From NCBI RefSeq assembly GCF_900168255.1, contig NZ_LT799838.1, forward strand, positions 1,488,001 through 1,552,000: a DNA stretch of 64,000 nt. Reading direction: 5' to 3'. Within the stretch, counting starts at the first letter, position 1; each line of letters begins with the position of its first letter. Under the pieces are notes generated by a model that saw only the letters and a program-made list of their open reading frames with translations, was not told where the DNA came from and ran no database searches. Positions 1-64,000 of the stretch are shown one piece after another. Both the position numbers and the translations under genes were made by a program. The stretch is from Psychrobacter sp. DAB_AL43B. Lineage in GTDB: Bacteria > Pseudomonadota > Gammaproteobacteria > Pseudomonadales > Moraxellaceae.

Positions 1-413
1 AAGCTCGCAAACTTTACGCAAAGCAAGGCACAAGTGATGGTGCTCTTAACGTCGGTAAGCTGCAAGGCTTTAAGGACGGTCAAGTAATGACAGCGGCTGA
101 CATTGAGAAGTTTAAAACAGCGTCAGTCTATCTTGCTGAGATTGCGAGTCGTGCGCGTGACGATGAAGCAAGACGCAGTAAATATGAGTCAAGCCTTAAT
201 AAGCTACCTGATTCAGCATTACAAGCTGTTGGCAATCTAAGTAGGCAGCCTAATTTTGATACGGGCAATAATACTACTGGCGGCAAGAGTTATAACGTCA
301 AGTTTACGCTTGGTGGTATAACAGCAAATGCAAGTGTGCCGGAATCTCAAGCGGGTATGTTTGAACGCATGATGCAAGAATTACAAGACAGTAAAGCAAT
401 CGCAGGTTACTAG
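1..413 (+). CDS. Phage tail tape-measure-like protein, C-terminal end (partial)
   Basis: The reading frame is open from base 3 through the ATG at 87, so this is the 3' end of a gene that begins before the window and not a 108-residue gene. The visible ~136 residues are hydrophilic and largely helical, and end in a short beta-like stretch plus a helix, a layout seen at the C-terminus of tail tape-measure proteins. Its place just upstream of membrane, holin and lysin genes fits a late phage structural gene. No diagnostic motif is present, so another large virion protein is possible. Confidence 0.55.
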   Translation, partial: ARKLYAKQGTSDGALNVGKLQGFKDGQVMTAADIEKFKTASVYLAEIASRARDDEARRSKYESSLNKLPDSALQAVGNLSRQPNFDTGNNTTGGKSYNVKFTLGGITANASVPESQAGMFERMMQELQDSKAIAGY

Positions 414-435
414 CCACTCAATGAGTGGTTTTTTT
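414..435 (+). terminator. Rho-independent terminator after the phage structural gene
   Basis: A 6-bp stem (CCACTC/GAGTGG) with a 3-nt loop is followed by seven T. It begins directly after the stop codon of the upstream gene. Confidence 0.75.
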
Positions 436-457
436 ATTGAAAAAATTAGGGGGCTAG

Positions 458-925
458 ATGAAGATTAAAATAAAGCTGCGTTGGCTATGGTTGATATGTA
501 CGGCATTAATTGCCATGTGCTATCCACTGTCGGTACAAGCGGCAACACTGGTACAAAAAAGCGACCTATCAGCTCCATTTATATTCTCATGGCTTGGCGT
601 TTGGGTGTTCAGTGGTGCAGGTGGATTAGGTGCGTCATTTATCGTTGTTGATGATATAGATGCAAAACTACGGCATCCAGTTATCGCAAAGTTTGTTATC
701 GGTTTGTTTTGGGGTGTTGGTATCTGCTTATTGATAGATGCTCTCACAGGTACACCACAAGGCGCGTTGACATTTTTTGCATTAGCTGTGTCCAGTTTTG
801 CAACACCGTCAACAGCGGGCGCTATGGTATGGCTGAGCAATCAAAAGCGTATTAATAAGGCACTTGATAAGGGCTTTAAGATGAAAACAGGTATTGATTT
901 ATCTGATACGGAGGATGACAAGTGA
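458..925 (+). CDS. Phage-encoded membrane protein with signal peptide
   Basis: This 155-residue protein starts with a basic N-terminus and a hydrophobic stretch ending near VQAA, which looks like a cleavable signal peptide. Three further hydrophobic segments follow at roughly residues 40-65, 75-95 and 100-125, and the tail is polar and acidic. I do not recognise the family. Position between a tail gene and the lysis genes suggests a late phage role, possibly lysis-related. Its stop overlaps the GTG start of the next gene by four bases, so the two are probably translationally coupled. Confidence 0.6.
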   Translation: MKIKIKLRWLWLICTALIAMCYPLSVQAATLVQKSDLSAPFIFSWLGVWVFSGAGGLGASFIVVDDIDAKLRHPVIAKFVIGLFWGVGICLLIDALTGTPQGALTFFALAVSSFATPSTAGAMVWLSNQKRINKALDKGFKMKTGIDLSDTEDDK

Positions 926-1257
926 TTCCTATAAATTATGATTTTGTGATTAGTTTAATGTGCGCAGGTGCAGGACTTTGGATGCTTTTTCATATCGGCG
1001 CTTTTAGCAAAAAAAAGTACACGCCCACATTATCTAGCATTGCGGTATTCGTGGGCTTGATAGGCTGGTCGATAATTACACTGGTGTCATTAAGTGCTAT
1101 CGCTGAAAGTCCGCCGTGGATGGGTACGACTGGCTGGAAAGGCACATGGGGTTACACAGCGAGTCGAATGTTTTTAGCTATCATGTGGATATTAATGCTA
1201 TTGCATATCGAGTGCTATTCTCCAAGATGTAAGTATGACGTAGTCGCCAAGCTGTAA
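922..1257 (+). CDS. Small phage membrane protein (111 aa)
   Basis: It starts at GTG 922 within the GTGA overlap with the upstream gene. Three hydrophobic segments are visible (about residues 8-27, 38-60 and 82-98), separated by short polar loops, with a short Cys-containing tail. Size and topology resemble a holin or holin accessory protein, but no family motif is recognised. It is coupled to the preceding membrane gene and ends at a terminator before the likely holin gene. Confidence 0.55.
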   Translation: MIPINYDFVISLMCAGAGLWMLFHIGAFSKKKYTPTLSSIAVFVGLIGWSIITLVSLSAIAESPPWMGTTGWKGTWGYTASRMFLAIMWILMLLHIECYSPRCKYDVVAKL

Positions 1258-1275
1258 TAAATATAATTAAATATC

Positions 1276-1299
1276 GCCCCTTTTTTTGGGGCTTTTTTT
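1276..1299 (+). terminator. Rho-independent terminator
   Basis: A GCCCC/GGGGC stem around a 7-T loop is followed by another run of seven T. It separates the two membrane genes from the holin-lysin pair. Confidence 0.7.
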
Positions 1300-1311
1300 G
1301 GAGTGAAATAA

Positions 1312-1515
1312 ATGAAATTATTTAAAGAAAACACGGCAACAATGGTCACGCCATTAACCCGCTATGCACTGATTGCAGTTGCAGGTGGCTTAATCAGCAA
1401 GGGTTATATCACGGCTGAACAGATCGACATTATAGCTGGGGCTATCGTATCGCTAGGCACAATTGCATGGCTTGCGATTGTTAAAAATAAGCAGAAAGAA
1501 GGTGGTGAGGTATGA
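1312..1515 (+). CDS. Putative phage holin (Pam3-gp28-like small membrane protein)
   Basis: The 67-residue protein has two short hydrophobic helices separated by a KGYITAEQ turn, and a basic tail. This matches the layout of the small Pam3-gp28-type putative holins (LI.A.G.L..KGY motif followed by a second helix). A GGAG sequence lies 8 nt before the ATG. The stop codon overlaps the endolysin start (ATGA), the usual holin-endolysin arrangement. By family it would permeabilise the inner membrane at the end of infection; that is inferred from resemblance and position. Confidence 0.7.
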   Translation: MKLFKENTATMVTPLTRYALIAVAGGLISKGYITAEQIDIIAGAIVSLGTIAWLAIVKNKQKEGGEV

Positions 1516-2147
1516 AAGATAGTGATTTTTTTAGCTGGGTGCGAGACAATCAAGAGTCTAAGCAATTATCACAAATGCAAGTTGATGGCGCAAAAAACGT
1601 GCTTAGAGTGGTCAAAGCAGACGCACTGCAATCTTTTGTCGCAGCATTAACAGGTTGGAAGGTTGACGGTAGCAGCGTAGATGACAAGGCTGATACGTTA
1701 GATCGCGTTATGTCACAAAAAGGTATTGAGCATCTAAAGTTAAGCGAAGGCTTGCGACTAAAAGCATATCAAGACACTGGTAAAGTTTGGACTATTGGTT
1801 ACGGGCATACATCGGCGGCTGGCGGCTTAAAGGTCTATCAAGGTTTAGCTATTACGCATGGGCAAGCTGAGCAACTGCTAAAAGACGACTTGGAGCGTAT
1901 GACTTATCCAGTAATCAAGCGATTGGTCAAAGTTGATTTAACGCAAGGTCAGTTTGATGCGCTATGCTCGTTTATTTACAATCTTGGTGAGGGTCAAGTC
2001 AGTACATCAACATTACTCAAACTACTAAATAAAGGTGACTATAAAGGCGCGTCTAATCAATTTGGGCGGTGGATTTATGATAACGGTAAAAAGTTTGGCG
2101 GTTTGGTGACTCGTAGGGAAGACGAGAAAGAACTTTTTAATTCTTAG
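1512..2147 (+). CDS. Phage endolysin, GH24 (T4-type) lysozyme
   Basis: This muramidase-type lysin cuts the glycan strands of peptidoglycan. The catalytic pattern E-x8-D-x5-T is present at Glu79, Asp88 and Thr94 (segments SEGLRLKAYQD and TIGYGH). The C-terminal half carries the family's QFDALCSFIYNLG and VTRRE segments. At 211 residues it is longer than the usual 150-165 because about 70 residues precede the catalytic domain; that part contains LSQMQVDGAKNVL, which resembles the start of another lysin domain type, so the N-terminus may be mosaic. It has no signal peptide and therefore depends on the holin. It is translationally coupled to the holin by a 4-bp overlap. Confidence 0.92.
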   Translation: MKDSDFFSWVRDNQESKQLSQMQVDGAKNVLRVVKADALQSFVAALTGWKVDGSSVDDKADTLDRVMSQKGIEHLKLSEGLRLKAYQDTGKVWTIGYGHTSAAGGLKVYQGLAITHGQAEQLLKDDLERMTYPVIKRLVKVDLTQGQFDALCSFIYNLGEGQVSTSTLLKLLNKGDYKGASNQFGRWIYDNGKKFGGLVTRREDEKELFNS

Positions 2148-2173
2148 CATTCAAAGACGTTTATACACCTATA

Positions 2174-2203
2174 GCGATGCTCAGATGTGAGCATCGCTTT
2201 TTT
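2174..2203 (+). terminator. Rho-independent terminator after the endolysin
   Basis: A perfect 10-bp stem (GCGATGCTCA/TGAGCATCGC) with a GATG loop is followed by six T. It ends the phage late transcript and separates it from the convergent integrase gene. Confidence 0.9.
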
Positions 2204-2251
2204 ATTTGCCAAAAATTTGGTTCCCTCATCAATGAGGGTAGCAGATTTGGT

Positions 2252-3493
2252 CTAAGCGCGTCTAAGTTGGTCTAAATAATCAGCCCACTTTTGCATGATG
2301 ATAGCTCGCTCTTTTTGCATTGTCACACGGTTATAAGCCCTGCCGTTAGCATCTCGCACGTTATGACCAAGCTGTAATTCGATAAGCGTTTCTGATACCG
2401 ATAATTGCTCAACCATCATCGTTCTAGCAGACGCACGAAAACCATGTGGCGTGTGAATACCCTCGTAGCCAATACTATTTAAAAAGTTATTAAGTTGTTG
2501 TCTGTGCTCAAACTTATCTTTACGTCTTTTGTTGTAAAACACGTATGGCGTGTGGCGCGTATCGACGTGTAAGGCGCGTAGTAGCTCGATAGCTTGCGTA
2601 GGTAATGGCACTACTAGACTGCTCACCATATCAGCTCTACTGCCTGTTTTCGTTGGATTAAAAACCCATGTCTTAGCATCAAAGTCGATACTATCCCAAC
2701 GCATTGAGCACATATCTTGATTGCGCTGAAATAACATAGCTTGCAGTTTTATTATATTCTGAGCATGTCCGTAAAAATCAGTCACATTGTCGATATCACG
2801 TAGCAATTGACCAAATGCGACCGGCTCAATAATGGCGCTGTGATGCTTGGTTTTTGGTGTTGGCAATAGTAAGTCAGACACAGCGATAGCAGGATTATTG
2901 ACGACATAACCTTGTCCGATAGCTTGAGCAAATACCTGCTGACAAACACCCCTTACACGTTTGGCGGTTGGTATCGCTTTACGCTCAATAGCTCTAATAG
3001 CCCGCAATACGTCAGGTGTGTTGATACTATCTATTGCTATGCGTCCGATATGTACGTTTGCATAATCTACCTGCCGTTGCTTCTCTCTAATAGTCTTATC
3101 TTCAAACTGACCTGACGCTGCCTGACTATCTAACCATTCAGCCGCCATTTCTGCAAACGTTGGCATAGTGCGCCTTTTGTTTTGCATATCTCTGTGGTGC
3201 AAAATTGGATCAATATCCTGACTAATCAAAACTAAATTATCACGATACATATCACGGGCTTGTTCAAGTGTTAAAATAGGATAGGTGCCAAGCGTAAAGT
3301 TTTTACGTTTGCCAGTGATAGGGCTGGTAAATCTATGCCTAAACGTAGTAGTCTTATTGTCCCTGATATAAAGGTTAAGACCTTTGTAGCCTTGAATGGC
3401 ATAAACATCGTCACCATTATCATGGTCTTTGATGGACTGCTTAATTTGCGAGTCAGTTTTGATGCCAGTTTCTTTTAATTTTTGGTTAGTCAC
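2252..3493 (-). CDS. Prophage tyrosine-recombinase integrase
   Basis: This site-specific recombinase of 413 residues integrates and excises the prophage. The N-terminus (about 20-110) resembles the DUF4102 arm-binding domain of P4-type integrases (AIQGYKGLNLYIR, KRKNFTLGTYP). The catalytic part has the H-x-x-R box (HTPHGFRASART) and an expected nucleophile Tyr in GRAYNRV near residue 388. The start is a GTG at 3493 directly next to 11-bp direct repeats; no strong ribosome-binding site is seen, so the start is uncertain. The gene begins at the host-facing edge and reads inward, which places the attachment site between here and kdsD. I found no tRNA gene there. Confidence 0.92.
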   Translation of the reverse strand: MTNQKLKETGIKTDSQIKQSIKDHDNGDDVYAIQGYKGLNLYIRDNKTTTFRHRFTSPITGKRKNFTLGTYPILTLEQARDMYRDNLVLISQDIDPILHHRDMQNKRRTMPTFAEMAAEWLDSQAASGQFEDKTIREKQRQVDYANVHIGRIAIDSINTPDVLRAIRAIERKAIPTAKRVRGVCQQVFAQAIGQGYVVNNPAIAVSDLLLPTPKTKHHSAIIEPVAFGQLLRDIDNVTDFYGHAQNIIKLQAMLFQRNQDMCSMRWDSIDFDAKTWVFNPTKTGSRADMVSSLVVPLPTQAIELLRALHVDTRHTPYVFYNKRRKDKFEHRQQLNNFLNSIGYEGIHTPHGFRASARTMMVEQLSVSETLIELQLGHNVRDANGRAYNRVTMQKERAIIMQKWADYLDQLRRA

Positions 3494-3524
3494 TTGATTA
3501 CCATTTGATTACCATTTGATTACC
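3494..3524. repeat. Three near-perfect 11-bp direct repeats upstream of integrase
   Basis: The unit TTGATTACCAT occurs at 3494 and 3505, and again at 3516 as TTGATTACC. Short direct repeats beside an integrase gene are typical of arm-type integrase or excisionase binding sites, but this role is inference. The repeats abut the GTG start codon, so they would also lie in the 5' leader of the integrase mRNA. Confidence 0.7.
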
Positions 3525-3846
3525 TTTTAATACAAGAAACTTTGACCTACTTTGATTAACTTTGCAATCTATATTTCACACCAAGCTATACAGTGTCTAA
3601 AAACTAAAGGTTATCTATGTTTATCAAAGTGCATCAATAACACTGACTATTATAGTGGGTTTTTTTTGTATAGATAAACGTCTCATAATTTATTGATGGT
3701 ACAGCTATGGGCATAGTTTGAGACAATGTTATAAATATTGAGTACAGTTACTAATATTGAGTATGGTTATTAATATTGACCATAGTATAGTAAAATGCTT
3801 GTTTGATTTATTGTAAATATACAGCCACTAAATGTAGAGCCACTGT
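3525..3846. other. Prophage/host junction, AT-rich non-coding region
   Basis: There is no gene here. It should contain one attachment site of the prophage, but the core cannot be placed because the other end lies outside the window. It holds three ACTTTG-like words at 3538-3565 and three imperfect ~19-bp direct repeats at 3733-3789 (listed separately). No tRNA fragment was recognised. The kdsD promoter must lie in its right half. Confidence 0.5.
3733..3789. repeat. Three imperfect ~19-bp direct repeats upstream of kdsD
   Basis: The core AATATTGA recurs at about 3734, 3753 and 3772, followed by similar TACAGTTA, TATGGTTA and CATAGTAT tails. Even spacing near two helical turns upstream of kdsD could mean an operator for a multimeric regulator. 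It may equally be simple AT-rich duplication. Confidence 0.45.
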
Positions 3847-4839
3847 ATGAATAATCCCGAACGCAATCTAACCCATGAGCAATTCATTAATACCGCTATT
3901 GAGGCTATTAAGACCGAACAGGCGGCACTAGCATTACTGATAGAGCAGATCGATGATAGATTTGCACAGGCTTGCGATATTATTTTAGCCTGTCAGGGTC
4001 GAGTGGTCGTCACAGGTATGGGTAAGTCGGGGCTGATTGGGCGTAAGATAGCCGCAACGTTTGCCTCTACTGGTACGCCATCGTTTTTTATGCATCCCGG
4101 TGAAGCAGGACATGGCGACCTAGGTATGTTGGTAAAAGGCGATGTTCTGCTTGCTATCTCCAACTCTGGGGAGTCGGACGAGATTAAAATGCTACTGCCA
4201 GTGGTCAAACACCTAAATATTCCACTGATTAGTATTAGTCGAGATAAGCGCGGTATGCTGCCTCATGCAGCGGATATCATACTGACACTGGGCAAATCGC
4301 AGGAGGCCTGTCCGCTCAACCTTGCACCGACCTCAAGTACCACGGCTACCTTAGCGTTAGGCGATGCTTTGGCAGTTGCCTTGGTACATGCGCGCAATTT
4401 TACCTCAGAAGATTTTGCTTTATCGCATCCTGCTGGTGCATTAGGGCGTCAGCTACTGACGCGAGTAGAAGATTTGATGCATACCAAGTCAGAAAACTTG
4501 CCGCTTATCAATCAGCAAGCGCCATTACAAGAAGCCCTTTTTATTATGTCTGCTGGGCGTTTAGGCATGACGGTCGTCACTGATGATGATAAAAAGGTTG
4601 TCGGTATCTTTACAGATGGTGACTTAAGGCGAGGTCTAGAAAAAGGCATTGATTTACAGACACCGATGCGCGAGCTCATGGTGAGTAATCCACGCCGCAT
4701 CAGTAGAACGATGCGTGCCTCAGATGCGCTGAGTGTGATGAATGAAAATGCTATTAGCCAGCTGCTGATTATTGATGATGAGCAGCATCTAGAAGCCGTT
4801 ATTACGGTACATGATTTATTACAAGCCGGTGTAAAGTAA
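3847..4839 (+). CDS. kdsD: D-arabinose 5-phosphate isomerase
   Basis: It converts D-ribulose 5-phosphate to D-arabinose 5-phosphate, the first step of Kdo synthesis for lipopolysaccharide. The 330 residues show an N-terminal SIS sugar-isomerase domain (about 35-175, with VTGMGKSGLIGRK and ISNSGESDE) followed by two CBS domains (about 205-330), the standard KdsD/KpsF/GutQ layout and length. It heads a set with kdsC and lptCAB on the same strand, so the biosynthetic rather than the sugar-alcohol (GutQ) or capsule (KpsF) role is most likely. The prophage ends just upstream. Confidence 0.95.
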   Translation: MNNPERNLTHEQFINTAIEAIKTEQAALALLIEQIDDRFAQACDIILACQGRVVVTGMGKSGLIGRKIAATFASTGTPSFFMHPGEAGHGDLGMLVKGDVLLAISNSGESDEIKMLLPVVKHLNIPLISISRDKRGMLPHAADIILTLGKSQEACPLNLAPTSSTTATLALGDALAVALVHARNFTSEDFALSHPAGALGRQLLTRVEDLMHTKSENLPLINQQAPLQEALFIMSAGRLGMTVVTDDDKKVVGIFTDGDLRRGLEKGIDLQTPMRELMVSNPRRISRTMRASDALSVMNENAISQLLIIDDEQHLEAVITVHDLLQAGVK

Positions 4840-4877
4840 GTGTTATATTAAAAAAAGCCTTTAATAAGAGATAACTG

Positions 4878-5444
4878 ATGCAAGACTTAATAAAAAAAGC
4901 CGGACAAGTAAAGTTATTAGTCATGGATGTTGATGGTATTTTGTCAAACGGTCAAATTATTTATGATGCCAATGGTATTGAGACCAAAGCTTTTTCAGTA
5001 CATGATGGCGTGGGCGTTAAATCGTTAGCACGTTATGGTATTTTGACGGCAATTATTACGGGTCGTAGTAGTCCGATGGTAGACAAGCGCGCAGCTGAGA
5101 TGGGTGTGAACTATGTTGTACAAGGTCGTGATGATAAGCTAGTCGCATTCAATGAGCTGTTAGCAAGCATTGATCCCACGCTCAATATCACTGCTGCCGA
5201 TTGCGCTTATATGGGTGATGACTTGCCTGATATTAAAGCGATGCAAACGGTAGGATTTGCTGCCACAGTGCCTAATGCCCATGCGGAGGTCATCAATCGT
5301 AGTGATATGGTCACGACTCGCGCCGGTGGTACGGGCGCAGTACGTGAAGTATGTGATCTCATTCTAAAGGGTCATGGACATTATCAAAACTTTATCGCCC
5401 ACTATACGCTTGATGAAGCAAAAACTCAGGATAACTTGTCGTGA
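4878..5444 (+). CDS. kdsC: 3-deoxy-D-manno-octulosonate 8-phosphate phosphatase
   Basis: This HAD-family phosphatase removes the phosphate from Kdo 8-phosphate to give free Kdo. The nucleophile motif is MDVDGILSNG (Asp17, Asp19), and the later YMGDDLPDI supplies the Mg-binding acidic pair. At 188 residues it has the compact C0-type size expected of KdsC, with no cap domain. It follows kdsD by 38 bases and overlaps lptC by four bases (GTGA). Confidence 0.95.
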   Translation: MQDLIKKAGQVKLLVMDVDGILSNGQIIYDANGIETKAFSVHDGVGVKSLARYGILTAIITGRSSPMVDKRAAEMGVNYVVQGRDDKLVAFNELLASIDPTLNITAADCAYMGDDLPDIKAMQTVGFAATVPNAHAEVINRSDMVTTRAGGTGAVREVCDLILKGHGHYQNFIAHYTLDEAKTQDNLS

Positions 5445-6025
5445 ATACTCGTGTTTTAATAGTCATTGCGTTGATTATCGCTGGTATTGCGGGCTGGTTT
5501 TTTCAGCAGCAAGGAGAGATAACGCCACCGGTAAATCTTGAAACATCTGATGTCGATTATGAAGCGACAGATATTAAGGCGGTACAAACGAACGAGAAAG
5601 GTGAAACGGAGTACGAGCTCAGTGCTGAATCGTTGACGCATAATCCGGTAACCAACAAGGATGAGATGAAAGGCATCACTATGAATTGGGAGCCTTCAGA
5701 TGAGCAGCGCTATCGTATCGAAGCAGGTAGTGCTGCTATCAGTCAGCAGACAGGGGAGCTTAGCTTATCGGGTGGTTTTTCTTTAGTCAGCGAAGATAAG
5801 GCAGGCAAATCTGATATTGAACCGATTAAAGTAACCGGAGCCACATTGAAGGGCAATACTAAGTCGGGTCAAGTCTATAGTGATGAAGCGGTCAAAGTTG
5901 AACAAGGTATGAACCGGTTTGAAGCATCAAGTATGAAAGCCAACCTTGAGACAGGGGAGTATGAGTTTGGTCAAGTGGCAGTCTCTTTTACGCCCGCTGA
6001 ACGTCAAGACAAAGCCTTGTTTTAA
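5441..6025 (+). CDS. lptC: LPS export protein LptC
   Basis: LptC is the bitopic inner-membrane component that receives LPS from LptBFG and passes it to LptA. A single N-terminal transmembrane helix (about residues 4-20) is followed by a periplasmic beta-rich domain, 194 residues in all, the normal size. The GTG start overlaps the kdsC stop, which indicates coupling. Sequence conservation in LptC is low, so the call rests on topology, beta-jellyroll-like composition and its place between kdsC and lptA. Confidence 0.9.
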   Translation: MNTRVLIVIALIIAGIAGWFFQQQGEITPPVNLETSDVDYEATDIKAVQTNEKGETEYELSAESLTHNPVTNKDEMKGITMNWEPSDEQRYRIEAGSAAISQQTGELSLSGGFSLVSEDKAGKSDIEPIKVTGATLKGNTKSGQVYSDEAVKVEQGMNRFEASSMKANLETGEYEFGQVAVSFTPAERQDKALF

Positions 6026-6055
6026 CCAGCGCATTATTTTAATTATTGCACTATA

Positions 6056-6100
6056 TTAATAACTACTATGTTAATAACTACCGTGTTGATAATTACATTG
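6056..6100. repeat. 15-bp tandem repeat, three copies, between lptC and lptA
   Basis: Units begin at 6056, 6071 and 6086: TTAATAACTACTATG, TTAATAACTACCGTG and TTGATAATTACATTG. Nothing else is recognised in the 174-base gap. It looks like a local slippage expansion of AT-rich spacer DNA. Confidence 0.7.
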
Positions 6101-6199
6101 TTTTAAGCATCACTATACTGAGGTATAAACATATATTTAGCACAGCATCTAGCAGGAAGTTTGCAAACTCTACTACCCATTATAAAACGAGTAATTTTC

Positions 6200-6769
6200 A
6201 TGAAATCTAATTTTTTGCCTACTTTACGCTTGCTATCGACTCGCTCTATTCATCTATCGCCTAGCCTGCGTACGCTGCCGATGGTGATGCTTTTAGCGCT
6301 GCCATTATATAGCCATGCATTACCATCAGATGCCAACCAGCCAATCAAACTATTAGCGGATAAAGCGACTTATAGTGAGCGTAGTGGTATTACCAGTTAC
6401 TCCGGCAGTGTGGTTATTACTCAAGGTACGTTTAAGATGACGGCCGACAATATTACCGTCAACTTATCACAGGGTCGTAGTATCAACTCAGCAGTAGCGA
6501 CTGGACGTCCAGCAACTATGCAGCAAGTTGTCACGCAAGAAAAAGGTGTGGCAAAAGGTCAGGCAAATAAGATTGACTATAACGCGGTCACAGGTATCGT
6601 CACGCTAACTGGTAATGCAAAATTGGTGCAAAACGGCGCAAGTTTTGCAGGTAATGTCATTCGTTATAGCCTAAAAGCCGGTGATGTGGAAGCAACTGCC
6701 GGTGGCAATCAGCGAGTAGAGCTGGTCTTTCCACCCAATAACAGCAATAGCCAAAGCGGCATACGCTAA
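6200..6769 (+). CDS. lptA: LPS export periplasmic bridge protein LptA
   Basis: LptA forms the periplasmic beta-jellyroll bridge that carries LPS from LptC to LptD. I place the start at ATG 6200 (MKSNFLP) because a cleavable signal peptide follows, ending near SHALP; an earlier TTG at 6161 in the same frame is less likely. The mature part shows the OstA-like repeats typical of the family (IKLLADKATYSERSG, GSVVITQGTFKMTADNITV, VTLTGNAKLVQNGASFAGN). Length about 189 residues is normal. It lies between lptC and lptB. Confidence 0.95.
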   Translation: MKSNFLPTLRLLSTRSIHLSPSLRTLPMVMLLALPLYSHALPSDANQPIKLLADKATYSERSGITSYSGSVVITQGTFKMTADNITVNLSQGRSINSAVATGRPATMQQVVTQEKGVAKGQANKIDYNAVTGIVTLTGNAKLVQNGASFAGNVIRYSLKAGDVEATAGGNQRVELVFPPNNSNSQSGIR

Positions 6770-6884
6770 GCCAAATAATGAGTTAAGCAACTAAATAAAA
6801 AACGACTAAACATCTAGGTGGTTAGTATCAGTGCTTACCTGCTGCCATATGATAAGTAAGTTACGAATAAGTTATGAGTAAGTT

Positions 6885-7664
6885 ATGAATGATAATAAAA
6901 ATAATGACCCGATAGCGTCAACCAGTACTTCTGAGCCTGTCGCCCGTTTATCGATGCAAAACCTAGGTAAACGCTATGGCAAACGCTGGGTTGTTAAAGA
7001 TGTCTCATTCTCTGTTGAGCAAGGGCAGGTCGTAGGGCTATTGGGTCCAAACGGTGCCGGCAAAACAACCAGCTTTTATATGGTAGTAGGGCTGGTCAAT
7101 ATGGATAAGGGCCGTGTGACCTTGGGGAAAATGGACTTATCTAAATATGCGATGCATGAGCGTGCTCGTGCGGGTATTGGCTATTTGCCGCAAGAGGCGT
7201 CTATTTTCCGTAAATTGTCTATTGAAGACAATATTTTAGCCATCTTGCAAACTCGTAAAGAGTTGAGCGCTAGCGAGCAACGGCAAGAGCTTGAAAAATT
7301 AATCGGCGATTTTCATTTAGAACATGTGCGGAAATCTTTGGGCATGAGTGTATCAGGTGGTGAGCGTCGCCGCTGTGAGATTGCCCGTGCTTTGGCTGCT
7401 GATCCCAAATTTATCTTATTAGATGAGCCTTTTGCCGGTGTAGATCCCATCTCTGTTGGCGATATCAAAGAGGTTATTTTAGCGTTAAAAAAGCGCGGTA
7501 TTGGGGTGTTAATCACTGACCATAATGTGCGTGATACCTTGGCCATTTGTGAAAAAGCATATATTGTCTCAGAGGGTGCTATCATTGCTGAGGGCACAGC
7601 ACGTGAAGTCTTAGACAATGAATTGGTTAAGTCTGTCTATCTAGGTAAAGACTTTCAAGTATAA
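6885..7664 (+). CDS. lptB: LPS export ABC transporter ATPase
   Basis: LptB is the cytoplasmic ATPase that powers LPS extraction with LptF and LptG. The Walker A motif GPNGAGKTT is at residues 54-62, the signature is VSGGERRR, Walker B is [12 protein letters not shown] and the switch His lies in ITDHNV. The 259-residue length includes about 20 extra N-terminal residues. In many gammaproteobacteria rpoN follows lptB; here radA follows instead after 248 bases, so the operon probably ends here. Confidence 0.97.
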
Positions 7665-7693
7665 ATCAATCTGTTAAATGTTTTTTCACTGAC

Positions 7694-7731
7694 GCTGGCA
7701 TAAGGTTTTTAAGTTCGCGCTCTTAGCCAGC
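7694..7731. other. Stem-loop downstream of lptB
   Basis: GCTGGC-A-TAAG pairs with CTTAGCCAGC with one bulged base and a 17-nt loop. No T-run follows, so it is not a classical terminator. It could stabilise the 3' end of the lpt mRNA. Nothing else is seen in the 248-base gap to radA. Confidence 0.4.
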
Positions 7732-7912
7732 TACTGCTATTTATCTTATATTTCAATTATTATTACCTTTAGCGTTATCCCTTCTCTAAAACACCGTCTG
7801 TCATAGCAGCGGCATGCTTATCTTAAAATTCTTCTAAAATTAACGCTCATAAAAGCGTCATTATATTCTATTTATCATTCTTACTTGAATACCTGAACAA
7901 GGCTCATACGTT

Positions 7913-9358
7913 ATGGCAAAAAATAAATCCAGTTATGTCTGTCAAGCTTGCGGCGCTCATTTTGGTAAGTGGGCAGGGCAATGTAGCGATTGCAGCGAAT
8001 GGAACACTTTAATTGAAGCGCCAAATGTCAGCATGCCGCACCATAATAAAAATACAGCAAAGCCTAATGTCGGTCGTGCAACGCCTCGCAATACAGGTAG
8101 CGCTGGTGCACCTGCTGGAAACTATTCAGGGACGCATAGTGGGGTTATGCCGCTCAATGCAGTGAGTGTGGGTTTAGATACACGTTTGCCCACAGGCATC
8201 AGTGAGTTTGATCGCGTATTGGGTGGTGGACTGGTTGCCGGTTCAGTCGTATTAATAGGGGGTGATCCTGGTATTGGTAAGTCTACCATTCTGTTGCAAA
8301 CAGCTACTAATATGGCAAAAGTTGATTCACTGGCAGGAAGTGCGCTGTATGTGACTGGTGAAGAATCATTGGCACAGGTAGCCATGCGTGCGAAGCGCTT
8401 AGATTTGCCAGCTGATAGATTGCGTGTGCTCGCTGAAACCAATGTTGAGACTATCTGTGCAGCATTAACGCAAGAGCAGCCAGCGATTGCTATTATTGAC
8501 TCTATTCAGACCATTTATACTGATGCCATCAATTCTGCACCAGGCGGGGTCAGTCAGATTAGAGAGTCTGCTGCGATTTTGACTCGCTATGCTAAACAAA
8601 CAGGTACCGCGCTATTTTTAGTAGGGCATGTGACCAAAGAAGGCACGCTAGCAGGCCCGCGCGTGCTTGAGCATATGGTAGACACGGTTTTATATTTTGA
8701 AGGTCAGTCTGATTCACGCTTTCGAATGATACGGGCGGTAAAAAATCGATTTGGCGCAGTTAATGAGTTAGGGATTTTTGGCATGACGGATATGGGGCTG
8801 AAAGAAGTTGCCAATCCATCAGCAATCTTTTTGAGCCGTTATGACAAACCTGTTGCTGGTTCTGTGGTTATGGTTAGCCGTGAAGGCACTAGACCGTTAC
8901 TAGTGGAAGTGCAAGCCTTAGTGGATGACTCTCAAGGCTCACCAAGACGTATGGCATTGGGCTTGGACTTTCAACGTTTATCCATGCTGCTGGCAGTGAT
9001 GCACCGCCATGGTGGCATCCATACCAGTGGGCAAGATGTCTATGTCAACGTAGTGGGCGGTGTCAAAGTCATAGAAACAGGTTCTGATTTGGCGGTGCTA
9101 CTCGCTTGTGCCTCAAGCATTAGAGAAAAAGCATTACCATCCTCATTGGCAGTGTTTGGTGAAGTAGGTCTGTCTGGTGAAATTCGTCCTGTGCCCAATG
9201 GTCAAGAACGTTTAAAAGAAGCCATGAAGCATGGCTTTAAGCACGCCATTATTCCTAAAGGCAATGCACCTGCCAAAGACTCTGCTCAGTTTAAAGGTAT
9301 TAATATCATTGCGGTAGAACGTCTCGATGATGCTATTGAAAGCGCATTTGAGCTGTAG
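7913..9358 (+). CDS. radA: DNA repair/branch-migration ATPase RadA
   Basis: RadA (Sms) is a RecA-like helicase that extends branch migration in recombination intermediates. The C4 zinc finger uses Cys10, Cys13, Cys24 and Cys27. Walker A is GGDPGIGKST at 116-125, the family-specific KNRFG motif is present near 277, and the C-terminal third is a Lon-protease-like domain (SLAVFGEVGLSGEIRPV). At 481 residues it is slightly longer than average because of a Gly/Thr-rich linker at about 40-80. A repeat element and a bidirectional terminator follow. Confidence 0.97.
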   Translation: MAKNKSSYVCQACGAHFGKWAGQCSDCSEWNTLIEAPNVSMPHHNKNTAKPNVGRATPRNTGSAGAPAGNYSGTHSGVMPLNAVSVGLDTRLPTGISEFDRVLGGGLVAGSVVLIGGDPGIGKSTILLQTATNMAKVDSLAGSALYVTGEESLAQVAMRAKRLDLPADRLRVLAETNVETICAALTQEQPAIAIIDSIQTIYTDAINSAPGGVSQIRESAAILTRYAKQTGTALFLVGHVTKEGTLAGPRVLEHMVDTVLYFEGQSDSRFRMIRAVKNRFGAVNELGIFGMTDMGLKEVANPSAIFLSRYDKPVAGSVVMVSREGTRPLLVEVQALVDDSQGSPRRMALGLDFQRLSMLLAVMHRHGGIHTSGQDVYVNVVGGVKVIETGSDLAVLLACASSIREKALPSSLAVFGEVGLSGEIRPVPNGQERLKEAMKHGFKHAIIPKGNAPAKDSAQFKGINIIAVERLDDAIESAFEL

Positions 9359-9375
9359 TTTATTGAGCTATAGTC

Positions 9376-9506
9376 TATAGTCAGTTCAAAATAAAAGCGA
9401 TACGATTGTAATAACGTGCTATTGCTTGCTGTGCGCAGGCGTGACAGAGGCTGCAAAAAATTTATAGTCAATAGCACTGTATCGTTTCTAAAATCAATCA
9501 ACTATA
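9376..9506 (+). repeat. Dispersed palindromic repeat, copy A
   Basis: A 131-bp element begins with TATAGTCAGTTCAAAATAAA and ends with a related inverted terminus (ATCAACTATA). An internal stem GTGCTATTG/CAATAGCAC flanks the conserved core CTTGCTGTG..GACAGAGGCTGC. Compared with copy B it lacks about 16 bp just left of the core. It sits 17 bases after the radA stop codon. Confidence 0.85.
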
Positions 9507-9534
9507 TAAAAACAAGCTTTGTAAAATTAAGCCA

Positions 9535-9576
9535 TAAAAAAGCGCCTAACTCATTATTCGTTAGGCGCTTTTTTTA
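9535..9576. terminator. Bidirectional terminator between radA and rlpA
   Basis: A perfect 10-bp stem (AGCGCCTAAC/GTTAGGCGCT) with a 9-nt loop is flanked by A-rich sequence on the left and seven T on the right, so it can end both convergent genes. Confidence 0.9.
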
Positions 9577-9654
9577 AATCTAAATTTAAATCTAAAAACC
9601 TTTATACAAAACCGTTAAAGGTTTAAACCGCGAATGGTCTAAAACGTTAATGGT

Positions 9655-10275
9655 TTAAGAAGATGGTCCTGCAACACGCTCAATAGCGACGTTACCCACA
9701 CCTTTAGCAGTAATACCAAGCTTTTTGGCAGCACCGTAGGATAAATCCATCACACGGTTGCCATGAAATGGACCACGATCGTTCACTTTTACGACGACGC
9801 TTTTACCGTTTGTCTTATTGGTTACTTTAACATAGCAGTTCAATGGCAGTGAGCGATGAGCAGCAGTTAAGCCGTTCATATCAAAGGTCTCGCCACTGGC
9901 TGTTTTGCGACCATGAAACTGGCGACCGTACCAAGAAGCTAAGCCCGTTTGTTTAAATTTGCTTACAGAATTGGATGCTACTGCCGTTAGACGCTCTAAA
10001 ACGTCTTCGTCATTACTGACTTGTGCAGTATCACTGGCTAACAGTGAGCTGCTGAGCGCTAATGAAGTAGGCTGGCGTGCCGATTTGACTAAGCTTGATG
10101 CACCGTCATGTTGACGACTAAGTTCACCGAGTACACGGTCGATATGGGAGGCGTTATCTTGCGAAACCATGGCAAGAGAGGTTTTTGATTCTACAGCATT
10201 TGCATTAGAAGCGATTGCAGAGCCAGCAAATAGTACGGCTGACATGGTAAGTAAACCAGATAAACGCTTATTCAT
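9655..10275 (-). CDS. rlpA: RlpA-family septal lytic transglycosylase-like protein
   Basis: RlpA proteins act on denuded peptidoglycan glycan strands at the septum. A signal peptide (about residues 1-27, ending near NANA) is followed by a low-complexity linker and a C-terminal double-psi beta-barrel domain (about 110-200) with GLASWYG, RKTASGETFD, AAHRSLP and VKVNDRGPF, which are the family hallmarks. There is no lipobox cysteine and no C-terminal SPOR domain, unlike E. coli RlpA, so it is probably a soluble periplasmic or exported form (206 residues). rodA lies upstream on the same strand, as in the classical mrdA-mrdB-rlpA order, but 1 kb away. Confidence 0.88.
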   Translation of the reverse strand: MNKRLSGLLTMSAVLFAGSAIASNANAVESKTSLAMVSQDNASHIDRVLGELSRQHDGASSLVKSARQPTSLALSSSLLASDTAQVSNDEDVLERLTAVASNSVSKFKQTGLASWYGRQFHGRKTASGETFDMNGLTAAHRSLPLNCYVKVTNKTNGKSVVVKVNDRGPFHGNRVMDLSYGAAKKLGITAKGVGNVAIERVAGPSS

Positions 10276-11233
10276 AAATACCTCTATAACTTATACCTTA
10301 GAACCTAACTCTAAAAAGTCTTAGAGGGAGCGAGATAGTGTTAGACCAACCTAACAGTACCGCAAACTCTAAAACCGATATCAATCATCTTTCTCATAAT
10401 AATTGATGTTATAGCTCGGTTTTTATAAGTTCTAACGTATGGTAATTTTTAATTCATCATCATAAATGAGTATAAGGTTTTGATAACCCAGTTATGACAC
10501 GCTCAAATGATGGTTAACAATCTTAATTGAAACATGCATCAACAACTAAAATCAGATACTAATATTCAATAAACAGCCTTTTTAACATTGCTAAGTTAAT
10601 AAAGGGTTTCGAGAGTCTCACGTATAAGTTTGTTATTAAACCGTTAATTAAGTAGTGACTTTGAAAGTCTAAAATCTACAAGTTGCTAACTATACGGATG
10701 AGCTACAACGACAATATAATTAAATGCTAACTTTCTTAGTAGCTCTGTACGGGTTATGTATAAATGACACTAAGACGAGATTAACGCAATTAATTGTAAA
10801 AAACAAGGAATAAAACCTATTGGTATTGAGTACTAAACGCTAAATATTCAACATGGTTTATAAGAGTGGTTTTTGCGTATATTATTAATAAAATCATGTA
10901 TTTATATATAAATACAGAGGGAGTAAACAGTGCTTTTTATCACAGTTTATGTAGAACTGATTACAAATAAGATTGGTGCGAGCGGGCTTATTTACTAGGA
11001 TTTTTGCTCATTCTATATTTACGTATAGTTACTTAATAAATAGATTTTAAGCCGAGTACGTACGGTTATTTGTTAATCTACTCATTTTTGAAACTTGCTA
11101 GGTTGTGTTTTACTTAGGTATTTAGCGATTGCCTTACCATAGCTATTTTCACTATTTTAGATACTAAAGTAAGTTCTCAAATACTGAATTTCTTAAAAGC
11201 TAAAACTATCTTGGTATGGCTTTCAAAGGGTAT
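10276..11233. other. Large non-coding gap between rodA and rlpA
   Basis: About 960 bases of AT-rich DNA hold no convincing gene on either strand. The rlpA-proximal part has an inverted repeat TGTTAG/CTAACA at about 10339-10355 inside a wider TTAGAG/CTCTAA pair, which would form a structured rlpA leader. A 22-codon GTG frame at 10930 follows a GAGGGAG sequence but has no other support. The gap may hide a small RNA or decayed DNA. Confidence 0.6.
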
Positions 11234-11272
11234 AAAAAAAGAGACCATGCAATGTAAACATAGGGTCTCTTA
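11234..11272 (-). terminator. Terminator of rodA
   Basis: On the minus strand AAGAGACC pairs with GGTCTCTT around a ~14-nt loop, followed by a run of seven T. It lies 24 bases after the rodA stop codon and so isolates rodA from rlpA. Confidence 0.85.
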
Positions 11273-11295
11273 AGTTATAAAAAAATTGGAAAATC

Positions 11296-12438
11296 TTAGC
11301 CAGATTTGTGAGTATGAATGGACATGAGTAAGCCGAAACCCGCCATTAAAGTGACGACGGCGGTACCACCATAGCTAATGAAAGGTAAGGGGACACCAAC
11401 AACAGGTAAAATACCGCCAACCATACCGACATTGACGAATACATAAACAAAGAAGGACATGGCGATAGCGCCTGCCAATAATCGGCTGTAAGTATCAGGA
11501 TGGGCGAAAGCGATATATAAAGCTCGTGTCAGTATGCAAGCATAAATAAACATTAACAGTATCACACCAAGCAAACCAAACTCTTCAGAAAAAGCGGCGA
11601 TAACAAAGTCGGTATGACCTTCTGGTAAGAAGTGTAAATGAGATTGCGTACCTTCCAAATAGCCTTTACCGGTCAGACCACCGGCACCGATGGCCGTTTT
11701 GGACTGAATAATATTCCAGCCTGCGCCTTGTACATCAGCCTCAGGATTGAATAGAGTGAGTACGCGCGTACGTTGATAGTCGTGTAATAAAAAGTTCCAA
11801 GCGACAGCAATAACTGGAATTGATAACGCCACAGCGCTTGCAATGAGTCGCCACGATAGTCCTGCCAAAAACAACACAAAGATACCGCTGGCGGCGACCA
11901 GTAATGAAGTACCAAGGTCAGGCTCTTTCGCAATTAATAATACCGGTACCACGATTAACGCTAAAGTAATGGCGATACTTGATAATGAGGGCGGTAAATC
12001 GCGCTTGGATAGGAACCACGCACACATCATGGGCATACCAAGCTTCATAAATTCTGACGGCTGTACACTGCCAAATCCTGGTAGATTAATCCAGCGTTGA
12101 GCGCCCATGCGCACCTCACCAATGATGTCAACCAACACCAGTAGTATCAGGCCCAATACATAAAAGATAGGCGTAAAGGTACGATAAATACTAGGTGGTA
12201 TTTGTGCCATGACAGCCATGACCGTAAATCCAACACCGTAGCTGACCATTTGCCGTATGACCATATCCGTATCTTGACCTGCCGCACTGTATAAAATCGT
12301 CAAACCAATGCAGCAAACGGTCAGTAACAGTAGGGTCAACCACGGATCGATATGAATACGCTGCCAGATTGTCGGTGTATGACCTTGACCTAAATGGTGG
12401 CTTTGACGAGAAAAACGGTATTGCGGGTTAGAAGACAT
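11296..12438 (-). CDS. rodA: Rod-shape peptidoglycan glycosyltransferase RodA
   Basis: RodA (MrdB) is the SEDS-family polymerase that makes lateral-wall glycan strands together with PBP2. It has about ten transmembrane segments and the SEDS signatures GAQRWINLPGFGSVQPSEFMK, LVLVDIIGEVRMG, KEPDLGTSLL and PLPFISYGGT. I place the start at ATG 12438 (MSSNPQ) because the TTG two codons earlier is weaker; no clear ribosome-binding site decides it. About 380 residues is the usual length. The partner mrdA is not adjacent in this window. Confidence 0.95.
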   Translation of the reverse strand: MSSNPQYRFSRQSHHLGQGHTPTIWQRIHIDPWLTLLLLTVCCIGLTILYSAAGQDTDMVIRQMVSYGVGFTVMAVMAQIPPSIYRTFTPIFYVLGLILLVLVDIIGEVRMGAQRWINLPGFGSVQPSEFMKLGMPMMCAWFLSKRDLPPSLSSIAITLALIVVPVLLIAKEPDLGTSLLVAASGIFVLFLAGLSWRLIASAVALSIPVIAVAWNFLLHDYQRTRVLTLFNPEADVQGAGWNIIQSKTAIGAGGLTGKGYLEGTQSHLHFLPEGHTDFVIAAFSEEFGLLGVILLMFIYACILTRALYIAFAHPDTYSRLLAGAIAMSFFVYVFVNVGMVGGILPVVGVPLPFISYGGTAVVTLMAGFGLLMSIHTHKSG

Positions 12439-12698
12439 AGGCAAAGTGTGACTGGCAATTGGCGTGGAAGAGAAGTGATTTTCGATAAATAAACGAGTAA
12501 TCAGCGATTATAAAGCGTTTATTCGACCAGATAATAACGAATAAAGTAACTTACGAGTAATAAAGTAACGTTAATATAAAAATGTTGAGGATAAGTGTTA
12601 ATAACGAATAGGTCGCTGCTGATTAGTGACGATAGTTTAGCTTGCTTGCTTAAAATTTGATAGTATCGATAAAACGTTTTTAGCGGTAGTTTCTTGTA

Positions 12699-13661
12699 AT
12701 GATCAATATCAAAAAACAAGCTTATGGAAAAATTCATCAGCCTATTATTGCACTATTTATTTGTGCCAGCAGTATCAGTGCTCATGCCGCCATTATCAGT
12801 GACAATAGCGAGCGCCGTATTCAAATACGTCATGGCAATAGCGCTACTAACAGCAGCACGAATGCCTACATCACGCCGTCTTCTCGAGAGGCAGGCCATA
12901 GTGGTGGCGTTACTATACTAAGCGGCGGGGAAAGTGGATCAAATAGGCTAAGTGGCGATAGTATGCAAGGGCTGATCCAACAAAAACAGCGTGAGTTTGA
13001 ATTTGATGCCAGCTTATCGATAGAAGAGAACAAACGTGTCAATACCAATAAACGTACGCCGAGCTATAACACCACCTATAGCACCGGTAGTAATAACTAT
13101 AATGATTTTACCAGTATGGATTTTAATACTTGGTTAAATAGTAACAGCTATCGCGCTGGGCAAGTGGCAAATTATCAACGCTACCTGAACTCACGAGTAG
13201 GCGCTCGAAATGTACCACCTTTATCGCAATTGCTTACGACTGCTCGTAGTTGGGATAAATGTGGTTATGAGCCTTATCAGCTACCACCGCAAGAGCTATG
13301 GTCAAACATTGTACCGACATTACAGTTATATGGTCAGCTAAAAAACCAAGGTATTTTGCCTGCCAGCACTGAGATACGCTCGGTATATCGCAGCCCTGGA
13401 TTAAATGACTGTGCTGGCGGAGCTAGTAGTAGTAAGCATATGACTGCTGGCGCGATCGATATCTGGGTACCTCAATACGAGGGTAACTCATGGCAGCTGA
13501 GCAGTATGCAAGATAGCTTATGCGAGTTTTGGCAATATCAGGGTCAGTCTCATAACTTTGGGCTAGGATTGTATTCCACCGGTGCTATTCATTTGGATAC
13601 CGATGGCTATCGTAAATGGGGCTTTAATCATGCCAGTAGCGGCTCTCCTTGCCGCTATTAA
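12699..13661 (+). CDS. Secreted M15-family D,D/L,D-peptidase-like protein
   Basis: An N-terminal signal peptide ends near SAHAA. About 130 low-complexity Ser/Asn/Gly-rich residues follow, then a C-terminal peptidase M15 domain (about 165-320). The zinc site is visible as H-x6-D in SKHMTAGAID (near residue 247) and a third His in AIHLDTDGYRKWG. Such enzymes trim peptide stems of peptidoglycan in the periplasm. Four Cys in the catalytic domain could form disulfides. It stands alone, divergent from rodA and ending at a bidirectional terminator. The exact substrate is unknown. Confidence 0.85.
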   Translation: MINIKKQAYGKIHQPIIALFICASSISAHAAIISDNSERRIQIRHGNSATNSSTNAYITPSSREAGHSGGVTILSGGESGSNRLSGDSMQGLIQQKQREFEFDASLSIEENKRVNTNKRTPSYNTTYSTGSNNYNDFTSMDFNTWLNSNSYRAGQVANYQRYLNSRVGARNVPPLSQLLTTARSWDKCGYEPYQLPPQELWSNIVPTLQLYGQLKNQGILPASTEIRSVYRSPGLNDCAGGASSSKHMTAGAIDIWVPQYEGNSWQLSSMQDSLCEFWQYQGQSHNFGLGLYSTGAIHLDTDGYRKWGFNHASSGSPCRY

Positions 13662-13681
13662 TAAGAACTATTCAGAGATAA

Positions 13682-13722
13682 AAATAAGCTCAGCCTGTAA
13701 AAATTACAGGCTGAGCTTATTT
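13682..13722. terminator. Strong bidirectional terminator
   Basis: An 18-bp nearly perfect stem (AATAAGCTCAGCCTGTAA against its complement) with a 3-nt loop ends in TTTTTT. It separates the M15 peptidase gene from the convergent M16 pair. Confidence 0.92.
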
Positions 13723-13749
13723 TTTGTACCGTATTGAAGGTAAAAGATA

Positions 13750-15297
13750 CTATTTGCTCGACTTCTTATCCCAAGGGTTAACCTCGCCAACGGTGACGAT
13801 TAAAAAGTCCTCAGGCTTTAATGTATCACGTAGGGTTTTATTGACTTCTGATAAGGTTACTTGTTCGATGCGATTGACATAATTACTAAGATAAGTTGTA
13901 GGTAGCTGATAAAAATTCATCATGCCGAGTAAACCATTAATCCCTGCATTACTGGCAAAACCCATCGGGAAACTGTTTTTTAGATTATCCGTCGTTAATT
14001 TCATCTCATCACTGGTGATGCCGTTTTTTAATGTATCGTCAATGACTGCTAAACTGGCATCAATCGCTGCACGTGCCTTGTCATTGCGAGTTGAAAAACC
14101 AATCTGATAAGGTCCACGTGCCAGCATTGGGTTCATAGAGCCTGAAATACCATAGGTATAACCAAGGTTTTGTCTGATTTCAGTCATCAGCCGCGCGTTA
14201 AAATCGCCCCCTGCCAACACTTCGTTCCCTACAGCAAAGTTGGTTTGCTTTTGCTGGGCTTGGGTATCAGTCGCACGCTTCTCGCCCAATTGTCCCATTA
14301 GCACAGTAGTTTGAGTGCTGGGAAACGGAATATGAATATGCTGAGCTTTTGTCAGTGGTTTTGGCTCGGGGAGGGTGGGTGCCGCTTGTCCCACTGGTAA
14401 ATTGACGGTGATATCTTCAGCCAGCTTTTTGGCTTGCGCTAAAGTTAGGTTCCCTGTCATAGCAAGTGATGCATTAGCAGCGACTAAATAACGATTTTTG
14501 AAATCTATAAGATGCTTTTTTTCTATGTTAGGAACCGTGTCAAGTGTCCCAACCGATGGGTGAGCGTAAGGATGGCTGCCATATAATGCTTTGTTAAAAG
14601 CAATGCTGGCAAGACTGTTAGGGTCTTGTTTTTGCTGCTGCAAACCGACCAATAACCGTGCTTTGTTACGCGCTAAAATTTGCTCATCAAAGCTCGGTTC
14701 GGTGAGCATTTGGGTCATCAAATCGATGGCAGGTAGTAAGTGCTTATCATCAGATAAACTGCGTAAAGAGACAGTAAACATATCTTTGTAGGCGCTGCTA
14801 CCTAGATTAATGCCCAAGGTTTCAACCGCGCGGGTGAACTCGTTTTCATCTAAACGCTTAGAGCCTTGTTCAAGCATCGTCGCCGTCATATTGGCGATAC
14901 CAAAGCCTGTGCTCTTTATGCTGCCATCACGAGCGCTACCCGCATTAAAACGCAAATCGATATCGACAATGGGTAATGCGGTCGTAGGTACAAAAAGCAC
15001 CGGCACACCGGCTTTGGTCTTAAACTGCTGAATCTTTGGTACCGTGACTTTCAAAGGTTTGGCATCATCAAGGCTGGTCAACTTAGACAAAGCAGCAATT
15101 GGCGCACTGATATCGACCGTAGATGGCTGAGTGCGGTTGTCTTCGCCAGCAGCCGTCTCTGCCTGAGCCGTTATGGTCAAAGTCGTCAGCCCTAAAAATA
15201 AACCCATACTAAAACAGGGCAGTTGCTTAAATGTTGGCTTTATTAACGACATCAAAGCGGTCTTCTTGTTAGTGTTGAGAATAATATTCTGAGTCAT
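13750..15297 (-). CDS. M16-family peptidase homologue lacking the zinc motif
   Basis: This 515-residue protein has a signal peptide (ending near TAQAE) and the two-lobed M16 fold, but the N-lobe position of HxxEH reads GIANMTATMLEQG, so zinc binding is lost. The C-lobe keeps the R..GYTYG substrate-binding segment (IRQNLGYTYGISG). It lies 68 bases downstream of a catalytic M16 gene on the same strand, which points to a heterodimer in which this is the non-catalytic subunit. A second Met at residue 16 would give a more compact signal peptide and is an alternative start. Confidence 0.88.
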   Translation of the reverse strand: MTQNIILNTNKKTALMSLIKPTFKQLPCFSMGLFLGLTTLTITAQAETAAGEDNRTQPSTVDISAPIAALSKLTSLDDAKPLKVTVPKIQQFKTKAGVPVLFVPTTALPIVDIDLRFNAGSARDGSIKSTGFGIANMTATMLEQGSKRLDENEFTRAVETLGINLGSSAYKDMFTVSLRSLSDDKHLLPAIDLMTQMLTEPSFDEQILARNKARLLVGLQQQKQDPNSLASIAFNKALYGSHPYAHPSVGTLDTVPNIEKKHLIDFKNRYLVAANASLAMTGNLTLAQAKKLAEDITVNLPVGQAAPTLPEPKPLTKAQHIHIPFPSTQTTVLMGQLGEKRATDTQAQQKQTNFAVGNEVLAGGDFNARLMTEIRQNLGYTYGISGSMNPMLARGPYQIGFSTRNDKARAAIDASLAVIDDTLKNGITSDEMKLTTDNLKNSFPMGFASNAGINGLLGMMNFYQLPTTYLSNYVNRIEQVTLSEVNKTLRDTLKPEDFLIVTVGEVNPWDKKSSK

Positions 15298-15365
15298 GTC
15301 TTTCTTCTTATTAATAGCGTTTTTAACAGTAATTTTTGTTGAGATAATCTAACAACACCTCGCCT

Positions 15366-16916
15366 TTATTTGCCTTTGGCTTCTTTTTTAGCTGGCGCTT
15401 TAACTTGCTTTTTAGTTTGGTCTTTAGGCGGAACGATATGCATCACCGTTAAATTATCTTTTACTAAGTACTTTTTACTAGCCGCTTGGATATCTGCAAT
15501 CGTTACGCTATCGAGCTTGGTTGGCAGTTTGGCAAGCAACCTATCATCAAGACCGATAGATTGTAATGAGCCAATCATGCGCGCCTGACCTTCCATACTG
15601 TCTTGCGCGTACACAAGACCCGTGACGGTATTGGTTTTGGCACGATTGATTTCATCTGCGGCAATTGGATCAGTTTTAAGCTTTTCTATTTCAGAGATTA
15701 TAGCTTGCTGTGCTTGCTCTAAGCTGACGCCTTCACGCGGGGTCGCTTGTATCAAAAACAGCCCATCGCCGCGATCCAGTAGATCATAGGATGTACCCAC
15801 TGTGGTGAGCAGACCTTGCTCGCGTATTAGTCTGCTCTCAAGGCGTGCAGATAGGCCACCATCTAATACGTCCTGAGCAAGCGAGAGCGCATAAGCCTGC
15901 TTTTCATTGCTTGTGCCTGCTGTTACAAGGCTCGGTACGTTATAACCCATTAATAAGACAGGCACTTGTACTGCTTGCTCGGATGCCACTTGCTGATAAC
16001 CCCGAAAGCCTTTTTGACTGACAGCAGGACGCTTAGGTAGCTTACTTGGTGTCAGCTCGCCAAAGTAACGCTTCACTTGAGTTAAGACTTCGCTCGGCTC
16101 AACATCGCCGACGATGACTAAGGTTGCATTATTTGGCGCATACCATATTTTATACCAGTCTTTTAAGTCGGAAAGCGTAATCGATTCAAGCTCATTCATG
16201 GGTCCGATGACCGACTCGCCTTTAGGGCTATTCGGCAAAGCAAGCAAGCGAAATGATTCATAAGCTTTGGCAAGTGGATTGTCATCGGTACGCTGACGGC
16301 GCTCTTCCATGACGACTTGATGCTCTTTGACAAATTCTTTCTCATCAAATACCAAGTTTTTCATACGATCCGCTTCAAGCTCTAACGCTAAAGGAAAGCG
16401 GTTGGCGGGGAACAGTTCGTAATAACCGGTATAATCGTAGCTCGTAAAGGCATTATTGACGCCACCGAATTTGGCAATCAAGCGCTCATAATCAGCACTT
16501 GAAACGTCCGCAGTTCCTTTAAACATCATATGCTCGAGCACATGAGAGATACCGCCTTTATCAAGCGGCTCATCGGCTGACCCTACGCGATACCAAATCT
16601 GAGTCATGACCACGGGCGCACGGTGGTCTTCTTTAACTACTATTTTTAGACCGTTTTCTAACTGATACTCATGGCGACCGGACATATCCATGGTCAGCGC
16701 TGATGATTGCTCAGTCTCTTTAGGGGCTTTATCCTGACCTGCTTTATTTTGACTCAAAGTATTTTGAGACACTGAACTTTGAGACACTGGACTTTTAACA
16801 GCAGACACTGGATTAGAATCAATGACATTGGTTTGGCAAGCCGCAAGCGTGGTTGCCATGGCTAAGGTAACGGCGAGGCGTAGAGAGAGAGCAGTTAGCG
16901 ATAAAGGTGAGGACAT
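15366..16916 (-). CDS. M16-family zinc peptidase, lipoprotein
   Basis: A lipobox (TLAAC, Cys27) marks this as a lipid-anchored periplasmic protein. The inverted zinc motif HxxEH is intact as HVLEH (His125, Glu128, His129), with the distal Glu in VVMEERRQR. The remaining chain has the usual two M16 half-domains, 516 residues in total, and a Lys-rich tail. It is followed by the motif-less homologue, so the two probably act as a heterodimer degrading peptides or misfolded periplasmic or outer-membrane proteins. The substrate is not known from sequence. Confidence 0.92.
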   Translation of the reverse strand: MSSPLSLTALSLRLAVTLAMATTLAACQTNVIDSNPVSAVKSPVSQSSVSQNTLSQNKAGQDKAPKETEQSSALTMDMSGRHEYQLENGLKIVVKEDHRAPVVMTQIWYRVGSADEPLDKGGISHVLEHMMFKGTADVSSADYERLIAKFGGVNNAFTSYDYTGYYELFPANRFPLALELEADRMKNLVFDEKEFVKEHQVVMEERRQRTDDNPLAKAYESFRLLALPNSPKGESVIGPMNELESITLSDLKDWYKIWYAPNNATLVIVGDVEPSEVLTQVKRYFGELTPSKLPKRPAVSQKGFRGYQQVASEQAVQVPVLLMGYNVPSLVTAGTSNEKQAYALSLAQDVLDGGLSARLESRLIREQGLLTTVGTSYDLLDRGDGLFLIQATPREGVSLEQAQQAIISEIEKLKTDPIAADEINRAKTNTVTGLVYAQDSMEGQARMIGSLQSIGLDDRLLAKLPTKLDSVTIADIQAASKKYLVKDNLTVMHIVPPKDQTKKQVKAPAKKEAKGK

Positions 16917-17010
16917 GGTATGTTCTACTTATATAAAAGGGAAACTTTTAAACGGGCAGCTTGTAAATTGATGCGTGAGTATATCAATTTTCTTCATAGT
17001 GCTTAAGCCA

Positions 17011-17163
17011 TTATATAGACTTATGCGCCCCAACCATTACACTCGCGGTTGGTTTAAATTCTTGTGTCGTACTGCAACCTGTCGCTGATAGCGCCATCGT
17101 CGTTAGTAATACAGCAGCGCTAATATGGGTGATTTTTTTATAATAAATGGATAGAGATAGCAT
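17011..17163 (-). CDS. Small 50-residue lipoprotein
   Basis: A short frame starts at ATG 17163 with an AGGA ribosome-binding site eight bases upstream and ends at 17011. The product has a basic N-terminus (YYKK), a hydrophobic stretch and a lipobox (ALSATGC), then only about 24 mature residues ending VMVGAHKSI. It precedes the M16 lipoprotein gene by 94 bases on the same strand. I do not recognise the family. The signal peptide, lipobox and ribosome-binding site together make a real gene likely. Confidence 0.75.
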   Translation of the reverse strand: MLSLSIYYKKITHISAAVLLTTMALSATGCSTTQEFKPTASVMVGAHKSI

Positions 17164-17542
17164 TAGATATTCCTAATATAAAGTGGTCGGATAAGGCTGA
17201 TAGAGTGTTAAAAACTAAGTCCCGCTAAGGGTAGGCGAAGTTTGGCATCTCAAAGGTCAGATTTTTGTGTCTAAACCTTAAGCGAAACTTACTCAAAAAT
17301 CGTGTTATATATGGGATTTTCTATCGAATAGTTTTTATATTGCCTGTTATATCGCCTTCTACATTACTTAAAGATTTTTGCCATTTGCCTGCGTTCTACG
17401 ATGCTAAAGGATGAGCTTAACTTGAATTATGCTAAACTAGGCTAAAAACAATCTTCCAGTTAAGTCATAGAAAACTGACAATAGACAGATCAAATTTTAG
17501 AATAAACAAATTACTGATAATGATAACTTTTAGGGCAAGCTT
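17164..17542. other. Divergent promoter region of the small lipoprotein gene and ftsY
   Basis: This 379-base gap contains no gene. It must hold the divergent promoters for the small lipoprotein and ftsY. No specific operator or structured RNA was recognised. Confidence 0.5.
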
Positions 17543-18988
17543 ATGAATAACCCCAATAATAGCAATCGTGTGGTCATCAATCTTGACGGTGGTCTTGATG
17601 ACTTAGATGACGATGATATTACCTTACCCAGTCTGCCGGTGCAATCTGTGCCCATCATCGATGAGCCTGAAGATATTGCTCCAACTAAGGCTGATATTGA
17701 TGAAAGCACCGCAGATAAGCAAATAACGCCTGCCATAAATCAAAAAGTCTCAAGCACCGATACGGCAGAAAGCATTGCTTTAGGCGCACCCATTATCATG
17801 ACAGAAAAGCACAGTGCCGCTGAGAGTACCTCAGAAAGCTTTTCAAATACCAATAAAACAGAATCGACGCCGCAGGCGGTTTCTGCGCCAAAAATCCCCA
17901 CCATGCCCTTACAAGACCAGTTAGGGGATCGTCCAAGCGTTACTGCTGCTAATACCAACACAAACGTAGGCAACGAGCCATCTAATATTCAGCAAACAAC
18001 GGCAGTAGAATCGCAAGAAACTAAAGAGTCGCAAGAGGATCAGGAAAACACAAAAAAAGGCAGCTGGTTTAATCGGATGAAAACGGGTCTGAGTAAGTCA
18101 CGTAAAAACTTAGCTGAAGGTATGGTGAGCATCCTTATTGGTGGCAAAGAAATTGATGATGAGCTGTTAGAGGAAGTCGAAGACCAGTTACTGGTTGCTG
18201 ATATCGGTGTCAATGCCACCAACCGCATTATCAAGAGCTTAACTGAACAAACAGCCCGTGGTGATTTAATCTATGCGCATTCACTGTATAAAGCATTACA
18301 AACTGAGCTGGTTGATATCTTAACGCCAAAGGTTGCGCCGCTCGTCATTGATACCAGCAAAAAACCTTTTGTTATCTTGGTCGTCGGTGTTAATGGCGTG
18401 GGTAAGACCACGACTATCGGTAAACTTGCTAAACGTCTACAAGGTGAGGGTAAATCAGTGATGCTGGCTGCTGGTGATACTTTCCGCGCCGCTGCCACTG
18501 AACAGCTGCAAATATGGGGTGATCGCAATAACATTCCAGTCGTGGCGCAAGGTCATGGCTCTGATAGTGCCTCCGTAATCTTTGATGCCATGCAATCTGC
18601 TAAAGCAAAAAATATCGATGTATTGATTGCCGATACGGCTGGGCGTTTGCAAAATAAAACTCATCTAATGGCAGAGCTTGAAAAGGTAGTGCGGGTGATG
18701 CGTAAAGCCGATCCAAGTGCACCGCATGAAGGGATGATTGTACTTGATGCTGGCACAGGTCAAAATGCGATTAACCAAGTTGAGTTATTCAATAAAGTGG
18801 TGCCATTAACCGGTATTACGATTACCAAACTAGATGGTACTGCTAAAGGCGGTGTGGTCTTTAATATTGCTGAAACGACAGACGTGCCTATCCGTTATAT
18901 TGGCGTTGGTGAGTCGATTGATGACTTACGTGCCTTTAGTCCAAAACAATTTGTCGCCGCACTTTTCGAGACTGATGATAAAGAATAG
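17543..18988 (+). CDS. ftsY: Signal recognition particle receptor FtsY
   Basis: FtsY docks SRP-ribosome complexes at the inner membrane through paired GTPase domains. Residues 1-170 form the acidic, poorly conserved A region (DDLDDDD and many Glu/Ser/Thr), and the NG domain follows. GTPase motifs include GVNGVGKTT at 282-290, DTFRAAATEQL, DTAGRLQ and TKLDGTAKGG. At 481 residues the A region is of ordinary length for the family. The expected ftsE/ftsX genes do not follow; an alkyltransferase gene does. Confidence 0.97.
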   Translation: MNNPNNSNRVVINLDGGLDDLDDDDITLPSLPVQSVPIIDEPEDIAPTKADIDESTADKQITPAINQKVSSTDTAESIALGAPIIMTEKHSAAESTSESFSNTNKTESTPQAVSAPKIPTMPLQDQLGDRPSVTAANTNTNVGNEPSNIQQTTAVESQETKESQEDQENTKKGSWFNRMKTGLSKSRKNLAEGMVSILIGGKEIDDELLEEVEDQLLVADIGVNATNRIIKSLTEQTARGDLIYAHSLYKALQTELVDILTPKVAPLVIDTSKKPFVILVVGVNGVGKTTTIGKLAKRLQGEGKSVMLAAGDTFRAAATEQLQIWGDRNNIPVVAQGHGSDSASVIFDAMQSAKAKNIDVLIADTAGRLQNKTHLMAELEKVVRVMRKADPSAPHEGMIVLDAGTGQNAINQVELFNKVVPLTGITITKLDGTAKGGVVFNIAETTDVPIRYIGVGESIDDLRAFSPKQFVAALFETDDKE

Positions 18989-19053
18989 CGCTCAACAGTT
19001 CGTTTTAGCCAATAAACGAGTTTTGAAAATATAACGATTTGAGAGGAAAAGTC

Positions 19054-19626
19054 ATGATAGTCACCACAGCAGCTTTTGGATCGCACCAGCTAACATTAAT
19101 TGCTAGTGTCAATGAGCATAGCAGTCCTAAGCTGGTTGAAGTCAATTGGCTGCTGGCAGGTAACTCTTGGCACAGCTCAAAATCTATTCCCAAACTTAAA
19201 AAACACTATGGCCTTGTCGATCAGAGCTTCACATTCATAGATAAAGACAGCCTAAGCAAAAGCGAACCAGCTCAAGCTTTACTAATAGATGCTATAGCAC
19301 AATTAGAGGGGTATTTTAAGGGTGAACGTCAGGGGTTCGATTTACCAATAGATGCAAGCTTGGGAACCAAGTTCCAGCAACGAGTTTGGCAGGCACTACA
19401 AGATATTGGTTATGGCGAGACCATCAGTTATGCAACGCTAGCAAAAAATGTAGATAATCCCAAAGGGTTTCGCGCCGTTGCCAATGCCAATGGTAAAAAC
19501 CCCTTTAGCATTATCGTCCCTTGTCATCGAGTAATAGCTAGCGATGGTAAGCTTGGTGGTTATACAGGCGGCTTAGATAAGAAAGAGTATTTATTGGCCT
19601 TGGAAGGGGTGAGATGTAAATCATAA
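19054..19626 (+). CDS. ogt: Methylated-DNA-[protein]-cysteine S-methyltransferase
   Basis: It removes alkyl groups from O6-alkylguanine in DNA in a single-use reaction. The active-site PCHRV follows NPFSIIVP, and the DNA-binding helix region GETISYATLA..GFRAVANANGKNP is intact. I choose ATG 19054 because GAGAGG lies 7 bases upstream; a TTG five codons earlier falls within that site. The product is about 190 residues, without an AraC-type Ada domain, so Ogt/AGT type. It follows ftsY by 65 bases and may be cotranscribed. Confidence 0.93.
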   Translation: MIVTTAAFGSHQLTLIASVNEHSSPKLVEVNWLLAGNSWHSSKSIPKLKKHYGLVDQSFTFIDKDSLSKSEPAQALLIDAIAQLEGYFKGERQGFDLPIDASLGTKFQQRVWQALQDIGYGETISYATLAKNVDNPKGFRAVANANGKNPFSIIVPCHRVIASDGKLGGYTGGLDKKEYLLALEGVRCKS

Positions 19627-19660
19627 TAAAGCCATGTAAAACTGTGCTCTCATGAATTGG

Positions 19661-19693
19661 AAAAGCCAAACGTTTTTAGCGTTTGGCTTTTTT
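19661..19693. terminator. Bidirectional terminator
   Basis: GCCAAACG/CGTTTGGC with a 7-nt loop is flanked by AAAA and TTTTTT. It serves the convergent alkyltransferase and yebC-like genes. Confidence 0.88.
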
Positions 19694-19714
19694 GTGCTTA
19701 GTAATCAATGAAAA

Positions 19715-20464
19715 TTATTGCTCAAGCTGCGCCATAACGTCATCTGAGAAGTTCACATTGCTATAAACCTCTTGTACGTCATCGATATCTTCTAACATAT
19801 CAATCATTTTCATTACTTTTAAGGCGTCATCAATATTGTCAATCTCGGCACTGGTGGCTGGTGCCATGGTGACTTCAGCATTGTCAGATTCTAAGCCTGC
19901 CGTATTTAAGGCATCTTTAACTTGACCGAAATTTTCCCATTCAGTGATGACAAGAAGGCTTTCACCATCATTTTCAATATCAAGCGCGCCAGCATCTAAC
20001 GCCGCCAGCATGACTTCTTCCTCTAAGCTGATATCGTTAAAAGTGATTTCACCGCGCTTAGTAAATAGATATGCCACTGAGCCTGAGGTACCAAGATTGC
20101 CCTCATTTTTGGTAAAAGCATGGCGCACTTCGCTGACCGTTCGGTTGAGGTTGTCAGTCAAGGTTTCGACTAATACTGCAACGCCACCGATACCATAGCC
20201 TTCATAGCTCACCTCATCCATATTGTCATTGTCATCGCCGCCTGTGCCGCGAGCCACTGCCCGATTGATGGTATCTCGAGTCATATTGACTGATAGGGCT
20301 TTTTCAATAACGGCACGCAAGCGTGGATTTTTATCAGGGTCAGGGTCACCTTGCTTGGCAGCAGAAACAATTTCACGAATAATTTTGGTAAATACTTTGC
20401 CTTTTACCGCATCCTGACGGGCTTTACGGTGTTTAATATTTGCCCATTTTGAATGGCCTGCCAT
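19715..20464 (-). CDS. YebC/PmpR-family regulator
   Basis: The 249-residue protein has the signature start [19 protein letters not shown] and the [12 protein letters not shown] and [17 protein letters not shown] segments of the YebC family. Members have been described as DNA-binding regulators and, more recently, as factors that help ribosomes at proline stretches; which applies here cannot be told from sequence. It stands alone on the minus strand. Confidence 0.95.
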
Positions 20465-20806
20465 ATGACATCCTTAAGTGTTACGAGTTATGTATTATAC
20501 GGATAAAAAATTTATTGGTAAAATTTTTTGTACTTGTTGAGATGTTTTTATTTATGATTGCGCTGTTAATCTAAGGTAATCAATCTGTCAGTAAGTTGAC
20601 GATTTGTATGTCGTTAATAGCGCTTTTTTGCTACACTGCTACTTTCTATCTACTGACCAACTATCGATTATCACTGTAGCGGTCAATAGCAATAATACTT
20701 CCAATATTATAAACCACTTTAGCGCATTTTGACCAACCTTGGCTTATTCATGCCATCCTAAATCGTTCGGTTTTATGCCCATTAATCTTGTGACTTTATT
20801 GACCCT
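20465..20806. other. Divergent promoter region, no gene
   Basis: A 342-base AT-rich gap lies between the divergent yebC-like and potassium-channel genes. I see no structured element or repeat in it. Confidence 0.5.
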
Positions 20807-21637
20807 ATGAAGCAACCAAATACCGAAGCCATTACTCATTTACGTAACCGCATTCATATCATTATCGAAGGCACAGATACTCGTTTGGGTAAGCTGTTTG
20901 ATATCATATTGCTGATTGCCATTTTAGCCAGTGTAGCCGTAGTGATGCTCGATAGTGTACTCTACATGCGCTTGCAATACGGCACATTGTTTTTTTATGC
21001 GGAATGGTTTTTTACTATTTTGTTTACGATTGAGTATAGCCTTAGGTTGTTTTCAGCGCCCAATCGATTCCGTTATGCGTTTAGCTTTTTTGGGGTAGTG
21101 GATTTATTGTCGGTACTACCAAGTTACTTAAGCCTACTATTTGGCGGTGTGCAGTATCTATTGGTTATTCGCATACTACGCATCTTACGTGTATTTCGCG
21201 TGCTCAAACTCGAAGTATACATGCAACAAGCAGGTTTTTTGGCTTCTGCGCTTAGAACCAGCCAGCAGAAAATTACGGTTTTTTTCTTATCATTGGTCTT
21301 ATTGGTGACCATTTTTGGCTCGATTATCTACGTCGTAGAAGGGCCGGAGAACGGATTTACCAGTATTCCAGTGTCTATTTATTGGGCAGTTGTGACGGTA
21401 ACCACAACCGGCTATGGCGATATGTCACCTAAGACGCCAATCGGGCAAGCGATTGCATCTATGGTGATGATAGCGGGTTACTCTATTATTGCCGTACCGA
21501 CGGGTATTTTCACTGCTGAGCTGGCTCGTAATATGCGTCCGCAGTTGAACCCTATAGCCTGTCCAAACTGTGGTAAATTCGGTCATGCAGTCGGCGCAGA
21601 TTTTTGTGATCGCTGTGGCCATGCGCTACACGTATAG
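20807..21637 (+). CDS. Voltage-gated-type K+ channel with C-terminal zinc ribbon
   Basis: Six hydrophobic segments form a voltage-sensor/pore layout. S4 is seen as RILRILRVFRVLKL, and the pore has the potassium filter TTGYGD near residues 199-205. After S6 there is a short linker, then CPNCGKFGHAVGADFCDRCG, a CxxC-x12-CxxC zinc-ribbon-like module at about 251-270, and then the end of the protein at 276. By family it conducts K+ across the inner membrane. The terminal zinc ribbon might sense metal or redox state or aid tetramer assembly; that is inference. Confidence 0.9.
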   Translation: MKQPNTEAITHLRNRIHIIIEGTDTRLGKLFDIILLIAILASVAVVMLDSVLYMRLQYGTLFFYAEWFFTILFTIEYSLRLFSAPNRFRYAFSFFGVVDLLSVLPSYLSLLFGGVQYLLVIRILRILRVFRVLKLEVYMQQAGFLASALRTSQQKITVFFLSLVLLVTIFGSIIYVVEGPENGFTSIPVSIYWAVVTVTTTGYGDMSPKTPIGQAIASMVMIAGYSIIAVPTGIFTAELARNMRPQLNPIACPNCGKFGHAVGADFCDRCGHALHV

Positions 21638-21674
21638 CAAGCATTAAAATTTATTCTTCAGAGTCTATAATCAC

Positions 21675-22976
21675 CTAGAATTCTATATATTCTTTAACCA
21701 GCGGCGATAAATCTATTGTCACCCCTAGGTTAACAAGATTCCAATATTGACCCGAAATCGTACGATCTAGCATCATCGTGGTTGCTGAGGGCTGGAACTG
21801 ACCAAAATATTTTAGCGATGTGCGCATTTGTGCGATGGCTTCATGATGGGTTTGACTACTAGCAAAATCAAAAGCACCATCTTGATACGGTTTGATAGAC
21901 ATGGGTTTAAGCCCAATCTCTAGCCACTTCTCATAAAACTCGCCAGGCACGATTTTATCATCATCACGGCGAATATCTAAGGCAATTAAGTCCTGCTCAA
22001 GTGCGGTCACATCACCTTTTAGGGCATGCTTGGCAAACCGGCGGAATAACTTCACTTCACTATCACTATAGCTGCGAATGCCACCGAAATCGTATGCTAC
22101 AACACTACCATCAGCCCGAAAAGCAAAATTACCTGGGTGTGGATCACAGTGCATTCGGTATAAGCCAAACAGCTGTCCGGCGCTAAAATGAAACAGTCGC
22201 GCTGCGATTTTTTGTTTAATATCATTATCCCATGTCGATGCCACTGTCAGCGTTTCGCCCATCTCTTCAGTCAAGGTCAAAATCCGCTTGGAAGAATGAC
22301 TGCTAATGACTTTAGGGATAATTAAGCCTTTATCTTCTGCATGAAAGGCGCCAAATACTCGTAGGTTATGCGCCTCTTTAATATAGTCGAGCTCATCATG
22401 TAAGCTTTGGCGAATCTCGTTAAATAGCTGTTCTTGCAATTGCTTACTCATATTTAGCACACCAGCGATTTTAAGCGCCATGCGTACTTGTTTAAGATCG
22501 CTATCACAGTTTTCATCGACATCAGGGTACTGTACTTTTACCACAACTCTTTGCCCAGATGGCAAAACCGCTCGATGCACTTGTCCGATAGAGGCGGCGG
22601 CAAAGGGTGTTTCTTCAAACTCAGTAAACAACTCGTTAACAGGCGCTTTAAGCTCACGTTCAATTTGTGCACGTATCTGCGCATAAGGCATCGGCGGGGC
22701 GTCTTTTTGTAGCTTTTCTAAAGCGTTTGCGACTTCAGGCGGAAACACGTCTTTATACTGTGAGGCAATTTGCCCTACCTTCATAACCGCGCCTTTCATT
22801 TCACCAAGCGTTTCGGCGATTTGAATACCGACGTCTTGCATCAATTCTGAGCGCGCTTGTAGACGTTTTTCTTCGTCACTTGAGAGATGCCTTAATGAGT
22901 TTTTAGCTGCTTTGCCGGCGATACTTGCTGTCATACCAGCAAGTTTCATAAAGCGTTTTCCGGACGATTTTGCCAT
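21675..22976 (-). CDS. AarF/ABC1/UbiB-family atypical kinase
   Basis: The 433-residue protein carries the family's KxGQ motif (MKVGQIASQYKD), the A-rich nucleotide-loop replacement (AAASIGQVHRA), the lysine strand VVVKVQYP, and the catalytic-loop equivalents HCDPHPGNF and YDFGG. Such proteins support ubiquinone biosynthesis or lipid-linked processes. It is shorter than UbiB of E. coli (~546) and has no C-terminal membrane helices, so it is probably the soluble ADCK-like type and not UbiB itself. It converges on the K+ channel gene. Confidence 0.9.
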   Translation of the reverse strand: MAKSSGKRFMKLAGMTASIAGKAAKNSLRHLSSDEEKRLQARSELMQDVGIQIAETLGEMKGAVMKVGQIASQYKDVFPPEVANALEKLQKDAPPMPYAQIRAQIERELKAPVNELFTEFEETPFAAASIGQVHRAVLPSGQRVVVKVQYPDVDENCDSDLKQVRMALKIAGVLNMSKQLQEQLFNEIRQSLHDELDYIKEAHNLRVFGAFHAEDKGLIIPKVISSHSSKRILTLTEEMGETLTVASTWDNDIKQKIAARLFHFSAGQLFGLYRMHCDPHPGNFAFRADGSVVAYDFGGIRSYSDSEVKLFRRFAKHALKGDVTALEQDLIALDIRRDDDKIVPGEFYEKWLEIGLKPMSIKPYQDGAFDFASSQTHHEAIAQMRTSLKYFGQFQPSATTMMLDRTISGQYWNLVNLGVTIDLSPLVKEYIEF

Positions 22977-23128
22977 TCATATCACCATATAGTGGATTGT
23001 TTGCTCAGCCATAATTCTATTATTTTAATCAGCCAATTGCTGTTTAACTACTGTGCTAAAGGTCACGTTTTTTTGCTTGAGTTATTATATTTTTCATTGT
23101 TAATATCGATACAAGTAACCATAAAATA

Positions 23129-23677
23129 TTAATCATTGAATGTTATGGAATAAGTATTGGTTAGCCAATAATCTAATGCCATCTGATAACCTAAATGCCC
23201 TAGGCCACAAATAACGCCGACGGCCACATCACTGAAATAAGAATGTTGACGAAACGATTCACGGGCATGTACGTTAGATAAGTGAACTTCTATAAATGGT
23301 TTTTGTGTCGCCAAGAGCGCATCGCGTATCGCGACAGAGGTATGAGTAAAGGCGGCAGGGTTGATAATGATCGCGTCGACTTGATTGCTGGTGTCTGCCA
23401 ATAGTCCATGATGCTGAATCTCATCGACAAGTTTGCCTTCATGGTTGGACTGACTGCAAACCAGTTCCACACCATATGCTGCGGCGCGCTTGATTAAGGA
23501 GTTTTCAATATCCGCAAGGGTGGTATGACCGTAAATCTCAGGCTCACGTTTACCCAATAAATTCAGATTAACGCCATTAATTAACAGTAACTTATGCGTT
23601 AACTGATGCGTCAAGGCTATATCGTTTTTTTTATGAGAAGGTTTTGCCGTTTTTATTGATTGAGAAGGGGTGGTCAT
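23129..23677 (-). CDS. aroQ: Type II 3-dehydroquinate dehydratase
   Basis: AroQ dehydrates 3-dehydroquinate to 3-dehydroshikimate in the shikimate pathway. Motifs include [18 protein letters not shown] with the catalytic Tyr, [29 protein letters not shown] and [12 protein letters not shown] choose ATG 23677 (MTTPSQS), with AGAG eight bases upstream; a TTG seven codons earlier is possible. About 35 residues precede the conserved core, longer than usual and polar. Confidence 0.95.
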
Positions 23678-24216
23678 AATAATCTCTATGGCTATCAAGG
23701 GGCGAATAAATCGTACAGGGTTTTTATAAGGGCTGGATAAATAGAATGGTCGTAGAATAGAAAATTCGACTGTCGCCTAACAAGGGTCTAAAAATAATAC
23801 CCTAAGCTGAGTATTCTAGTCTTTATCCCTTTATGATAACAGCTTGCCAGTTATGTTATAAAAAAACTACATCAAAAGCTAACCTAAGTGGCAAAAATCA
23901 TGTTAAAAGTCTTTGTGTTGCTAAAAACCCGTGTTATGATATTTTTTACGCAATAAATATTACATGTTTGTTGCTCATTCTAGTTTGGTTGATTATTAAC
24001 GCTTTTTTACTAAAGTGGTTTTAGTTTTTTTGCCAAAGGCTAGAAGTAGGAAATTTACTATACGCTAAATAATAAAAGGCATTATAAAACTTTTGTTTTT
24101 CGCTAATAGTAGGTGAAGTAGGACTCTTAAATTTTGATTTCATAATCTTAGTACCCGTTTATATGCAATGTTGCAAAGGAATTTGGGGCTAAGTAAACTT
24201 TTTAGGAAGTAATATT
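23678..24216. other. Long non-coding region and csp leader
   Basis: About 500 AT-rich bases lie between aroQ and the cold-shock gene. A 63-codon frame at 23833 has no ribosome-binding site and odd composition, and I do not call it. Cold-shock mRNAs usually have long structured leaders, so the part up to 24216, which ends with AGGAAG before the ATG, probably includes one. I could not identify a defined structure. Confidence 0.5.
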
Positions 24217-24432
24217 ATGTCAGCTCGTGAGCAAGGTATCGTTAAGTGGTTTAATGACTCAAAAGGCTTTGGTTTCATTCAACGTGATAGCGGAGAAGAT
24301 ATTTTTGTGCATTTCCGCGCGATCCAAGGTGATGGTTATCGCTCTCTAAAAGATGGCGAAAAGGTTGAGTTCAGCGTTGTAGAAGGTGATAAAGGCCTGC
24401 AAGCTGAAGAAGTCAGAAAAGTAGAAGAGTAA
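24217..24432 (+). CDS. Cold-shock protein (CspA family)
   Basis: This 71-residue single cold-shock domain protein has RNP1 as KGFGFI and RNP2 as DIFVHF, so it binds single-stranded RNA/DNA and acts as an RNA chaperone. A good AGGAAG site lies 7 bases before the ATG. A DEAD-box helicase gene follows 278 bases later on the same strand, a pairing that makes sense for RNA unwinding in the cold. Confidence 0.96.
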
Positions 24433-24436
24433 TCGC

Positions 24437-24472
24437 TACAGTCATTATCGCAGTTTAGCTATAATGACTGTA
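24437..24472 (+). other. Perfect 12-bp stem-loop after csp
   Basis: TACAGTCATTAT pairs perfectly with ATAATGACTGTA around a 12-nt loop, four bases after the stop codon. No T-run follows, so it looks like a 3'-UTR stabiliser or processing site and not a terminator. Confidence 0.6.
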
Positions 24473-24497
24473 CAAACTACTGATATACTACTGAGTC

Positions 24498-24574
24498 AAG
24501 CCAGTCTTGTCTTACTTATGTTGAGTGTAATGCAGCATATTTTGTAAGACTATAAATGGGCTTGGCTTTTTTAT
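24498..24574 (+). terminator. Probable terminator after csp
   Basis: AAGCCA/TGGCTT and an inner GTCTTAC/GTAAGAC pair form an interrupted stem, ending in TTTTTT. It would end the csp transcript before the helicase gene. Confidence 0.6.
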
Positions 24575-24710
24575 GCTTATAAGTTTTACAGAGTTTTGCC
24601 TGACGGTTGCTATTGGTTAGTGGTTATCGTTTAGTAGAGGCAGTTAAGCCTTATAATAAGTCATTTATTTATTGATGATATACAAGCGAATTATATAAAA
24701 GGATATTTTT

Positions 24711-25865
24711 TTGAGTAACTTTACGACGTTTACGGATTTGCCACTTTCAGCAGCTACTTTACGCGCGGTAGGCGATTTGGGTTTTACTAAACTGACACCC
24801 ATTCAAGCACAGATACTACCGCATACCCTAGCAAATCAAGATGCTATTGGGCAAGCACAAACGGGTACTGGCAAGACGGCAACGTTTTTACTGACCATAA
24901 TGGAGGCGTTACTTAAGCGTCCTTTTGCAACGGATGAAGAGCGTTATTTAGGTGAGCCACGTGCAGTCGTTATGGCACCAACCCGTGAGCTTGCTCAGCA
25001 AATATTTGATGATTGTATCGCCTTGACCAAATACACCTCCTTACATAGCGTCTGCATTATGGGTGGTACCAATTATGAAACCCAGCAGCATGAGCTGGAG
25101 CGTCAATATGTCGATATTTTGGTTGCAACGCCTGGGCGTCTGATTGATTTAATGAATAAAGGCATGGTATATCTTGATCGTGTCGAAGTGCTGGTATTAG
25201 ATGAAGCAGATCGCATGCTGGATATGGGTTTTATCCCAGATATCAAGCGCTTAGTCGGTCGTATGCCGCCCAATACCGATCGTCAAAGCTTGTTATTTTC
25301 TGCCACCTTTAACCAAGATGTGATGAATTTGGCTTATCGCTGGTTACATGAGCCACAGTTTGTCGAAATTGAGCCTGAGCATAAGACCAGTGAGCTGGTA
25401 GACCAGCATTTTTACTTGTTAACAGAAGATCAAAAACTAGAAGCTTTAGAGCGTATCATCACTGATACCGCAGTAGAGAAGGTGATTGTTTTTGCCAATC
25501 GTAAGGATCAAGTAAAACGTCTGTACCATAAGCTACGCCAAGGGCATAAAATCGTTATGCTATCGGGCGATGTGATTCAACAGAAACGCGAAAAGTATTT
25601 ACAGCGCTTCAAAGACGGTCATGCATCGATTTTGGTAGCGACCGATGTAGCAGGACGCGGTATTCATGTCGATGATGTTAGCCATGTGATTAACTATACG
25701 TTGCCAGATCAGCCAGATGATTATGTACACCGCATTGGTCGTACAGGGCGTGCTGGGCAAACAGGTATTAGCATTAGCTTTGTGAGTGAAGATGATGCTT
25801 TTAATATACCTGCACTAGAGAAGCATTTAGATACTAAGTTTAGTCTTGAGCAGTGGCAGCAGTAG
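24711..25865 (+). CDS. rhlB: DEAD-box RNA helicase, RhlB-like
   Basis: The 384-residue protein has all helicase motifs: Q motif TPIQAQ, AQTGTGKT, PTRELA, TPGR, DEAD, SAT, and HRIGRTGRAG. Alignment by eye over PDIKRLVGRMPP, VEIEPEHKT and LSGDVIQQKR favours RhlB over RhlE or SrmB. The start is a TTG at 24711, supported by AAGGA eight bases upstream and by the standard FTTFTDLPLS beginning. RhlB works with RNase E in the degradosome in relatives; that partnership is inferred. It ends at a bidirectional terminator. Confidence 0.85.
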   Translation: MSNFTTFTDLPLSAATLRAVGDLGFTKLTPIQAQILPHTLANQDAIGQAQTGTGKTATFLLTIMEALLKRPFATDEERYLGEPRAVVMAPTRELAQQIFDDCIALTKYTSLHSVCIMGGTNYETQQHELERQYVDILVATPGRLIDLMNKGMVYLDRVEVLVLDEADRMLDMGFIPDIKRLVGRMPPNTDRQSLLFSATFNQDVMNLAYRWLHEPQFVEIEPEHKTSELVDQHFYLLTEDQKLEALERIITDTAVEKVIVFANRKDQVKRLYHKLRQGHKIVMLSGDVIQQKREKYLQRFKDGHASILVATDVAGRGIHVDDVSHVINYTLPDQPDDYVHRIGRTGRAGQTGISISFVSEDDAFNIPALEKHLDTKFSLEQWQQ

Positions 25866-25886
25866 CAACTCTTTAACTGCTGAGCA

Positions 25887-25923
25887 TTAAAAAAGCCCTC
25901 AACAAATTGTTGAGGGCTTTTCT
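25887..25923. terminator. Bidirectional terminator
   Basis: AAAAGCCCTCAACA pairs with TGTTGAGGGCTTTT around a 3-nt loop. It ends rhlB and the convergent TauE/SafE gene. Confidence 0.9.
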
Positions 25924-25964
25924 GTGTTGATATGTTTTTTTGCTATGATGATAATAACACTTAA

Positions 25965-26819
25965 CTACTGAGTTTCCTCCATAGTCGTTGAGTCATCATT
26001 CATATTATGCATACTGTGGTCCATTTGGCTCATATCATGACGAGTGGAGTCATCTGGGTCAGATATCATCGTGGCAGGACTGCCGTGCTGCATTGCCGCA
26101 TGACTACCAGCACCATTAGTACCACTACTCATATCATGACCACCATGCATATTCATCATTATCATAGGGACAAAAGCGATGGCTAAGCCAGATAATACCA
26201 TAATAGCGCCATTAAGCTGTCTTAAGCGAAAACGTCCAATCTTGTCACGCATCCAGCCGACCGTTTCGTGAGTGGCAACCAGCATCGGTACTGTTCCTAA
26301 GCCAAAGACAAACATCAGCGCCGCGCCACTTAATGGGTTGTGAGCGACTACTGCAATAAGTAGGGCGCCATATACCAATCCACAAGGCAAAAATCCCCAT
26401 AGAAGACCGGCAGACAATGCCCGCGGAAAGGTGTTTAGCGGAAACACTTTTTGGCGTACAGGACTAAGATACTGCCAAAAGCGCATACCAAAACGCTCAA
26501 GTTTACTTAAAAATGGTGCGCCAAGCATGGTCACGCCGACAAATACCAGTACCAAGCCCAATAAAATACGCGGTAGACTGTTACCCTTCATTAAAGGCTC
26601 TAATAAGGTTGTGCCAATAAGTCCTGCGACTAAGCCCAAAAATGCATAGCTGGTTAGACGACCTAAATGATACGTCGCAACCAATGCACGGCGCTTAGCT
26701 GGGCTGACGTCTTTCATAGACAGACCAAATGCGGTCACTAGCCCGCCACACATACCTAAGCAATGTGGTGAACCAAAAAAACCCATTAACAATGCAGCAA
26801 CTAGTAAAGCTGTAGTCAT
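25965..26819 (-). CDS. TauE/SafE-like membrane protein with His/Met-rich tail
   Basis: The 284-residue protein has about six hydrophobic segments and the GSPHCLGMCGG motif near the N-terminus and GFLPCGLVYGAL later, which are typical of the DsbD-like/UreH-type 'sulfite exporter TauE/SafE' proteins found in cbb3 oxidase assembly loci. After the last helix comes a ~65-residue soluble tail rich in His, Met and Asp (MHGGHDMSS, HDMSQMDHSMHNM). This suggests copper binding. It lies 99 bases downstream of ccoS on the same strand, supporting a role in copper supply to cytochrome oxidase; function is inferred. Confidence 0.87.
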   Translation of the reverse strand: MTTALLVAALLMGFFGSPHCLGMCGGLVTAFGLSMKDVSPAKRRALVATYHLGRLTSYAFLGLVAGLIGTTLLEPLMKGNSLPRILLGLVLVFVGVTMLGAPFLSKLERFGMRFWQYLSPVRQKVFPLNTFPRALSAGLLWGFLPCGLVYGALLIAVVAHNPLSGAALMFVFGLGTVPMLVATHETVGWMRDKIGRFRLRQLNGAIMVLSGLAIAFVPMIMMNMHGGHDMSSGTNGAGSHAAMQHGSPATMISDPDDSTRHDMSQMDHSMHNMNDDSTTMEETQ

Positions 26820-26918
26820 GGGAAGATTCTCCTAAAAATGGTAAAGGACGCACCGACTTATCTCTATCGTATCTAGCGAAAAAACAAGCAGGTAACGCAT
26901 TTGTAAAATAGCCCGAGG

Positions 26919-27212
26919 CTATATTTTTGGATTGCTATCTGTATCAGAAGGATGGACTGATTCTATGTCAGCATTATTTATTTTATCATCAACTTTGTCA
27001 GTTGCAGCTGTATGCGTGTCTTGCTGAAGAGGCTCTGTGCGCTCATGAGCTTGTATGGTTTGCCGACGCTCTTGACGATCATCCAAGATAATACGCTGTG
27101 ATGCGTTGTCTAAATCTTCGAATTGGTTAGATTTTACGGCATAGCGCACTGCCCAAATCGCCACCACAAACAGCATGAGACTTAATGGAATTAATAAAAA
27201 TATACTGAGCAT
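26919..27212 (-). CDS. ccoS: cbb3-type cytochrome oxidase assembly protein CcoS
   Basis: CcoS is a small inner-membrane protein needed to mature the cbb3 oxidase. An N-terminal helix (about 2-24) is followed by the family motif WAVRYAVKSNQFEDLDNASQRIILDD. The remaining ~45 residues are a polar extension not usual for CcoS, which is normally 45-70 residues. The structural and other assembly genes (ccoNOP, ccoGHI) are not in the window. Confidence 0.88.
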   Translation of the reverse strand: MLSIFLLIPLSLMLFVVAIWAVRYAVKSNQFEDLDNASQRIILDDRQERRQTIQAHERTEPLQQDTHTAATDKVDDKINNADIESVHPSDTDSNPKI

Positions 27213-27342
27213 GGCAAATCTCTTTAATAGCAGTTTCTTTTATTATTATACACTTAATGCAAGTGTGGTGGAGAACCTGTAACGATAAAAGTAGGCGGGC
27301 AGATACTTATGAGATGATATTTTTCTCAACTAATAGCAAGCT

Positions 27343-28116
27343 CTATTCATCAGGTGCTTTTGCTACCTTACCTCTTGGTGTCATGAGCTGCTGTGAAGTC
27401 ACGTCTTTGGCTTGGCGACAGTTGGCTTGTGGACGTATAACATCACGTAAATAAGCAGCAACTTCATAAACCGCGCGCCGTGAGTGACTCAAGTTTTGCG
27501 CCGGTTCCATCCAATCGCGTCTAACTGGCAAAGGGGCATTAATCGGAGTGCTGTTGATGCCGTTTAACGCAAACTGTCTGCGAGCACGGGCCATATGGTA
27601 GCGATCGGTAATAAGATAAACATGATGGAGGGGAATGCGCTTGGCGGTAAAGCGTGCATTTTCGCAGGTATTCATACTGGCATTTTCGCTGATTAAGCCA
27701 TCAATACCATGTTCGATCAGCCACTGACCAAGCCAAGGCGCTTCAGCACCGCTTAGTACGATAGGTAGGGGTAGATCGTGATAGGCAGTCGCAGCTGTAC
27801 GAGCACGATTGAGACTATAGCTATTTAGAATAATTTGATTATTATTGTCATTGGTCAGACCGCCACCTAACACAACATAGGCAGTCGGCGGCGAGCTCAT
27901 GGCGGCAGATGGCATATTTGGTAAGGGTAAATGGGCTAAGATGTAAACAACGGCTTGTGAAAATAGTGGGGTAAACAAACTAATAAGTACTAAAATAACC
28001 GTCGTTGAGCCCAGCAAAAAGGTAGCATTGATAATCCGAAACAGCTTGATCATACGTTCAGCTGAACGCAAATAATGTCGCCATAGACGATTAGACCATG
28101 ACTGTTTAGACCACAT
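27343..28116 (-). CDS. YdcF/SanA-family (DUF218) membrane-anchored protein
   Basis: One hydrophobic segment near the N-terminus anchors a periplasm-facing DUF218 domain. Family features are YVVLGGGLTND, SLNRARTAA, PIVLSGAE, SENASMNTCENARF and ITDRYHMARARRQF. Relatives (ElyC, SanA, YdcF) affect cell-envelope integrity; biochemical activity is not settled. The gene overlaps the 3' end of murB. I chose ATG 28116 (MWSKQSW) as the shortest overlap, but ATG 28125 and 28146 are in frame and no ribosome-binding site decides. Confidence 0.85.
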   Translation of the reverse strand: MWSKQSWSNRLWRHYLRSAERMIKLFRIINATFLLGSTTVILVLISLFTPLFSQAVVYILAHLPLPNMPSAAMSSPPTAYVVLGGGLTNDNNNQIILNSYSLNRARTAATAYHDLPLPIVLSGAEAPWLGQWLIEHGIDGLISENASMNTCENARFTAKRIPLHHVYLITDRYHMARARRQFALNGINSTPINAPLPVRRDWMEPAQNLSHSRRAVYEVAAYLRDVIRPQANCRQAKDVTSQQLMTPRGKVAKAPDE

Positions 28117-29263
28117 GCTCGTCATACCCGATGGAGCCATTAGCATTTACCCACACCGGCTCGCGCGATAATGATATCGCAAATTTTTCATACACGACAT
28201 CGGCGATATATTGTTGGGCTACTGCCACATCGTTTTGGTTTGCTTGATAAGGGGCGTGATTGGTCAGTACTAAGGCTTGCTGCTGATGGGTAATAATAGG
28301 CGCTATACCGCCACCTTTTAGACTCGCTTGTTCAATAAGCCAGCCAGCAGCGACTTTTACCGTCGCCTCAGGCATGGCATAGCCAACAATAGCAGGATAA
28401 GCCGCTTGTAATGCTGTAAATTGCACTTGAGAAATAATAGGGTTCTGAAAAAAACTGCCACAGTTTGGCAACTGTTTAGGGTCAGGTAGCTTTTGCTGAC
28501 GGATATTGATAATGGCGTGCATGATGTCAGTTGGCGCAGGCTGCTTGCGACCTTGCTGCTCGGCATAACTTTGCGCGACGGTTTTTACATCGCCATAGCT
28601 GGCCAACACTTTTGTCGCATCTGTATGCAAACGAAAACCCACGCGACTGATTAACCACATATTGGGATGACGTTTAAAGAGGCTGTCGCGATAGCCAAAC
28701 TTGCAGTCTGCCGCTGTTAGATGATGCCAAGTTTGTGTTGTTAAATGATAGGCGCGCACATACTGTAAGCTATCTTCTAGCTGGACACCATACGCACCGA
28801 TATTTTGTACAGGAGCGGCACCAGTGAGACCAGGTATTAGCGCAAGATTTTCAAGTCCATACCAGCCTTGAGTCACAGTATGCACAACCAAGTCATGCCA
28901 ATTTTCACCTGCCATGACTTCTATATCAACATGGCTATCTGTTTGCGCCGTCACACGGATACCGCGCATCTGTGGTTGCAATACGATAGCATTTAGCTGC
29001 GCGGGTAATAACACATTGCTACCGCCAGACAGTACGAATAATGGCTGCTTATGCTCTGCATCTTCTACATAGTGTGCCATAAAAGCATCAAGCTGCGCCT
29101 CATCCGTCAATGTCACGACAGCATCGGCAATACACGCTAAAGCCATAGTATTGCTATGGGATAAATCCAATGTTTGACGGCATGATAAACTTGCTACGTC
29201 ATCAGTTGGCAGCTCATATTGAGCATGTTTAGCGCTGTAATTAAGGCGTGAAGCTGAGGTCAT
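28106..29263 (-). CDS. murB: UDP-N-acetylenolpyruvoylglucosamine reductase
   Basis: MurB reduces the enolpyruvyl group to make UDP-MurNAc, using FAD and NADPH. The FAD-binding region shows VLSGGSNVLL and GLENLALIPGLTGAAPVQNIGAYG; the C-terminal part has FGYRDSLFK, LPNCGSFFQNP with the catalytic Ser, and AAGWLIEQASLKG. About 385 residues with the longer C-terminus marks the type I (E. coli-like) enzyme. Start chosen at ATG 29263 (MTSASRL); a TTG nine codons upstream is less likely. Its last bases overlap the YdcF-family gene. Confidence 0.96.
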   Translation of the reverse strand: MTSASRLNYSAKHAQYELPTDDVASLSCRQTLDLSHSNTMALACIADAVVTLTDEAQLDAFMAHYVEDAEHKQPLFVLSGGSNVLLPAQLNAIVLQPQMRGIRVTAQTDSHVDIEVMAGENWHDLVVHTVTQGWYGLENLALIPGLTGAAPVQNIGAYGVQLEDSLQYVRAYHLTTQTWHHLTAADCKFGYRDSLFKRHPNMWLISRVGFRLHTDATKVLASYGDVKTVAQSYAEQQGRKQPAPTDIMHAIINIRQQKLPDPKQLPNCGSFFQNPIISQVQFTALQAAYPAIVGYAMPEATVKVAAGWLIEQASLKGGGIAPIITHQQQALVLTNHAPYQANQNDVAVAQQYIADVVYEKFAISLSREPVWVNANGSIGYDEHVV

Positions 29264-29357
29264 AACATAGCCTATAGGGCAAATAAACAAAAAATCATGC
29301 GGTGTTTATTATAAAGGATGCTGGGTATAAAAGTAGCAGAAATATCGCGCTTTATTG

Positions 29358-29855
29358 CTATGATATCTTCCAGCTTTCGATCCACCCTTGTGCACTTGAT
29401 TCAATGCGTTCAATCACCTCTTCAAACGCATCTGCATCGCCTGTATAAGGATCTGGCACATCGTCGCCGCCATAGGTAGGGTCTTCTTCACTGAATAACG
29501 CCAGCTTAGCTAAATTATTCTCTGTGTCTGCTATACCGTCTTTGATTGATTGCAGATCCGCTAAATTTTGCGCATCCATCGCTAAGATTAAATCAAAATC
29601 GCGAAAATCATCAATGCTGACTTGGCGCGCAACCAATTTATTGATGTTATAACCATGAGCTTTGGCATGGCGCTGTGCTCGTTCATCGGGCGCATGACCG
29701 ATATGCCAATCACCCGTACCCGCTGAATCGACCTTCATTGACAGTCCTGCAATCGCTGCTTGCTGACGAAAAATCTCTTCGGCAGTTGGTGAGCGGCAAA
29801 TATTCCCCAAGCAAACCAATAGGACAGATGAGGGAGTAGAGGCTTTGATTGGCAT
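29358..29855 (-). CDS. Low-molecular-weight protein tyrosine phosphatase
   Basis: The 165-residue enzyme has the P-loop CLGNICRSP (C-x5-R-S) near the N-terminus and the general-acid Asp in DVPDPYTGDADAFEEV. Family members dephosphorylate phosphotyrosine proteins such as capsule-synthesis kinases, but no cognate kinase gene is nearby, so the substrate is unknown. It follows murB's promoter region on the same strand and is probably transcribed on its own or with murB. Confidence 0.94.
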   Translation of the reverse strand: MPIKASTPSSVLLVCLGNICRSPTAEEIFRQQAAIAGLSMKVDSAGTGDWHIGHAPDERAQRHAKAHGYNINKLVARQVSIDDFRDFDLILAMDAQNLADLQSIKDGIADTENNLAKLALFSEEDPTYGGDDVPDPYTGDADAFEEVIERIESSAQGWIESWKIS

Positions 29856-30091
29856 ATGATGACCTTTTATAATAATAAATTATAACAACAAAAAAACATG
29901 CTATCAAAACCAGCATTGGTAGTGTGGTTTATGAGCATGCTATCGAGTGAATTAATTGGCTATAGCGTAACGGTTAATGCCTTGAATGGCAAGGGCAGAG
30001 ACTAAACAATAGGGTCATTCAGTCCGCTAAATAATAGATAGCTGCTGACCCTATTATTTTTGCAATGAGTGAGAGCGGCTGCTGTTAATGC
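29856..30091. other. Non-coding region with inverted repeat
   Basis: No gene is visible. A 10-bp perfect inverted repeat AATAGGGTCA (30008-30017)/TGACCCTATT (30046-30055) with a 28-nt loop and ATTTTTG to its right may be an old terminator of the S4-domain gene, now separated from it by repeat copy B. Confidence 0.45.
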
Positions 30092-30238
30092 TATAGTAGA
30101 TTCACTTTAAAAACGATACAGTGCTATTGGCTATAAATTTTTTGCAGCCTCTGTCATGCCTGCGAACAGCAAGCAAGAAAAAATGATAGCAATAGCACGT
30201 TATTACAATCGTATAACTTTTATTTTGAACTGACTATA
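30092..30238 (-). repeat. Dispersed palindromic repeat, copy B
   Basis: A 147-bp copy in the opposite orientation to copy A and its closest relative: both share CGATTGTAATAACGTGCTATTG. Ends are TATAGTAGATTCAC and TGAACTGACTATA. Its last base directly abuts the stop codon of the S4-domain gene. Confidence 0.88.
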
Positions 30239-30661
30239 TTAGTCTTGACTGCTTTTAAAGCGTTGTAAATCACGACGCTCTTTTTTATTAGGTTTGTTAT
30301 CAGGACGGGCAAGATTGGCAAGTTTACGCTGCTCGGCATAATAGGCACGGCGCTCTTCACTTTCCTTAGTCTCTGAATATAGCACTTCGGCAGCAGTAGC
30401 ATTACCACGTTGCGCAGTTAGCGCTTCGACAAGCACGGTTTTTTCAGTCATCGCGGTCGCTGAACCTTGGCGGATAGTTAATTCATCGCCGACCGAAATC
30501 TCTTTACTGGTCTTCACACGGCTACCGCCATAGTGTACTCGTCCGCTTTCGATAGCTTGTTTGGCAAGCGTGCGTGTTCGATAAAAACGCGCCGCCCACA
30601 GCCATTTATCAAGACGGATTTTGGCTAAGCCTTGATTTTTAGCATCCATATTATTTTTCAT
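30239..30661 (-). CDS. hslR: S4-domain RNA-binding protein, Hsp15-like
   Basis: The 140-residue protein has an S4 domain in the first 65 residues (RLDKWLWAARFYRTRTLAKQ, ESGRVHYGGSRVKTSKEISVGDELTI) and a Lys/Arg-rich tail, the layout of Hsp15, which binds 50S subunits carrying stalled nascent chains. It is flanked on both sides by inverted copies of the dispersed repeat; copy B abuts its stop codon and copy C lies 107 bases upstream of its start. Confidence 0.88.
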   Translation of the reverse strand: MKNNMDAKNQGLAKIRLDKWLWAARFYRTRTLAKQAIESGRVHYGGSRVKTSKEISVGDELTIRQGSATAMTEKTVLVEALTAQRGNATAAEVLYSETKESEERRAYYAEQRKLANLARPDNKPNKKERRDLQRFKSSQD

Positions 30662-30767
30662 AATAGCTACTCTGCATTAATGTCTGTATTGATTTAAAAT
30701 AAGATATTATCAATGAGATTAGGGCATATTTGATATTTGCAAACAGTTTTTTACGGTTAGTCGTATA

Positions 30768-30914
30768 TATAGTAAGTTCAAAATAAAATACGTACGACTA
30801 TCACAACACTCTGCTGATATAAATTTTTCTCGCTTGCTGTGCACTTCGCCAGACAGAGGCTTCAAAAAATTCATACCAGCAATACTATATTCTCTTTAAA
30901 GTGAATCGACTATA
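30768..30914 (+). repeat. Dispersed palindromic repeat, copy C
   Basis: This 147-bp copy has termini TATAGTAAGTTCAAAATAAA and TTTAAAGTGAATCGACTATA. The internal stem TGCTGATATAAATTTTT/AAAAAATTCATACCAGCA surrounds CTTGCTGTGCACTTCGCC-AGACAGAGGC. The stem sequence differs from copies A and B on both arms while pairing is kept. Confidence 0.88.
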
Positions 30915-30934
30915 GTAAGCGTGATAGAGTCAAA

Positions 30935-31573
30935 TTAACGATGATTGCACTCGGCAACTTTTATAGCCATCGCTGCGGCATCGTTTGTATTTAACTTCTC
31001 TAAATCAGTGATCACACCTGCGATGTTTTCTGCTGTTTTATTTTGGCTTAATTTAAATTGGGCTTGGATGGAATCTATAGGAAGTTTAAAGCCGATAATG
31101 CCTCGACACATAGCATCGATATAAGCAGCGGGTGCATCCTCTAATGACCAAGGGTTGTCTGAAACGATCTCTTGCTGCGCGGTCATGGTTTCCAGTATCC
31201 ACTTAAGCTTGTCTGTATCTTCGATCAATTCTATCTTAGATTGAATATGTATACTTTGATAGTTCCAAGTGGGCACTTCTTTATGAGTTTTTGCTTTGCT
31301 GGGATACCAATTGGGACTGATATAATGCCCTGTATCTTGAAAAATAATTAACCACAAGGTATCTGGCAAGGCGTCTTGATAAATAGAGTTTTTCCGACCG
31401 AAATGACCATAAAGGCAGCCGTATTGTGAATGATCATCATGCCAAAACAAAGGAATATGACAGGCTTCAATGCCTTTGCTGGTTTGCGCAATCAAGGAGG
31501 CTAATGGCTTAGCTGCTATAAAATTAAGGATGTTTTCAAGATTTTCTTCGGCAAAAATTGAAGGTATGTGCAT
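30935..31573 (-). CDS. PaiB-like FMN-binding protein
   Basis: The 212 residues match the PaiB/FMN-binding split-barrel family: MHIPSIFAEEN at the start, LYGHFGRKN, then YISPNWYPSK and VPTWNYQSIH. Bacillus PaiB was described as a negative transcriptional regulator of sporulation and protease genes; in gammaproteobacteria the role is unclear and a flavin-dependent function is equally possible. It lies alone between the repeat and the excalibur gene on the same strand. Confidence 0.9.
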   Translation of the reverse strand: MHIPSIFAEENLENILNFIAAKPLASLIAQTSKGIEACHIPLFWHDDHSQYGCLYGHFGRKNSIYQDALPDTLWLIIFQDTGHYISPNWYPSKAKTHKEVPTWNYQSIHIQSKIELIEDTDKLKWILETMTAQQEIVSDNPWSLEDAPAAYIDAMCRGIIGFKLPIDSIQAQFKLSQNKTAENIAGVITDLEKLNTNDAAAMAIKVAECNHR

Positions 31574-31602
31574 GATATTCTCAGTTTATATTTTATATAA
31601 AA

Positions 31603-31998
31603 TCAGTTACACCACTGTTTTTCACAAGGTATACCATCATTATTACCGTCCATTTTTGTATTGGAACAATGCTGTATAAAATAAGTCGCTTCTGCGCACG
31701 AAGTCATCTGAGAGCAATGCTTTCTGCCATCACATGAAAAGCTGAGCGCTGCTGGTTGTGGAGCTAATGTTGGTTTTACTGCCGAAACTGATGTTGAATT
31801 CGGATCTGAACCTGAATCAACATACGTTGGAGGTATGTCTATATCATCAAAGTCAGTAGAGGTGAATGCAACCTCAGTTGAAGTGTCAGTCGTAACATCA
31901 GTGGTGGAGTTGCTTGTAGAATTTTTAGGTTGGAGGATTTTATAACCCACAAGTGCTAAGGTTAATAACACTACCATCATTAATATCTTTTTTATCAC
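31603..31998 (-). CDS. Membrane-anchored excalibur-domain protein
   Basis: The 131-residue protein has an N-terminal hydrophobic helix (about 5-20), a Thr/Ser/Asp-rich linker, and a C-terminal excalibur domain (about 92-131) with the Ca-binding-like DGNNDGIPCEKQW and paired cysteines (CSQMTSC, HC). The domain is thought to bind calcium extracytoplasmically. It lies 29 bases upstream of the PaiB-like gene on the same strand. Confidence 0.87.
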   Translation of the reverse strand: MIKKILMMVVLLTLALVGYKILQPKNSTSNSTTDVTTDTSTEVAFTSTDFDDIDIPPTYVDSGSDPNSTSVSAVKPTLAPQPAALSFSCDGRKHCSQMTSCAEATYFIQHCSNTKMDGNNDGIPCEKQWCN

Positions 31999-32051
31999 TA
32001 CTTAGTACTCATCAATAATTACTATAAACGAATAATCGCTATTAAATCATT

Positions 32052-32090
32052 AGTGCAGTTTTTTAATGACTTAGATTAAAAAACCGCACT
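32052..32090 (-). terminator. Probable terminator of ilvA
   Basis: AGTGC-A-GTTTTTTAA pairs with TTAAAAAAC-C-GCACT with one mismatch around a 9-nt loop, about 30 bases after the ilvA stop. The T-run is inside the stem, so termination is plausible but not certain. Confidence 0.5.
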
Positions 32091-32118
32091 GATAGATGAT
32101 AACTTACAGCTATTGTAT

Positions 32119-33672
32119 CTACTTTAAAAACAACTGATAACCAATATTGTCATTGAGCATGGTGCAGTCATAACCAATATCAAGAAGGGCATCTTGCAGC
32201 TGGCGAGAGTTACCCTCAGAAGCTTGTAAACCTACCAATACACGACCTTCGGCAGCACCATGATTGCGATAATGGAAAAGGGTGATATTAAAATCGTCGC
32301 CAAGTTTTTCTAAGAAAGTAAGCAAAGCGCCTGGGCGTTCTGGGAAAGTTACTTTTAATAATTGCTCATTTTCAACATGGGCATGACCACCAATCAAATG
32401 ACGGATATGCGATTTCGCGATATCATCATCAGTTAAGTCATGTGCTGCATAACCATCAGCGGCCAATTGATCACTAATGGTTTGACGCTCTTTATCACCT
32501 TCTTTTAGGGCAATACCCACAAAGATTGCTGCAGGATCCATAGAGTCTGGTGATTTTTTGCTATCTGCACGGTAGTTAAACTCAGTAATATTACGTCCGT
32601 GTAGGCTACGACAGAAGTTTAAGAACGCCCCAGTCTGCTCAGGGATAGTTACACCAAAGATGGCTTCCTTTTTTTCACCAATCTCAGTACGCTCAGCGAT
32701 ATAGCGTAGGCGGTCAAAGTTCATATTGGCACCGCAGATAATGGCCACGCAATTTTTGCCTTGTATATTATTGGCTTCTATATATTTTTTCATGCCAGCG
32801 ACTGGTAACGCACCAGCGGGTTCAACAATACTGCGATTCTCTTCAAAGATGTCTTTGACGGCAGCACATACTTCATCATTGCTACAAGTCACGACTTCAG
32901 GTTCGACGACAGGCCCTGATTTATCGCTCTTCTGCATACGAACGATATCAAAAGGCAATTCGCCAATCTGTGCAACTGCCACACCATCGACGAACAGTCC
33001 GACTTGTTCAAGCTTAACGCGCTCATTTGCTTCAAGCGCGGCTTTTAGACAGGCTGATTGTTCAGCTTCTATAGCGATAACTTTGACATGCGGGGCAACT
33101 TCACCTAAAAACGCTGCGACGCCTGAAATAAGACCACCGCCACCAACGGCAACGAAAACATAGTCCATATTACGCCACTGCTGGGTCAGCTCAAGTCCGA
33201 TAGTACCTTGTCCGGCAATTACCAGCTCATCATCATAGGGTGGAATAAAGGTCAAACCTTCGGTCTCAGCACGATTGATCGCATAACGATTGGCTTCATC
33301 GAAGCTATCACCATATAAATCGACATTTCCGCCAAGTGCTCTAACCGCATCTACTTTGATGTCAGGTGTGGTGGTCGGCATCACAATAATATTGTTTAGT
33401 GATAATTTTCTTGCAGAGTAGGCAACGCCTTGCGCATGGTTGCCTGCTGAGGCACAAATAACGCCACGCGCTTTTTGCTCATCGCTCAATTGGCTGATAC
33501 GGTTATAAGCACCGCGCAATTTAAAGGATTTGACCGGTTGTAAATCTTCTCGTTTAAAACGAATATCATTAGCAAAACGTTGGGTCAGCTTGGGTGCCGC
33601 TTCAAGTGGCGTTTGAATGGCAACGTCATAGACGGTGGCTTGCAAGATGGCTCGTACCCAGTGTGACAGCAT
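32119..33672 (-). CDS. ilvA: Biosynthetic threonine ammonia-lyase
   Basis: IlvA converts threonine to 2-oxobutyrate with PLP, the first step to isoleucine. The N-terminal catalytic domain has KREDLQPVKSFKLRGAYN with the PLP lysine, ASAGNHAQGVA and the glycine loop VAVGGGGLISG. Two ACT-like regulatory modules follow (about 325-410 and 420-515, e.g. FPERPGALLTFLEKLG), so the enzyme should be feedback-inhibited by isoleucine. At 517 residues it is the long biosynthetic form. An IS982-family element lies 132 bases upstream. Confidence 0.96.
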   Translation of the reverse strand: MLSHWVRAILQATVYDVAIQTPLEAAPKLTQRFANDIRFKREDLQPVKSFKLRGAYNRISQLSDEQKARGVICASAGNHAQGVAYSARKLSLNNIIVMPTTTPDIKVDAVRALGGNVDLYGDSFDEANRYAINRAETEGLTFIPPYDDELVIAGQGTIGLELTQQWRNMDYVFVAVGGGGLISGVAAFLGEVAPHVKVIAIEAEQSACLKAALEANERVKLEQVGLFVDGVAVAQIGELPFDIVRMQKSDKSGPVVEPEVVTCSNDEVCAAVKDIFEENRSIVEPAGALPVAGMKKYIEANNIQGKNCVAIICGANMNFDRLRYIAERTEIGEKKEAIFGVTIPEQTGAFLNFCRSLHGRNITEFNYRADSKKSPDSMDPAAIFVGIALKEGDKERQTISDQLAADGYAAHDLTDDDIAKSHIRHLIGGHAHVENEQLLKVTFPERPGALLTFLEKLGDDFNITLFHYRNHGAAEGRVLVGLQASEGNSRQLQDALLDIGYDCTMLNDNIGYQLFLK

Positions 33673-33804
33673 AACGGTTCCTAATCTAGATGATAAATAA
33701 AGAGGTGATATATGAAGATAAAAATGAAATAGATTAGCCTATGCTGATTTTTAGCATCTTGCAAGGCGCAATTGCAATTTTCATGCGTATTTTTATAAGG
33801 CTAT

Positions 33805-34784
33805 ACCCCACTCTCAACTTGAAATAAGCAAATCAAACTGAAGTGGCGGGTTACCAAGTTTTTTGTTGAGTACAAAGCATAGATTATGTGACAGAATTTT
33901 ACGAATCAATCGATGAGACAAATGCCATAAATCTCTTGCTCGTACCCTTTGTATATTAAATCGTTCTGATAGCTGACCAATGACTGTTTCAACGATACGG
34001 CGGGTTTTCATCAGCCGCCTTACCACCGGTTTGGGTCTATCCTCTTTCATGTTGGCTCTGAGTGGCGTTTGTAAATCCACTCCTTGAGCGTCGTAGTACG
34101 ATGTCAGACTAGGGCTGATATACCCTTTATCAGCGCCGAGCAAACCATGGATATTGTCAGTAATATCAGGCGCAACCGCTCTTTCATCAACATTGGCAGG
34201 GGCAACGGTAAAGCCTTTAACCATGCCCGATAAGTTAACCAGCAAATGTCCCTCAAAGCCATAGTACCTCTCTTGCTTAGCTGCACAGTAGCTAAAAGCC
34301 GCTACGTCTTGATAGTTTTTATGCCGATAAGCGCGTCCATAATGACAGACGGGTATCGGAAAACCATCCATAAAATGGATGTTGTCACGGCCCTCAAGTT
34401 GACTGACTGTATCTTGTATCCGCTGTTTGACCTGCCACAGATTCGCGCAATGCTTTGCGAAGTTAGGATATGAGCCGATGGCTGGAAACCAAGATTGCCA
34501 ATGCTGGGTAAAGTATTGCCAAATCTGTTTGTCTTGATCAAGGTTTAAAAATTCACCGACCAGTTCCATGCAAATAATCTCAGGATCACTCAGCTTTGGC
34601 GCGTAACCTGCACCTCGCAAGGGTTTGGTGACGACTATTTTGTAATATTGCTCTACCATTAAATAGATATTGATGATAAATTCGTCTATGGGCATCTCAT
34701 GACTCCGTTGTATTCTTGGTCGAAAACAATAGATTAGTGAGATGCTCTTCTTTTTTCAATCCCTTTCGATGTTGAGAGTGGGGT
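33805..34784 (-). mobile_element. Complete IS982-family insertion sequence (980 bp)
   Basis: Ends are imperfect inverted repeats starting ACCCCACTCTCAAC on the left and ending GTTGAGAGTGGGGT on the right. The flanks carry an 8-bp direct duplication AAGGCTAT (33797-33804 and 34785-34792), which marks a recent clean insertion. One transposase gene fills the element. The ACCCC terminus and ~1 kb size fit the IS982 family. It lies in the intergenic region between divergent ilvA and rpiA. Confidence 0.95.
33814..34695 (-). CDS. IS982-family transposase
   Basis: The full-length 293-residue DDE transposase shows catalytic Asp in HFMDGFPIPV, Asp in LLGADKGYIS and Glu in RRIVETVIGQLSERF. The start ATG 34695 is preceded by GGAG seven bases upstream. 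The frame is intact, so the element may still be active. It reads in the same direction as ilvA and could add readthrough transcription to it. Confidence 0.95.
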   Translation of the reverse strand: MPIDEFIINIYLMVEQYYKIVVTKPLRGAGYAPKLSDPEIICMELVGEFLNLDQDKQIWQYFTQHWQSWFPAIGSYPNFAKHCANLWQVKQRIQDTVSQLEGRDNIHFMDGFPIPVCHYGRAYRHKNYQDVAAFSYCAAKQERYYGFEGHLLVNLSGMVKGFTVAPANVDERAVAPDITDNIHGLLGADKGYISPSLTSYYDAQGVDLQTPLRANMKEDRPKPVVRRLMKTRRIVETVIGQLSERFNIQRVRARDLWHLSHRLIRKILSHNLCFVLNKKLGNPPLQFDLLISS

Positions 34785-34983
34785 AAGGCTATAGCAATTG
34801 ACATAGCCTTATAAGGATTGAGTGGCACTTATAAAAAACATCAACAAAAATAAAGGGTAAATTAAAGTGGTTAGCAGGCCGACTCCGTTATAGCCATTGG
34901 TTATCGCTATCAGTTATAATGGCCGCGCATTTTACCTCTTTACCTCTTTTACATTGATAAATTAATCTTGCCAAGGATTTATG

Positions 34984-35643
34984 ATGAGTGATCAGCACGC
35001 ACAAAAGCAAGCTGCTGCTAAGGCCGCGTTACGCTATATTGAAGACGATATGATACTCGGCGTGGGGACGGGCAGTACGGTTAATTGTCTAATTGAGTTG
35101 CTACCTAAGTTCAGGCTTGCCGGTGCAGTGGCCAGCTCGCAAGTTACAGAAGATAGACTTCGCGCACTTGGCATTGAAATCGTTGATTTAAACTTCGCTG
35201 GTACGCTTGATGTTTATATCGATGGTGCAGATGAAGTAAACGCGCATTTGCAATTGATTAAAGGTGGTGGTGGCGCGCTTACACGTGAAAAAATCGTCGC
35301 TGCAGCATCCAATAAGTTTGTCTGCATGGTCGATGACAGTAAAGTGGTTGAGTTCCTTGGACGCGAGTTCCCTGTGCCGATAGAAGTGTTACCGCAAGCG
35401 CGCTCATATGTCGCACGGCAATTAGCACAGTTGGGCGGTGATCCAGTATATCGTGAAGATTTTGTCACTGATTATGGTAATGTTATTTTAGATACTTATG
35501 ATTTAGATGTCAGCAATCCGCTAGTACTTGAGCAGCAATTAAATAATATCGTTGGCGTGGTGTGTAACGGTATTTTTGCCGCCAATCAAGCAGATGTTTT
35601 GTTAAAGGCGGGTAGTGATGGGGTGCAAACCATAACGCGCTAA
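34984..35643 (+). CDS. rpiA: Ribose-5-phosphate isomerase A
   Basis: RpiA interconverts ribose 5-phosphate and ribulose 5-phosphate in the pentose phosphate pathway. Motifs include [24 protein letters not shown] with the catalytic Asp pair, and [12 protein letters not shown]. About 219 residues is the family length. Two adjacent ATG codons exist; the second (34984) sits six bases from AAGGA and is preferred. It reads away from the IS element. Confidence 0.97.
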
Positions 35644-35682
35644 TTGTTGTTTAATATTGATAGCTCAAAATATTTGAACCAT

Positions 35683-35719
35683 AAAAAAGGCAGATCACTT
35701 AGCGTAATCTGCCTTTTTT
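35683..35719. terminator. Bidirectional terminator
   Basis: GGCAGAT/ATCTGCC with an 11-nt loop is flanked by six A and six T. It serves convergent rpiA and argF. Confidence 0.88.
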
Positions 35720-35754
35720 GTGCGCCGCTTTCTTTTATCTAAATAAGATTTTGA

Positions 35755-36678
35755 TTATGCAGGCAGCTTAATCTTATCTTTTAATAAAAATTCCATCAGT
35801 GCTTTCTGGGCATGTAAGCGATTTTCAGCTTCGTCCCATACCACTGAACGTGGATCATCAAGCATATCATGAGAAATTTCTTCGCCACGATGGGCAGGCA
35901 AGCAATGCATAAACACCACGTCAGGGTCAGCCTTGTCTAATAGCGATGGCGTGACTTGATAAGAGGCAAAACGGCGTGCGCGCGTGTTTTGCTCAGATTC
36001 CTGTCCCATACTTGCCCATACATCAGTGACGATTAAGTTCGAATCTTTGGCCGCTTCTTGCACATTTTCGACAATACTAACGCAATGCGAAAAGCGTTTC
36101 ATTAGCTCAGGATCTGGCTCGAAGCCATAAGGAGCTGCTACTCGCAACTCAAAACCAAACTGATTGGCTGCTTGCATATAAGAGGCACACATATTATTGC
36201 CATCACCAACCCAAGTCACGATTTTATTTTCGATACTACCGCGGTGTTCGTAATAGGTCTGCATATCTGCCAGTAACTGGCAGGGATGGTATTCGTCAGT
36301 TAGCGCATTGATAATCGGCACGCTAGAATATTCAGCAAAGGTTTCAACCTTTTCATGCCCAAAGGTGCGAATCATAATGATATCGACCATGCTCGATATC
36401 ACACGCGCTGAGTCTTCAAGCGGCTCACCACGTCCAAGCTGGGTATCATTTGGCGATAAGAAAATAGCACTACCACCGAACTGACCCATACCCGTCTCAA
36501 AAGAGATGCGCGTACGGGTTGATGACTTCTCAAATATCATACCTAGCGTACGACCGACAAAAGGCTGATAAATCTCACCAGCATGTTGCATCTTACGCAA
36601 CTCGCTGGCACGTTTGATGAGATTCTCTAGCTCTTGTTTGGTTAAATCAGATAAGGTTAAAAAATGGCGCAAGCTCAT
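35755..36678 (-). CDS. argF: Ornithine carbamoyltransferase
   Basis: ArgF makes citrulline from ornithine and carbamoyl phosphate in arginine synthesis. The carbamoyl-phosphate loop [12 protein letters not shown], the HPCQLLAD motif and the ornithine-site [10 protein letters not shown] are all intact. 307 residues is normal for the anabolic type. No ARG box was identified in the 210-base upstream gap. It stands as a single gene. Confidence 0.96.
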
Positions 36679-36888
36679 AGCAATCCTAGCAGTCGAACAC
36701 AGTCAATGAAAAATGATACGTTATCAGCCGTCAATAGCATCGCATTAGTAGCGATACCGTGGTGACAACAAACTTTTAGTATAGCGTAATTACTTTCAAT
36801 GTAAACGTCCAATTTGCCGTGATTAATCGGTCATTCAAACTAGCAGCCAATTAGTTGTGATCTAGTACGATGATTGTAATGAATAGAC

Positions 36889-37989
36889 TTATATACGATT
36901 TGGGCGCGCGCTCAGGCGACACAGCAATTCATAGCTAATTGTACCAGCATGCTTGGCGACTTCATCGACGTGTGGCGCGTCGCCCCACAGTATTACCTTA
37001 CTATTTAGTGCAATGCTTTCTGGTACGTTGCTGACATCGATGACAATCATATCCATTGCTACCCGTCCAATTACAGTACATGGATAGCGTTGATGATTTA
37101 TGGCGTCAATGACGGAAACATAAGCATCATCACCAATCACACGTGGATAGCCATCTCCATAGCCGACACTGACCAAAGCGGTTTTAGTGTCTTGTTGCGC
37201 CAACCAGCGACTACCATAGCCGATAGCATCACCTGCGTTGATCGTTTGTAGAGCGATAATTTGTGCGCTAAAATCCATGGCTGGTTGTAAGCCTAACTCA
37301 CGCGCACTTTGATCGATGACAGGCGCACTACCATATAACATAATACCTGGACGTACCCAATCGTGATGATGCTCTGAGAAATTGACGATGCCAGCTGAAT
37401 TGCACAATGAGCCTTTGGTATCTGCGCTGATCGTTTCTCGCAAAGTACTAAGCATGTCATTGAAACGCTGGATTTGAATAGCGTTTAATGGATGATTGTG
37501 GTCATCAGCATTGGCAAAGTGGGTGGTCAAAATCAGCTGATATCCTGCTTCATGCAGCAATTTGGCCGCCGGAATAATGGTTTGATCATTAAAACCTAGG
37601 CGGTTCATGCCAGTATTGTATTTTAGCCAAACGACTTGGGTTGCGCTATTAGCGGGTGGCGTGTGTTCTAATGCCCACGCTAATTGCGGCGCATGATGAA
37701 TCACACAGCTGATATCATATTCAATTGCTTGTCGCCATTCATCGCTAGTAAATGCACCTTCGATAAGACCAATCGTTTTGTCCCAGCCCAACTGCCTTGC
37801 TTCTAGCGCCTCTATCAAAGTTGCTACTCCGACACCATCGGCTTGTTGCAACGCTGGCAGGACAGCAGCCACGCCATGTCCATAGGCATTGGCTTTTACC
37901 ATCGCCAATACTCTAGCCTGTGGTGCAAGTTTTTTAACCTGATTAAGATTATGAATAATGGCTGCTGGTTTAATAGTAATAGTGCGCAT
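36889..37989 (-). CDS. alr: Alanine racemase
   Basis: Alr makes D-alanine for peptidoglycan. The PLP lysine is in MVKANAYGHG near residue 34, the second catalytic Tyr is in AIGYGSRW, and RVAMDMIVIDVS is present. 366 residues is typical. It follows dnaB on the same strand (dnaB-alr order as in many gammaproteobacteria), with a terminator-like hairpin in the 113-base gap. Confidence 0.96.
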   Translation of the reverse strand: MRTITIKPAAIIHNLNQVKKLAPQARVLAMVKANAYGHGVAAVLPALQQADGVGVATLIEALEARQLGWDKTIGLIEGAFTSDEWRQAIEYDISCVIHHAPQLAWALEHTPPANSATQVVWLKYNTGMNRLGFNDQTIIPAAKLLHEAGYQLILTTHFANADDHNHPLNAIQIQRFNDMLSTLRETISADTKGSLCNSAGIVNFSEHHHDWVRPGIMLYGSAPVIDQSARELGLQPAMDFSAQIIALQTINAGDAIGYGSRWLAQQDTKTALVSVGYGDGYPRVIGDDAYVSVIDAINHQRYPCTVIGRVAMDMIVIDVSNVPESIALNSKVILWGDAPHVDEVAKHAGTISYELLCRLSARPNRI

Positions 37990-38029
37990 AATCGGCTTCT
38001 TTTTAGCAAAGTTATAAAATAATAAAGTT

Positions 38030-38078
38030 ATAAAGCCAGTGAGTCATCAATCTAGCTGATGAATCACTGGCTATTTTT
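38030..38078 (-). terminator. Terminator-like hairpin between dnaB and alr
   Basis: AGCCAGTGA-TCATCA type arms (38034-38049 and 38057-38072) pair with one mismatch around a 7-nt loop; TTTATAACTTTATT follows on the minus strand. It probably attenuates transcription from dnaB into alr. Confidence 0.6.
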
Positions 38079-38102
38079 ATTAATTATTATCTGTCAATTT
38101 TA

Positions 38103-39506
38103 TTACTCATCATTCTCGAAACTGGCATTTTGATAATATTCTGGGGTTAAATTGATGAAGCGAGTAAATTGTCCTTCAAAACCCAAACGTATGGTGCCAA
38201 TAGGGCCGTTACGCTGTTTACCAATGATGATTTCAGCCACACCTTTGTGATCTGTATTCTCATTATAAACCTCATCACGATAGATAAACATAATCAAATC
38301 CGCATCCTGCTCAATCGCACCAGATTCACGCAAATCCGACATAATAGGTCGCTTATTAGGGCGATTTTCTAGACTACGGTTAAGCTGCGATAAGGCGATG
38401 ACGGGACATTCAAGCTCACGTGCCAGCGCTTTAAGGCTACGAGAGATCTCAGAGATTTCTCCAACACGGTTGGTATCAAGACCAGGAACTTTCATTAATT
38501 GTAGGTAGTCGACAATGATAGCGCCTAACTTTCCGTCATGGTTTTTGGCGATACGGCGACAACGCGAGCGCAGCTCTGAAGGCGGTAAAGCTGTACTGTC
38601 GTCAATATAAAGATGCTTTGACTGCAAATGCTGAATGGCATTCATCATTTTTGCCCATTCATCTTCATTCATTTGTCCAGAGCGCAGATGTGTCTGATTA
38701 ATCGCGCCCCACGATGACAGCAGACGCATCACGATAGATTCTGCTGGCATCTCCATCGAAAATACTACGACTGGCAGATCTTCATTAAATAAAATCCCTT
38801 CCGCCAAGTTCATCGCAAAGGTCGTTTTACCCATCGATGGACGGGCAGCCACAATAACTAAATCGCCTGCTTGTAAACCTTGGGTTTTATTATTTAGTTC
38901 TACAAATGGTGTTTGTAGCCCAATCATGCCATCGGGGTTTGATTTAAGCTCTTGTATTTTATCAATGACATTGGTCAATACTGAGGTAATACCAACGGGT
39001 CCGCGCTGCTCAGCACGTTTATTATGCTGCTCATTAATACTAAATATTTTTGCTTCAACGTTGTCTAGAATGTCGCTGACCGTTTGATCCTTTGGGTTAT
39101 AAGCAAGGGTTAGCATGTCATTGCCAGTGGTAATCAGCTGACGTAGCGTAGATAGCTCACGTACGCGCTGAGCATAAGCAGTCAGGTTAAATAAAGTCGC
39201 TGGGCTTTGGCTCAAGATATCCGCTAAATAGCTGTCACCACCGGCGCTTTTAAGCAGTTTTTGTGCCTCCAACCAGTCATGTACCATGACCGTATCATAA
39301 GGCTCGTTGACCGCTGCTAAATGGGCAATAGCATCAAAAATATACTGGTGTCGTCCAGCATAAAAGTCGTCCTTGGTGACGATATCTGCAATTTTGTCAT
39401 ATGCCTCTTCGATACTCATCAAAGATGCAAGCAAGGCCTTTTCAATATCGATATTGTGCGGCGGTGTTTGATTGAGTAAGTCGTCGGTTTTTTCGGTATC
39501 TGCCAT
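38103..39506 (-). CDS. dnaB: Replicative DNA helicase DnaB
   Basis: DnaB is the hexameric helicase at the replication fork. The N-terminal domain (to about 170) begins NIDIEKALLASLM; the RecA-like C-terminal domain has Walker A ARPSMGKTTFA, VDYLQLM, and the LRESGAIEQDADLIMFIYRDE segment. Length 467 is standard. The gene has no intein. pdxA diverges from it across a 338-base region. Confidence 0.97.
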   Translation of the reverse strand: MADTEKTDDLLNQTPPHNIDIEKALLASLMSIEEAYDKIADIVTKDDFYAGRHQYIFDAIAHLAAVNEPYDTVMVHDWLEAQKLLKSAGGDSYLADILSQSPATLFNLTAYAQRVRELSTLRQLITTGNDMLTLAYNPKDQTVSDILDNVEAKIFSINEQHNKRAEQRGPVGITSVLTNVIDKIQELKSNPDGMIGLQTPFVELNNKTQGLQAGDLVIVAARPSMGKTTFAMNLAEGILFNEDLPVVVFSMEMPAESIVMRLLSSWGAINQTHLRSGQMNEDEWAKMMNAIQHLQSKHLYIDDSTALPPSELRSRCRRIAKNHDGKLGAIIVDYLQLMKVPGLDTNRVGEISEISRSLKALARELECPVIALSQLNRSLENRPNKRPIMSDLRESGAIEQDADLIMFIYRDEVYNENTDHKGVAEIIIGKQRNGPIGTIRLGFEGQFTRFINLTPEYYQNASFENDE

Positions 39507-39844
39507 GAGTGCCTAATATTTCAAAAGTCGGTATAAAAGTCGTGATAAAAATTATGTAATATGAGAGTTTAGCTGAGTGATGATACAGCAAATAAAGCGC
39601 CATGCGTCGCTATGATAGAAGTACCAAAACATGACCTCAGTGTTTGCTTGTAGATGCTACAATGAAAAGCGAAAGTTTAACACATAATACGATTTTTTCG
39701 GGCTCTATAAGTAACTATCGAGCCTAGATTGGGGTTGTAATAGGTAAAGAAATCATCTATACAACATGAATGTAATAATTTATTTTAATACTAAAAAATA
39801 CAATAAAATTAACTGTTTACTATAAATATAAAGGTGCTGTTGTT
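39507..39844. other. Divergent promoter region of dnaB and pdxA
   Basis: 338 AT-rich bases hold no gene. No repeat, hairpin or operator was recognised beyond T/A-rich runs close to pdxA. Confidence 0.5.
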
Positions 39845-40960
39845 ATGAAGGATATGTCAGATATGCAAAAAAAATTACCGCTATTAATCACAACTGGAGA
39901 GCCTGCTGGTATTGGTATGGACGTGGTACTGCTATTAGCACAAGAAGGTAAGTTACAGGATTTTGCGCGACCTATCTGGGTAACTGCTGAAGCTGAAGCT
40001 ATGCAAGCACGAGCTGATAAATTGGTCGCTGCTGGCGTGTTAACCACTTGTCCCTCTTGGCAAACAATCACGGCACAAGTGAATGCTGATGATTTTGTAG
40101 AGCAAATTGCACAGCAGACAGCTGCTTCTAATAATGATAATAAATATACGTTTATTCTACTTGATATTCCTTGTGGCGCCCCTGTAGTCGCAGGTCATAT
40201 TGATATTAATAATGCTCTGATGGTCGCTCAGCAATTAGATATTGCTCACCAGATGGCGTCAAGTAATACGGTTGCCGCTATCGTAACGGGGCCACTACAA
40301 AAATCTGCGCTGATCGATGCAGGTATTAAACTGCTAGATAGCACCATGTTTAGTGGCCATACTGAGTTTTTTATGCAGCAAAGTGGCTGTGATAAAGTGG
40401 TCATGATGCTCGCCAATCAAGCCATGAAAGTGGCACTCGTTACGACACACTTGGCGTTAAAAGATGTGCCTGCCGCTATTACCGCCGATAATGTGCGCCA
40501 AACGGTACAAATTGTTATCGATGATATGCAAGAGAAGTTTGGTTTAACGAAGCCACGTATTTTGGTTTGCGGTCTTAATCCACATGCTGGCGAGGGTGGG
40601 CATTTAGGTACGGAAGAAATTGATATTATTAATCCAGTATTACAAGAGTTTATAAAGGCTGGCGTAGATATCTCTGAGGCGATGCCTGCTGATACGCTAT
40701 TCACTCCAAGGCATTTGGCGAATTGTGATGCGGTGATTGCTATGTATCATGACCAAGGTTTGCCAGTACTTAAATCCCACGGTTTTGGCGATACCGTCAA
40801 TCTAACTTTAGGATTGCCTTATATTCGTACATCAGTTGATCATGGTACTGCGCTTGATTTGGCAGGGCGGGGCGGCGCTAGTGCCACTAGCTTGTATCAA
40901 GCATTATTAATGGCAAATGAGATGGCAGATAAATCGCTTATTAATAGACCTCTTGTATAA
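39845..40960 (+). CDS. pdxA: 4-hydroxythreonine-4-phosphate dehydrogenase
   Basis: PdxA oxidises 4-phosphohydroxy-L-threonine in the DXP-dependent vitamin B6 pathway. Motifs: TTGEPAGIGMDV at the start, VTGPLQKSAL, the metal-binding His in FSGHTEFF, LNPHAGEGGHLGTEE, and AMYHDQGLPVLK. 371 residues is slightly long. In many gammaproteobacteria rsmA follows directly; here a ~1.5-kb accessory patch intervenes. Confidence 0.95.
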   Translation: MKDMSDMQKKLPLLITTGEPAGIGMDVVLLLAQEGKLQDFARPIWVTAEAEAMQARADKLVAAGVLTTCPSWQTITAQVNADDFVEQIAQQTAASNNDNKYTFILLDIPCGAPVVAGHIDINNALMVAQQLDIAHQMASSNTVAAIVTGPLQKSALIDAGIKLLDSTMFSGHTEFFMQQSGCDKVVMMLANQAMKVALVTTHLALKDVPAAITADNVRQTVQIVIDDMQEKFGLTKPRILVCGLNPHAGEGGHLGTEEIDIINPVLQEFIKAGVDISEAMPADTLFTPRHLANCDAVIAMYHDQGLPVLKSHGFGDTVNLTLGLPYIRTSVDHGTALDLAGRGGASATSLYQALLMANEMADKSLINRPLV

Positions 40961-41113
40961 GTCGGTGCCTTAGCGAGATGTGTAACGCAGTATTGGATAA
41001 TTTTAGTGTGAGTAATACCTATTTATGAATCGTCAAACACGACCTAATATAAGTGGTTCCACTATAGCAGTCTATTTTGAGTAGTCTGTTAATTGATTAA
41101 TGACACTGATTAG

Positions 41114-41146
41114 GTGGTTCCATTAGGGTATACCCCAAGGGAACCA
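41114..41146. repeat. Two-part palindrome (cruciform-type hairpin)
   Basis: TGGTTCC pairs with GGAACCA at the outside and GGGTATACCC forms the inner palindrome. No T-run follows. The outer GGTTCC/GGAACC word recurs at 41055, 41823 and 42338 around the accessory patch. Confidence 0.65.
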
Positions 41147-41189
41147 GTTGACTATGTTGATTCATCGTTAGGCTTGGGCCTAAACAGTC

Positions 41190-41202
41190 GCTAATGATTT
41201 CG
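41190..41202. repeat. 13-bp direct repeat, left copy
   Basis: GCTAATGATTTCG lies six bases from the stop codon of the AT-rich 179-residue gene. The matching right copy GCTAACGATTTCG (one mismatch) is at 41766-41778, just upstream of that gene. Confidence 0.6.
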
Positions 41203-41208
41203 GTGTAT

Positions 41209-41748
41209 TTATAAATATACTGTGATTGCTGTAACAATATGATCTGGATATTCAGCAGAATAAGGTAATAGATAATTTGTAGTAATATACACTCCTTCTA
41301 GTATATCTTCTGATTCCAACGGATTTGGCTTTAGGTAATGAGTATCTCCATGGCCATAGTAAAAATAAAATCCAAGTTCGTATTTCAGTAGATCAAGCCT
41401 ATCCCCTATTTTTAATTTTTTTAACAAATACCCTGAATATTTGCTCATTACATGTATGCCAGTTAATATGGATTCATCTCCACTGAACTCTAAAACTATA
41501 TTATTATCCCAGTAGCAATAAATCTCATTTATATGTATACCACCTATAGTCATCTCATCTCTATGGAAAAAAAACCATAAATTATGAGTTGATAGCACAT
41601 CACATTCTTCCTTCGTAGGTTTATAAATATGTTCTGTGCTTTTTTTAAAATAGTCAAAACTTATCCCTAACTTTATACCAGCAGCCTGAATACCTGGAAC
41701 AATATCTGCGTCCATTACTGGTTCTATCTTTATCATTGAATTACCCAT
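41209..41748 (-). CDS. AT-rich gene of unknown function (179 aa)
   Basis: I do not recognise this protein. It is soluble, acidic and aromatic-rich, with short segments such as PGIQAAGIKLGISF and ELGFYFYYGHGDTHYL that have the feel of small orphan immunity-type proteins, but that is only an impression. The gene is visibly more AT-rich than the flanking pdxA and rsmA genes and is bracketed by a 13-bp direct repeat, both signs of acquisition. It reads against pdxA. A second Met (MIKIEPV) at residue 5 is an alternative start. Confidence 0.7.
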   Translation of the reverse strand: MGNSMIKIEPVMDADIVPGIQAAGIKLGISFDYFKKSTEHIYKPTKEECDVLSTHNLWFFFHRDEMTIGGIHINEIYCYWDNNIVLEFSGDESILTGIHVMSKYSGYLLKKLKIGDRLDLLKYELGFYFYYGHGDTHYLKPNPLESEDILEGVYITTNYLLPYSAEYPDHIVTAITVYL

Positions 41749-41765
41749 TGACTGTTTTGATCTCT

Positions 41766-41778
41766 GCTAACGATTTCG
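41766..41778. repeat. 13-bp direct repeat, right copy
   Basis: GCTAACGATTTCG matches the left copy at 41190-41202 with a single C/T difference. The two are 576 bases apart and bracket exactly one gene. Confidence 0.6.
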
Positions 41779-41867
41779 TAGTTATTAATATACATACAAT
41801 ACTAGCAGTTCGATGCCTGTATAGGGAACCAAACTTACTTTGAACCACTTTTGAGGAAGATAACATC

Positions 41868-42143
41868 ATGGAATCATTGGAGAAAATGCTTTTTAGTATT
41901 ATGGCAATCGTTTTCTGCTTAAGTCTATCCGCTTGTAACTACGGTATTTTTGATTGGAATAATCAAAATCTCGATAAAAGAAAAGATTATAAGAATCGGA
42001 GTAGTTGTACTACTGACCAACAAAGTGTTGCGAGGATACAATTACAAGATAGCTATAACAAAGCAACTGATCAGGATATTTTTGAAAAATGTACTACTAA
42101 TTCTAACTATAGGTTTAAATCCGATCCTAAGTATAAGCAGTAG
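41868..42143 (+). CDS. Small lipoprotein of unknown function (91 aa)
   Basis: GAGGAAG lies nine bases before the ATG. The N-terminus is a lipoprotein signal with lipobox LSAC (Cys23). The mature part of about 69 residues is polar, Asn/Lys/Asp/Gln-rich, and has two further cysteines that could form a disulfide. No family recognised. It diverges from the neighbouring AT-rich gene and shares its low GC, so both belong to the same accessory patch. Confidence 0.72.
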   Translation: MESLEKMLFSIMAIVFCLSLSACNYGIFDWNNQNLDKRKDYKNRSSCTTDQQSVARIQLQDSYNKATDQDIFEKCTTNSNYRFKSDPKYKQ

Positions 42144-42531
42144 AATTAAGAAGCTCGCCATCACGGCAAACCCAATTATTCCTATAAAAGCTATCTAGAA
42201 AATTTGATCATGATGACTATTTTTAAGCTTAAAAAGCTAACGTTCTGTACACTACAAAGTACACTGTCATGATTTTAATAGCTCTACCTATTAGTGTATG
42301 TAGCCTACAGCCAAAGATTTAAGTCCTCACTAGGGAACCATATTATAGCAAATGGTTTAAGAACCAAAAAAGGCACTGTGTCGGTTGTGCTAAGGTAGGG
42401 GCGGTTTACTAATAAAGTGTCTCAAAAATACAGCCTAATTATGAGCTGTGTTATAATTTGCCATTATAAAGCCAGTATATCGCTGGCATTGCCTTATCGA
42501 CCATTTCTTTTTTATCTATTAAGAATTTTTT
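42144..42531. other. Non-coding remainder of the accessory patch
   Basis: 388 AT-rich bases. A 17-codon frame at 42269-42322 (reading IALPISVCSL) resembles the lipobox part of a lipoprotein without a mature domain, and an ATG frame at 42213 leads towards it but is out of frame. This could be a decayed lipoprotein gene; evidence is weak. GGAACC words occur at 42338 and 42358 (AGAACC). Confidence 0.4.
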
Positions 42532-43395
42532 ATGTCCAAAATTTCGTTTGATGCTCAGTCTATTTCTAACAGCCTACGCGCTGCCAAACACCAACCACGT
42601 AAACGCTTTGGTCAAAATTTCTTACATGACCGTAGTGTTATCCGTGAGATTGTTGAGAGCATTCGTCTAGAGCGCGATGATAATCTCATTGAGATTGGGC
42701 CGGGTATGGGTGCTTTGACTGAGCCATTATTGGCAGAAGTGGATGCGATGACCGTGGTAGAGCTGGATCGTGATTTGGCAGATAGCCTGCGTATTCGTAT
42801 CGGTGCCAACAGCCATCCAAACTTTACGATTATCAAAGACAATGCTATGCATGTCGATTATCGTGAGCTATACAGCGATGAGCGCGGTAAGCTACGTGTA
42901 GTTGGTAATCTGCCATATAACATCTCTACGCCTATCTTATTTCATCTGCTCAGCTATGCCGATGTGATTCAAGACATGCACTTTATGCTGCAAAAAGAGG
43001 TGGTCGAGCGGATTACTGCTGATGTCGGTAGTAAGACCTATGGCCGCTTGTCTGTCATCATGCAATATCACTGCGATACAGATTATTTGCTGACCGTACC
43101 CCGCGGCGCATTCAATCCGCCACCGAAAGTGACCAGTGCTGTTTTTCGACTAACGCCGCATATTAATAAGCCAGTCGTGGCAGAAGATGAAGAGTATTTT
43201 GCGATTGTTGTACGCGAAACCTTTAATCATCGCCGTAAGACGTTACGCGCTATCTTTAAGAAGTCGACCTTGTTACCGACGTTGAGCGAAGAGGATTTTG
43301 CGGCTTGCGCTATCGACCCACAAGCCCGCCCTGAAACATTAAGTGTGAAAGATTTTGTGAACTTAAGCAATCAGGCACGCAAGGTAGAGGTTTAA
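42532..43395 (+). CDS. rsmA: 16S rRNA (A1518/A1519-N6) dimethyltransferase
   Basis: RsmA (KsgA) dimethylates two adjacent adenines near the 3' end of 16S rRNA during 30S assembly. Motifs: [10 protein letters not shown], the SAM loop [13 protein letters not shown], and the catalytic NLPYNIS. 287 residues is the typical length. Downstream apaH follows after a dispersed repeat. Confidence 0.97.
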
Positions 43396-43425
43396 ATTAT
43401 TAAAGTAGCTTTAAATGCATCAACA

Positions 43426-43573
43426 TATAGTCGATTCACTTTAAAAAGAATGCAGTATTGCTAGTATAAGTTTCTCGAAGCCTCTGTCTGGCGAAGCGCA
43501 CAGTAAGCGAGAAAAATTTATACCAGCAGAATATTGTAAAAATCGTATATATGCTATTTTGAACTTATTCTAC
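43426..43573 (-). repeat. Dispersed palindromic repeat, copy D
   Basis: Opposite orientation to copies A, C and E. The left end TATAGTCGATTCACTTTAAA is intact; the right end has drifted (GAACTTATTCTAC). Its core (GCTTACTGTGCGCTTCGCCAG) is closest to copy C. It lies 30 bases after rsmA and separates it from apaH. Confidence 0.85.
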
Positions 43574-43678
43574 AGAAGTTATCGATACATTTAACTGATG
43601 TTTACCTATAATAAGAGTCAATTTCTATCATAAAAAATGACCATACAAAAACTATCACATACAAATCATCGAGGTATT

Positions 43679-44521
43679 ATGAGTTTTCGCCAGCAGTATG
43701 TCATCGGTGATTTGCAAGGCTGCTATGCTGCGTATCTTCAGCTACTTGAAATATTAGATTTTGATCCTACCCAAGATAAATTATGGTTTGCCGGTGACTT
43801 GGTGGCACGCGGTGAAGACTCGTTAAATACTTTGCGTCATGTCAAAGCATTGTGTGAGCAGGGCGCAGCAGCAACGGTGCTTGGCAATCATGATATTAAT
43901 TTGCTCGCAGTATGGCGCGGGGTGACGAAAATTAAGAAAAAAGATAAGACGGCACCGATTTTTGCCGCCGATGACTGTGATGAATTACTTGATTGGTTAC
44001 GCCATCAGCCCATATTGGCTTATCCTGATGAGCATACGGTATTGGTACATGCTGGTATTCCACCGCATTGGAGTATTGAGGAAGCTGCAAACTATGCACA
44101 GCAGTTGGAATCACAGCTACGCGGTAGTTTAAAGCAGCTCGATAAATTATTACCACATTTATATAACAAGACGGCCGATGATTGGCATGCAGGCATTAAT
44201 GGTTTTACCAAAATGCGAGCGATTGCCAATTATTTTACTCGTATGCGCTTATGTAAGCAGGATGGGTCGCTTGAATTCAGTTTTGCGGCAGGTTTAGATG
44301 AGTCCATGCCAAAAGATTTTTTACCTTGGTTTGAATGGCACGCACCGCGTAGCCGTAAGATACTATTTGGTCATTGGGCCGCGCTTAAAGGTGAGATTGA
44401 TTTGCCGTATGCGCGTGCGCTTGATGGTGGCTGCGTTTGGGGCAATCATCTACTGGCGTATCGTTTGAGTGATGGCAAAGCCATAACGTCAAGTGCGCAT
44501 TGCTTGCTGCCATCATCTTAG
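43679..44521 (+). CDS. apaH: Bis(5'-nucleosyl)-tetraphosphatase (symmetrical)
   Basis: ApaH splits Ap4A into two ADP and also decaps Np4-capped RNA in relatives. Metal-binding phosphoesterase motifs are VIGDLQGCY (the GDLQG form seen in pseudomonads), FAGDLVARG and LGNHD. I choose ATG 43679 (MSFRQQYVIGD): GAGG lies just upstream and the 280-residue product equals the E. coli length; ATG 43637 would add 14 residues. No apaG gene lies between rsmA and apaH here. Confidence 0.94.
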   Translation: MSFRQQYVIGDLQGCYAAYLQLLEILDFDPTQDKLWFAGDLVARGEDSLNTLRHVKALCEQGAAATVLGNHDINLLAVWRGVTKIKKKDKTAPIFAADDCDELLDWLRHQPILAYPDEHTVLVHAGIPPHWSIEEAANYAQQLESQLRGSLKQLDKLLPHLYNKTADDWHAGINGFTKMRAIANYFTRMRLCKQDGSLEFSFAAGLDESMPKDFLPWFEWHAPRSRKILFGHWAALKGEIDLPYARALDGGCVWGNHLLAYRLSDGKAITSSAHCLLPSS

Positions 44522-44586
44522 CATCTTAATCTTACTGCCATCATTTTAGTGCTGTAATTTTGCTGCTATCATTGTAAATCTAGAAG

Positions 44587-44630
44587 CCATCAAATCGCCC
44601 CATTAACTGGGTAGATTTGGTGGTTTTTTT
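44587..44630 (+). terminator. Terminator of apaH overlapping the next gene's end
   Basis: CCATCAAATC pairs with GATTTGGTGG (G-T pair included) with an inner CCCA/TGGG, followed by seven T. The hairpin covers the stop codon of the convergent membrane-protein gene at 44603. Confidence 0.65.
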
Positions 44631-47083
44631 GGTTTAGGCAGCGGCGTTTTGGCATCGCCAGCGGCTTTGTTATCAGGATTGCTATCATTACTTTCATCAT
44701 CAGCTATCGTCTGATTACCCTCATTGAACGCTGTATGAGCTTTATCATACTGAATATCCTGAGTATAAGGGACGCTGTTCAGTTCCTCATCTATCAGACC
44801 ATCATCAAGATCAATAGTCTTTTTAGTGCTTACTTGATTAGTCGTGGTATGTGCTGCACGGCTTTTTAATGCTGGATCAACATTATCATTCGATGTCTGA
44901 TTGCTATAATCTATGTCTGTTACCGCTTGCTCATTTTGCATGCTTTTCTGTTTAGATTTAGGCAATATTTTCACATCAGATAAGCGGCGCACCACATAGT
45001 TATTGGGTATGGGGTGTCCGCTTTGATTAGAAGTTGTATCGTCAAAAATCATATGTCCTTGGCTATCGATACGCGCGTACTTCATTGGCTTATCACGTGG
45101 CCAGAAAAAATCAGATGGATGGGTCAAGATGTGACTAAAAAGCTGCTTGGTCAGACGACTCCAATCGACAAACTTCACCTCTTTTGATCTTAATGCTACG
45201 AATAGCGCCAATGAGAAACTGACCATTAAGTTGACCATACCGATAAGCCCAACGCCAAGGACAGAAAGTAGCACAATCTGCCAATCCAATTGATTGGCGG
45301 ATATATTAAATAAGCCATGAGCCAAATTGGCTGAGGCAAAGGCAATATGGCGAATATCAATCGGTAAACCAAATAAGAAGCCGATCGTTGCGGTGCTACC
45401 TAAGAATACCCCGAATATAAAATTGCCCATAATAGCGCCCAGATTGGACTCTACAAAGCCGCCTAGACGCTGAAGCCATGCTTTAGGTAGTAAGTATTTT
45501 AGAAGTCTATGGCGCTGAATGCGGGCACCGATTTGGTTGTAGACAGCTAAATTGTCATAGTAGCCTGCAATCAGACCGGATAAAAATAAATAGACGCCAG
45601 CAATAGCAGCGTGAGGTAGCGCTAGTGAGCGAAAGGGGTCTAAGTCATGTAGTAGGTGCGCCGCCTTATCAGTATTGATCATCGGCGTACCCGTATACTG
45701 TAGCCACGCAAAAGAGATAATAAGGGCGACCGGTATTGCTACCATAATATTACCCATAATCGCGACAAACTGGGTACGCAAAATATCGACCACCAATTCT
45801 GATAGCTTGTTAAGTTGGTGTGATTTTTTCCCAGAGGCATCCGATATGGTAGAGGCGATAGCAGCAGCAGTCATGGCTGGCTGCTTGGTGGCGACCGTAC
45901 CATGGACGATATGAATAAAAACAAAACCCAACCCATAAATCATGCTATTTATAAAGGCACGCCCCATCGGAGCAAGTGCTAGGTGGTACGTCAATATCTT
46001 AGTAGTAGCCATAAAAGCAATGATAAAACCGCCAATAGAGGCTTTTTTAAACATCTTTCGGTAGCCGGCTTTATCGGTACTAATATAATGCTCGCCGACA
46101 CGGCCGGCATTTTCGGTGACTTTGCGCGATAGCAGCTTGGTATTGTTGTCAATCAAATAACCGATGCTATAGCGGCGACTAGCAGTGGTAATCAGTGCTT
46201 GAATCAGCTCTATTACTGCCTGATCACGCTTATCGTGGTTGTCTGAGACCAGTTCAGTTAAAATACGCATACGCTGTAAACTTTGATCTAAGCGTAACAT
46301 CATGTTAGTCAAACGGATGGAGATACCGGTTTTATAAATGCGCTTACGTATGGTGGCGACGATGTCTTCACATTGTTCAATCATGACCAATAAAGGCGCT
46401 GGATCGACGGCTTTTTCTGGAATGATATCCGTTAAGTTATCAAGCTCATGCGCTTCCCGATATTGATTGACGTATAATACGGCTTCTTGATTTTGTGCGA
46501 CGAATGCGGCTGAATAGTTCAGCATTTGCGGATAAGATTCCATTAAATCTGGATGTAAACCAATGCCGCTAATACGATAAGATAAAATGATGATGGCGTT
46601 TAAAATGCTATTTTTTGCGGTAGCAACTAAGTCTAAATGCTCATCATTGACTTTGAGTAAATCAACCAGCGCATCCCATTTCTCTGTATCGATATTGCTC
46701 AGCCAGCGCTCATCAGTGCGTTTATCAAACAAATACCCAACCAGTTCGACCACAGAGTCTTCTTGCGGTAATAGCGGCAAAAAACGATGACCCATTAAAC
46801 GGCGTAAGCTAATAAAAAATCCCTGATCTGACATGATGCCAGTATCAGTGTAGAGGGCAATTTGGCGATATTGAATAATGAGTTTTAGAACGAAGCTTGA
46901 CAGTCCATCTCCATACTCTGGATGCTGACGTAGAACCTCAATCAGATGCTGCATATTTTGATTGGCTAAACAGGGTTCTTTATCACTGACCCGAAGCTCA
47001 TCGATTAAACGTTTTAGTACTGCAGGATCAGGTACATCACTCAGTGCAGTAATCTGTTGTAAAATGTGTTTTATTTCTGACAC
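44603..47083 (-). CDS. Membrane protein of the 'site-specific recombinase' (Gcr) family
   Basis: The 826-residue protein matches in layout the family annotated as site-specific recombinase Gcr: a soluble helical N-terminal half (about 1-345), then a block of hydrophobic segments (about 350-640, with GFIIAFMATTKILTYHLALAP, FVFIHIVHGTVATKQPAMTAAAIAS and FLSGLIAGYYDNLAVYNQIG), and an acidic, low-complexity tail. There is no tyrosine- or serine-recombinase motif, so the recombinase name is doubtful and an inner-membrane role is more likely. The Ser/Asn/Lys-rich tail is poorly conserved in character. Confidence 0.82.
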   Translation of the reverse strand: MSEIKHILQQITALSDVPDPAVLKRLIDELRVSDKEPCLANQNMQHLIEVLRQHPEYGDGLSSFVLKLIIQYRQIALYTDTGIMSDQGFFISLRRLMGHRFLPLLPQEDSVVELVGYLFDKRTDERWLSNIDTEKWDALVDLLKVNDEHLDLVATAKNSILNAIIILSYRISGIGLHPDLMESYPQMLNYSAAFVAQNQEAVLYVNQYREAHELDNLTDIIPEKAVDPAPLLVMIEQCEDIVATIRKRIYKTGISIRLTNMMLRLDQSLQRMRILTELVSDNHDKRDQAVIELIQALITTASRRYSIGYLIDNNTKLLSRKVTENAGRVGEHYISTDKAGYRKMFKKASIGGFIIAFMATTKILTYHLALAPMGRAFINSMIYGLGFVFIHIVHGTVATKQPAMTAAAIASTISDASGKKSHQLNKLSELVVDILRTQFVAIMGNIMVAIPVALIISFAWLQYTGTPMINTDKAAHLLHDLDPFRSLALPHAAIAGVYLFLSGLIAGYYDNLAVYNQIGARIQRHRLLKYLLPKAWLQRLGGFVESNLGAIMGNFIFGVFLGSTATIGFLFGLPIDIRHIAFASANLAHGLFNISANQLDWQIVLLSVLGVGLIGMVNLMVSFSLALFVALRSKEVKFVDWSRLTKQLFSHILTHPSDFFWPRDKPMKYARIDSQGHMIFDDTTSNQSGHPIPNNYVVRRLSDVKILPKSKQKSMQNEQAVTDIDYSNQTSNDNVDPALKSRAAHTTTNQVSTKKTIDLDDGLIDEELNSVPYTQDIQYDKAHTAFNEGNQTIADDESNDSNPDNKAAGDAKTPLPKPKKPPNLPS

Positions 47084-47423
47084 ATCGCATCCTTCATTAT
47101 GGTTAATTCAATCATTGTTATTATTCAGTATTTGCAATGCAATAGGGGCTTATAGTAGTTTTTTAGTGTTTTCTGCAGTAAATGGCGCTATCAATATTGC
47201 AATAACATTACAATAAGTTTGCAATAAATATCACTATTACTTTATGAGTTGAAAATTTTATAAGTGGTTCAGTTAAGCTAAAGCGGTTTCAGCTTTGCGT
47301 TATTTTAATCGCAAGCACGCCTATAAGGTTAATTATTTTGTTAGCAGTTATTTTTTAGATAATTTTTAGACAGTTTTTTAAGTAATGTTTAATACCATTT
47401 TTAATTTTTTTACACTATTTGGG
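47084..47423. other. Non-coding region upstream of the Gcr-family gene
   Basis: 340 AT-rich bases without a gene. Several TTGCAATA-like words occur at about 47130-47230, possibly by chance. It must hold the Gcr-family promoter. Confidence 0.45.
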
Positions 47424-47454
47424 CAAAAAAAGGGACAGTATGCACTGTCCCTTT
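47424..47454 (-). terminator. Terminator of the first acyl-CoA dehydrogenase gene
   Basis: AAAGGGACAGT/ACTGTCCCTTT with a 4-nt loop is followed by seven T on the minus strand. Confidence 0.88.
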
Positions 47455-47503
47455 AATAAGTATTTTATAAATTAATTATGACAATCACGTATGTAAGAGC
47501 CAC

Positions 47504-49288
47504 TTAGCTGATCGCGATATTAAAGTAGTCAAGATCAAAACTCATAATCGGATCACTACCTGCTTTGACCATTTGCGCATGGGCATCGATGCGTGGTAAA
47601 ACACGACCAACGAAGTAGTCAGCAAGCTTGGCTTTATTGGTATAAAACTCACCTTCTTTGCCATCAGCGGCTTCTATCATCATAGCAAACATATATGAGT
47701 AGCATAAGTAACCGACCGTATGTAGATAATCTACCGCACAGCCATTAATCTCACTCTTACGCGTACTAATATTAGCAAGAACTGTTTTGGTTAGCTCTTC
47801 AACGGTATCAGCGGCGTCTAATGTGGCTTGTTTGATACCATGGTCAGCTTGCATGCTGCTGATATAATCACGAATTTCACCTAAGAAATGGGTGATGTAT
47901 TTACCTTCATTGCGTGCAACTTTACGACCTAATAAATCAAGGGCTTGAATACCGTTTGCGCCTTCATAAATCTGGGCAATACGCGTATCACGAACGATTT
48001 GTTCCATGCCCCATTCGCGCACATAACCATGACCACCAAATACTTGCTGGCAATCAACCGTTGCTTCTAGCGCTTTATCGGTTAAGAATGCTTTAGCCAC
48101 TGGTGTCAATAATGCCACACGAGCCGCCGCCGCTTGAGCCGCTTCAGGGTCAGTACTGAATTTTTCCGTATCAAGTTGTTTGGCAACATACATCGCAAAA
48201 CAGCGTGATGCTTCAGAGTTTACTTTAGCATTTAATAACATGCGACGTACATCGGCATGGTGAATGATAGCGTCAGCCGGTTTTTCTGGGCTTTGAATTT
48301 GCGTGTCGCTACGACCTTGACCGCGATCGAGTGCATATAGTGCCGCATTTTGATAAGCAAGCTCAGTACCACCAAGACCTTGCAGACCCATTGTCACGCG
48401 CTCATAGTTCATCATGATAAACATGGATGATAAACCAGTATTTTCTGGACCAACCATCCAGCCTTTGGCATTATCAAAGTTCATCACACAAGTCGCAGAG
48501 GCTTTGATACCCATTTTGTGCTCAATAGAGCCGGCTGCTAGCGTATTGCGCTCGCCTAAGCTACCATCTTCGTTGACCAAGAATTTTGGCACAACAAATA
48601 GCGAGATACCTTTTGAACCAGCAGGGGCGTCTGGGGTTTTTGCCAATACCAAATGAATGATATTGTCGGTTAAGTCATGCTCACCGCCAGTGATAAAGAT
48701 TTTGGTGCCTGAGATGTTGAAGCTACCATCTTCGTTTGGGACGGCTTTGGTTTTGATGATACCCAAATCTGTACCTGCATGCGGTTCAGTTAAGCACATC
48801 GTACCTGACCATTCGCCAGAATACATTTTTTCTAGGTAAGTTTGTTTTTGCTCATCACTACCGGCAGCATTCAAACATAGTGTCGCACCAACGGTCAGGT
48901 TAGGGTAAAGGGCAAACGATTGGTTGGCTGTAAAAACCATTTCTTCCGCTAGCATGGTTACCATTTTTGGAAAACCTTGACCGCCGTATTCAGGATTGCC
49001 GCCAAGACCAACCCAACCAGACTCCGCATATTGCTTATAAGCTTCTTTAAAACCTGCCGGAGTCTTCACAACGCCATCGCCTTCGTATGTAGCGCCTTCT
49101 TCATCACCACTACGGTTAATAGGCAGCAGAATGTTTTTGGAGATTTTTGCCATTTCTTCTAAAACCATGTCGACCGTTTCCATGTCAACATGAGATAAGC
49201 TTTCGTTGTTTTGCCAAAATTCATGAGCTTTAAATACGTCATTTAGGATAAAACGCATGTCGTTAAGAGGGGCGTTATAAACAGCCAT
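47504..49288 (-). CDS. Acyl-CoA dehydrogenase (~595-residue type), paralogue 1
   Basis: It oxidises acyl-CoA to trans-2-enoyl-CoA with FAD in fatty-acid breakdown. Motifs include MCLTEPHAGTDLGII, KIFITGGEHDLTDN, KMGIKASATCVMNFD and QVFGGHGYVREWGMEQIVRD; the active-site Glu region reads IAQIYEGANGIQALDLLGRK. The C-terminal ~130 residues form the extra domain of this long subfamily. Start ATG 49288 (MAVYNAP) sits six bases after AAGGA; ATG 49294 overlaps that site. A close paralogue follows upstream. Confidence 0.94.
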   Translation of the reverse strand: MAVYNAPLNDMRFILNDVFKAHEFWQNNESLSHVDMETVDMVLEEMAKISKNILLPINRSGDEEGATYEGDGVVKTPAGFKEAYKQYAESGWVGLGGNPEYGGQGFPKMVTMLAEEMVFTANQSFALYPNLTVGATLCLNAAGSDEQKQTYLEKMYSGEWSGTMCLTEPHAGTDLGIIKTKAVPNEDGSFNISGTKIFITGGEHDLTDNIIHLVLAKTPDAPAGSKGISLFVVPKFLVNEDGSLGERNTLAAGSIEHKMGIKASATCVMNFDNAKGWMVGPENTGLSSMFIMMNYERVTMGLQGLGGTELAYQNAALYALDRGQGRSDTQIQSPEKPADAIIHHADVRRMLLNAKVNSEASRCFAMYVAKQLDTEKFSTDPEAAQAAAARVALLTPVAKAFLTDKALEATVDCQQVFGGHGYVREWGMEQIVRDTRIAQIYEGANGIQALDLLGRKVARNEGKYITHFLGEIRDYISSMQADHGIKQATLDAADTVEELTKTVLANISTRKSEINGCAVDYLHTVGYLCYSYMFAMMIEAADGKEGEFYTNKAKLADYFVGRVLPRIDAHAQMVKAGSDPIMSFDLDYFNIAIS

Positions 49289-49294
49289 AAACAT

Positions 49295-49653
49295 TCCTTT
49301 GGTTCAAATGAATAAAAGTGAGTTGGACGAAGTTTTTCAATTGTTCTTTTGAGTTAAAATTAACTATTAGTAGTAGCTAAATTTTAGCAAATTAGCGTAT
49401 AAACGGGTGTATTTCTTCGTGAATTGTGCGTACACCAAAAGTATTCTTAAATGATAGCATTTATAAAAATAAGATTGGTTTTTTTAAAAGTGTTTAATTT
49501 ACTAAGCGTATTATTCACTATTGTTGAAACGGTCATTATTATGCTAAAAGTGATTTATTGAAAAATAATTTAGCGAGAATTGACTTGTTAAGAAAATATT
49601 CTGGATACAGCAGCCATATCGTTGTATTGAGCGACTTATTCTGTCCGTGCTAA
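49295..49653. other. Gap between the two acyl-CoA dehydrogenase genes
   Basis: About 360 AT-rich bases upstream of paralogue 1 hold its promoter. I see no gene or clear operator, and the terminator of paralogue 2 follows. Confidence 0.5.
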
Positions 49654-49686
49654 GAAAATCGGCAACACACCTTGGTATGTTGCCGA
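49654..49686 (-). terminator. Terminator of the second acyl-CoA dehydrogenase gene
   Basis: TCGGCAACA/TGTTGCCGA with an 8-nt loop is followed by TTTTC on the minus strand. Confidence 0.75.
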
Positions 49687-49742
49687 TAGGATAGGCACTA
49701 TGAAGATAAACAAAACATCTAATCAGAAATTTAACGCGTCAA

Positions 49743-51536
49743 TTAAAACGCAAATTGATCAACATCCATGCTCATATACGGCTCAACGCCAGTAGCAATG
49801 CGCTGTACGTGGGTGGTCGTACGTGGCAATAATTTAGCAAAGTAAAACTGTGCTGTTTTCACTTTGGCATCATAGAACGCTTGTTCGCTGCTACCATTTG
49901 CGATTTCGGTTTGTGCGATTAGGGCCATACGTGCCCATAAGTAAGCTAAAGTTACGTAGCCACTGAAATATAAGTAATCAACAGCAGCGCCACCAACGGC
50001 ATCTGGATTTTCAGTAGCTTGCATACTAATACGCGCTGTCAAATCACCCCATTCTTTTAGATGCTTGGCAAGTGGACGGATAAACTGACCCATCTCATCA
50101 TTGTCTTTATTTTCGTCACAGAATGTTTGGATGATTTGGACGAAGTTTGCCAGTAGCTTACCTTGTGAGCCTAAAACTTTACGACCTAATAAATCTAGCG
50201 CTTGGATTTCAGTGGTACCTTCGTACAAGCAAGCAATACGCGTATCACGAACGTTCTGTTCCATACCCCATTCGCTGATAAAGCCGTGACCACCATAAAC
50301 TTGGACGCCATGGTTAGCTGCTTCCAAACCAGTCTCAGTCAAGAAAGCTTTAGCAATTGGGGTCAATAGTGACAACATTTGATCAGCAAACTTAAGCTCG
50401 TCGCCTTCACCTTTTGCCACAGTATCAGCAAAATGTGAGAGGTAATAAACCAGTGCACGACCACCTTCAGCAAAGGCTTTTTCGGTCAATAGCATATTGC
50501 GCACTGCTGGATGCACGATGATAGGATCAGCAACTTTTTCTGGCGCTTTGACACCTGATAATGAACGCATTGCTAGGCGGTCTTTGGCATAGGTTAATGA
50601 ACCTTGGAATGCATACTCAGCGGCCGTCAAGCCTTGTACAGCAGTACCGATACGAGCAACGTTCATGAAAGTAAACATGCACTGTAGACCACGGTTTTCA
50701 GGGCCAATCAAGTAACCTGTTGCGCCGTCGAAGTTCATGACACAAGTCGCAGAGGCTTTGATACCCATTTTGTGCTCGATAGAACCGCAAACCACTTGAT
50801 TGTTTTCGCCTAGGCTGTTGTCTTCGTTGATCATCACTTTAGGTACGATAAACAATGAGATGCCTTTAGTACCGGCAGGTGCGCCTGGTAGACGAGCCAA
50901 ACAGATATGAATGATATTATCAGTTAAGTCGTGCTCACCGGCTGAGATGAAGATTTTTTGACCAGTGATGCTATAAGTACCATCTTCTTTAGGCTCGGCT
51001 TTAGTACGAATGATACCCAAATCAGAGCCAGCATGGGCTTCAGTCAAGCACATGGTACCTGACCATTCACCAGTGACCATTTTTTCTAGATAGGTTTGCT
51101 TTTGCGCTTCAGTACCATGATGCTCGATGGTTTGGATGGCGCCATGTGATAGACCAGGGTACATAGAGAATGACCAGTTAGCCGTACCAACCATCTCATT
51201 AATGACAGTCGATAGTGAAAACGGCATGTTTTGACCACCGAATTCTTCTTCTGCAGACAATGCTGGGAAGCCAAGCTCACAGTAAGCTTTATAAGCTTCT
51301 TTAAAACCTTTTGGTGTGGTCACTTTACCATTGTCAAACTGACAGCCTTCAGCATCACCGCTTTGGTTTAACGGCGATAGCTCATTTTCGGCAAAGCTTG
51401 CTGCCATCTCAAACAGGCTGTCCATCAACTCACGATCGGCTTCTTGAAAAGCAGGCAAGGTTTTGTAGTGGCTTTCGCTATCAAGTAACTCATGCATGAC
51501 AAATTGGATATCACGTAGGGGCGCTTTATATTGCAT
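49743..51536 (-). CDS. Acyl-CoA dehydrogenase (~595-residue type), paralogue 2
   Basis: The 597-residue protein shares the layout and most motifs of its neighbour (MCLTEAHAGSDLGIIRTKAEPKEDG, KIFISAGEHDLTDNIIHICLA, GVQVYGGHGFISEWGMEQNVRD, YEGTTEIQALDLLGRK), so the two are a tandem duplication that has diverged. The active-site segment is intact. Each gene has its own terminator, which suggests separate control and perhaps different chain-length preference. Substrate length cannot be told from sequence. Confidence 0.94.
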   Translation of the reverse strand: MQYKAPLRDIQFVMHELLDSESHYKTLPAFQEADRELMDSLFEMAASFAENELSPLNQSGDAEGCQFDNGKVTTPKGFKEAYKAYCELGFPALSAEEEFGGQNMPFSLSTVINEMVGTANWSFSMYPGLSHGAIQTIEHHGTEAQKQTYLEKMVTGEWSGTMCLTEAHAGSDLGIIRTKAEPKEDGTYSITGQKIFISAGEHDLTDNIIHICLARLPGAPAGTKGISLFIVPKVMINEDNSLGENNQVVCGSIEHKMGIKASATCVMNFDGATGYLIGPENRGLQCMFTFMNVARIGTAVQGLTAAEYAFQGSLTYAKDRLAMRSLSGVKAPEKVADPIIVHPAVRNMLLTEKAFAEGGRALVYYLSHFADTVAKGEGDELKFADQMLSLLTPIAKAFLTETGLEAANHGVQVYGGHGFISEWGMEQNVRDTRIACLYEGTTEIQALDLLGRKVLGSQGKLLANFVQIIQTFCDENKDNDEMGQFIRPLAKHLKEWGDLTARISMQATENPDAVGGAAVDYLYFSGYVTLAYLWARMALIAQTEIANGSSEQAFYDAKVKTAQFYFAKLLPRTTTHVQRIATGVEPYMSMDVDQFAF

Positions 51537-51887
51537 AACTTCCTGTCCTTTTTTTAGTGTATGACCAACAGCGCTGCTGCGACTAAGCGATAGTAGGACT
51601 ATATAGTTAAGTCTTAGTTGCTAGTGTTTGGCATCGGGTTTGTCGACATTATCAACAAGCAATAATGCCGGTCATATGAGATAACATTGAGAAGAGTAAA
51701 AAGAATTATCACTGTATTCGTAAATTCTTGGTAAAAGATAGGCGTTCACTGGCAAATATACAAGTTTGGTGACAATACTGATAAGTCATCAACCTGTCTT
51801 GCATCCTATGTACAATATAGCTTAAACGCCAAAGAACTTAATAATACTTGTAGGAAAACTCAATCTATTCACTTCTACATCGTCCCT
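51537..51887. other. Non-coding region between paralogue 2 and the c-di-GMP gene
   Basis: 351 AT-rich bases without a recognised gene, repeat or terminator. It holds the promoter of the second acyl-CoA dehydrogenase gene. Confidence 0.45.
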
Positions 51888-53624
51888 CTAACAATCTTTA
51901 TTTTTAGACAAATGTTGTTGCATTAACATATCGGTCGCAACTTCAGCAGGCATAGGTTTACCAAACCAATAACCTTGACCATATTGGCAACCCATGGTTA
52001 ACAGTAAGTCACGTTGTTGCTCATTTTCGATGCCTTCTGCGATGACCTGCATATCCAGTGCCTGTGCTAATTGCAAAATAGCTTTTACAATAGCGTGTTG
52101 GGTTCGATCGCCTGTGATTTTAGAGATAAAACTCTTATCAATCTTAATAAAATCAAAGGGATATTCTTGTAGATAGCTTAAGGAGGCGTAGCCAGTACCA
52201 AAGTCATCTAACGCAAGACAAATTCCCAACTCTTTAAGCAAATTAAGCTGTTTCTTTACATTGGAATGGCGTTTTATTAAAGAGGATTCTGTCACTTCAA
52301 TATGTAATTGATGCGCTGCAATCTTATGTTGTACAAGTAAATTGCTGACCAAATCGAAAAAGTCAGGATGACTGAATTCAGCGGCATCCGCATTGATACA
52401 GATATGTTGATTGAAGCCAAGTGTTTGCCAAACTGACAACTGCTCAGCGATTTGTGTCGCCATTTGAGAAAATAGCTCAAGCGATAGTTTATGAGCGATA
52501 ATTGCATCAATAAAATCAATGGGTTGTAGTAATCCGCGAGTGGGATGTTGCCAGCGTACCAATGCTTCAAAACCTGTAATCTCGCCCGTATCCAATGCAA
52601 ATTTAGGTTGAAAGTAGGGTATGAACTGACCTTCGCTGGTGGCCGTTCTAAGCTCAGATTCTAGCTGTATATGGTGCGCGTTAAACTCATTAATAGATTT
52701 TTGATACCAACAAACATCATCGCCACCGTGCTGCTTGACATAATTTAAGGCTTTCTCCGCTTTGGTCAATAATCCTATAAATTCATTATCATTTTTAGGA
52801 AAATAGCTGACCCCAACAGAGATATGGCAATAAACCTCTGATCCTTTTGTAGAGTTGTTATTTAAAAAGAAAGGACGCTCACACATTTGCATTAAGCTGT
52901 CTAACTGATGGCGTACCATATTGGCATCTTTACATTCAAATAGTAAAGCAAAGTCATCACCACCAAAATGAGAAAAACAGCGTAAATGATCAAGTTCCAG
53001 CGCTTTAATTCGCAGGACAAAGTTTTCTACTAAGGTATTGATGCAATCAGGTCCTAGTAAAATAGCAAGATTACGATAACCGTCAATGTTTAAGCGGGCA
53101 ATGATCACTTCTTGATAGCTGTCTAACAGTAACTCACTTGTCTGACTTAAAAACACCTTGCGGTTTGGCAGCCCAGTAAGTTGATCATAATTAAGCAGAT
53201 GTACCAGCTTTTTTTTATTTTTAGCAACAATGGACATATTTCGAATTTTACCGACGTAGTATGCTGTGTCATCCAGATAAATTCTTCGGTAGGTAATATG
53301 ACAATCGAGGGTCTGTCCGTAGCGGTTTGCCATTGAAAAATCGCTTTCATAAAACCCTGTACTATCTAAGCTGTTGGTCAGATTCTTTAATACCGCTTGT
53401 TCTTCTTCTGATAAAAATTCAGCAGCGTATACACCAAGTGGACGTCCAAGCAAAAAAGCTTCCGTATAACCAAGCATCAGCTCATAGGTGGCATTGACCG
53501 ACAAATAGCGCAAATTTTTATCTAAGATGAATATGGCATCTTCAAATTGCTCGCATAATTCGACCAATAATTGATGTTTGTCTTCCAGTGGCATAGGGGT
53601 AAAAGCAGTCATAACTGGACTCAT
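51888..53624 (-). CDS. PAS-GGDEF-EAL protein (probable c-di-GMP phosphodiesterase)
   Basis: Domains in order: PAS at about 20-130, GGDEF at about 140-300, EAL at about 320-575. The GGDEF signature is altered to GGDDF (221-225), so cyclase activity is doubtful. The EAL domain keeps EALVRW, NADAAEF, EVTES, the DDFGTGY loop and AEGIENEQQ, so hydrolysis of c-di-GMP is likely. There is no membrane segment or signal peptide, so it should sense an internal cue through PAS. The start has no clear ribosome-binding site. Confidence 0.92.
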   Translation of the reverse strand: MSPVMTAFTPMPLEDKHQLLVELCEQFEDAIFILDKNLRYLSVNATYELMLGYTEAFLLGRPLGVYAAEFLSEEEQAVLKNLTNSLDSTGFYESDFSMANRYGQTLDCHITYRRIYLDDTAYYVGKIRNMSIVAKNKKKLVHLLNYDQLTGLPNRKVFLSQTSELLLDSYQEVIIARLNIDGYRNLAILLGPDCINTLVENFVLRIKALELDHLRCFSHFGGDDFALLFECKDANMVRHQLDSLMQMCERPFFLNNNSTKGSEVYCHISVGVSYFPKNDNEFIGLLTKAEKALNYVKQHGGDDVCWYQKSINEFNAHHIQLESELRTATSEGQFIPYFQPKFALDTGEITGFEALVRWQHPTRGLLQPIDFIDAIIAHKLSLELFSQMATQIAEQLSVWQTLGFNQHICINADAAEFSHPDFFDLVSNLLVQHKIAAHQLHIEVTESSLIKRHSNVKKQLNLLKELGICLALDDFGTGYASLSYLQEYPFDFIKIDKSFISKITGDRTQHAIVKAILQLAQALDMQVIAEGIENEQQRDLLLTMGCQYGQGYWFGKPMPAEVATDMLMQQHLSKNKDC

Positions 53625-53705
53625 AAAATGATTTTAAAATCGATAAAAAGAGCTTGTGGCTGGCTAATTAAAAACTTGTTTAAGTATAAGCGTTTTACGC
53701 TGTTG

Positions 53706-54602
53706 TTAAGGAGCAATAAGAGGCAAAAGTGCATGCAACGTTGCCAGCGCCACCACAGGCGCAGTTTCAGTGCGTAACACTCTTACCCCAATTTGCCAAG
53801 GCTCAAAGCCGACGTTTTGTGCTTGCAGACATTCGTCATCACTTAATCCTCCCTCAGGACCAATTAATAATTCAATATAAGGGTTTTTTTTCTGTAATGC
53901 AGTCGATAGTGACTCAGGCATAGCGGGCTGTCCTGCCGCTGGTACGCTCAGTTGTAAGCGTAAATCTGCTGGCTGTTGTAATAATTGATAATAGGAGTCT
54001 TGACTGAGCATAGCGACGATAGAGCTGACTGACATGACGTCATTTAAAGGCGTTATAGTCGATGCAATCGTTGCGGATTTGAGCCAATCATTGATAGAAA
54101 TGGGGGCAAGGATAAGGGGCGGGCGATTAAGACCACATTGCTCACAGGCGGCAATAGCGACTTGCTGCCAATGGGCTAGCTTTTTTTCTACTTGTGCAGG
54201 TTTTAGATTAACCTCACCATGATGACTGCTTAACAATTGAATGGCAGTCACACCAAGCTCAGTCGATTTTTGAATCGCATAGTCCATACGTTCGCCACGG
54301 CTCATCACGAGACCGATTTTAGTAAGCACCGGTGCACTGCGGTCATCGTTTGTATGAGCCAGTAAAGTCACAGTCGCGTGCTTTTTACTGATGGTTTGTA
54401 GCTGTACCTGATACTCACCACCAAAACCATCAAATAAAATCCCTTGGTCACCAATCTTTGCCCGTAACACACGGCACCAATGATGCACGATGCTCTCTGT
54501 TAATTCAGCACTGCCTCCAATAGGCAAGGTGCTAAGCTGAGGGTAACTGGTATCTGTTCCATTACTGATGTCATTGCTGGTAGCATAAAAAAAACGTCGC
54601 AC
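53706..54602 (-). CDS. rsmE: 16S rRNA (uracil1498-N3) methyltransferase
   Basis: RsmE is a SPOUT-class methyltransferase acting on U1498 of 16S rRNA. The N-terminus MRRFFYATSN and PUA-like part are followed by the knot region with LVMSRGERMDYAIQKSTELGVTAI, EQCGLNRPP, LLIGPEGGLSDDE and RVLRTETAPVVAL. At 298 residues it is ~50 longer than E. coli RsmE, with an insert of about 40 residues before the knot (near 175-220). Confidence 0.94.
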   Translation of the reverse strand: MRRFFYATSNDISNGTDTSYPQLSTLPIGGSAELTESIVHHWCRVLRAKIGDQGILFDGFGGEYQVQLQTISKKHATVTLLAHTNDDRSAPVLTKIGLVMSRGERMDYAIQKSTELGVTAIQLLSSHHGEVNLKPAQVEKKLAHWQQVAIAACEQCGLNRPPLILAPISINDWLKSATIASTITPLNDVMSVSSIVAMLSQDSYYQLLQQPADLRLQLSVPAAGQPAMPESLSTALQKKNPYIELLIGPEGGLSDDECLQAQNVGFEPWQIGVRVLRTETAPVVALATLHALLPLIAP

Positions 54603-54804
54603 GGTCGCTTAGTCCTATAATGTGAATGCTGATACTTTTAAATATCTTAGCAGAATATCGTTTGAGTGGGTAAAGGTATCTTCGGGATTACAACTGTTCT
54701 AGTGCTTATCTTCTAATACTCATTTTTTAATACGTATGGTACAACATTGATTATTATCATTTTTAAGGCTATAAAAAATGGCTGTTTTAATCAAAAGCGT
54801 AAGC
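54603..54804. other. Upstream region of rsmE
   Basis: Short AT-rich spacer before repeat copy E. No gene is visible. Confidence 0.45.
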
Positions 54805-54945
54805 TATAGTCAGTCCTAAATAAAAAAGTACAAATATTATAACGCGCTACTGGGATAAATTTTCCTTGCTTGCTGTGCCTGCGCAGACAGAGGCAGCGCA
54901 AAATTTGTCCCAGTAGCACTGTTTTTTTATAGTGAATCGACTATA
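54805..54945 (+). repeat. Dispersed palindromic repeat, copy E
   Basis: 141-bp copy with termini TATAGTCAGTCC and GTGAATCGACTATA. Its internal stem is the longest in the window: GCTACTGGGATAAATTTT pairs with AAAATTTGTCCCAGTAGC almost perfectly, around CTTGCTGTGCCTGCGC-AGACAGAGGC. It ends three bases before the metF terminator. Confidence 0.9.
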
Positions 54946-54947
54946 CA

Positions 54948-54978
54948 ACAAAAAACTGGCGCTCCTAAGAACGCCAGT
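54948..54978 (-). terminator. Terminator of the ahcY-metF operon
   Basis: ACTGGCG/CGCCAGT with a 10-nt loop is followed by TTTTTTG on the minus strand, 27 bases after the metF stop codon. Confidence 0.85.
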
Positions 54979-55004
54979 CATTAAATGATAAATTGAGCAA
55001 TTGT

Positions 55005-55853
55005 TTACGCAGAAAGTCCCAATGCTTCAACCAAACGTTTATTTGGCTCAACCTTATTCATGCTATAAAAATGCATGGCGGGCACGCCCTCAGCGATTAA
55101 GCGCTCACATAAGCGATAGACGACCTCAAAACCAAATTCACGAATGGCCTTGCTATCATCACCAAAATCAGCCAATTGCTTACGCACATAACGCGGAATA
55201 TCAGCGCCACAGCTATCAGCAAAGCGTACCAGATTGCTAGAGTTGGTAATCGGCATAATACCAGCAACCAATGGCTGAGCGATGGTATCGATACCACGCT
55301 TCTCTAAGGTATCACGCAAATACAGATAGCTATCGGCGTTATAGAAAAACTGCGTAATCGACGCATTGGCGCCAGCTTGGTATTTATTAACCAAGTTATC
55401 GATATCAGACTCAAAGCTACGTGCTTGAGGATGCATCTCAGGATAGGCGGCCACTTCGATATGAAAATGATCGCCTGAATGTTCACGGATAAACTTCACC
55501 AAGTCTACCGCAAACGGCAGCTCGCCCATACCAACTTGACCTGACGGCAAGTCACCACGAAGCGCTACCAGACGCTTAATGCCCAAGCTTTTATAAAGAT
55601 CCAGTAATTCAGCGATTTCCGCTTTATCATCACCGATACAAGACATATGCGGTGCAATGTCAGTATTACCGCGTACGCACAATGCTTGAACGATATCCAA
55701 AGTGCGGCTACGCGTTGAGCCGCCCGCACCGTAAGTTACCGAAAAATACGCAGGCGATAGCTTGTTCAGCTCATCATAAGTGCTGAGGAGCTTTTCGTGT
55801 CCTTGCTCGGTTTTGGCCGGAAAAAACTCAAAGGAGAAAGCAGGCTTAGTCAC
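55005..55853 (-). CDS. metF: 5,10-methylenetetrahydrofolate reductase
   Basis: MetF makes 5-methyl-THF for methionine synthesis. The start is set at GTG 55853 (VTKPAFSFEFFP): AAGGAG lies exactly seven bases upstream, and upstream codons would run into ahcY. Motifs: FSFEFFPAKTEQG, SVTYGAGGSTRSRTLD, PHMSCIGDDKAEI, LVALRGDLPSG, and FFYNADSYL. 282 residues is normal. It follows ahcY by 13 bases, so the two form an operon feeding the methyl cycle. Confidence 0.96.
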   Translation of the reverse strand: MTKPAFSFEFFPAKTEQGHEKLLSTYDELNKLSPAYFSVTYGAGGSTRSRTLDIVQALCVRGNTDIAPHMSCIGDDKAEIAELLDLYKSLGIKRLVALRGDLPSGQVGMGELPFAVDLVKFIREHSGDHFHIEVAAYPEMHPQARSFESDIDNLVNKYQAGANASITQFFYNADSYLYLRDTLEKRGIDTIAQPLVAGIMPITNSSNLVRFADSCGADIPRYVRKQLADFGDDSKAIREFGFEVVYRLCERLIAEGVPAMHFYSMNKVEPNKRLVEALGLSA

Positions 55854-55866
55854 AGTCTGGCTCCTT

Positions 55867-57291
55867 TTAGTATTTATAAGCGTCAGGCTTAAATGGACCT
55901 TCGACAGGCACACCCAAATACTCAGCTTGTTTTTCAGTCAGCTTGGTCAAAGTACCATTAAAACCAGCAACCATCGCAGCGGCCACTTCTTCGTCTAGTT
56001 TCTTCGGTAATACTTTGACGTATAAGTTTTCGGTACGCGTATCCACTGGCAATTCAGCGAATTTTTCTTCAAACAGATACATCTGTGCCAATACTTGGTT
56101 AGCAAATGAGCCGTCCATCACACGTGATGGGTGACCCGTTGCGTTACCTAGGTTCACTAAGCGACCTTCAGCAAGCAAAATCAAATAGTCGTTCTCATCG
56201 TCTGAGCGGAAGATTTGATGGACTTGTGGCTTAATCTCAACCCAGCGCCAGTTATCACGCATAAACTGAGTGTCAATTTCGGTATCAAAGTGACCGATAT
56301 TACAAACGACTGCACCAGGTTTTAGCGCCGCAAGCATATGTTTGTCACAAACATGATAGTTGCCCGTAGTGGTGACAATCATGTCGGTGTCTTCGAGTAA
56401 GCGAGTATTGATGTTTTCTGCGCCGCCAGTGTTATCGCCATTGATGTAAGGGGATAATACTTCAAAACCGTCCATACAAGCCTGCATAGCGCAGATAGGA
56501 TCAACTTCTGAAACACGGACAATCATGCCTTCTTGACGTAAGCTTTGCGTAGAGCCTTTACCAACATCACCATAACCGATAACTAAAGCGCGGCGACCAG
56601 CAAGGAACATGTCAGTAGCACGTTTGATAGCGTCATTTAAGCTATGACGGCAGCCGTATTTGTTGTCGTTTTTAGACTTGGTAACTGCATCGTTGACGTT
56701 GATCGCTGGTACTTTTAGCGACCCTTTATTTAACATCTCAACCAAGCGATGGACGCCGGTAGTGGTTTCTTCTGAGATACCATGGATATTATCAAGTAGC
56801 TCTGCATAATCATTATGAATCAAAGCAGTCAAATCGCCGCCATCATCCAAGATTAAATTGGCATCCCAAAGCTGACCTGATGCTTCACCGCCTACATGGA
56901 TTTGTTGACGTAAGCACCATTCGTATTCTTCTTCGGTTTCGCCTTTCCAAGCATAAACAGAGATACCAGCAGCAGCAATAGCAGCAGCAGCGTGGTCTTG
57001 GGTTGAGAAGATGTTACATGAGGTCCAACGTACTTCAGCACCTAGCGCAATGAGCGTCTCGATAAGAACGGCGGTCTGGATGGTCATGTGGATACAGCCA
57101 GCGATTTTCGCGCCTTTAAGCGGCTGATCCGCTTCGTAGCGACGACGCAAACCCATTAGGGCAGGCATTTCAGCTTCAGCAAGGGTAATTTCACGGCGGC
57201 CGTAATCAGCTAAGCTGATGTCAGCGACTTTATAGTCAGTGAAAGCGGGGTTGATCGTATGGGCAGATGGGGTGTTAGACACTGCGTCCAT
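55867..57291 (-). CDS. ahcY: S-adenosylhomocysteinase
   Basis: AhcY hydrolyses S-adenosylhomocysteine to adenosine and homocysteine with bound NAD. Motifs: [66 protein letters not shown] segment, [11 protein letters not shown] (NAD loop), and the C-terminal KPDAYKY. 474 residues is the long bacterial form. metF follows immediately, and a probable SAH riboswitch precedes it, so the operon should respond to accumulated SAH. Confidence 0.97.
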
Positions 57292-57336
57292 AATATGCTC
57301 CTATCAGTGGTTAATTTATGATAAAAAGAATAATAA

Positions 57337-57479
57337 CGCAGGTGCCGTTGTTATGCTGTCAAAGACTGAAATAACCAGTATCAAACAGTTTACCGAGCCT
57401 AACATGATGAATATATCAGCTTATTTTGCTTATGAAGCGCAAACATAACAATCAATTCATATGGTGCAACACCTCTCGG
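57337..57479 (-). promoter_or_regulatory. S-adenosylhomocysteine (SAH) riboswitch
   Basis: Read on the minus strand, P1 forms between CCGAG (57475-57479) and CTCGG (57393-57397). The conserved strings GTTGCACC and TTAGGCTCGGTAA, and a 3' CAACGGCACCTGCG match the SAH aptamer. AGGTG (57470-57474) pairs with CACCT (57340-57344); the classic aptamer has GAGCG/CGCTC at this place, so pairing is kept with different bases. A long AT-rich hairpin (ATGAAT/ATTCAT plus TTTGC/GCAAA) fills the variable arm. It lies 45 bases before ahcY, the usual target of this class. Confidence 0.85.
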
Positions 57480-57582
57480 AGGTCGTTATTGTAATTGATG
57501 GCAGTTAATTTGTCACCTATTGGCTGTGGAAAATAGTAAGCGCTCATGACACACAAAATTTCTTTAGATTATTGAGACCCAT

Positions 57583-57613
57583 AAAAAAGGCCACCTAATA
57601 AATAGATGACCTT
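57583..57613 (-). terminator. Terminator of the TonB-dependent receptor gene
   Basis: AAGGTCATCT pairs with AGGTGGCCTT (three G-T pairs) around a 7-nt loop and is followed by TTTTTT on the minus strand. Confidence 0.75.
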
Positions 57614-57653
57614 AATTATTAATAATAGGGTTTGCAATTTGGGCTAAGTAATT

Positions 57654-59564
57654 TTAGAACCAGTTATAGGTTAATGAGGTAAAGAAATTAATACCGTCAG
57701 TATTATAGTCTGGCACCGTAATGTATTTCTCATTGGTGATATTATTTAAACGAGCAGTCATAGTGAGGTCATCTGTCAGTTGGTAATTACCACTGATATT
57801 CAACAGCCCATAATTATCGACAGGTTGGGTTTCACCGTTATCATTATAATAATCGCCTACATATTCATATTCAGCACGAATATCTAAGCTTGGTAGACGA
57901 TAGCCAGCGTATATCAAACCTTTATGTTCAGGACGAATTTTTAGGAATTTTCCGTCATTGCTGCCGCCAGTATCGTTTTTAGCCTGCTGATAATCATAGC
58001 TACCGCCGAACAGATAGTTATCGACTATCCAATCTGATGTTAAGGTAACGCCTTCAATTTTTGCCTTATCGACGTTTTCACTGCCACCTGCCCAAGGGTT
58101 ATTGGCCGTTGGTTTTGCGACATAACTGATTAAATCATCGACTTTATTGTGATAGCCAGTCAAACGCGTCGACTGAAGGTTGTTATCATATTCAATAAAA
58201 GCTTCATAGTTGTCGCTGTTTTCGGGCTTTAAATCAGCGTTCCCTGAGCCGGGGTAGTAAAGGTCGTTAAATGAAGGAGCGCGAAACCCTTTTGCGTAGC
58301 TTACACCAAGACGAAGATTGGGGTTGATGTGATAAGCACCACCTAAATTATAAGTGGTTTGGTCACCATACTGAGAGTTGTCATCAAAGCGTAAGTTAGC
58401 TTGTGCATCGAATTGGTTATTGGTCATTACATAGCCCAAAAATGCACTGGTAACGTCACGGTCATCGATTTCATAAGCCGTCGTATCGATACTTTGGTTT
58501 AAATATTCCACGCCATAGACACCTTTACCGACAGGCAAAGTATGTTGTCCAACCAAGCTTATTTGATCTTGCTTAGTGTCGTAGCGGCTACTATAGGCAC
58601 TATGGTCATCAATTTTATCGATAGAATGACCGTATTGTAATTTAACTGAAGAGTCTGTGAGATAACGCCAGTCAATAAAAACTTGGGCCGCGCCATTTTC
58701 TTGATTAGAATAGACATTGGCCAAATCGGTACTGTCGTACTCAGTGGTTGATTTGCTATATAGCGCACTTGCTCCAGCTGACCACTGCTCATTGATACGT
58801 TGGGTTAAAGCAGCGCTAAAGTTGTCGCTCTCAAAACCATCGTCATCACTGTTGTAGTTATAGATATTTGAAGGTAGGGCGGCATTGAAGCCGTCTGTTT
58901 CATTGTGACTGGCTGAAAGGCTCAATGCCGTGCCATTGTCATTGGTAAACTGAGCACTAGCACCGTACAGATATTGATTATGAGAGCCGACGCCAGCAGT
59001 CACTGAAAGATTGGTTTTTTTAACATTTGAACCTTTAGTAAAGACTTGAATGACACCGCCCATCGCATCGGCACCGTAAATACTGGAACCTGAGGCGCCA
59101 TACAATATTTCGATACGGTCAATTTGATCAGCAGGAAGTAGTTGCAGCGAAGCGCCTCCATCACTTACAGAGCTATAACGTATGCCATCGATAAGCACCA
59201 ATATTTGCTTATTATCATAACCGCGCATATAAAAGTTTGAAACCTTGCCAACACCGCCATTGCTGTAATGACTAAATCCCGGCTGACGCTTTAATACATC
59301 AAGGGCACTTTGACCTTGATAACGTTGCAATTCTTCGCTATCGATTACACGAGTTTGGGCGATAACGTTGCTCGTCTTAGTGGGCGTACGCGTCGCTGTT
59401 ACGACGATTTTATCAAGCTCAACTTCTGGTAGCTCGCTATCATTCATGGCGCTGACGATATTTAGTTCATTAGTGGTAGCTGTTGCATTCATGGCAAATA
59501 CGCTAAGCGTGCTTAAAATACATAACCGAAGATAGGTAGTCGAAGATGTACGTGATAAAGCCAT
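57654..59564 (-). CDS. BtuB-like TonB-dependent outer-membrane receptor
   Basis: A signal peptide (start ATG 59564, MALSRTSS, with GGAA upstream; a TTG seven codons earlier is less likely) precedes a TonB box-like DKIVVTATR, a plug domain (about 50-160) and a beta-barrel ending in Phe (YNWF), as needed for BAM insertion. The compact ~636-residue size and plug sequence (DVLKRQPGF, MRGYDNKQILVLIDGIRY, IEILYGASGSSIYGADAMGGVIQVFT) are closest to BtuB-type receptors. The ligand (cobalamin, a metal chelate or other) cannot be fixed; no cobalamin riboswitch is seen upstream. Confidence 0.88.
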   Translation of the reverse strand: MALSRTSSTTYLRLCILSTLSVFAMNATATTNELNIVSAMNDSELPEVELDKIVVTATRTPTKTSNVIAQTRVIDSEELQRYQGQSALDVLKRQPGFSHYSNGGVGKVSNFYMRGYDNKQILVLIDGIRYSSVSDGGASLQLLPADQIDRIEILYGASGSSIYGADAMGGVIQVFTKGSNVKKTNLSVTAGVGSHNQYLYGASAQFTNDNGTALSLSASHNETDGFNAALPSNIYNYNSDDDGFESDNFSAALTQRINEQWSAGASALYSKSTTEYDSTDLANVYSNQENGAAQVFIDWRYLTDSSVKLQYGHSIDKIDDHSAYSSRYDTKQDQISLVGQHTLPVGKGVYGVEYLNQSIDTTAYEIDDRDVTSAFLGYVMTNNQFDAQANLRFDDNSQYGDQTTYNLGGAYHINPNLRLGVSYAKGFRAPSFNDLYYPGSGNADLKPENSDNYEAFIEYDNNLQSTRLTGYHNKVDDLISYVAKPTANNPWAGGSENVDKAKIEGVTLTSDWIVDNYLFGGSYDYQQAKNDTGGSNDGKFLKIRPEHKGLIYAGYRLPSLDIRAEYEYVGDYYNDNGETQPVDNYGLLNISGNYQLTDDLTMTARLNNITNEKYITVPDYNTDGINFFTSLTYNWF

Positions 59565-59585
59565 ATTTAATTCCAAATTGGTCAA

Positions 59586-59975
59586 ATAAATAAGATACAG
59601 AAGAGAGAGCCAAGAAGTTAAAAATTACAAAAAGTAATAAATAGATTACACGTCGCCATTATCTATAAAAGTGCTCGACTTATAAACCACTTTAACCTAA
59701 TTTTTATTCATCATAAGGTGAATATCTCTCAAGGTTGGCTGGTCTTTATTGGCTTAACTGCTATCAGCGACTCTTACAAGGTTATTAGATAATGTTGTTG
59801 ACGAGTGATGATGGTTTTTATCATCAAGATTGCTATGTCGTTTATAAAAAGTGAAAGCGTCGTAGGCATAACACGTTTCGCCATAAAAACACGCAATCAA
59901 AAGCATTGCTGTCATAAATAATTGCTATTATAGTGGCAGATTTTATCTGTTTTTCGTTATGCCATTCATAAAGCT
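59586..59975. other. Divergent promoter region of receptor and MscS genes
   Basis: 390 AT-rich bases. I looked on the minus strand for a cobalamin riboswitch, Fur box and Zur box and found no convincing match. No gene is present. Confidence 0.5.
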
Positions 59976-61943
59976 ATGAGGTTTGTTTTGTCTATTAAGC
60001 GTAATCTGAGTACTAGTTCCTCGCAATCTCCATCTTCATTAATATTATTAACTAAGACACCGCTAATGGTGATCGCATTTCTTATCGTCATGATATTAAG
60101 TGTCATCACGCCACATAGTGCGCTGGCCGCTGAAGCGAGCATACTGGGTGTGGGTGGTACAAAAACGGAAGAAGGAGCTGATACATCGATACCGGATTCA
60201 TTTGGACGTGATACGCCGCGTCATACTGTACAAGGGTTTCTCAATGCGCTGGGAGAAAACGATTATCTGCTGGCGAGTAATTATTTAAATTTATCTAAGT
60301 CTGATAATCCGACTACAATCGTGCGGCAGTTTAAACAAGCCCTTGATGCGGGTGGCCGTTTTCAGCCTGATTTGCAAATTAATAATACGCCTGAAGGCAA
60401 TTTAACCGATCAGTTACCGCCAAGCCAAGAAAATGTGGGTGTCATCAACGTCAGTGATAAAAGTGTACCGCTGGTACTTGAAAGAGTGGTTTCTAAGCAA
60501 GGGGAACAATACTGGCAGTTTTCTACTGATACGCTCAGCTCAATACCAGAAGTCATAGAAAATTCTGAACCCACTTTAGTCTCTCGCTATACCATTGATT
60601 CTTTAGAAGGTAAAAAGCTATTCGGCTATCAGTTGGCTGACTTGGTAGCCGCTTTGGCGATGACTATCAGCAGTTTTTTATTCACTTATATTGCCGTATG
60701 GCTACTGTATCATTTGTTAAAACTCACTTATCCTCGTGTCCGTGGTGTACCACTGCCATTGCCAGATAGAGTCATATTGCCGTTGGCTGTGGTGATTATG
60801 GCACTGATTTTATCTGAGGTGATGGTTTACGCTGGCGTGTCAGTGACCTTGCGCGAGCCGGTCAACCGCTTCGCTGAGATTGCTTCGTGGGTAGCGATAA
60901 CGTGGTTGTTATTACGCATTATCGATGCCTTATTTACCCGTGCAGTGAATTTAAGCTATAAGAAGAACTATACTGAACGGGTCTCAATTTTGGGACTGCT
61001 ACGCAAAATCGTCAAAGCGCTGCTGTTGATATTTGCAGTCATCGTCACCTTCGGAAATTTGGGCTTTGATCTAACGACTGGTATTGCCGCATTAGGGGTA
61101 GGTGGTTTAGCGTTAGCATTAGGTGCGCAAAAGACCATCGAAAACTTAGTAGGCAGTGTCGTGGTGGTGGCCGATTCGCCCGTACGCATCGGCGACTATT
61201 GTAAATTTGGTACTTATGAGGGTACTGTCATCGATATTGGTATTCGTTCATCACGCGTGCGTACCTTGACCCGTACTATCGTCACCGTACCTAACGGTGA
61301 TTTTTCTTCGATGCAAATTGAAAACTTTACCTCGCGTGATATGTTCCGCTTTTTACATCAGCTATATATCAAACGTACGGCTGATATCGACGTTGTTTTC
61401 CAAATGGTTAAGCACTTGGATAAGTTTTTGGATGAACACGAGTTGACCAACCAAGAATGGAATCAGGTCAATATTTTAGAGTTACGTCAAGATTGCTATA
61501 TTATTCAATTACAAGCCTACGTCAATGCTAGCGGTATTATTGAATTCTACGACAAGCAAAACGTGTTATTCGTTGATCTGTTAATGCAAGTTAGAAAATA
61601 TGATGTAGAGCATGCCTTGCCAACACAGCAGCTTATTGTCAAGCAACCAGAACTTCTGGCTCAATTAGAACATGAAGGCGAAAGTGAGGCAGCTGACAAG
61701 AAAGCTGATCAAAAAATTGCTGCTGCTGATAAGCCGCAAGCGGTTAATTTAAGCAAAGATGTGGATACTATTGATAATGAGCAGATAATAGAGAAACCCA
61801 AAGATACCTTAAAAAAGCACATGGTGGATAATAGATACAAACACATTCATAAAAATCGCGGTTATGCTTTAGCGAGATTAAAGTTCAAACAGGTAAAAAA
61901 GAGCTTTCGATTTCCTAAAGTCAAAAACCATGTAGTGAAATAG
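59976..61943 (+). CDS. MscS-family mechanosensitive channel (large type)
   Basis: The 655-residue protein has a signal-like first helix, a periplasmic domain (about 50-215), then four or five hydrophobic segments and the conserved MscS pore and beta domain: GIAALGVGGLALALGAQKTIENLVGS, ADSPVRIGDYCKFG, GTVIDIGIRSSRVRTL and IVTVPNGDFSS. Pore-helix Gly/Ala packing is visible. It should release ions on membrane tension in hypo-osmotic shock. The last ~90 residues are a Lys/Asp-rich cytoplasmic tail of unknown role. Confidence 0.93.
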   Translation: MRFVLSIKRNLSTSSSQSPSSLILLTKTPLMVIAFLIVMILSVITPHSALAAEASILGVGGTKTEEGADTSIPDSFGRDTPRHTVQGFLNALGENDYLLASNYLNLSKSDNPTTIVRQFKQALDAGGRFQPDLQINNTPEGNLTDQLPPSQENVGVINVSDKSVPLVLERVVSKQGEQYWQFSTDTLSSIPEVIENSEPTLVSRYTIDSLEGKKLFGYQLADLVAALAMTISSFLFTYIAVWLLYHLLKLTYPRVRGVPLPLPDRVILPLAVVIMALILSEVMVYAGVSVTLREPVNRFAEIASWVAITWLLLRIIDALFTRAVNLSYKKNYTERVSILGLLRKIVKALLLIFAVIVTFGNLGFDLTTGIAALGVGGLALALGAQKTIENLVGSVVVVADSPVRIGDYCKFGTYEGTVIDIGIRSSRVRTLTRTIVTVPNGDFSSMQIENFTSRDMFRFLHQLYIKRTADIDVVFQMVKHLDKFLDEHELTNQEWNQVNILELRQDCYIIQLQAYVNASGIIEFYDKQNVLFVDLLMQVRKYDVEHALPTQQLIVKQPELLAQLEHEGESEAADKKADQKIAAADKPQAVNLSKDVDTIDNEQIIEKPKDTLKKHMVDNRYKHIHKNRGYALARLKFKQVKKSFRFPKVKNHVVK

Positions 61944-61947
61944 CCTA

Positions 61948-62625
61948 TTATACTGGCAGAGCTTTTCTATTATTCAGCCAGCCATAATGTGACCATAGTA
62001 GTAAACTAGCAGCACTGCGATGTGGCGACCACTCTTTAGTTGCTGTCTCTAATTGCTTTGGCGTTGGGCGTTCTGCTAAGCCTAATAAATGCATCGCAGC
62101 GACTTTAATCGCTAAATCATCGACAGCGAGTACATCAGATCGCCCCAAAGAGAATAATAAATACATCTCGGCAGTCCAACGGCCAATGCCAACGACGGCA
62201 GTGAGTGTTTTAAGCACCTCGTTATCACTCATTGTGGTCAATGCTTCAAAATCGATATCATGCTCAACCAATGAGCGCGCATAACGAATTTTTTGTTTAG
62301 ATAGACCTTGTGCTCGCAATATATCGTCTTCTACCTGAATAATCGTTTGCGGTGAGGTGAGGTTAGCGTCAAGCAGTTTTTTCCAAATGCTGGAAGCCGC
62401 CGCTACGGAGAGTTGTTGACCCACCATCGCTCTTAGTAGCTGCTCAAAGCCACCGGTATTACGTCGTAAGTCTGGTACGCCCACTTGATCGTAGATAGGA
62501 GCAAATCTTGGCTCAATAGCGATCAGTGCGTTGATGTGAAGCTTTAGCTGTTCAGTCGTTTCCGTTATTTCAACGGCGTCGATGTTTTCAGCGCTTTCAG
62601 TAGTCTCAATGATTTGTAAGCTCAT
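61948..62625 (-). CDS. AlkA-type DNA-3-methyladenine glycosylase
   Basis: This HhH-GPD superfamily protein of 225 residues removes alkylated purines from DNA. Seen: MVGQQLSVAAASSIWKKL, the helix-hairpin-helix LTAVVGIGRWTAEMYLLFSLGR, and the catalytic Asp in DVLAVDDLAIK. It lacks the N-terminal AlkA domain, as in the short MAG/AlkA2 type. Its stop lies four bases from the convergent mscS-family stop. With the alkyltransferase at 19 kb it gives two independent alkylation-repair enzymes. Confidence 0.92.
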   Translation of the reverse strand: MSLQIIETTESAENIDAVEITETTEQLKLHINALIAIEPRFAPIYDQVGVPDLRRNTGGFEQLLRAMVGQQLSVAAASSIWKKLLDANLTSPQTIIQVEDDILRAQGLSKQKIRYARSLVEHDIDFEALTTMSDNEVLKTLTAVVGIGRWTAEMYLLFSLGRSDVLAVDDLAIKVAAMHLLGLAERPTPKQLETATKEWSPHRSAASLLLWSHYGWLNNRKALPV

Positions 62626-62675
62626 GACAGACTTATCCTATATGGTTAAAGCTATTCAACATGAATGAAGCTATT

Positions 62676-62751
62676 TATAGTCGATTAACCATAAAATTCA
62701 TACCAGCAGAATGTTATGACAATCGTACGTATTTTATTTTGAATTACTATA
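62676..62751 (-). repeat. Dispersed palindromic repeat, copy F (internally deleted)
   Basis: 76 bp. It keeps both termini (TATAGTCGATTAACC and GAATTACTATA) and one arm (ATACGTACGATTGTCATAAC in reverse) but lacks the core loop and the other stem arm. It lies between the glycosylase and Smr genes. Confidence 0.75.
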
Positions 62752-62772
62752 ATATAGATTAAATACAGCTAT

Positions 62773-62804
62773 AAAAAAGGACTGCACATATGCAGTCCTT
62801 TTTT
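62773..62804 (-). terminator. Terminator of the Smr gene
   Basis: AAAAAAGGACTGCA pairs with TGCAGTCCTTTTTT around a 4-nt loop, 19 bases after the Smr stop codon; it could work in both directions. Confidence 0.88.
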
Positions 62805-62822
62805 GTTCCTAAACCAAAAAGC

Positions 62823-63554
62823 CTATTCGTCATCTGTTCTAGATTTTTTTAATAATACCAATACGGCGCCATTGCCACCGTCTTTTGGTGGGGCTGAGCA
62901 AAATGCCAATACTTCTGGCAATTGACGTAACCAACCATTGACGCAGGTTTTGAGAATCGCTTCACTACCTTTACCATGGACAATTTTTACCATAGTTTCG
63001 TTATTTTGCTTTGCTTGGCTGAGCAGTTGAGTCATTGCAACTCGCGCTTCTTCAATCGTACAGCCATGAATATCAACCGCATCATACCAACGTAATTTAC
63101 CCTGTTTTAATTGGGTAAATACTTTGGTTTGTAGCGTTGGATTTTTATAAGATAAGTAGGCTTCACCAGCGACAGGATTAAGGAGCGCTTGCATGTCCGA
63201 TAAGCCAGCACCTAAGTCTGCACCTTCACTACCTTGGGCGGCTGCACGCTTTGACAGCGTCGCTGCGTCAGGTTTTTTGGCTTTTGCTGCATTGGCCGGT
63301 GAGCGCACGTTTTTATCATCGAGCTGATTGACGCCATGCATCGCTTGCATAAACAATACTTTATCATCGTCGATATGCTCAGAGTCTAACTGTTTAACAG
63401 TCTTTTTGACTTGTTTTTGGGTCAATAGCGACACAGGCTCAGTTGGTTTTCCATTGTCGCCATCAGGTGAGGTGGTATCACGACCTTTGCTTAGTTGACC
63501 TTTAAGTTCTTTAAGTTGGTCTTGCATTTCTTTTGAAAACAGAGAGTTTGACAT
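62823..63554 (-). CDS. Smr-domain protein
   Basis: The 243-residue protein has a polar, coiled N-terminal half and a C-terminal Smr domain (about 155-240) with DIHGCTIEEARVAM (D-x-H-G), VHGKGS and the final CSAPPKDGGNGAVLVLL. Smr domains nick or cleave DNA or RNA; stand-alone SmrA/SmrB-type proteins in gammaproteobacteria include ribosome-rescue nucleases, so either DNA or mRNA could be the target. It lies upstream of trpC on the same strand. Confidence 0.9.
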   Translation of the reverse strand: MSNSLFSKEMQDQLKELKGQLSKGRDTTSPDGDNGKPTEPVSLLTQKQVKKTVKQLDSEHIDDDKVLFMQAMHGVNQLDDKNVRSPANAAKAKKPDAATLSKRAAAQGSEGADLGAGLSDMQALLNPVAGEAYLSYKNPTLQTKVFTQLKQGKLRWYDAVDIHGCTIEEARVAMTQLLSQAKQNNETMVKIVHGKGSEAILKTCVNGWLRQLPEVLAFCSAPPKDGGNGAVLVLLKKSRTDDE

Positions 63555-63695
63555 AATAATTAATGTATCGTTGGTTAGTGAGTGAATGTACTAATGATTG
63601 ACCAAGTAATAAAGCCAATTAATAGAGTGATCAGTATCATGCTGGCTTTGTTTAAACCACCTAAGCTATTTGACTTTAAGCTGTTTTAACTTACT

Positions 63696-64000
63696 TTACG
63701 CCTGTGTTGCGACGCTCGCAAGTAAGGATTGTAATGCTTGTCCGGGATGATCAGTTTTCATGAACTGCTCACCAATTAAAAAGTGCTGAATATTATGGCT
63801 CAGCATTAAGCGAATATCGTCTGCACTATGGATGCCACTTTCGGTGACGATAAGTGGTCGCTGTAAGTTATCATTGGGATTAGCAGCCAGAGCATCATTA
63901 CTAGCTAGCTCTCGTAATAGTGTATTCTTTAGATCAAGCGTTGTCTGCAAATCTACAGCAAAGGTATTTAAATCGCGATTATTGATACCATAGATATTGT
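63696..64000 (-). CDS. trpC: Indole-3-glycerol phosphate synthase, C-terminal part (partial)
   Basis: TrpC closes the indole ring in tryptophan synthesis. The frame continues to the window edge, where NIYGINNRDLNTFAVDL matches the family's GINNRDL motif; further down are LIVTESGIHSADDIRLM (phosphate-binding) and FLIGEQFMKTDHPGQAL. Only about 100 C-terminal residues are in the window. The Smr gene follows after 141 bases on the same strand. Confidence 0.93.
   Translation of the reverse strand, partial: NIYGINNRDLNTFAVDLQTTLDLKNTLLRELASNDALAANPNDNLQRPLIVTESGIHSADDIRLMLSHNIQHFLIGEQFMKTDHPGQALQSLLASVATQA

Follow-up and report, generated by a model that had tools for sequence, protein, structure and literature searches.

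Introduction

The closest relative of the repeats studied here appears, when likened by description, to be the RUP element of Streptococcus pneumoniae. The relevant passages of two papers describe RUP as a tightly folded intergenic repeat of 107 bp whose ends pair, with about 110 copies, ends resembling those of the co-resident IS630-Spn1, and a TA target (PMC2229807, PMC3049150). One of these sources, in the part that treats Neisseria, also describes the Correia or NEMIS elements (CREE), of about 107 and 155 bp, with TIR, TA at their ends and folded transcripts (PMC2229807). For Acinetobacter, the account of MITEAba12 gives a short MITE with TIRs, ends matching those of ISAba12 and 9-bp target duplications; the relatives of ISAba12 have GGCTTTGTTGCACAAA-type ends (PMC6382973).

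Here we study a family of palindromic repeats in Psychrobacter sp. DAB_AL43B, starting from a stretch of 64,000 nucleotides (contig NZ_LT799838.1, positions 1,488,001 to 1,552,000), which we call the window. A preliminary description of the window, made from its sequence, had listed six intergenic copies, A to F, and had read them as MITE-like. In the literature that we searched we found no description of this Psychrobacter repeat family.

A repeat family in the window and in the genome

The window contains five long copies (A–E, 131–149 bp) and one deleted, coreless copy, F (Table 1). The six copies had been said to share a core; this is true of A–E, but F lacks the core and one arm. The inner-stem variants that had been named are present. 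Compared with copy B, copy A is short of some 16 bases in one inner arm, so that in A only the outer CTATTG/CAATAG pairs. Adjoining the right end of copy B is a TTA at 30239, which opens a stretch conserved in relatives and is read as the putative stop codon of a minus-strand gene.

Table 1. Copies of the repeat in the window, in window positions unless otherwise indicated.
Feature	Positions	Strand	Length	Hairpin	Remarks
MITE copy A	9376..9506	+	131 bp		strand is the one reading CTTGCTGTGC
Copy A, hairpin part	9397-9479				match of hairpin model R1, G000:C1:1497397-1497479
MITE copy B	30092..30238	-	147 bp	30119-30201	
MITE copy C	30768..30914	+	147 bp	30805-30887	
MITE copy D	43426..43574	-	149 bp	43453-43535	one degenerate end
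MITE copy E	54805..54945	+	141 bp	54841-54921	
MITE copy F	62676..62751	-	76 bp		both ends present; core and one arm absent; no R1 match

Within the window, a profile of the six copies recovers A–E at E ≤ 6.4e-36, with F as a partial match at 4.5e-12. These matches arise by construction; independent checks come from the whole genome. A BLAST search with copy C yields at least 42 matches there (40 of 98 candidates scored), and the right-end 20-mer, with up to three mismatches, gives 75, as against 0 for the reversed control pattern. The hairpin model R1, with 150 of its 2150 candidates scored, finds at least 98 distinct places across the genome of 3.31 Mb: 108 rows, less 10 in which a place is read again on the opposite strand. 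The repeat family is real, and R1 can be used to annotate intergenic repeats in Psychrobacter.

The hairpin cassette is present in 25 Psychrobacter genomes (119 genomes of the family were searched), and in an exact scan for the core pattern all 80 of the 80 record titles among the matches listed are Psychrobacter. Copy C has no match in a plasmid collection that may omit records from very close genomes. The Rfam covariance models have no match in the window at the gathering score, and none at E ≤ 1 for positions 30000–31000.

Shared ends, probable partner transposase and target site

The left end, TATAGTCAGTTCAAAATAAA, recurs without a mismatch over its 20 bases in 5 of the 30 IS630 loci fetched from congeners, and also in the genome's own single IS630 copy, outside the window. 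Terminal TATA is found at 48 of 63 left ends and 51 of 63 right ends of the repeats. In 28 IS630 elements with paired ends, one of them the own copy, the termini carry TATAG..TAAA..-like motifs similar to those of the MITEs, and the ORFs of one such element match PF01710 and PF13358.

DDE_3 is found in 48 of 60 genomes of the genus, including this one, where its matches fall in two regions. Both regions, like the single Y1 domain, lie outside the window, in agreement with the earlier statement that the window holds no autonomous or REP-associated transposase. The own IS630 copy has additional codons within its catalytic domain, and may be inactive. An autonomous type of partner exists in congeners; that of the own genome, outside the window, is probably damaged.

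The duplication of TA can be seen at an empty site, in one filled/empty pair of genomes (G005/G006), which read GC-TA-TG versus GC-TA[element]TA-TG. The joined flanks of this pair match at 93% over 112 bases, and the TA reading rests on this contiguous BLAST match and on reading both sequences; the aligner's picture misplaced the left flank. Six joined sites were searched in all: one is contiguous and empty, at 93%, one is contiguous at 79%, one is filled in both genomes, and three are without a match. The element is absent from the site of copy B in 8 of 8 aligned relatives and from that of copy C in 6 of 6, although the exact base of these empty sites cannot be fixed, given that the relatives match in pieces of mostly 71–87% identity. 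In one congener (G114, 2.65 Mb) we count 318 ends of one type, against 0 in the reversed control, a burst of copies that looks recent.

By their ends and target, the repeats belong to the IS630-type MITEs. The MITE-like reading is thereby borne out, and it is sharpened by the IS630-type ends, by the TA duplication and by the autonomous partner type. Since a profile of the hairpin has no match at E ≤ 10 in the fetched IS630 loci, the cassette between the ends does not derive from those IS bodies.

Covariation in the hairpin

The inner hairpin is 82 nt long, and consists of a 20-pair outer stem, a short inner stem and a variable apex. It recurs with several different MITE end types across Psychrobacter, and its core is flipped relative to the ends in four loci, two of them copies of the own genome (L001, and L012 at 1200) and the others L101 and L111.

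We assembled two sets of hairpins. For the first, 163 matches were reduced to 138 by leaving out those that lacked either core anchor or had short arms, to 134 by leaving out those in which an arm was cut or under 15 bases were paired, and to 131 by leaving out three duplicates. For the second, 178 matches gave 170 complete hairpins, 152 of them outside alignment A1; in 151 of these, 12 or more of the 20 pairs are Watson-Crick. Of 63 aligned whole elements, 56 were used in one analysis (seven odd or core-inverted copies left out) and 58 in another (five left out). RNAalifold finds no structure on one strand of the mixed whole-element alignment and a fragment on the other; on the hairpin alignment it recovers only part of the stem, with 14 pairs on the minus strand and 9 on the plus strand. 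We therefore counted geometric pairs instead.

In the 131 hairpins, 14 of the 20 stem pairs show changes on both sides. Paired cells amount to 92.7%, compared with 87.9% in shuffles, and double-changed cells number 196, compared with 52. The compensatory stem changes noticed in the window copies are supported, and are much stronger in the larger set.

The timescale of compensation can be read by ordering copies by divergence. With rising divergence, the compensated changes seen versus expected are 1 versus 0.5, 13 versus 2.8, 38 versus 3.1, and 8 versus 0.8. Among nearly identical copies (1–4 differences, 93 neighbour pairs), there is one compensated double change versus 105 single changes. 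Because the excess appears only between more diverged copies, pairing is kept along source lineages and not in each inserted copy; inserted copies, which show no such excess while nearly identical, appear to decay freely. The proposal that recognition or selection acts on folded DNA or RNA therefore fits the source lineages only.

Strand asymmetry of stem mismatches

The mismatches in the stem differ between the strands. On one strand, G.U mismatches outnumber A.C mismatches by 194:42 in the first set and by 198:81 in the 151 hairpins outside it, and among the stem positions that show a difference, 14 of 16 in the first set and 18 of 19 in the second prefer G.U. Counted as pair-level events, the ratios are 75:38 and, in the second set, 100:49; the latter differs from the two kinds of transition in the outer regions (383:376, p = 2e-4) and in the loop (78:79, p = 0.003). 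The asymmetry of the second set resides mainly in A>G versus T>C (56:16), with C>T versus G>A near balance (39:32). Single-site stem transitions have no net bias (36:45 and 74:77), and the strands do not differ in total predicted folding stability (63 copies, p = 0.28).

This strand-asymmetric wobble is a hint that the strand which reads GCCTCTGTC..GCACAGCAAGC folds when single-stranded. The near balance of C>T and G>A, the unbiased single-site counts and the equal stability of the strands count against our overall explanation, as do two further observations. Even nearly identical copies have a GU:AC ratio of 40:20, which selection at the level of the source alone does not predict; and an invariant inner-stem pair, which we left out of the structure, is C.A on the favoured strand and G.T on the other (alignment A1), contrary to a minus-strand reading.

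The pairing could also be kept up at the level of DNA: during replication, template switching or repair templated by the hairpin would make the arms of the inner palindrome match again, with occasional flips of the loop and without selection on the fold. Inverted cores, as in the four loci named above, are expected from arm recombination or template switching. The single compensated change against 105 single ones, however, argues against any fast correction, and correction in a cruciform should not favour G.U on one strand, as the great majority of positions in both sets do. We regard upkeep of this kind as unlikely, though it deserves serious attention.

Placement relative to host genes

Placement was counted relative to mechanical ORFs of at least 90 aa. 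In the own genome, 71 copies have an ORF on either side, and 70 of these lie between the ORFs and not within one: 18 at convergent, 39 at tandem and 13 at divergent sites. The copies had been described as all intergenic and usually following a gene end; the former holds for 70 of the 71, the latter in part, most copies not being convergent. Of the 122 copies in Psychrobacter loci that were fetched, 33 lie between convergent genes, versus 14% of intergenic TA sites (p = 2e-4), and 21 between divergent genes, versus 27% (p = 0.011). The orientation to tandem genes is unbiased, with 23 co-directional and 16 antisense copies in the own genome, and 36 and 32 in the fetched loci (pooled, 59:48, p = 0.33).

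The enrichment between convergent genes, along with the 18 convergent sites among the 70 of the own genome, would suit a function for the host, in which inserted copies are kept as 3'-end hairpins, either terminators or mRNA stabilisers. But avoidance of promoters can explain the same enrichment, since divergent sites are depleted. Moreover, a host function is at odds with the unbiased orientation, with a wobble bias whose direction is alike in either orientation to host genes (GU/AC 3.0 and 2.2; Fisher p = 0.30), with the lack of excess compensation in near-identical copies, and with the absence of copies B and C from their sites in aligned relatives. We consider it improbable.

We give very little credence to the idea that these are REP or REPIN elements with a RAYT (Y1) transposase as their mover: the genome does have one Y1_Tnp domain (821968–822327, outside the window), yet that match contains one internal stop, and the elements have IS630-shared ends and the TA duplication, neither of which REPINs are known for. 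Chance similarity or local duplication is refuted by the at least 98 places genome-wide, the 0 matches of the reversed control and the cassette's presence in 25 genomes of the genus.

Discussion

We estimate a probability of roughly 70% that these repeats are IS630-type MITEs, mobilised in trans, with a covarying hairpin cassette maintained along source lineages. IS630 transposases would recognise the MITE ends, of about 28 bp, and would put the non-autonomous elements, of about 130–150 bp, into TA sites in trans. The cassette between the ends would be common to MITEs with different end sequences, its pairing maintained in the lineages that produce copies and freely lost after insertion. What counts would be a single-stranded fold, of RNA or of single-stranded DNA, of the strand identified above. 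The pattern of pairing suggests that the hairpin aids the element's propagation, or its tolerance when new, and not the host at each site.

More speculatively, the hairpin might be a portable propagation module: a strand-specific fold that lineages of IS630-type MITEs need in order to multiply, exchanged among different ends, flipped occasionally, selected among source copies over the lifetime of the genus, and helping bursts such as that in G114. We offer this tentatively, as an idea that would sooner prove wrong than right.

The type of transposon is already known, and it is the upkeep of its hairpin that calls for explanation. MITEs encode nothing, how they are selected is an open question, and little is known of what they need beyond their ends. 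The present family is abundant, falls into diverse subfamilies, has a burst that looks recent, and has a partner transposase whose type can be identified; whether an internal fold benefits a passenger transposon thus becomes directly testable.

Among known systems, REPINs, which are moved by a Y1 transposase, are likewise palindromic, intergenic and present in many copies, but the Psychrobacter elements differ in their IS630-type ends and TA duplication. MITEAba12, as its source describes it, is also a short TIR-bearing MITE of the Moraxellaceae, but its ISAba12 ends and 9-bp duplications mark it as unrelated. Correia ends begin TATAG and so, likened by description, resemble some IS630 ends of the Psychrobacter set. 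The pertinent part of PMC2229807 leaves the Correia partner transposase unnamed. RUP shares the most, being a short intergenic repeat in many copies with IS630-like ends and a TA target; it differs in its 107-bp length and firmicute host, and in that the accounts of RUP cited above, in their relevant passages, report no counterpart to what characterises the Psychrobacter elements, namely a covarying inner cassette common to different end types.

Covariation within the hairpin

The hairpin is an inner fold of 82 nucleotides that lies between the element ends, and we aligned 131 hairpins from this and related genomes (alignment A1). Of 3397 cells in the named structure, 92.7% are paired against 87.9% in shuffles, both sides have changed in 14 of 26 pairs against 9.8, and double-changed cells number 196 against 52, where the shuffles ignore relatedness in each case. 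All 14 of these pairs fall within the 20 pairs of the outer stem, and the signal is lost when the partner is slid by one to three columns. Thus, the compensatory stem changes proposed in the preliminary description from six copies are borne out in the larger alignment.

Between near neighbours in the DAB_AL43B genome (26 pairs), differences affect 2.5% of sites in the loop and 2.7% in the left end, 7.6 and 5.9% in the two stem arms, and 12.4% in the right subterminal stretch. One and the same cassette occurs between different end types, both in this genome and in its relatives. In four fetched loci (L001:2076-2222, L012:1200-1345, L101 and L111) the core is inverted with respect to both element ends, as if the loop had been flipped between the stem arms.

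Timing of compensation

We compared each hairpin with its nearest neighbour, in A1 and in a second set of 151 further hairpins. At 1-4 differences there are 105 single changes and 1 compensated double change; at 5-8 differences, 219 and 13; at 9-14, 197 and 38; and at 15-25, 49 and 8, where 0.5, 2.8, 3.1 and 0.8 compensated doubles, respectively, are expected if the two sides are independent. Pairing is therefore kept along lineages, and copies that have already inserted show no visible restoration of it. This argues for selection among source copies, and against both a host function of each inserted copy and fast palindrome correction. The earlier proposal that a folded DNA or RNA is recognised or selected fits the source lineages but not the individual inserted copies.

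Strand-asymmetric wobble

Mismatches were counted on the strand reading GCCTCTGTC..GCACAGCAAGC. On this strand G.U exceeds A.C by 194:42 in A1 and by 198:81 in the second set; of the positions where the two counts differ, 14 of 16 (p 0.004) and 18 of 19, respectively, show this excess. Changes away from Watson-Crick pairs, counted by parsimony with uncertain polarity, are likewise biased (75:38 in the first set and 100:49 in the second). As controls for mutational asymmetry, the outer regions give 461:420 and the loop 63:75 in the first set (Fisher p 0.005, stem versus outer), and 383:376 (p 2e-4) and 78:79 (p 0.003), respectively, in the second. Since a double-stranded cruciform should show no preference between G.U and A.C, a single strand of the hairpin seems to matter.

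Several observations count against this reading, however. The second-set bias lies mainly in A>G versus T>C (56:16) as opposed to C>T versus G>A (39:32); stem sites counted singly are in balance; folding energies show no strand difference; one constant inner pair in A1 is better on the other strand; and near-identical copies show a bias of the same sign (40:20). The bias does not vary with how a copy is oriented relative to host genes (102:34 for co-directional and 67:31 for antisense copies), nor does insertion favour either orientation, so if RNA is involved, the element itself would have to produce it.

Copies, ends and insertion sites

Inspection of the sequences shows related elements at all six places in the window, and a profile built from them recovers copies A-E at E <= 6.4e-36 and copy F as a partial match. 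The claim of a six-copy family thus stands for the places, but the core is absent from F and one arm is incomplete in A. The genome of 3,309,148 bases, of which the window is positions 1488001-1552000, holds many further copies: at least 42 BLAST matches to copy C (best 40 of 98 candidates scored), 75 matches to a right-end 20-mer against none for its reversed control, and at least 98 places (108 rows; best 150 of 2150 candidates scored) matched by the hairpin model R1. Fetched loci and the window together yield 80 non-overlapping profile matches, 63 of them full-length, and at least four subfamilies are visible in the element alignment.

Joined flanks of six copies in one relative (G005) were searched in another (G006). 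Two of the six sites have contiguous matches in G006, one at 93% over 112 bases and the other at 79%; another carries an element in both genomes, and the remaining three have no match. At the site matched at 93%, the empty sequence is ..AAAGC-TA-TGTTG.. and the filled one ..AAAGC-TA-[TAGTC..GACTA]-TA-TGTTG.., which shows a duplication of TA. Copy B is absent from 8 aligned relatives and copy C from 6.

DDE_3 (PF13358) is matched in 48 of 60 genomes of the genus, in 44 above the curated cut-off. Among 28 IS630 elements with paired ends, all 889-920 bp long except the 980-bp DAB_AL43B copy, the ends mostly read TATAGTC, then TAAA, then GATAC or TTAT, and the MITE ends fit the same scheme. The left end of subfamily I, TATAGTCAGTTCAAAATAAA, occurs without mismatch in 5 of 30 fetched IS loci. 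In one of the paired-end IS630 elements, the two ORFs have matches to HTH_Tnp_IS630 and DDE_3, and the second is also above the cut-off for NCBIfam IS630. The MITE hairpin was not found in the fetched IS loci. A matching IS does exist elsewhere in the DAB_AL43B genome. Its two reading frames overlap, its catalytic domain contains additional codons next to the motif VMD, and directly behind it lies a second IS630 end fragment.

Features of the repeat copies and of transposase-related loci in the DAB_AL43B genome
Feature	Position in genome	Remarks
Copy A		Part of one arm missing
Copy F		Both ends kept; core and one arm missing
IS630 copy, the only one with both ends	1280110-1281089 (L118:1057-2036)	Outside the window
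Y1_Tnp (PF01797), single match	821968-822327	One TAA inside

Distribution among relatives

By BLAST, copy C is found in 20 of 38 genomes, all among the 25 of its own genus (DAB_AL43B included), and in none of the 13 outside it. Of the 119 family genomes, 26 have an R1 match at E <= 1e-4. Of these, 25 belong to the genus and one (G113) to genus g20; the locus in the latter, L225, is the sole match outside the genus and possibly a transfer. The exact core pattern, searched in one genome per GTDB species, occurs in at least 120 stretches, and the 80 listed record titles are all Psychrobacter.

One congener of about 2.65 Mb (G114) shows a burst of one subfamily (e.g. L234, L210). A single 28-base end sequence has 157 + 161 = 318 matches there, against 0 for the reversed control, and a 137-bp element region has at least 43 matches at 93-100% identity (best 40 of 371 candidates scored). 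At L238 (G002) and L234, hairpin elements of different subfamilies seemingly occupy one intergenic place in two species, which would seem to reflect repeated insertion or replacement. Three species (G050, G039, G004) share one MITE insertion with nearly identical flanks (L229, L230, L231). It ends in GACTA, followed by GGGCGTGTTGAAC, which we take to resemble the end of another IS, so a mobile segment common to the three may be carrying this MITE.

Relation to known systems

By the features tested, the elements are IS630-type MITEs. No description of a covarying cassette common to different ends, or of pairing kept at the level of lineages, was found in the literature searched, mostly open-access papers. 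Within it, the nearest described case is RUP of pneumococcus (PMC2229807, PMC3049150).
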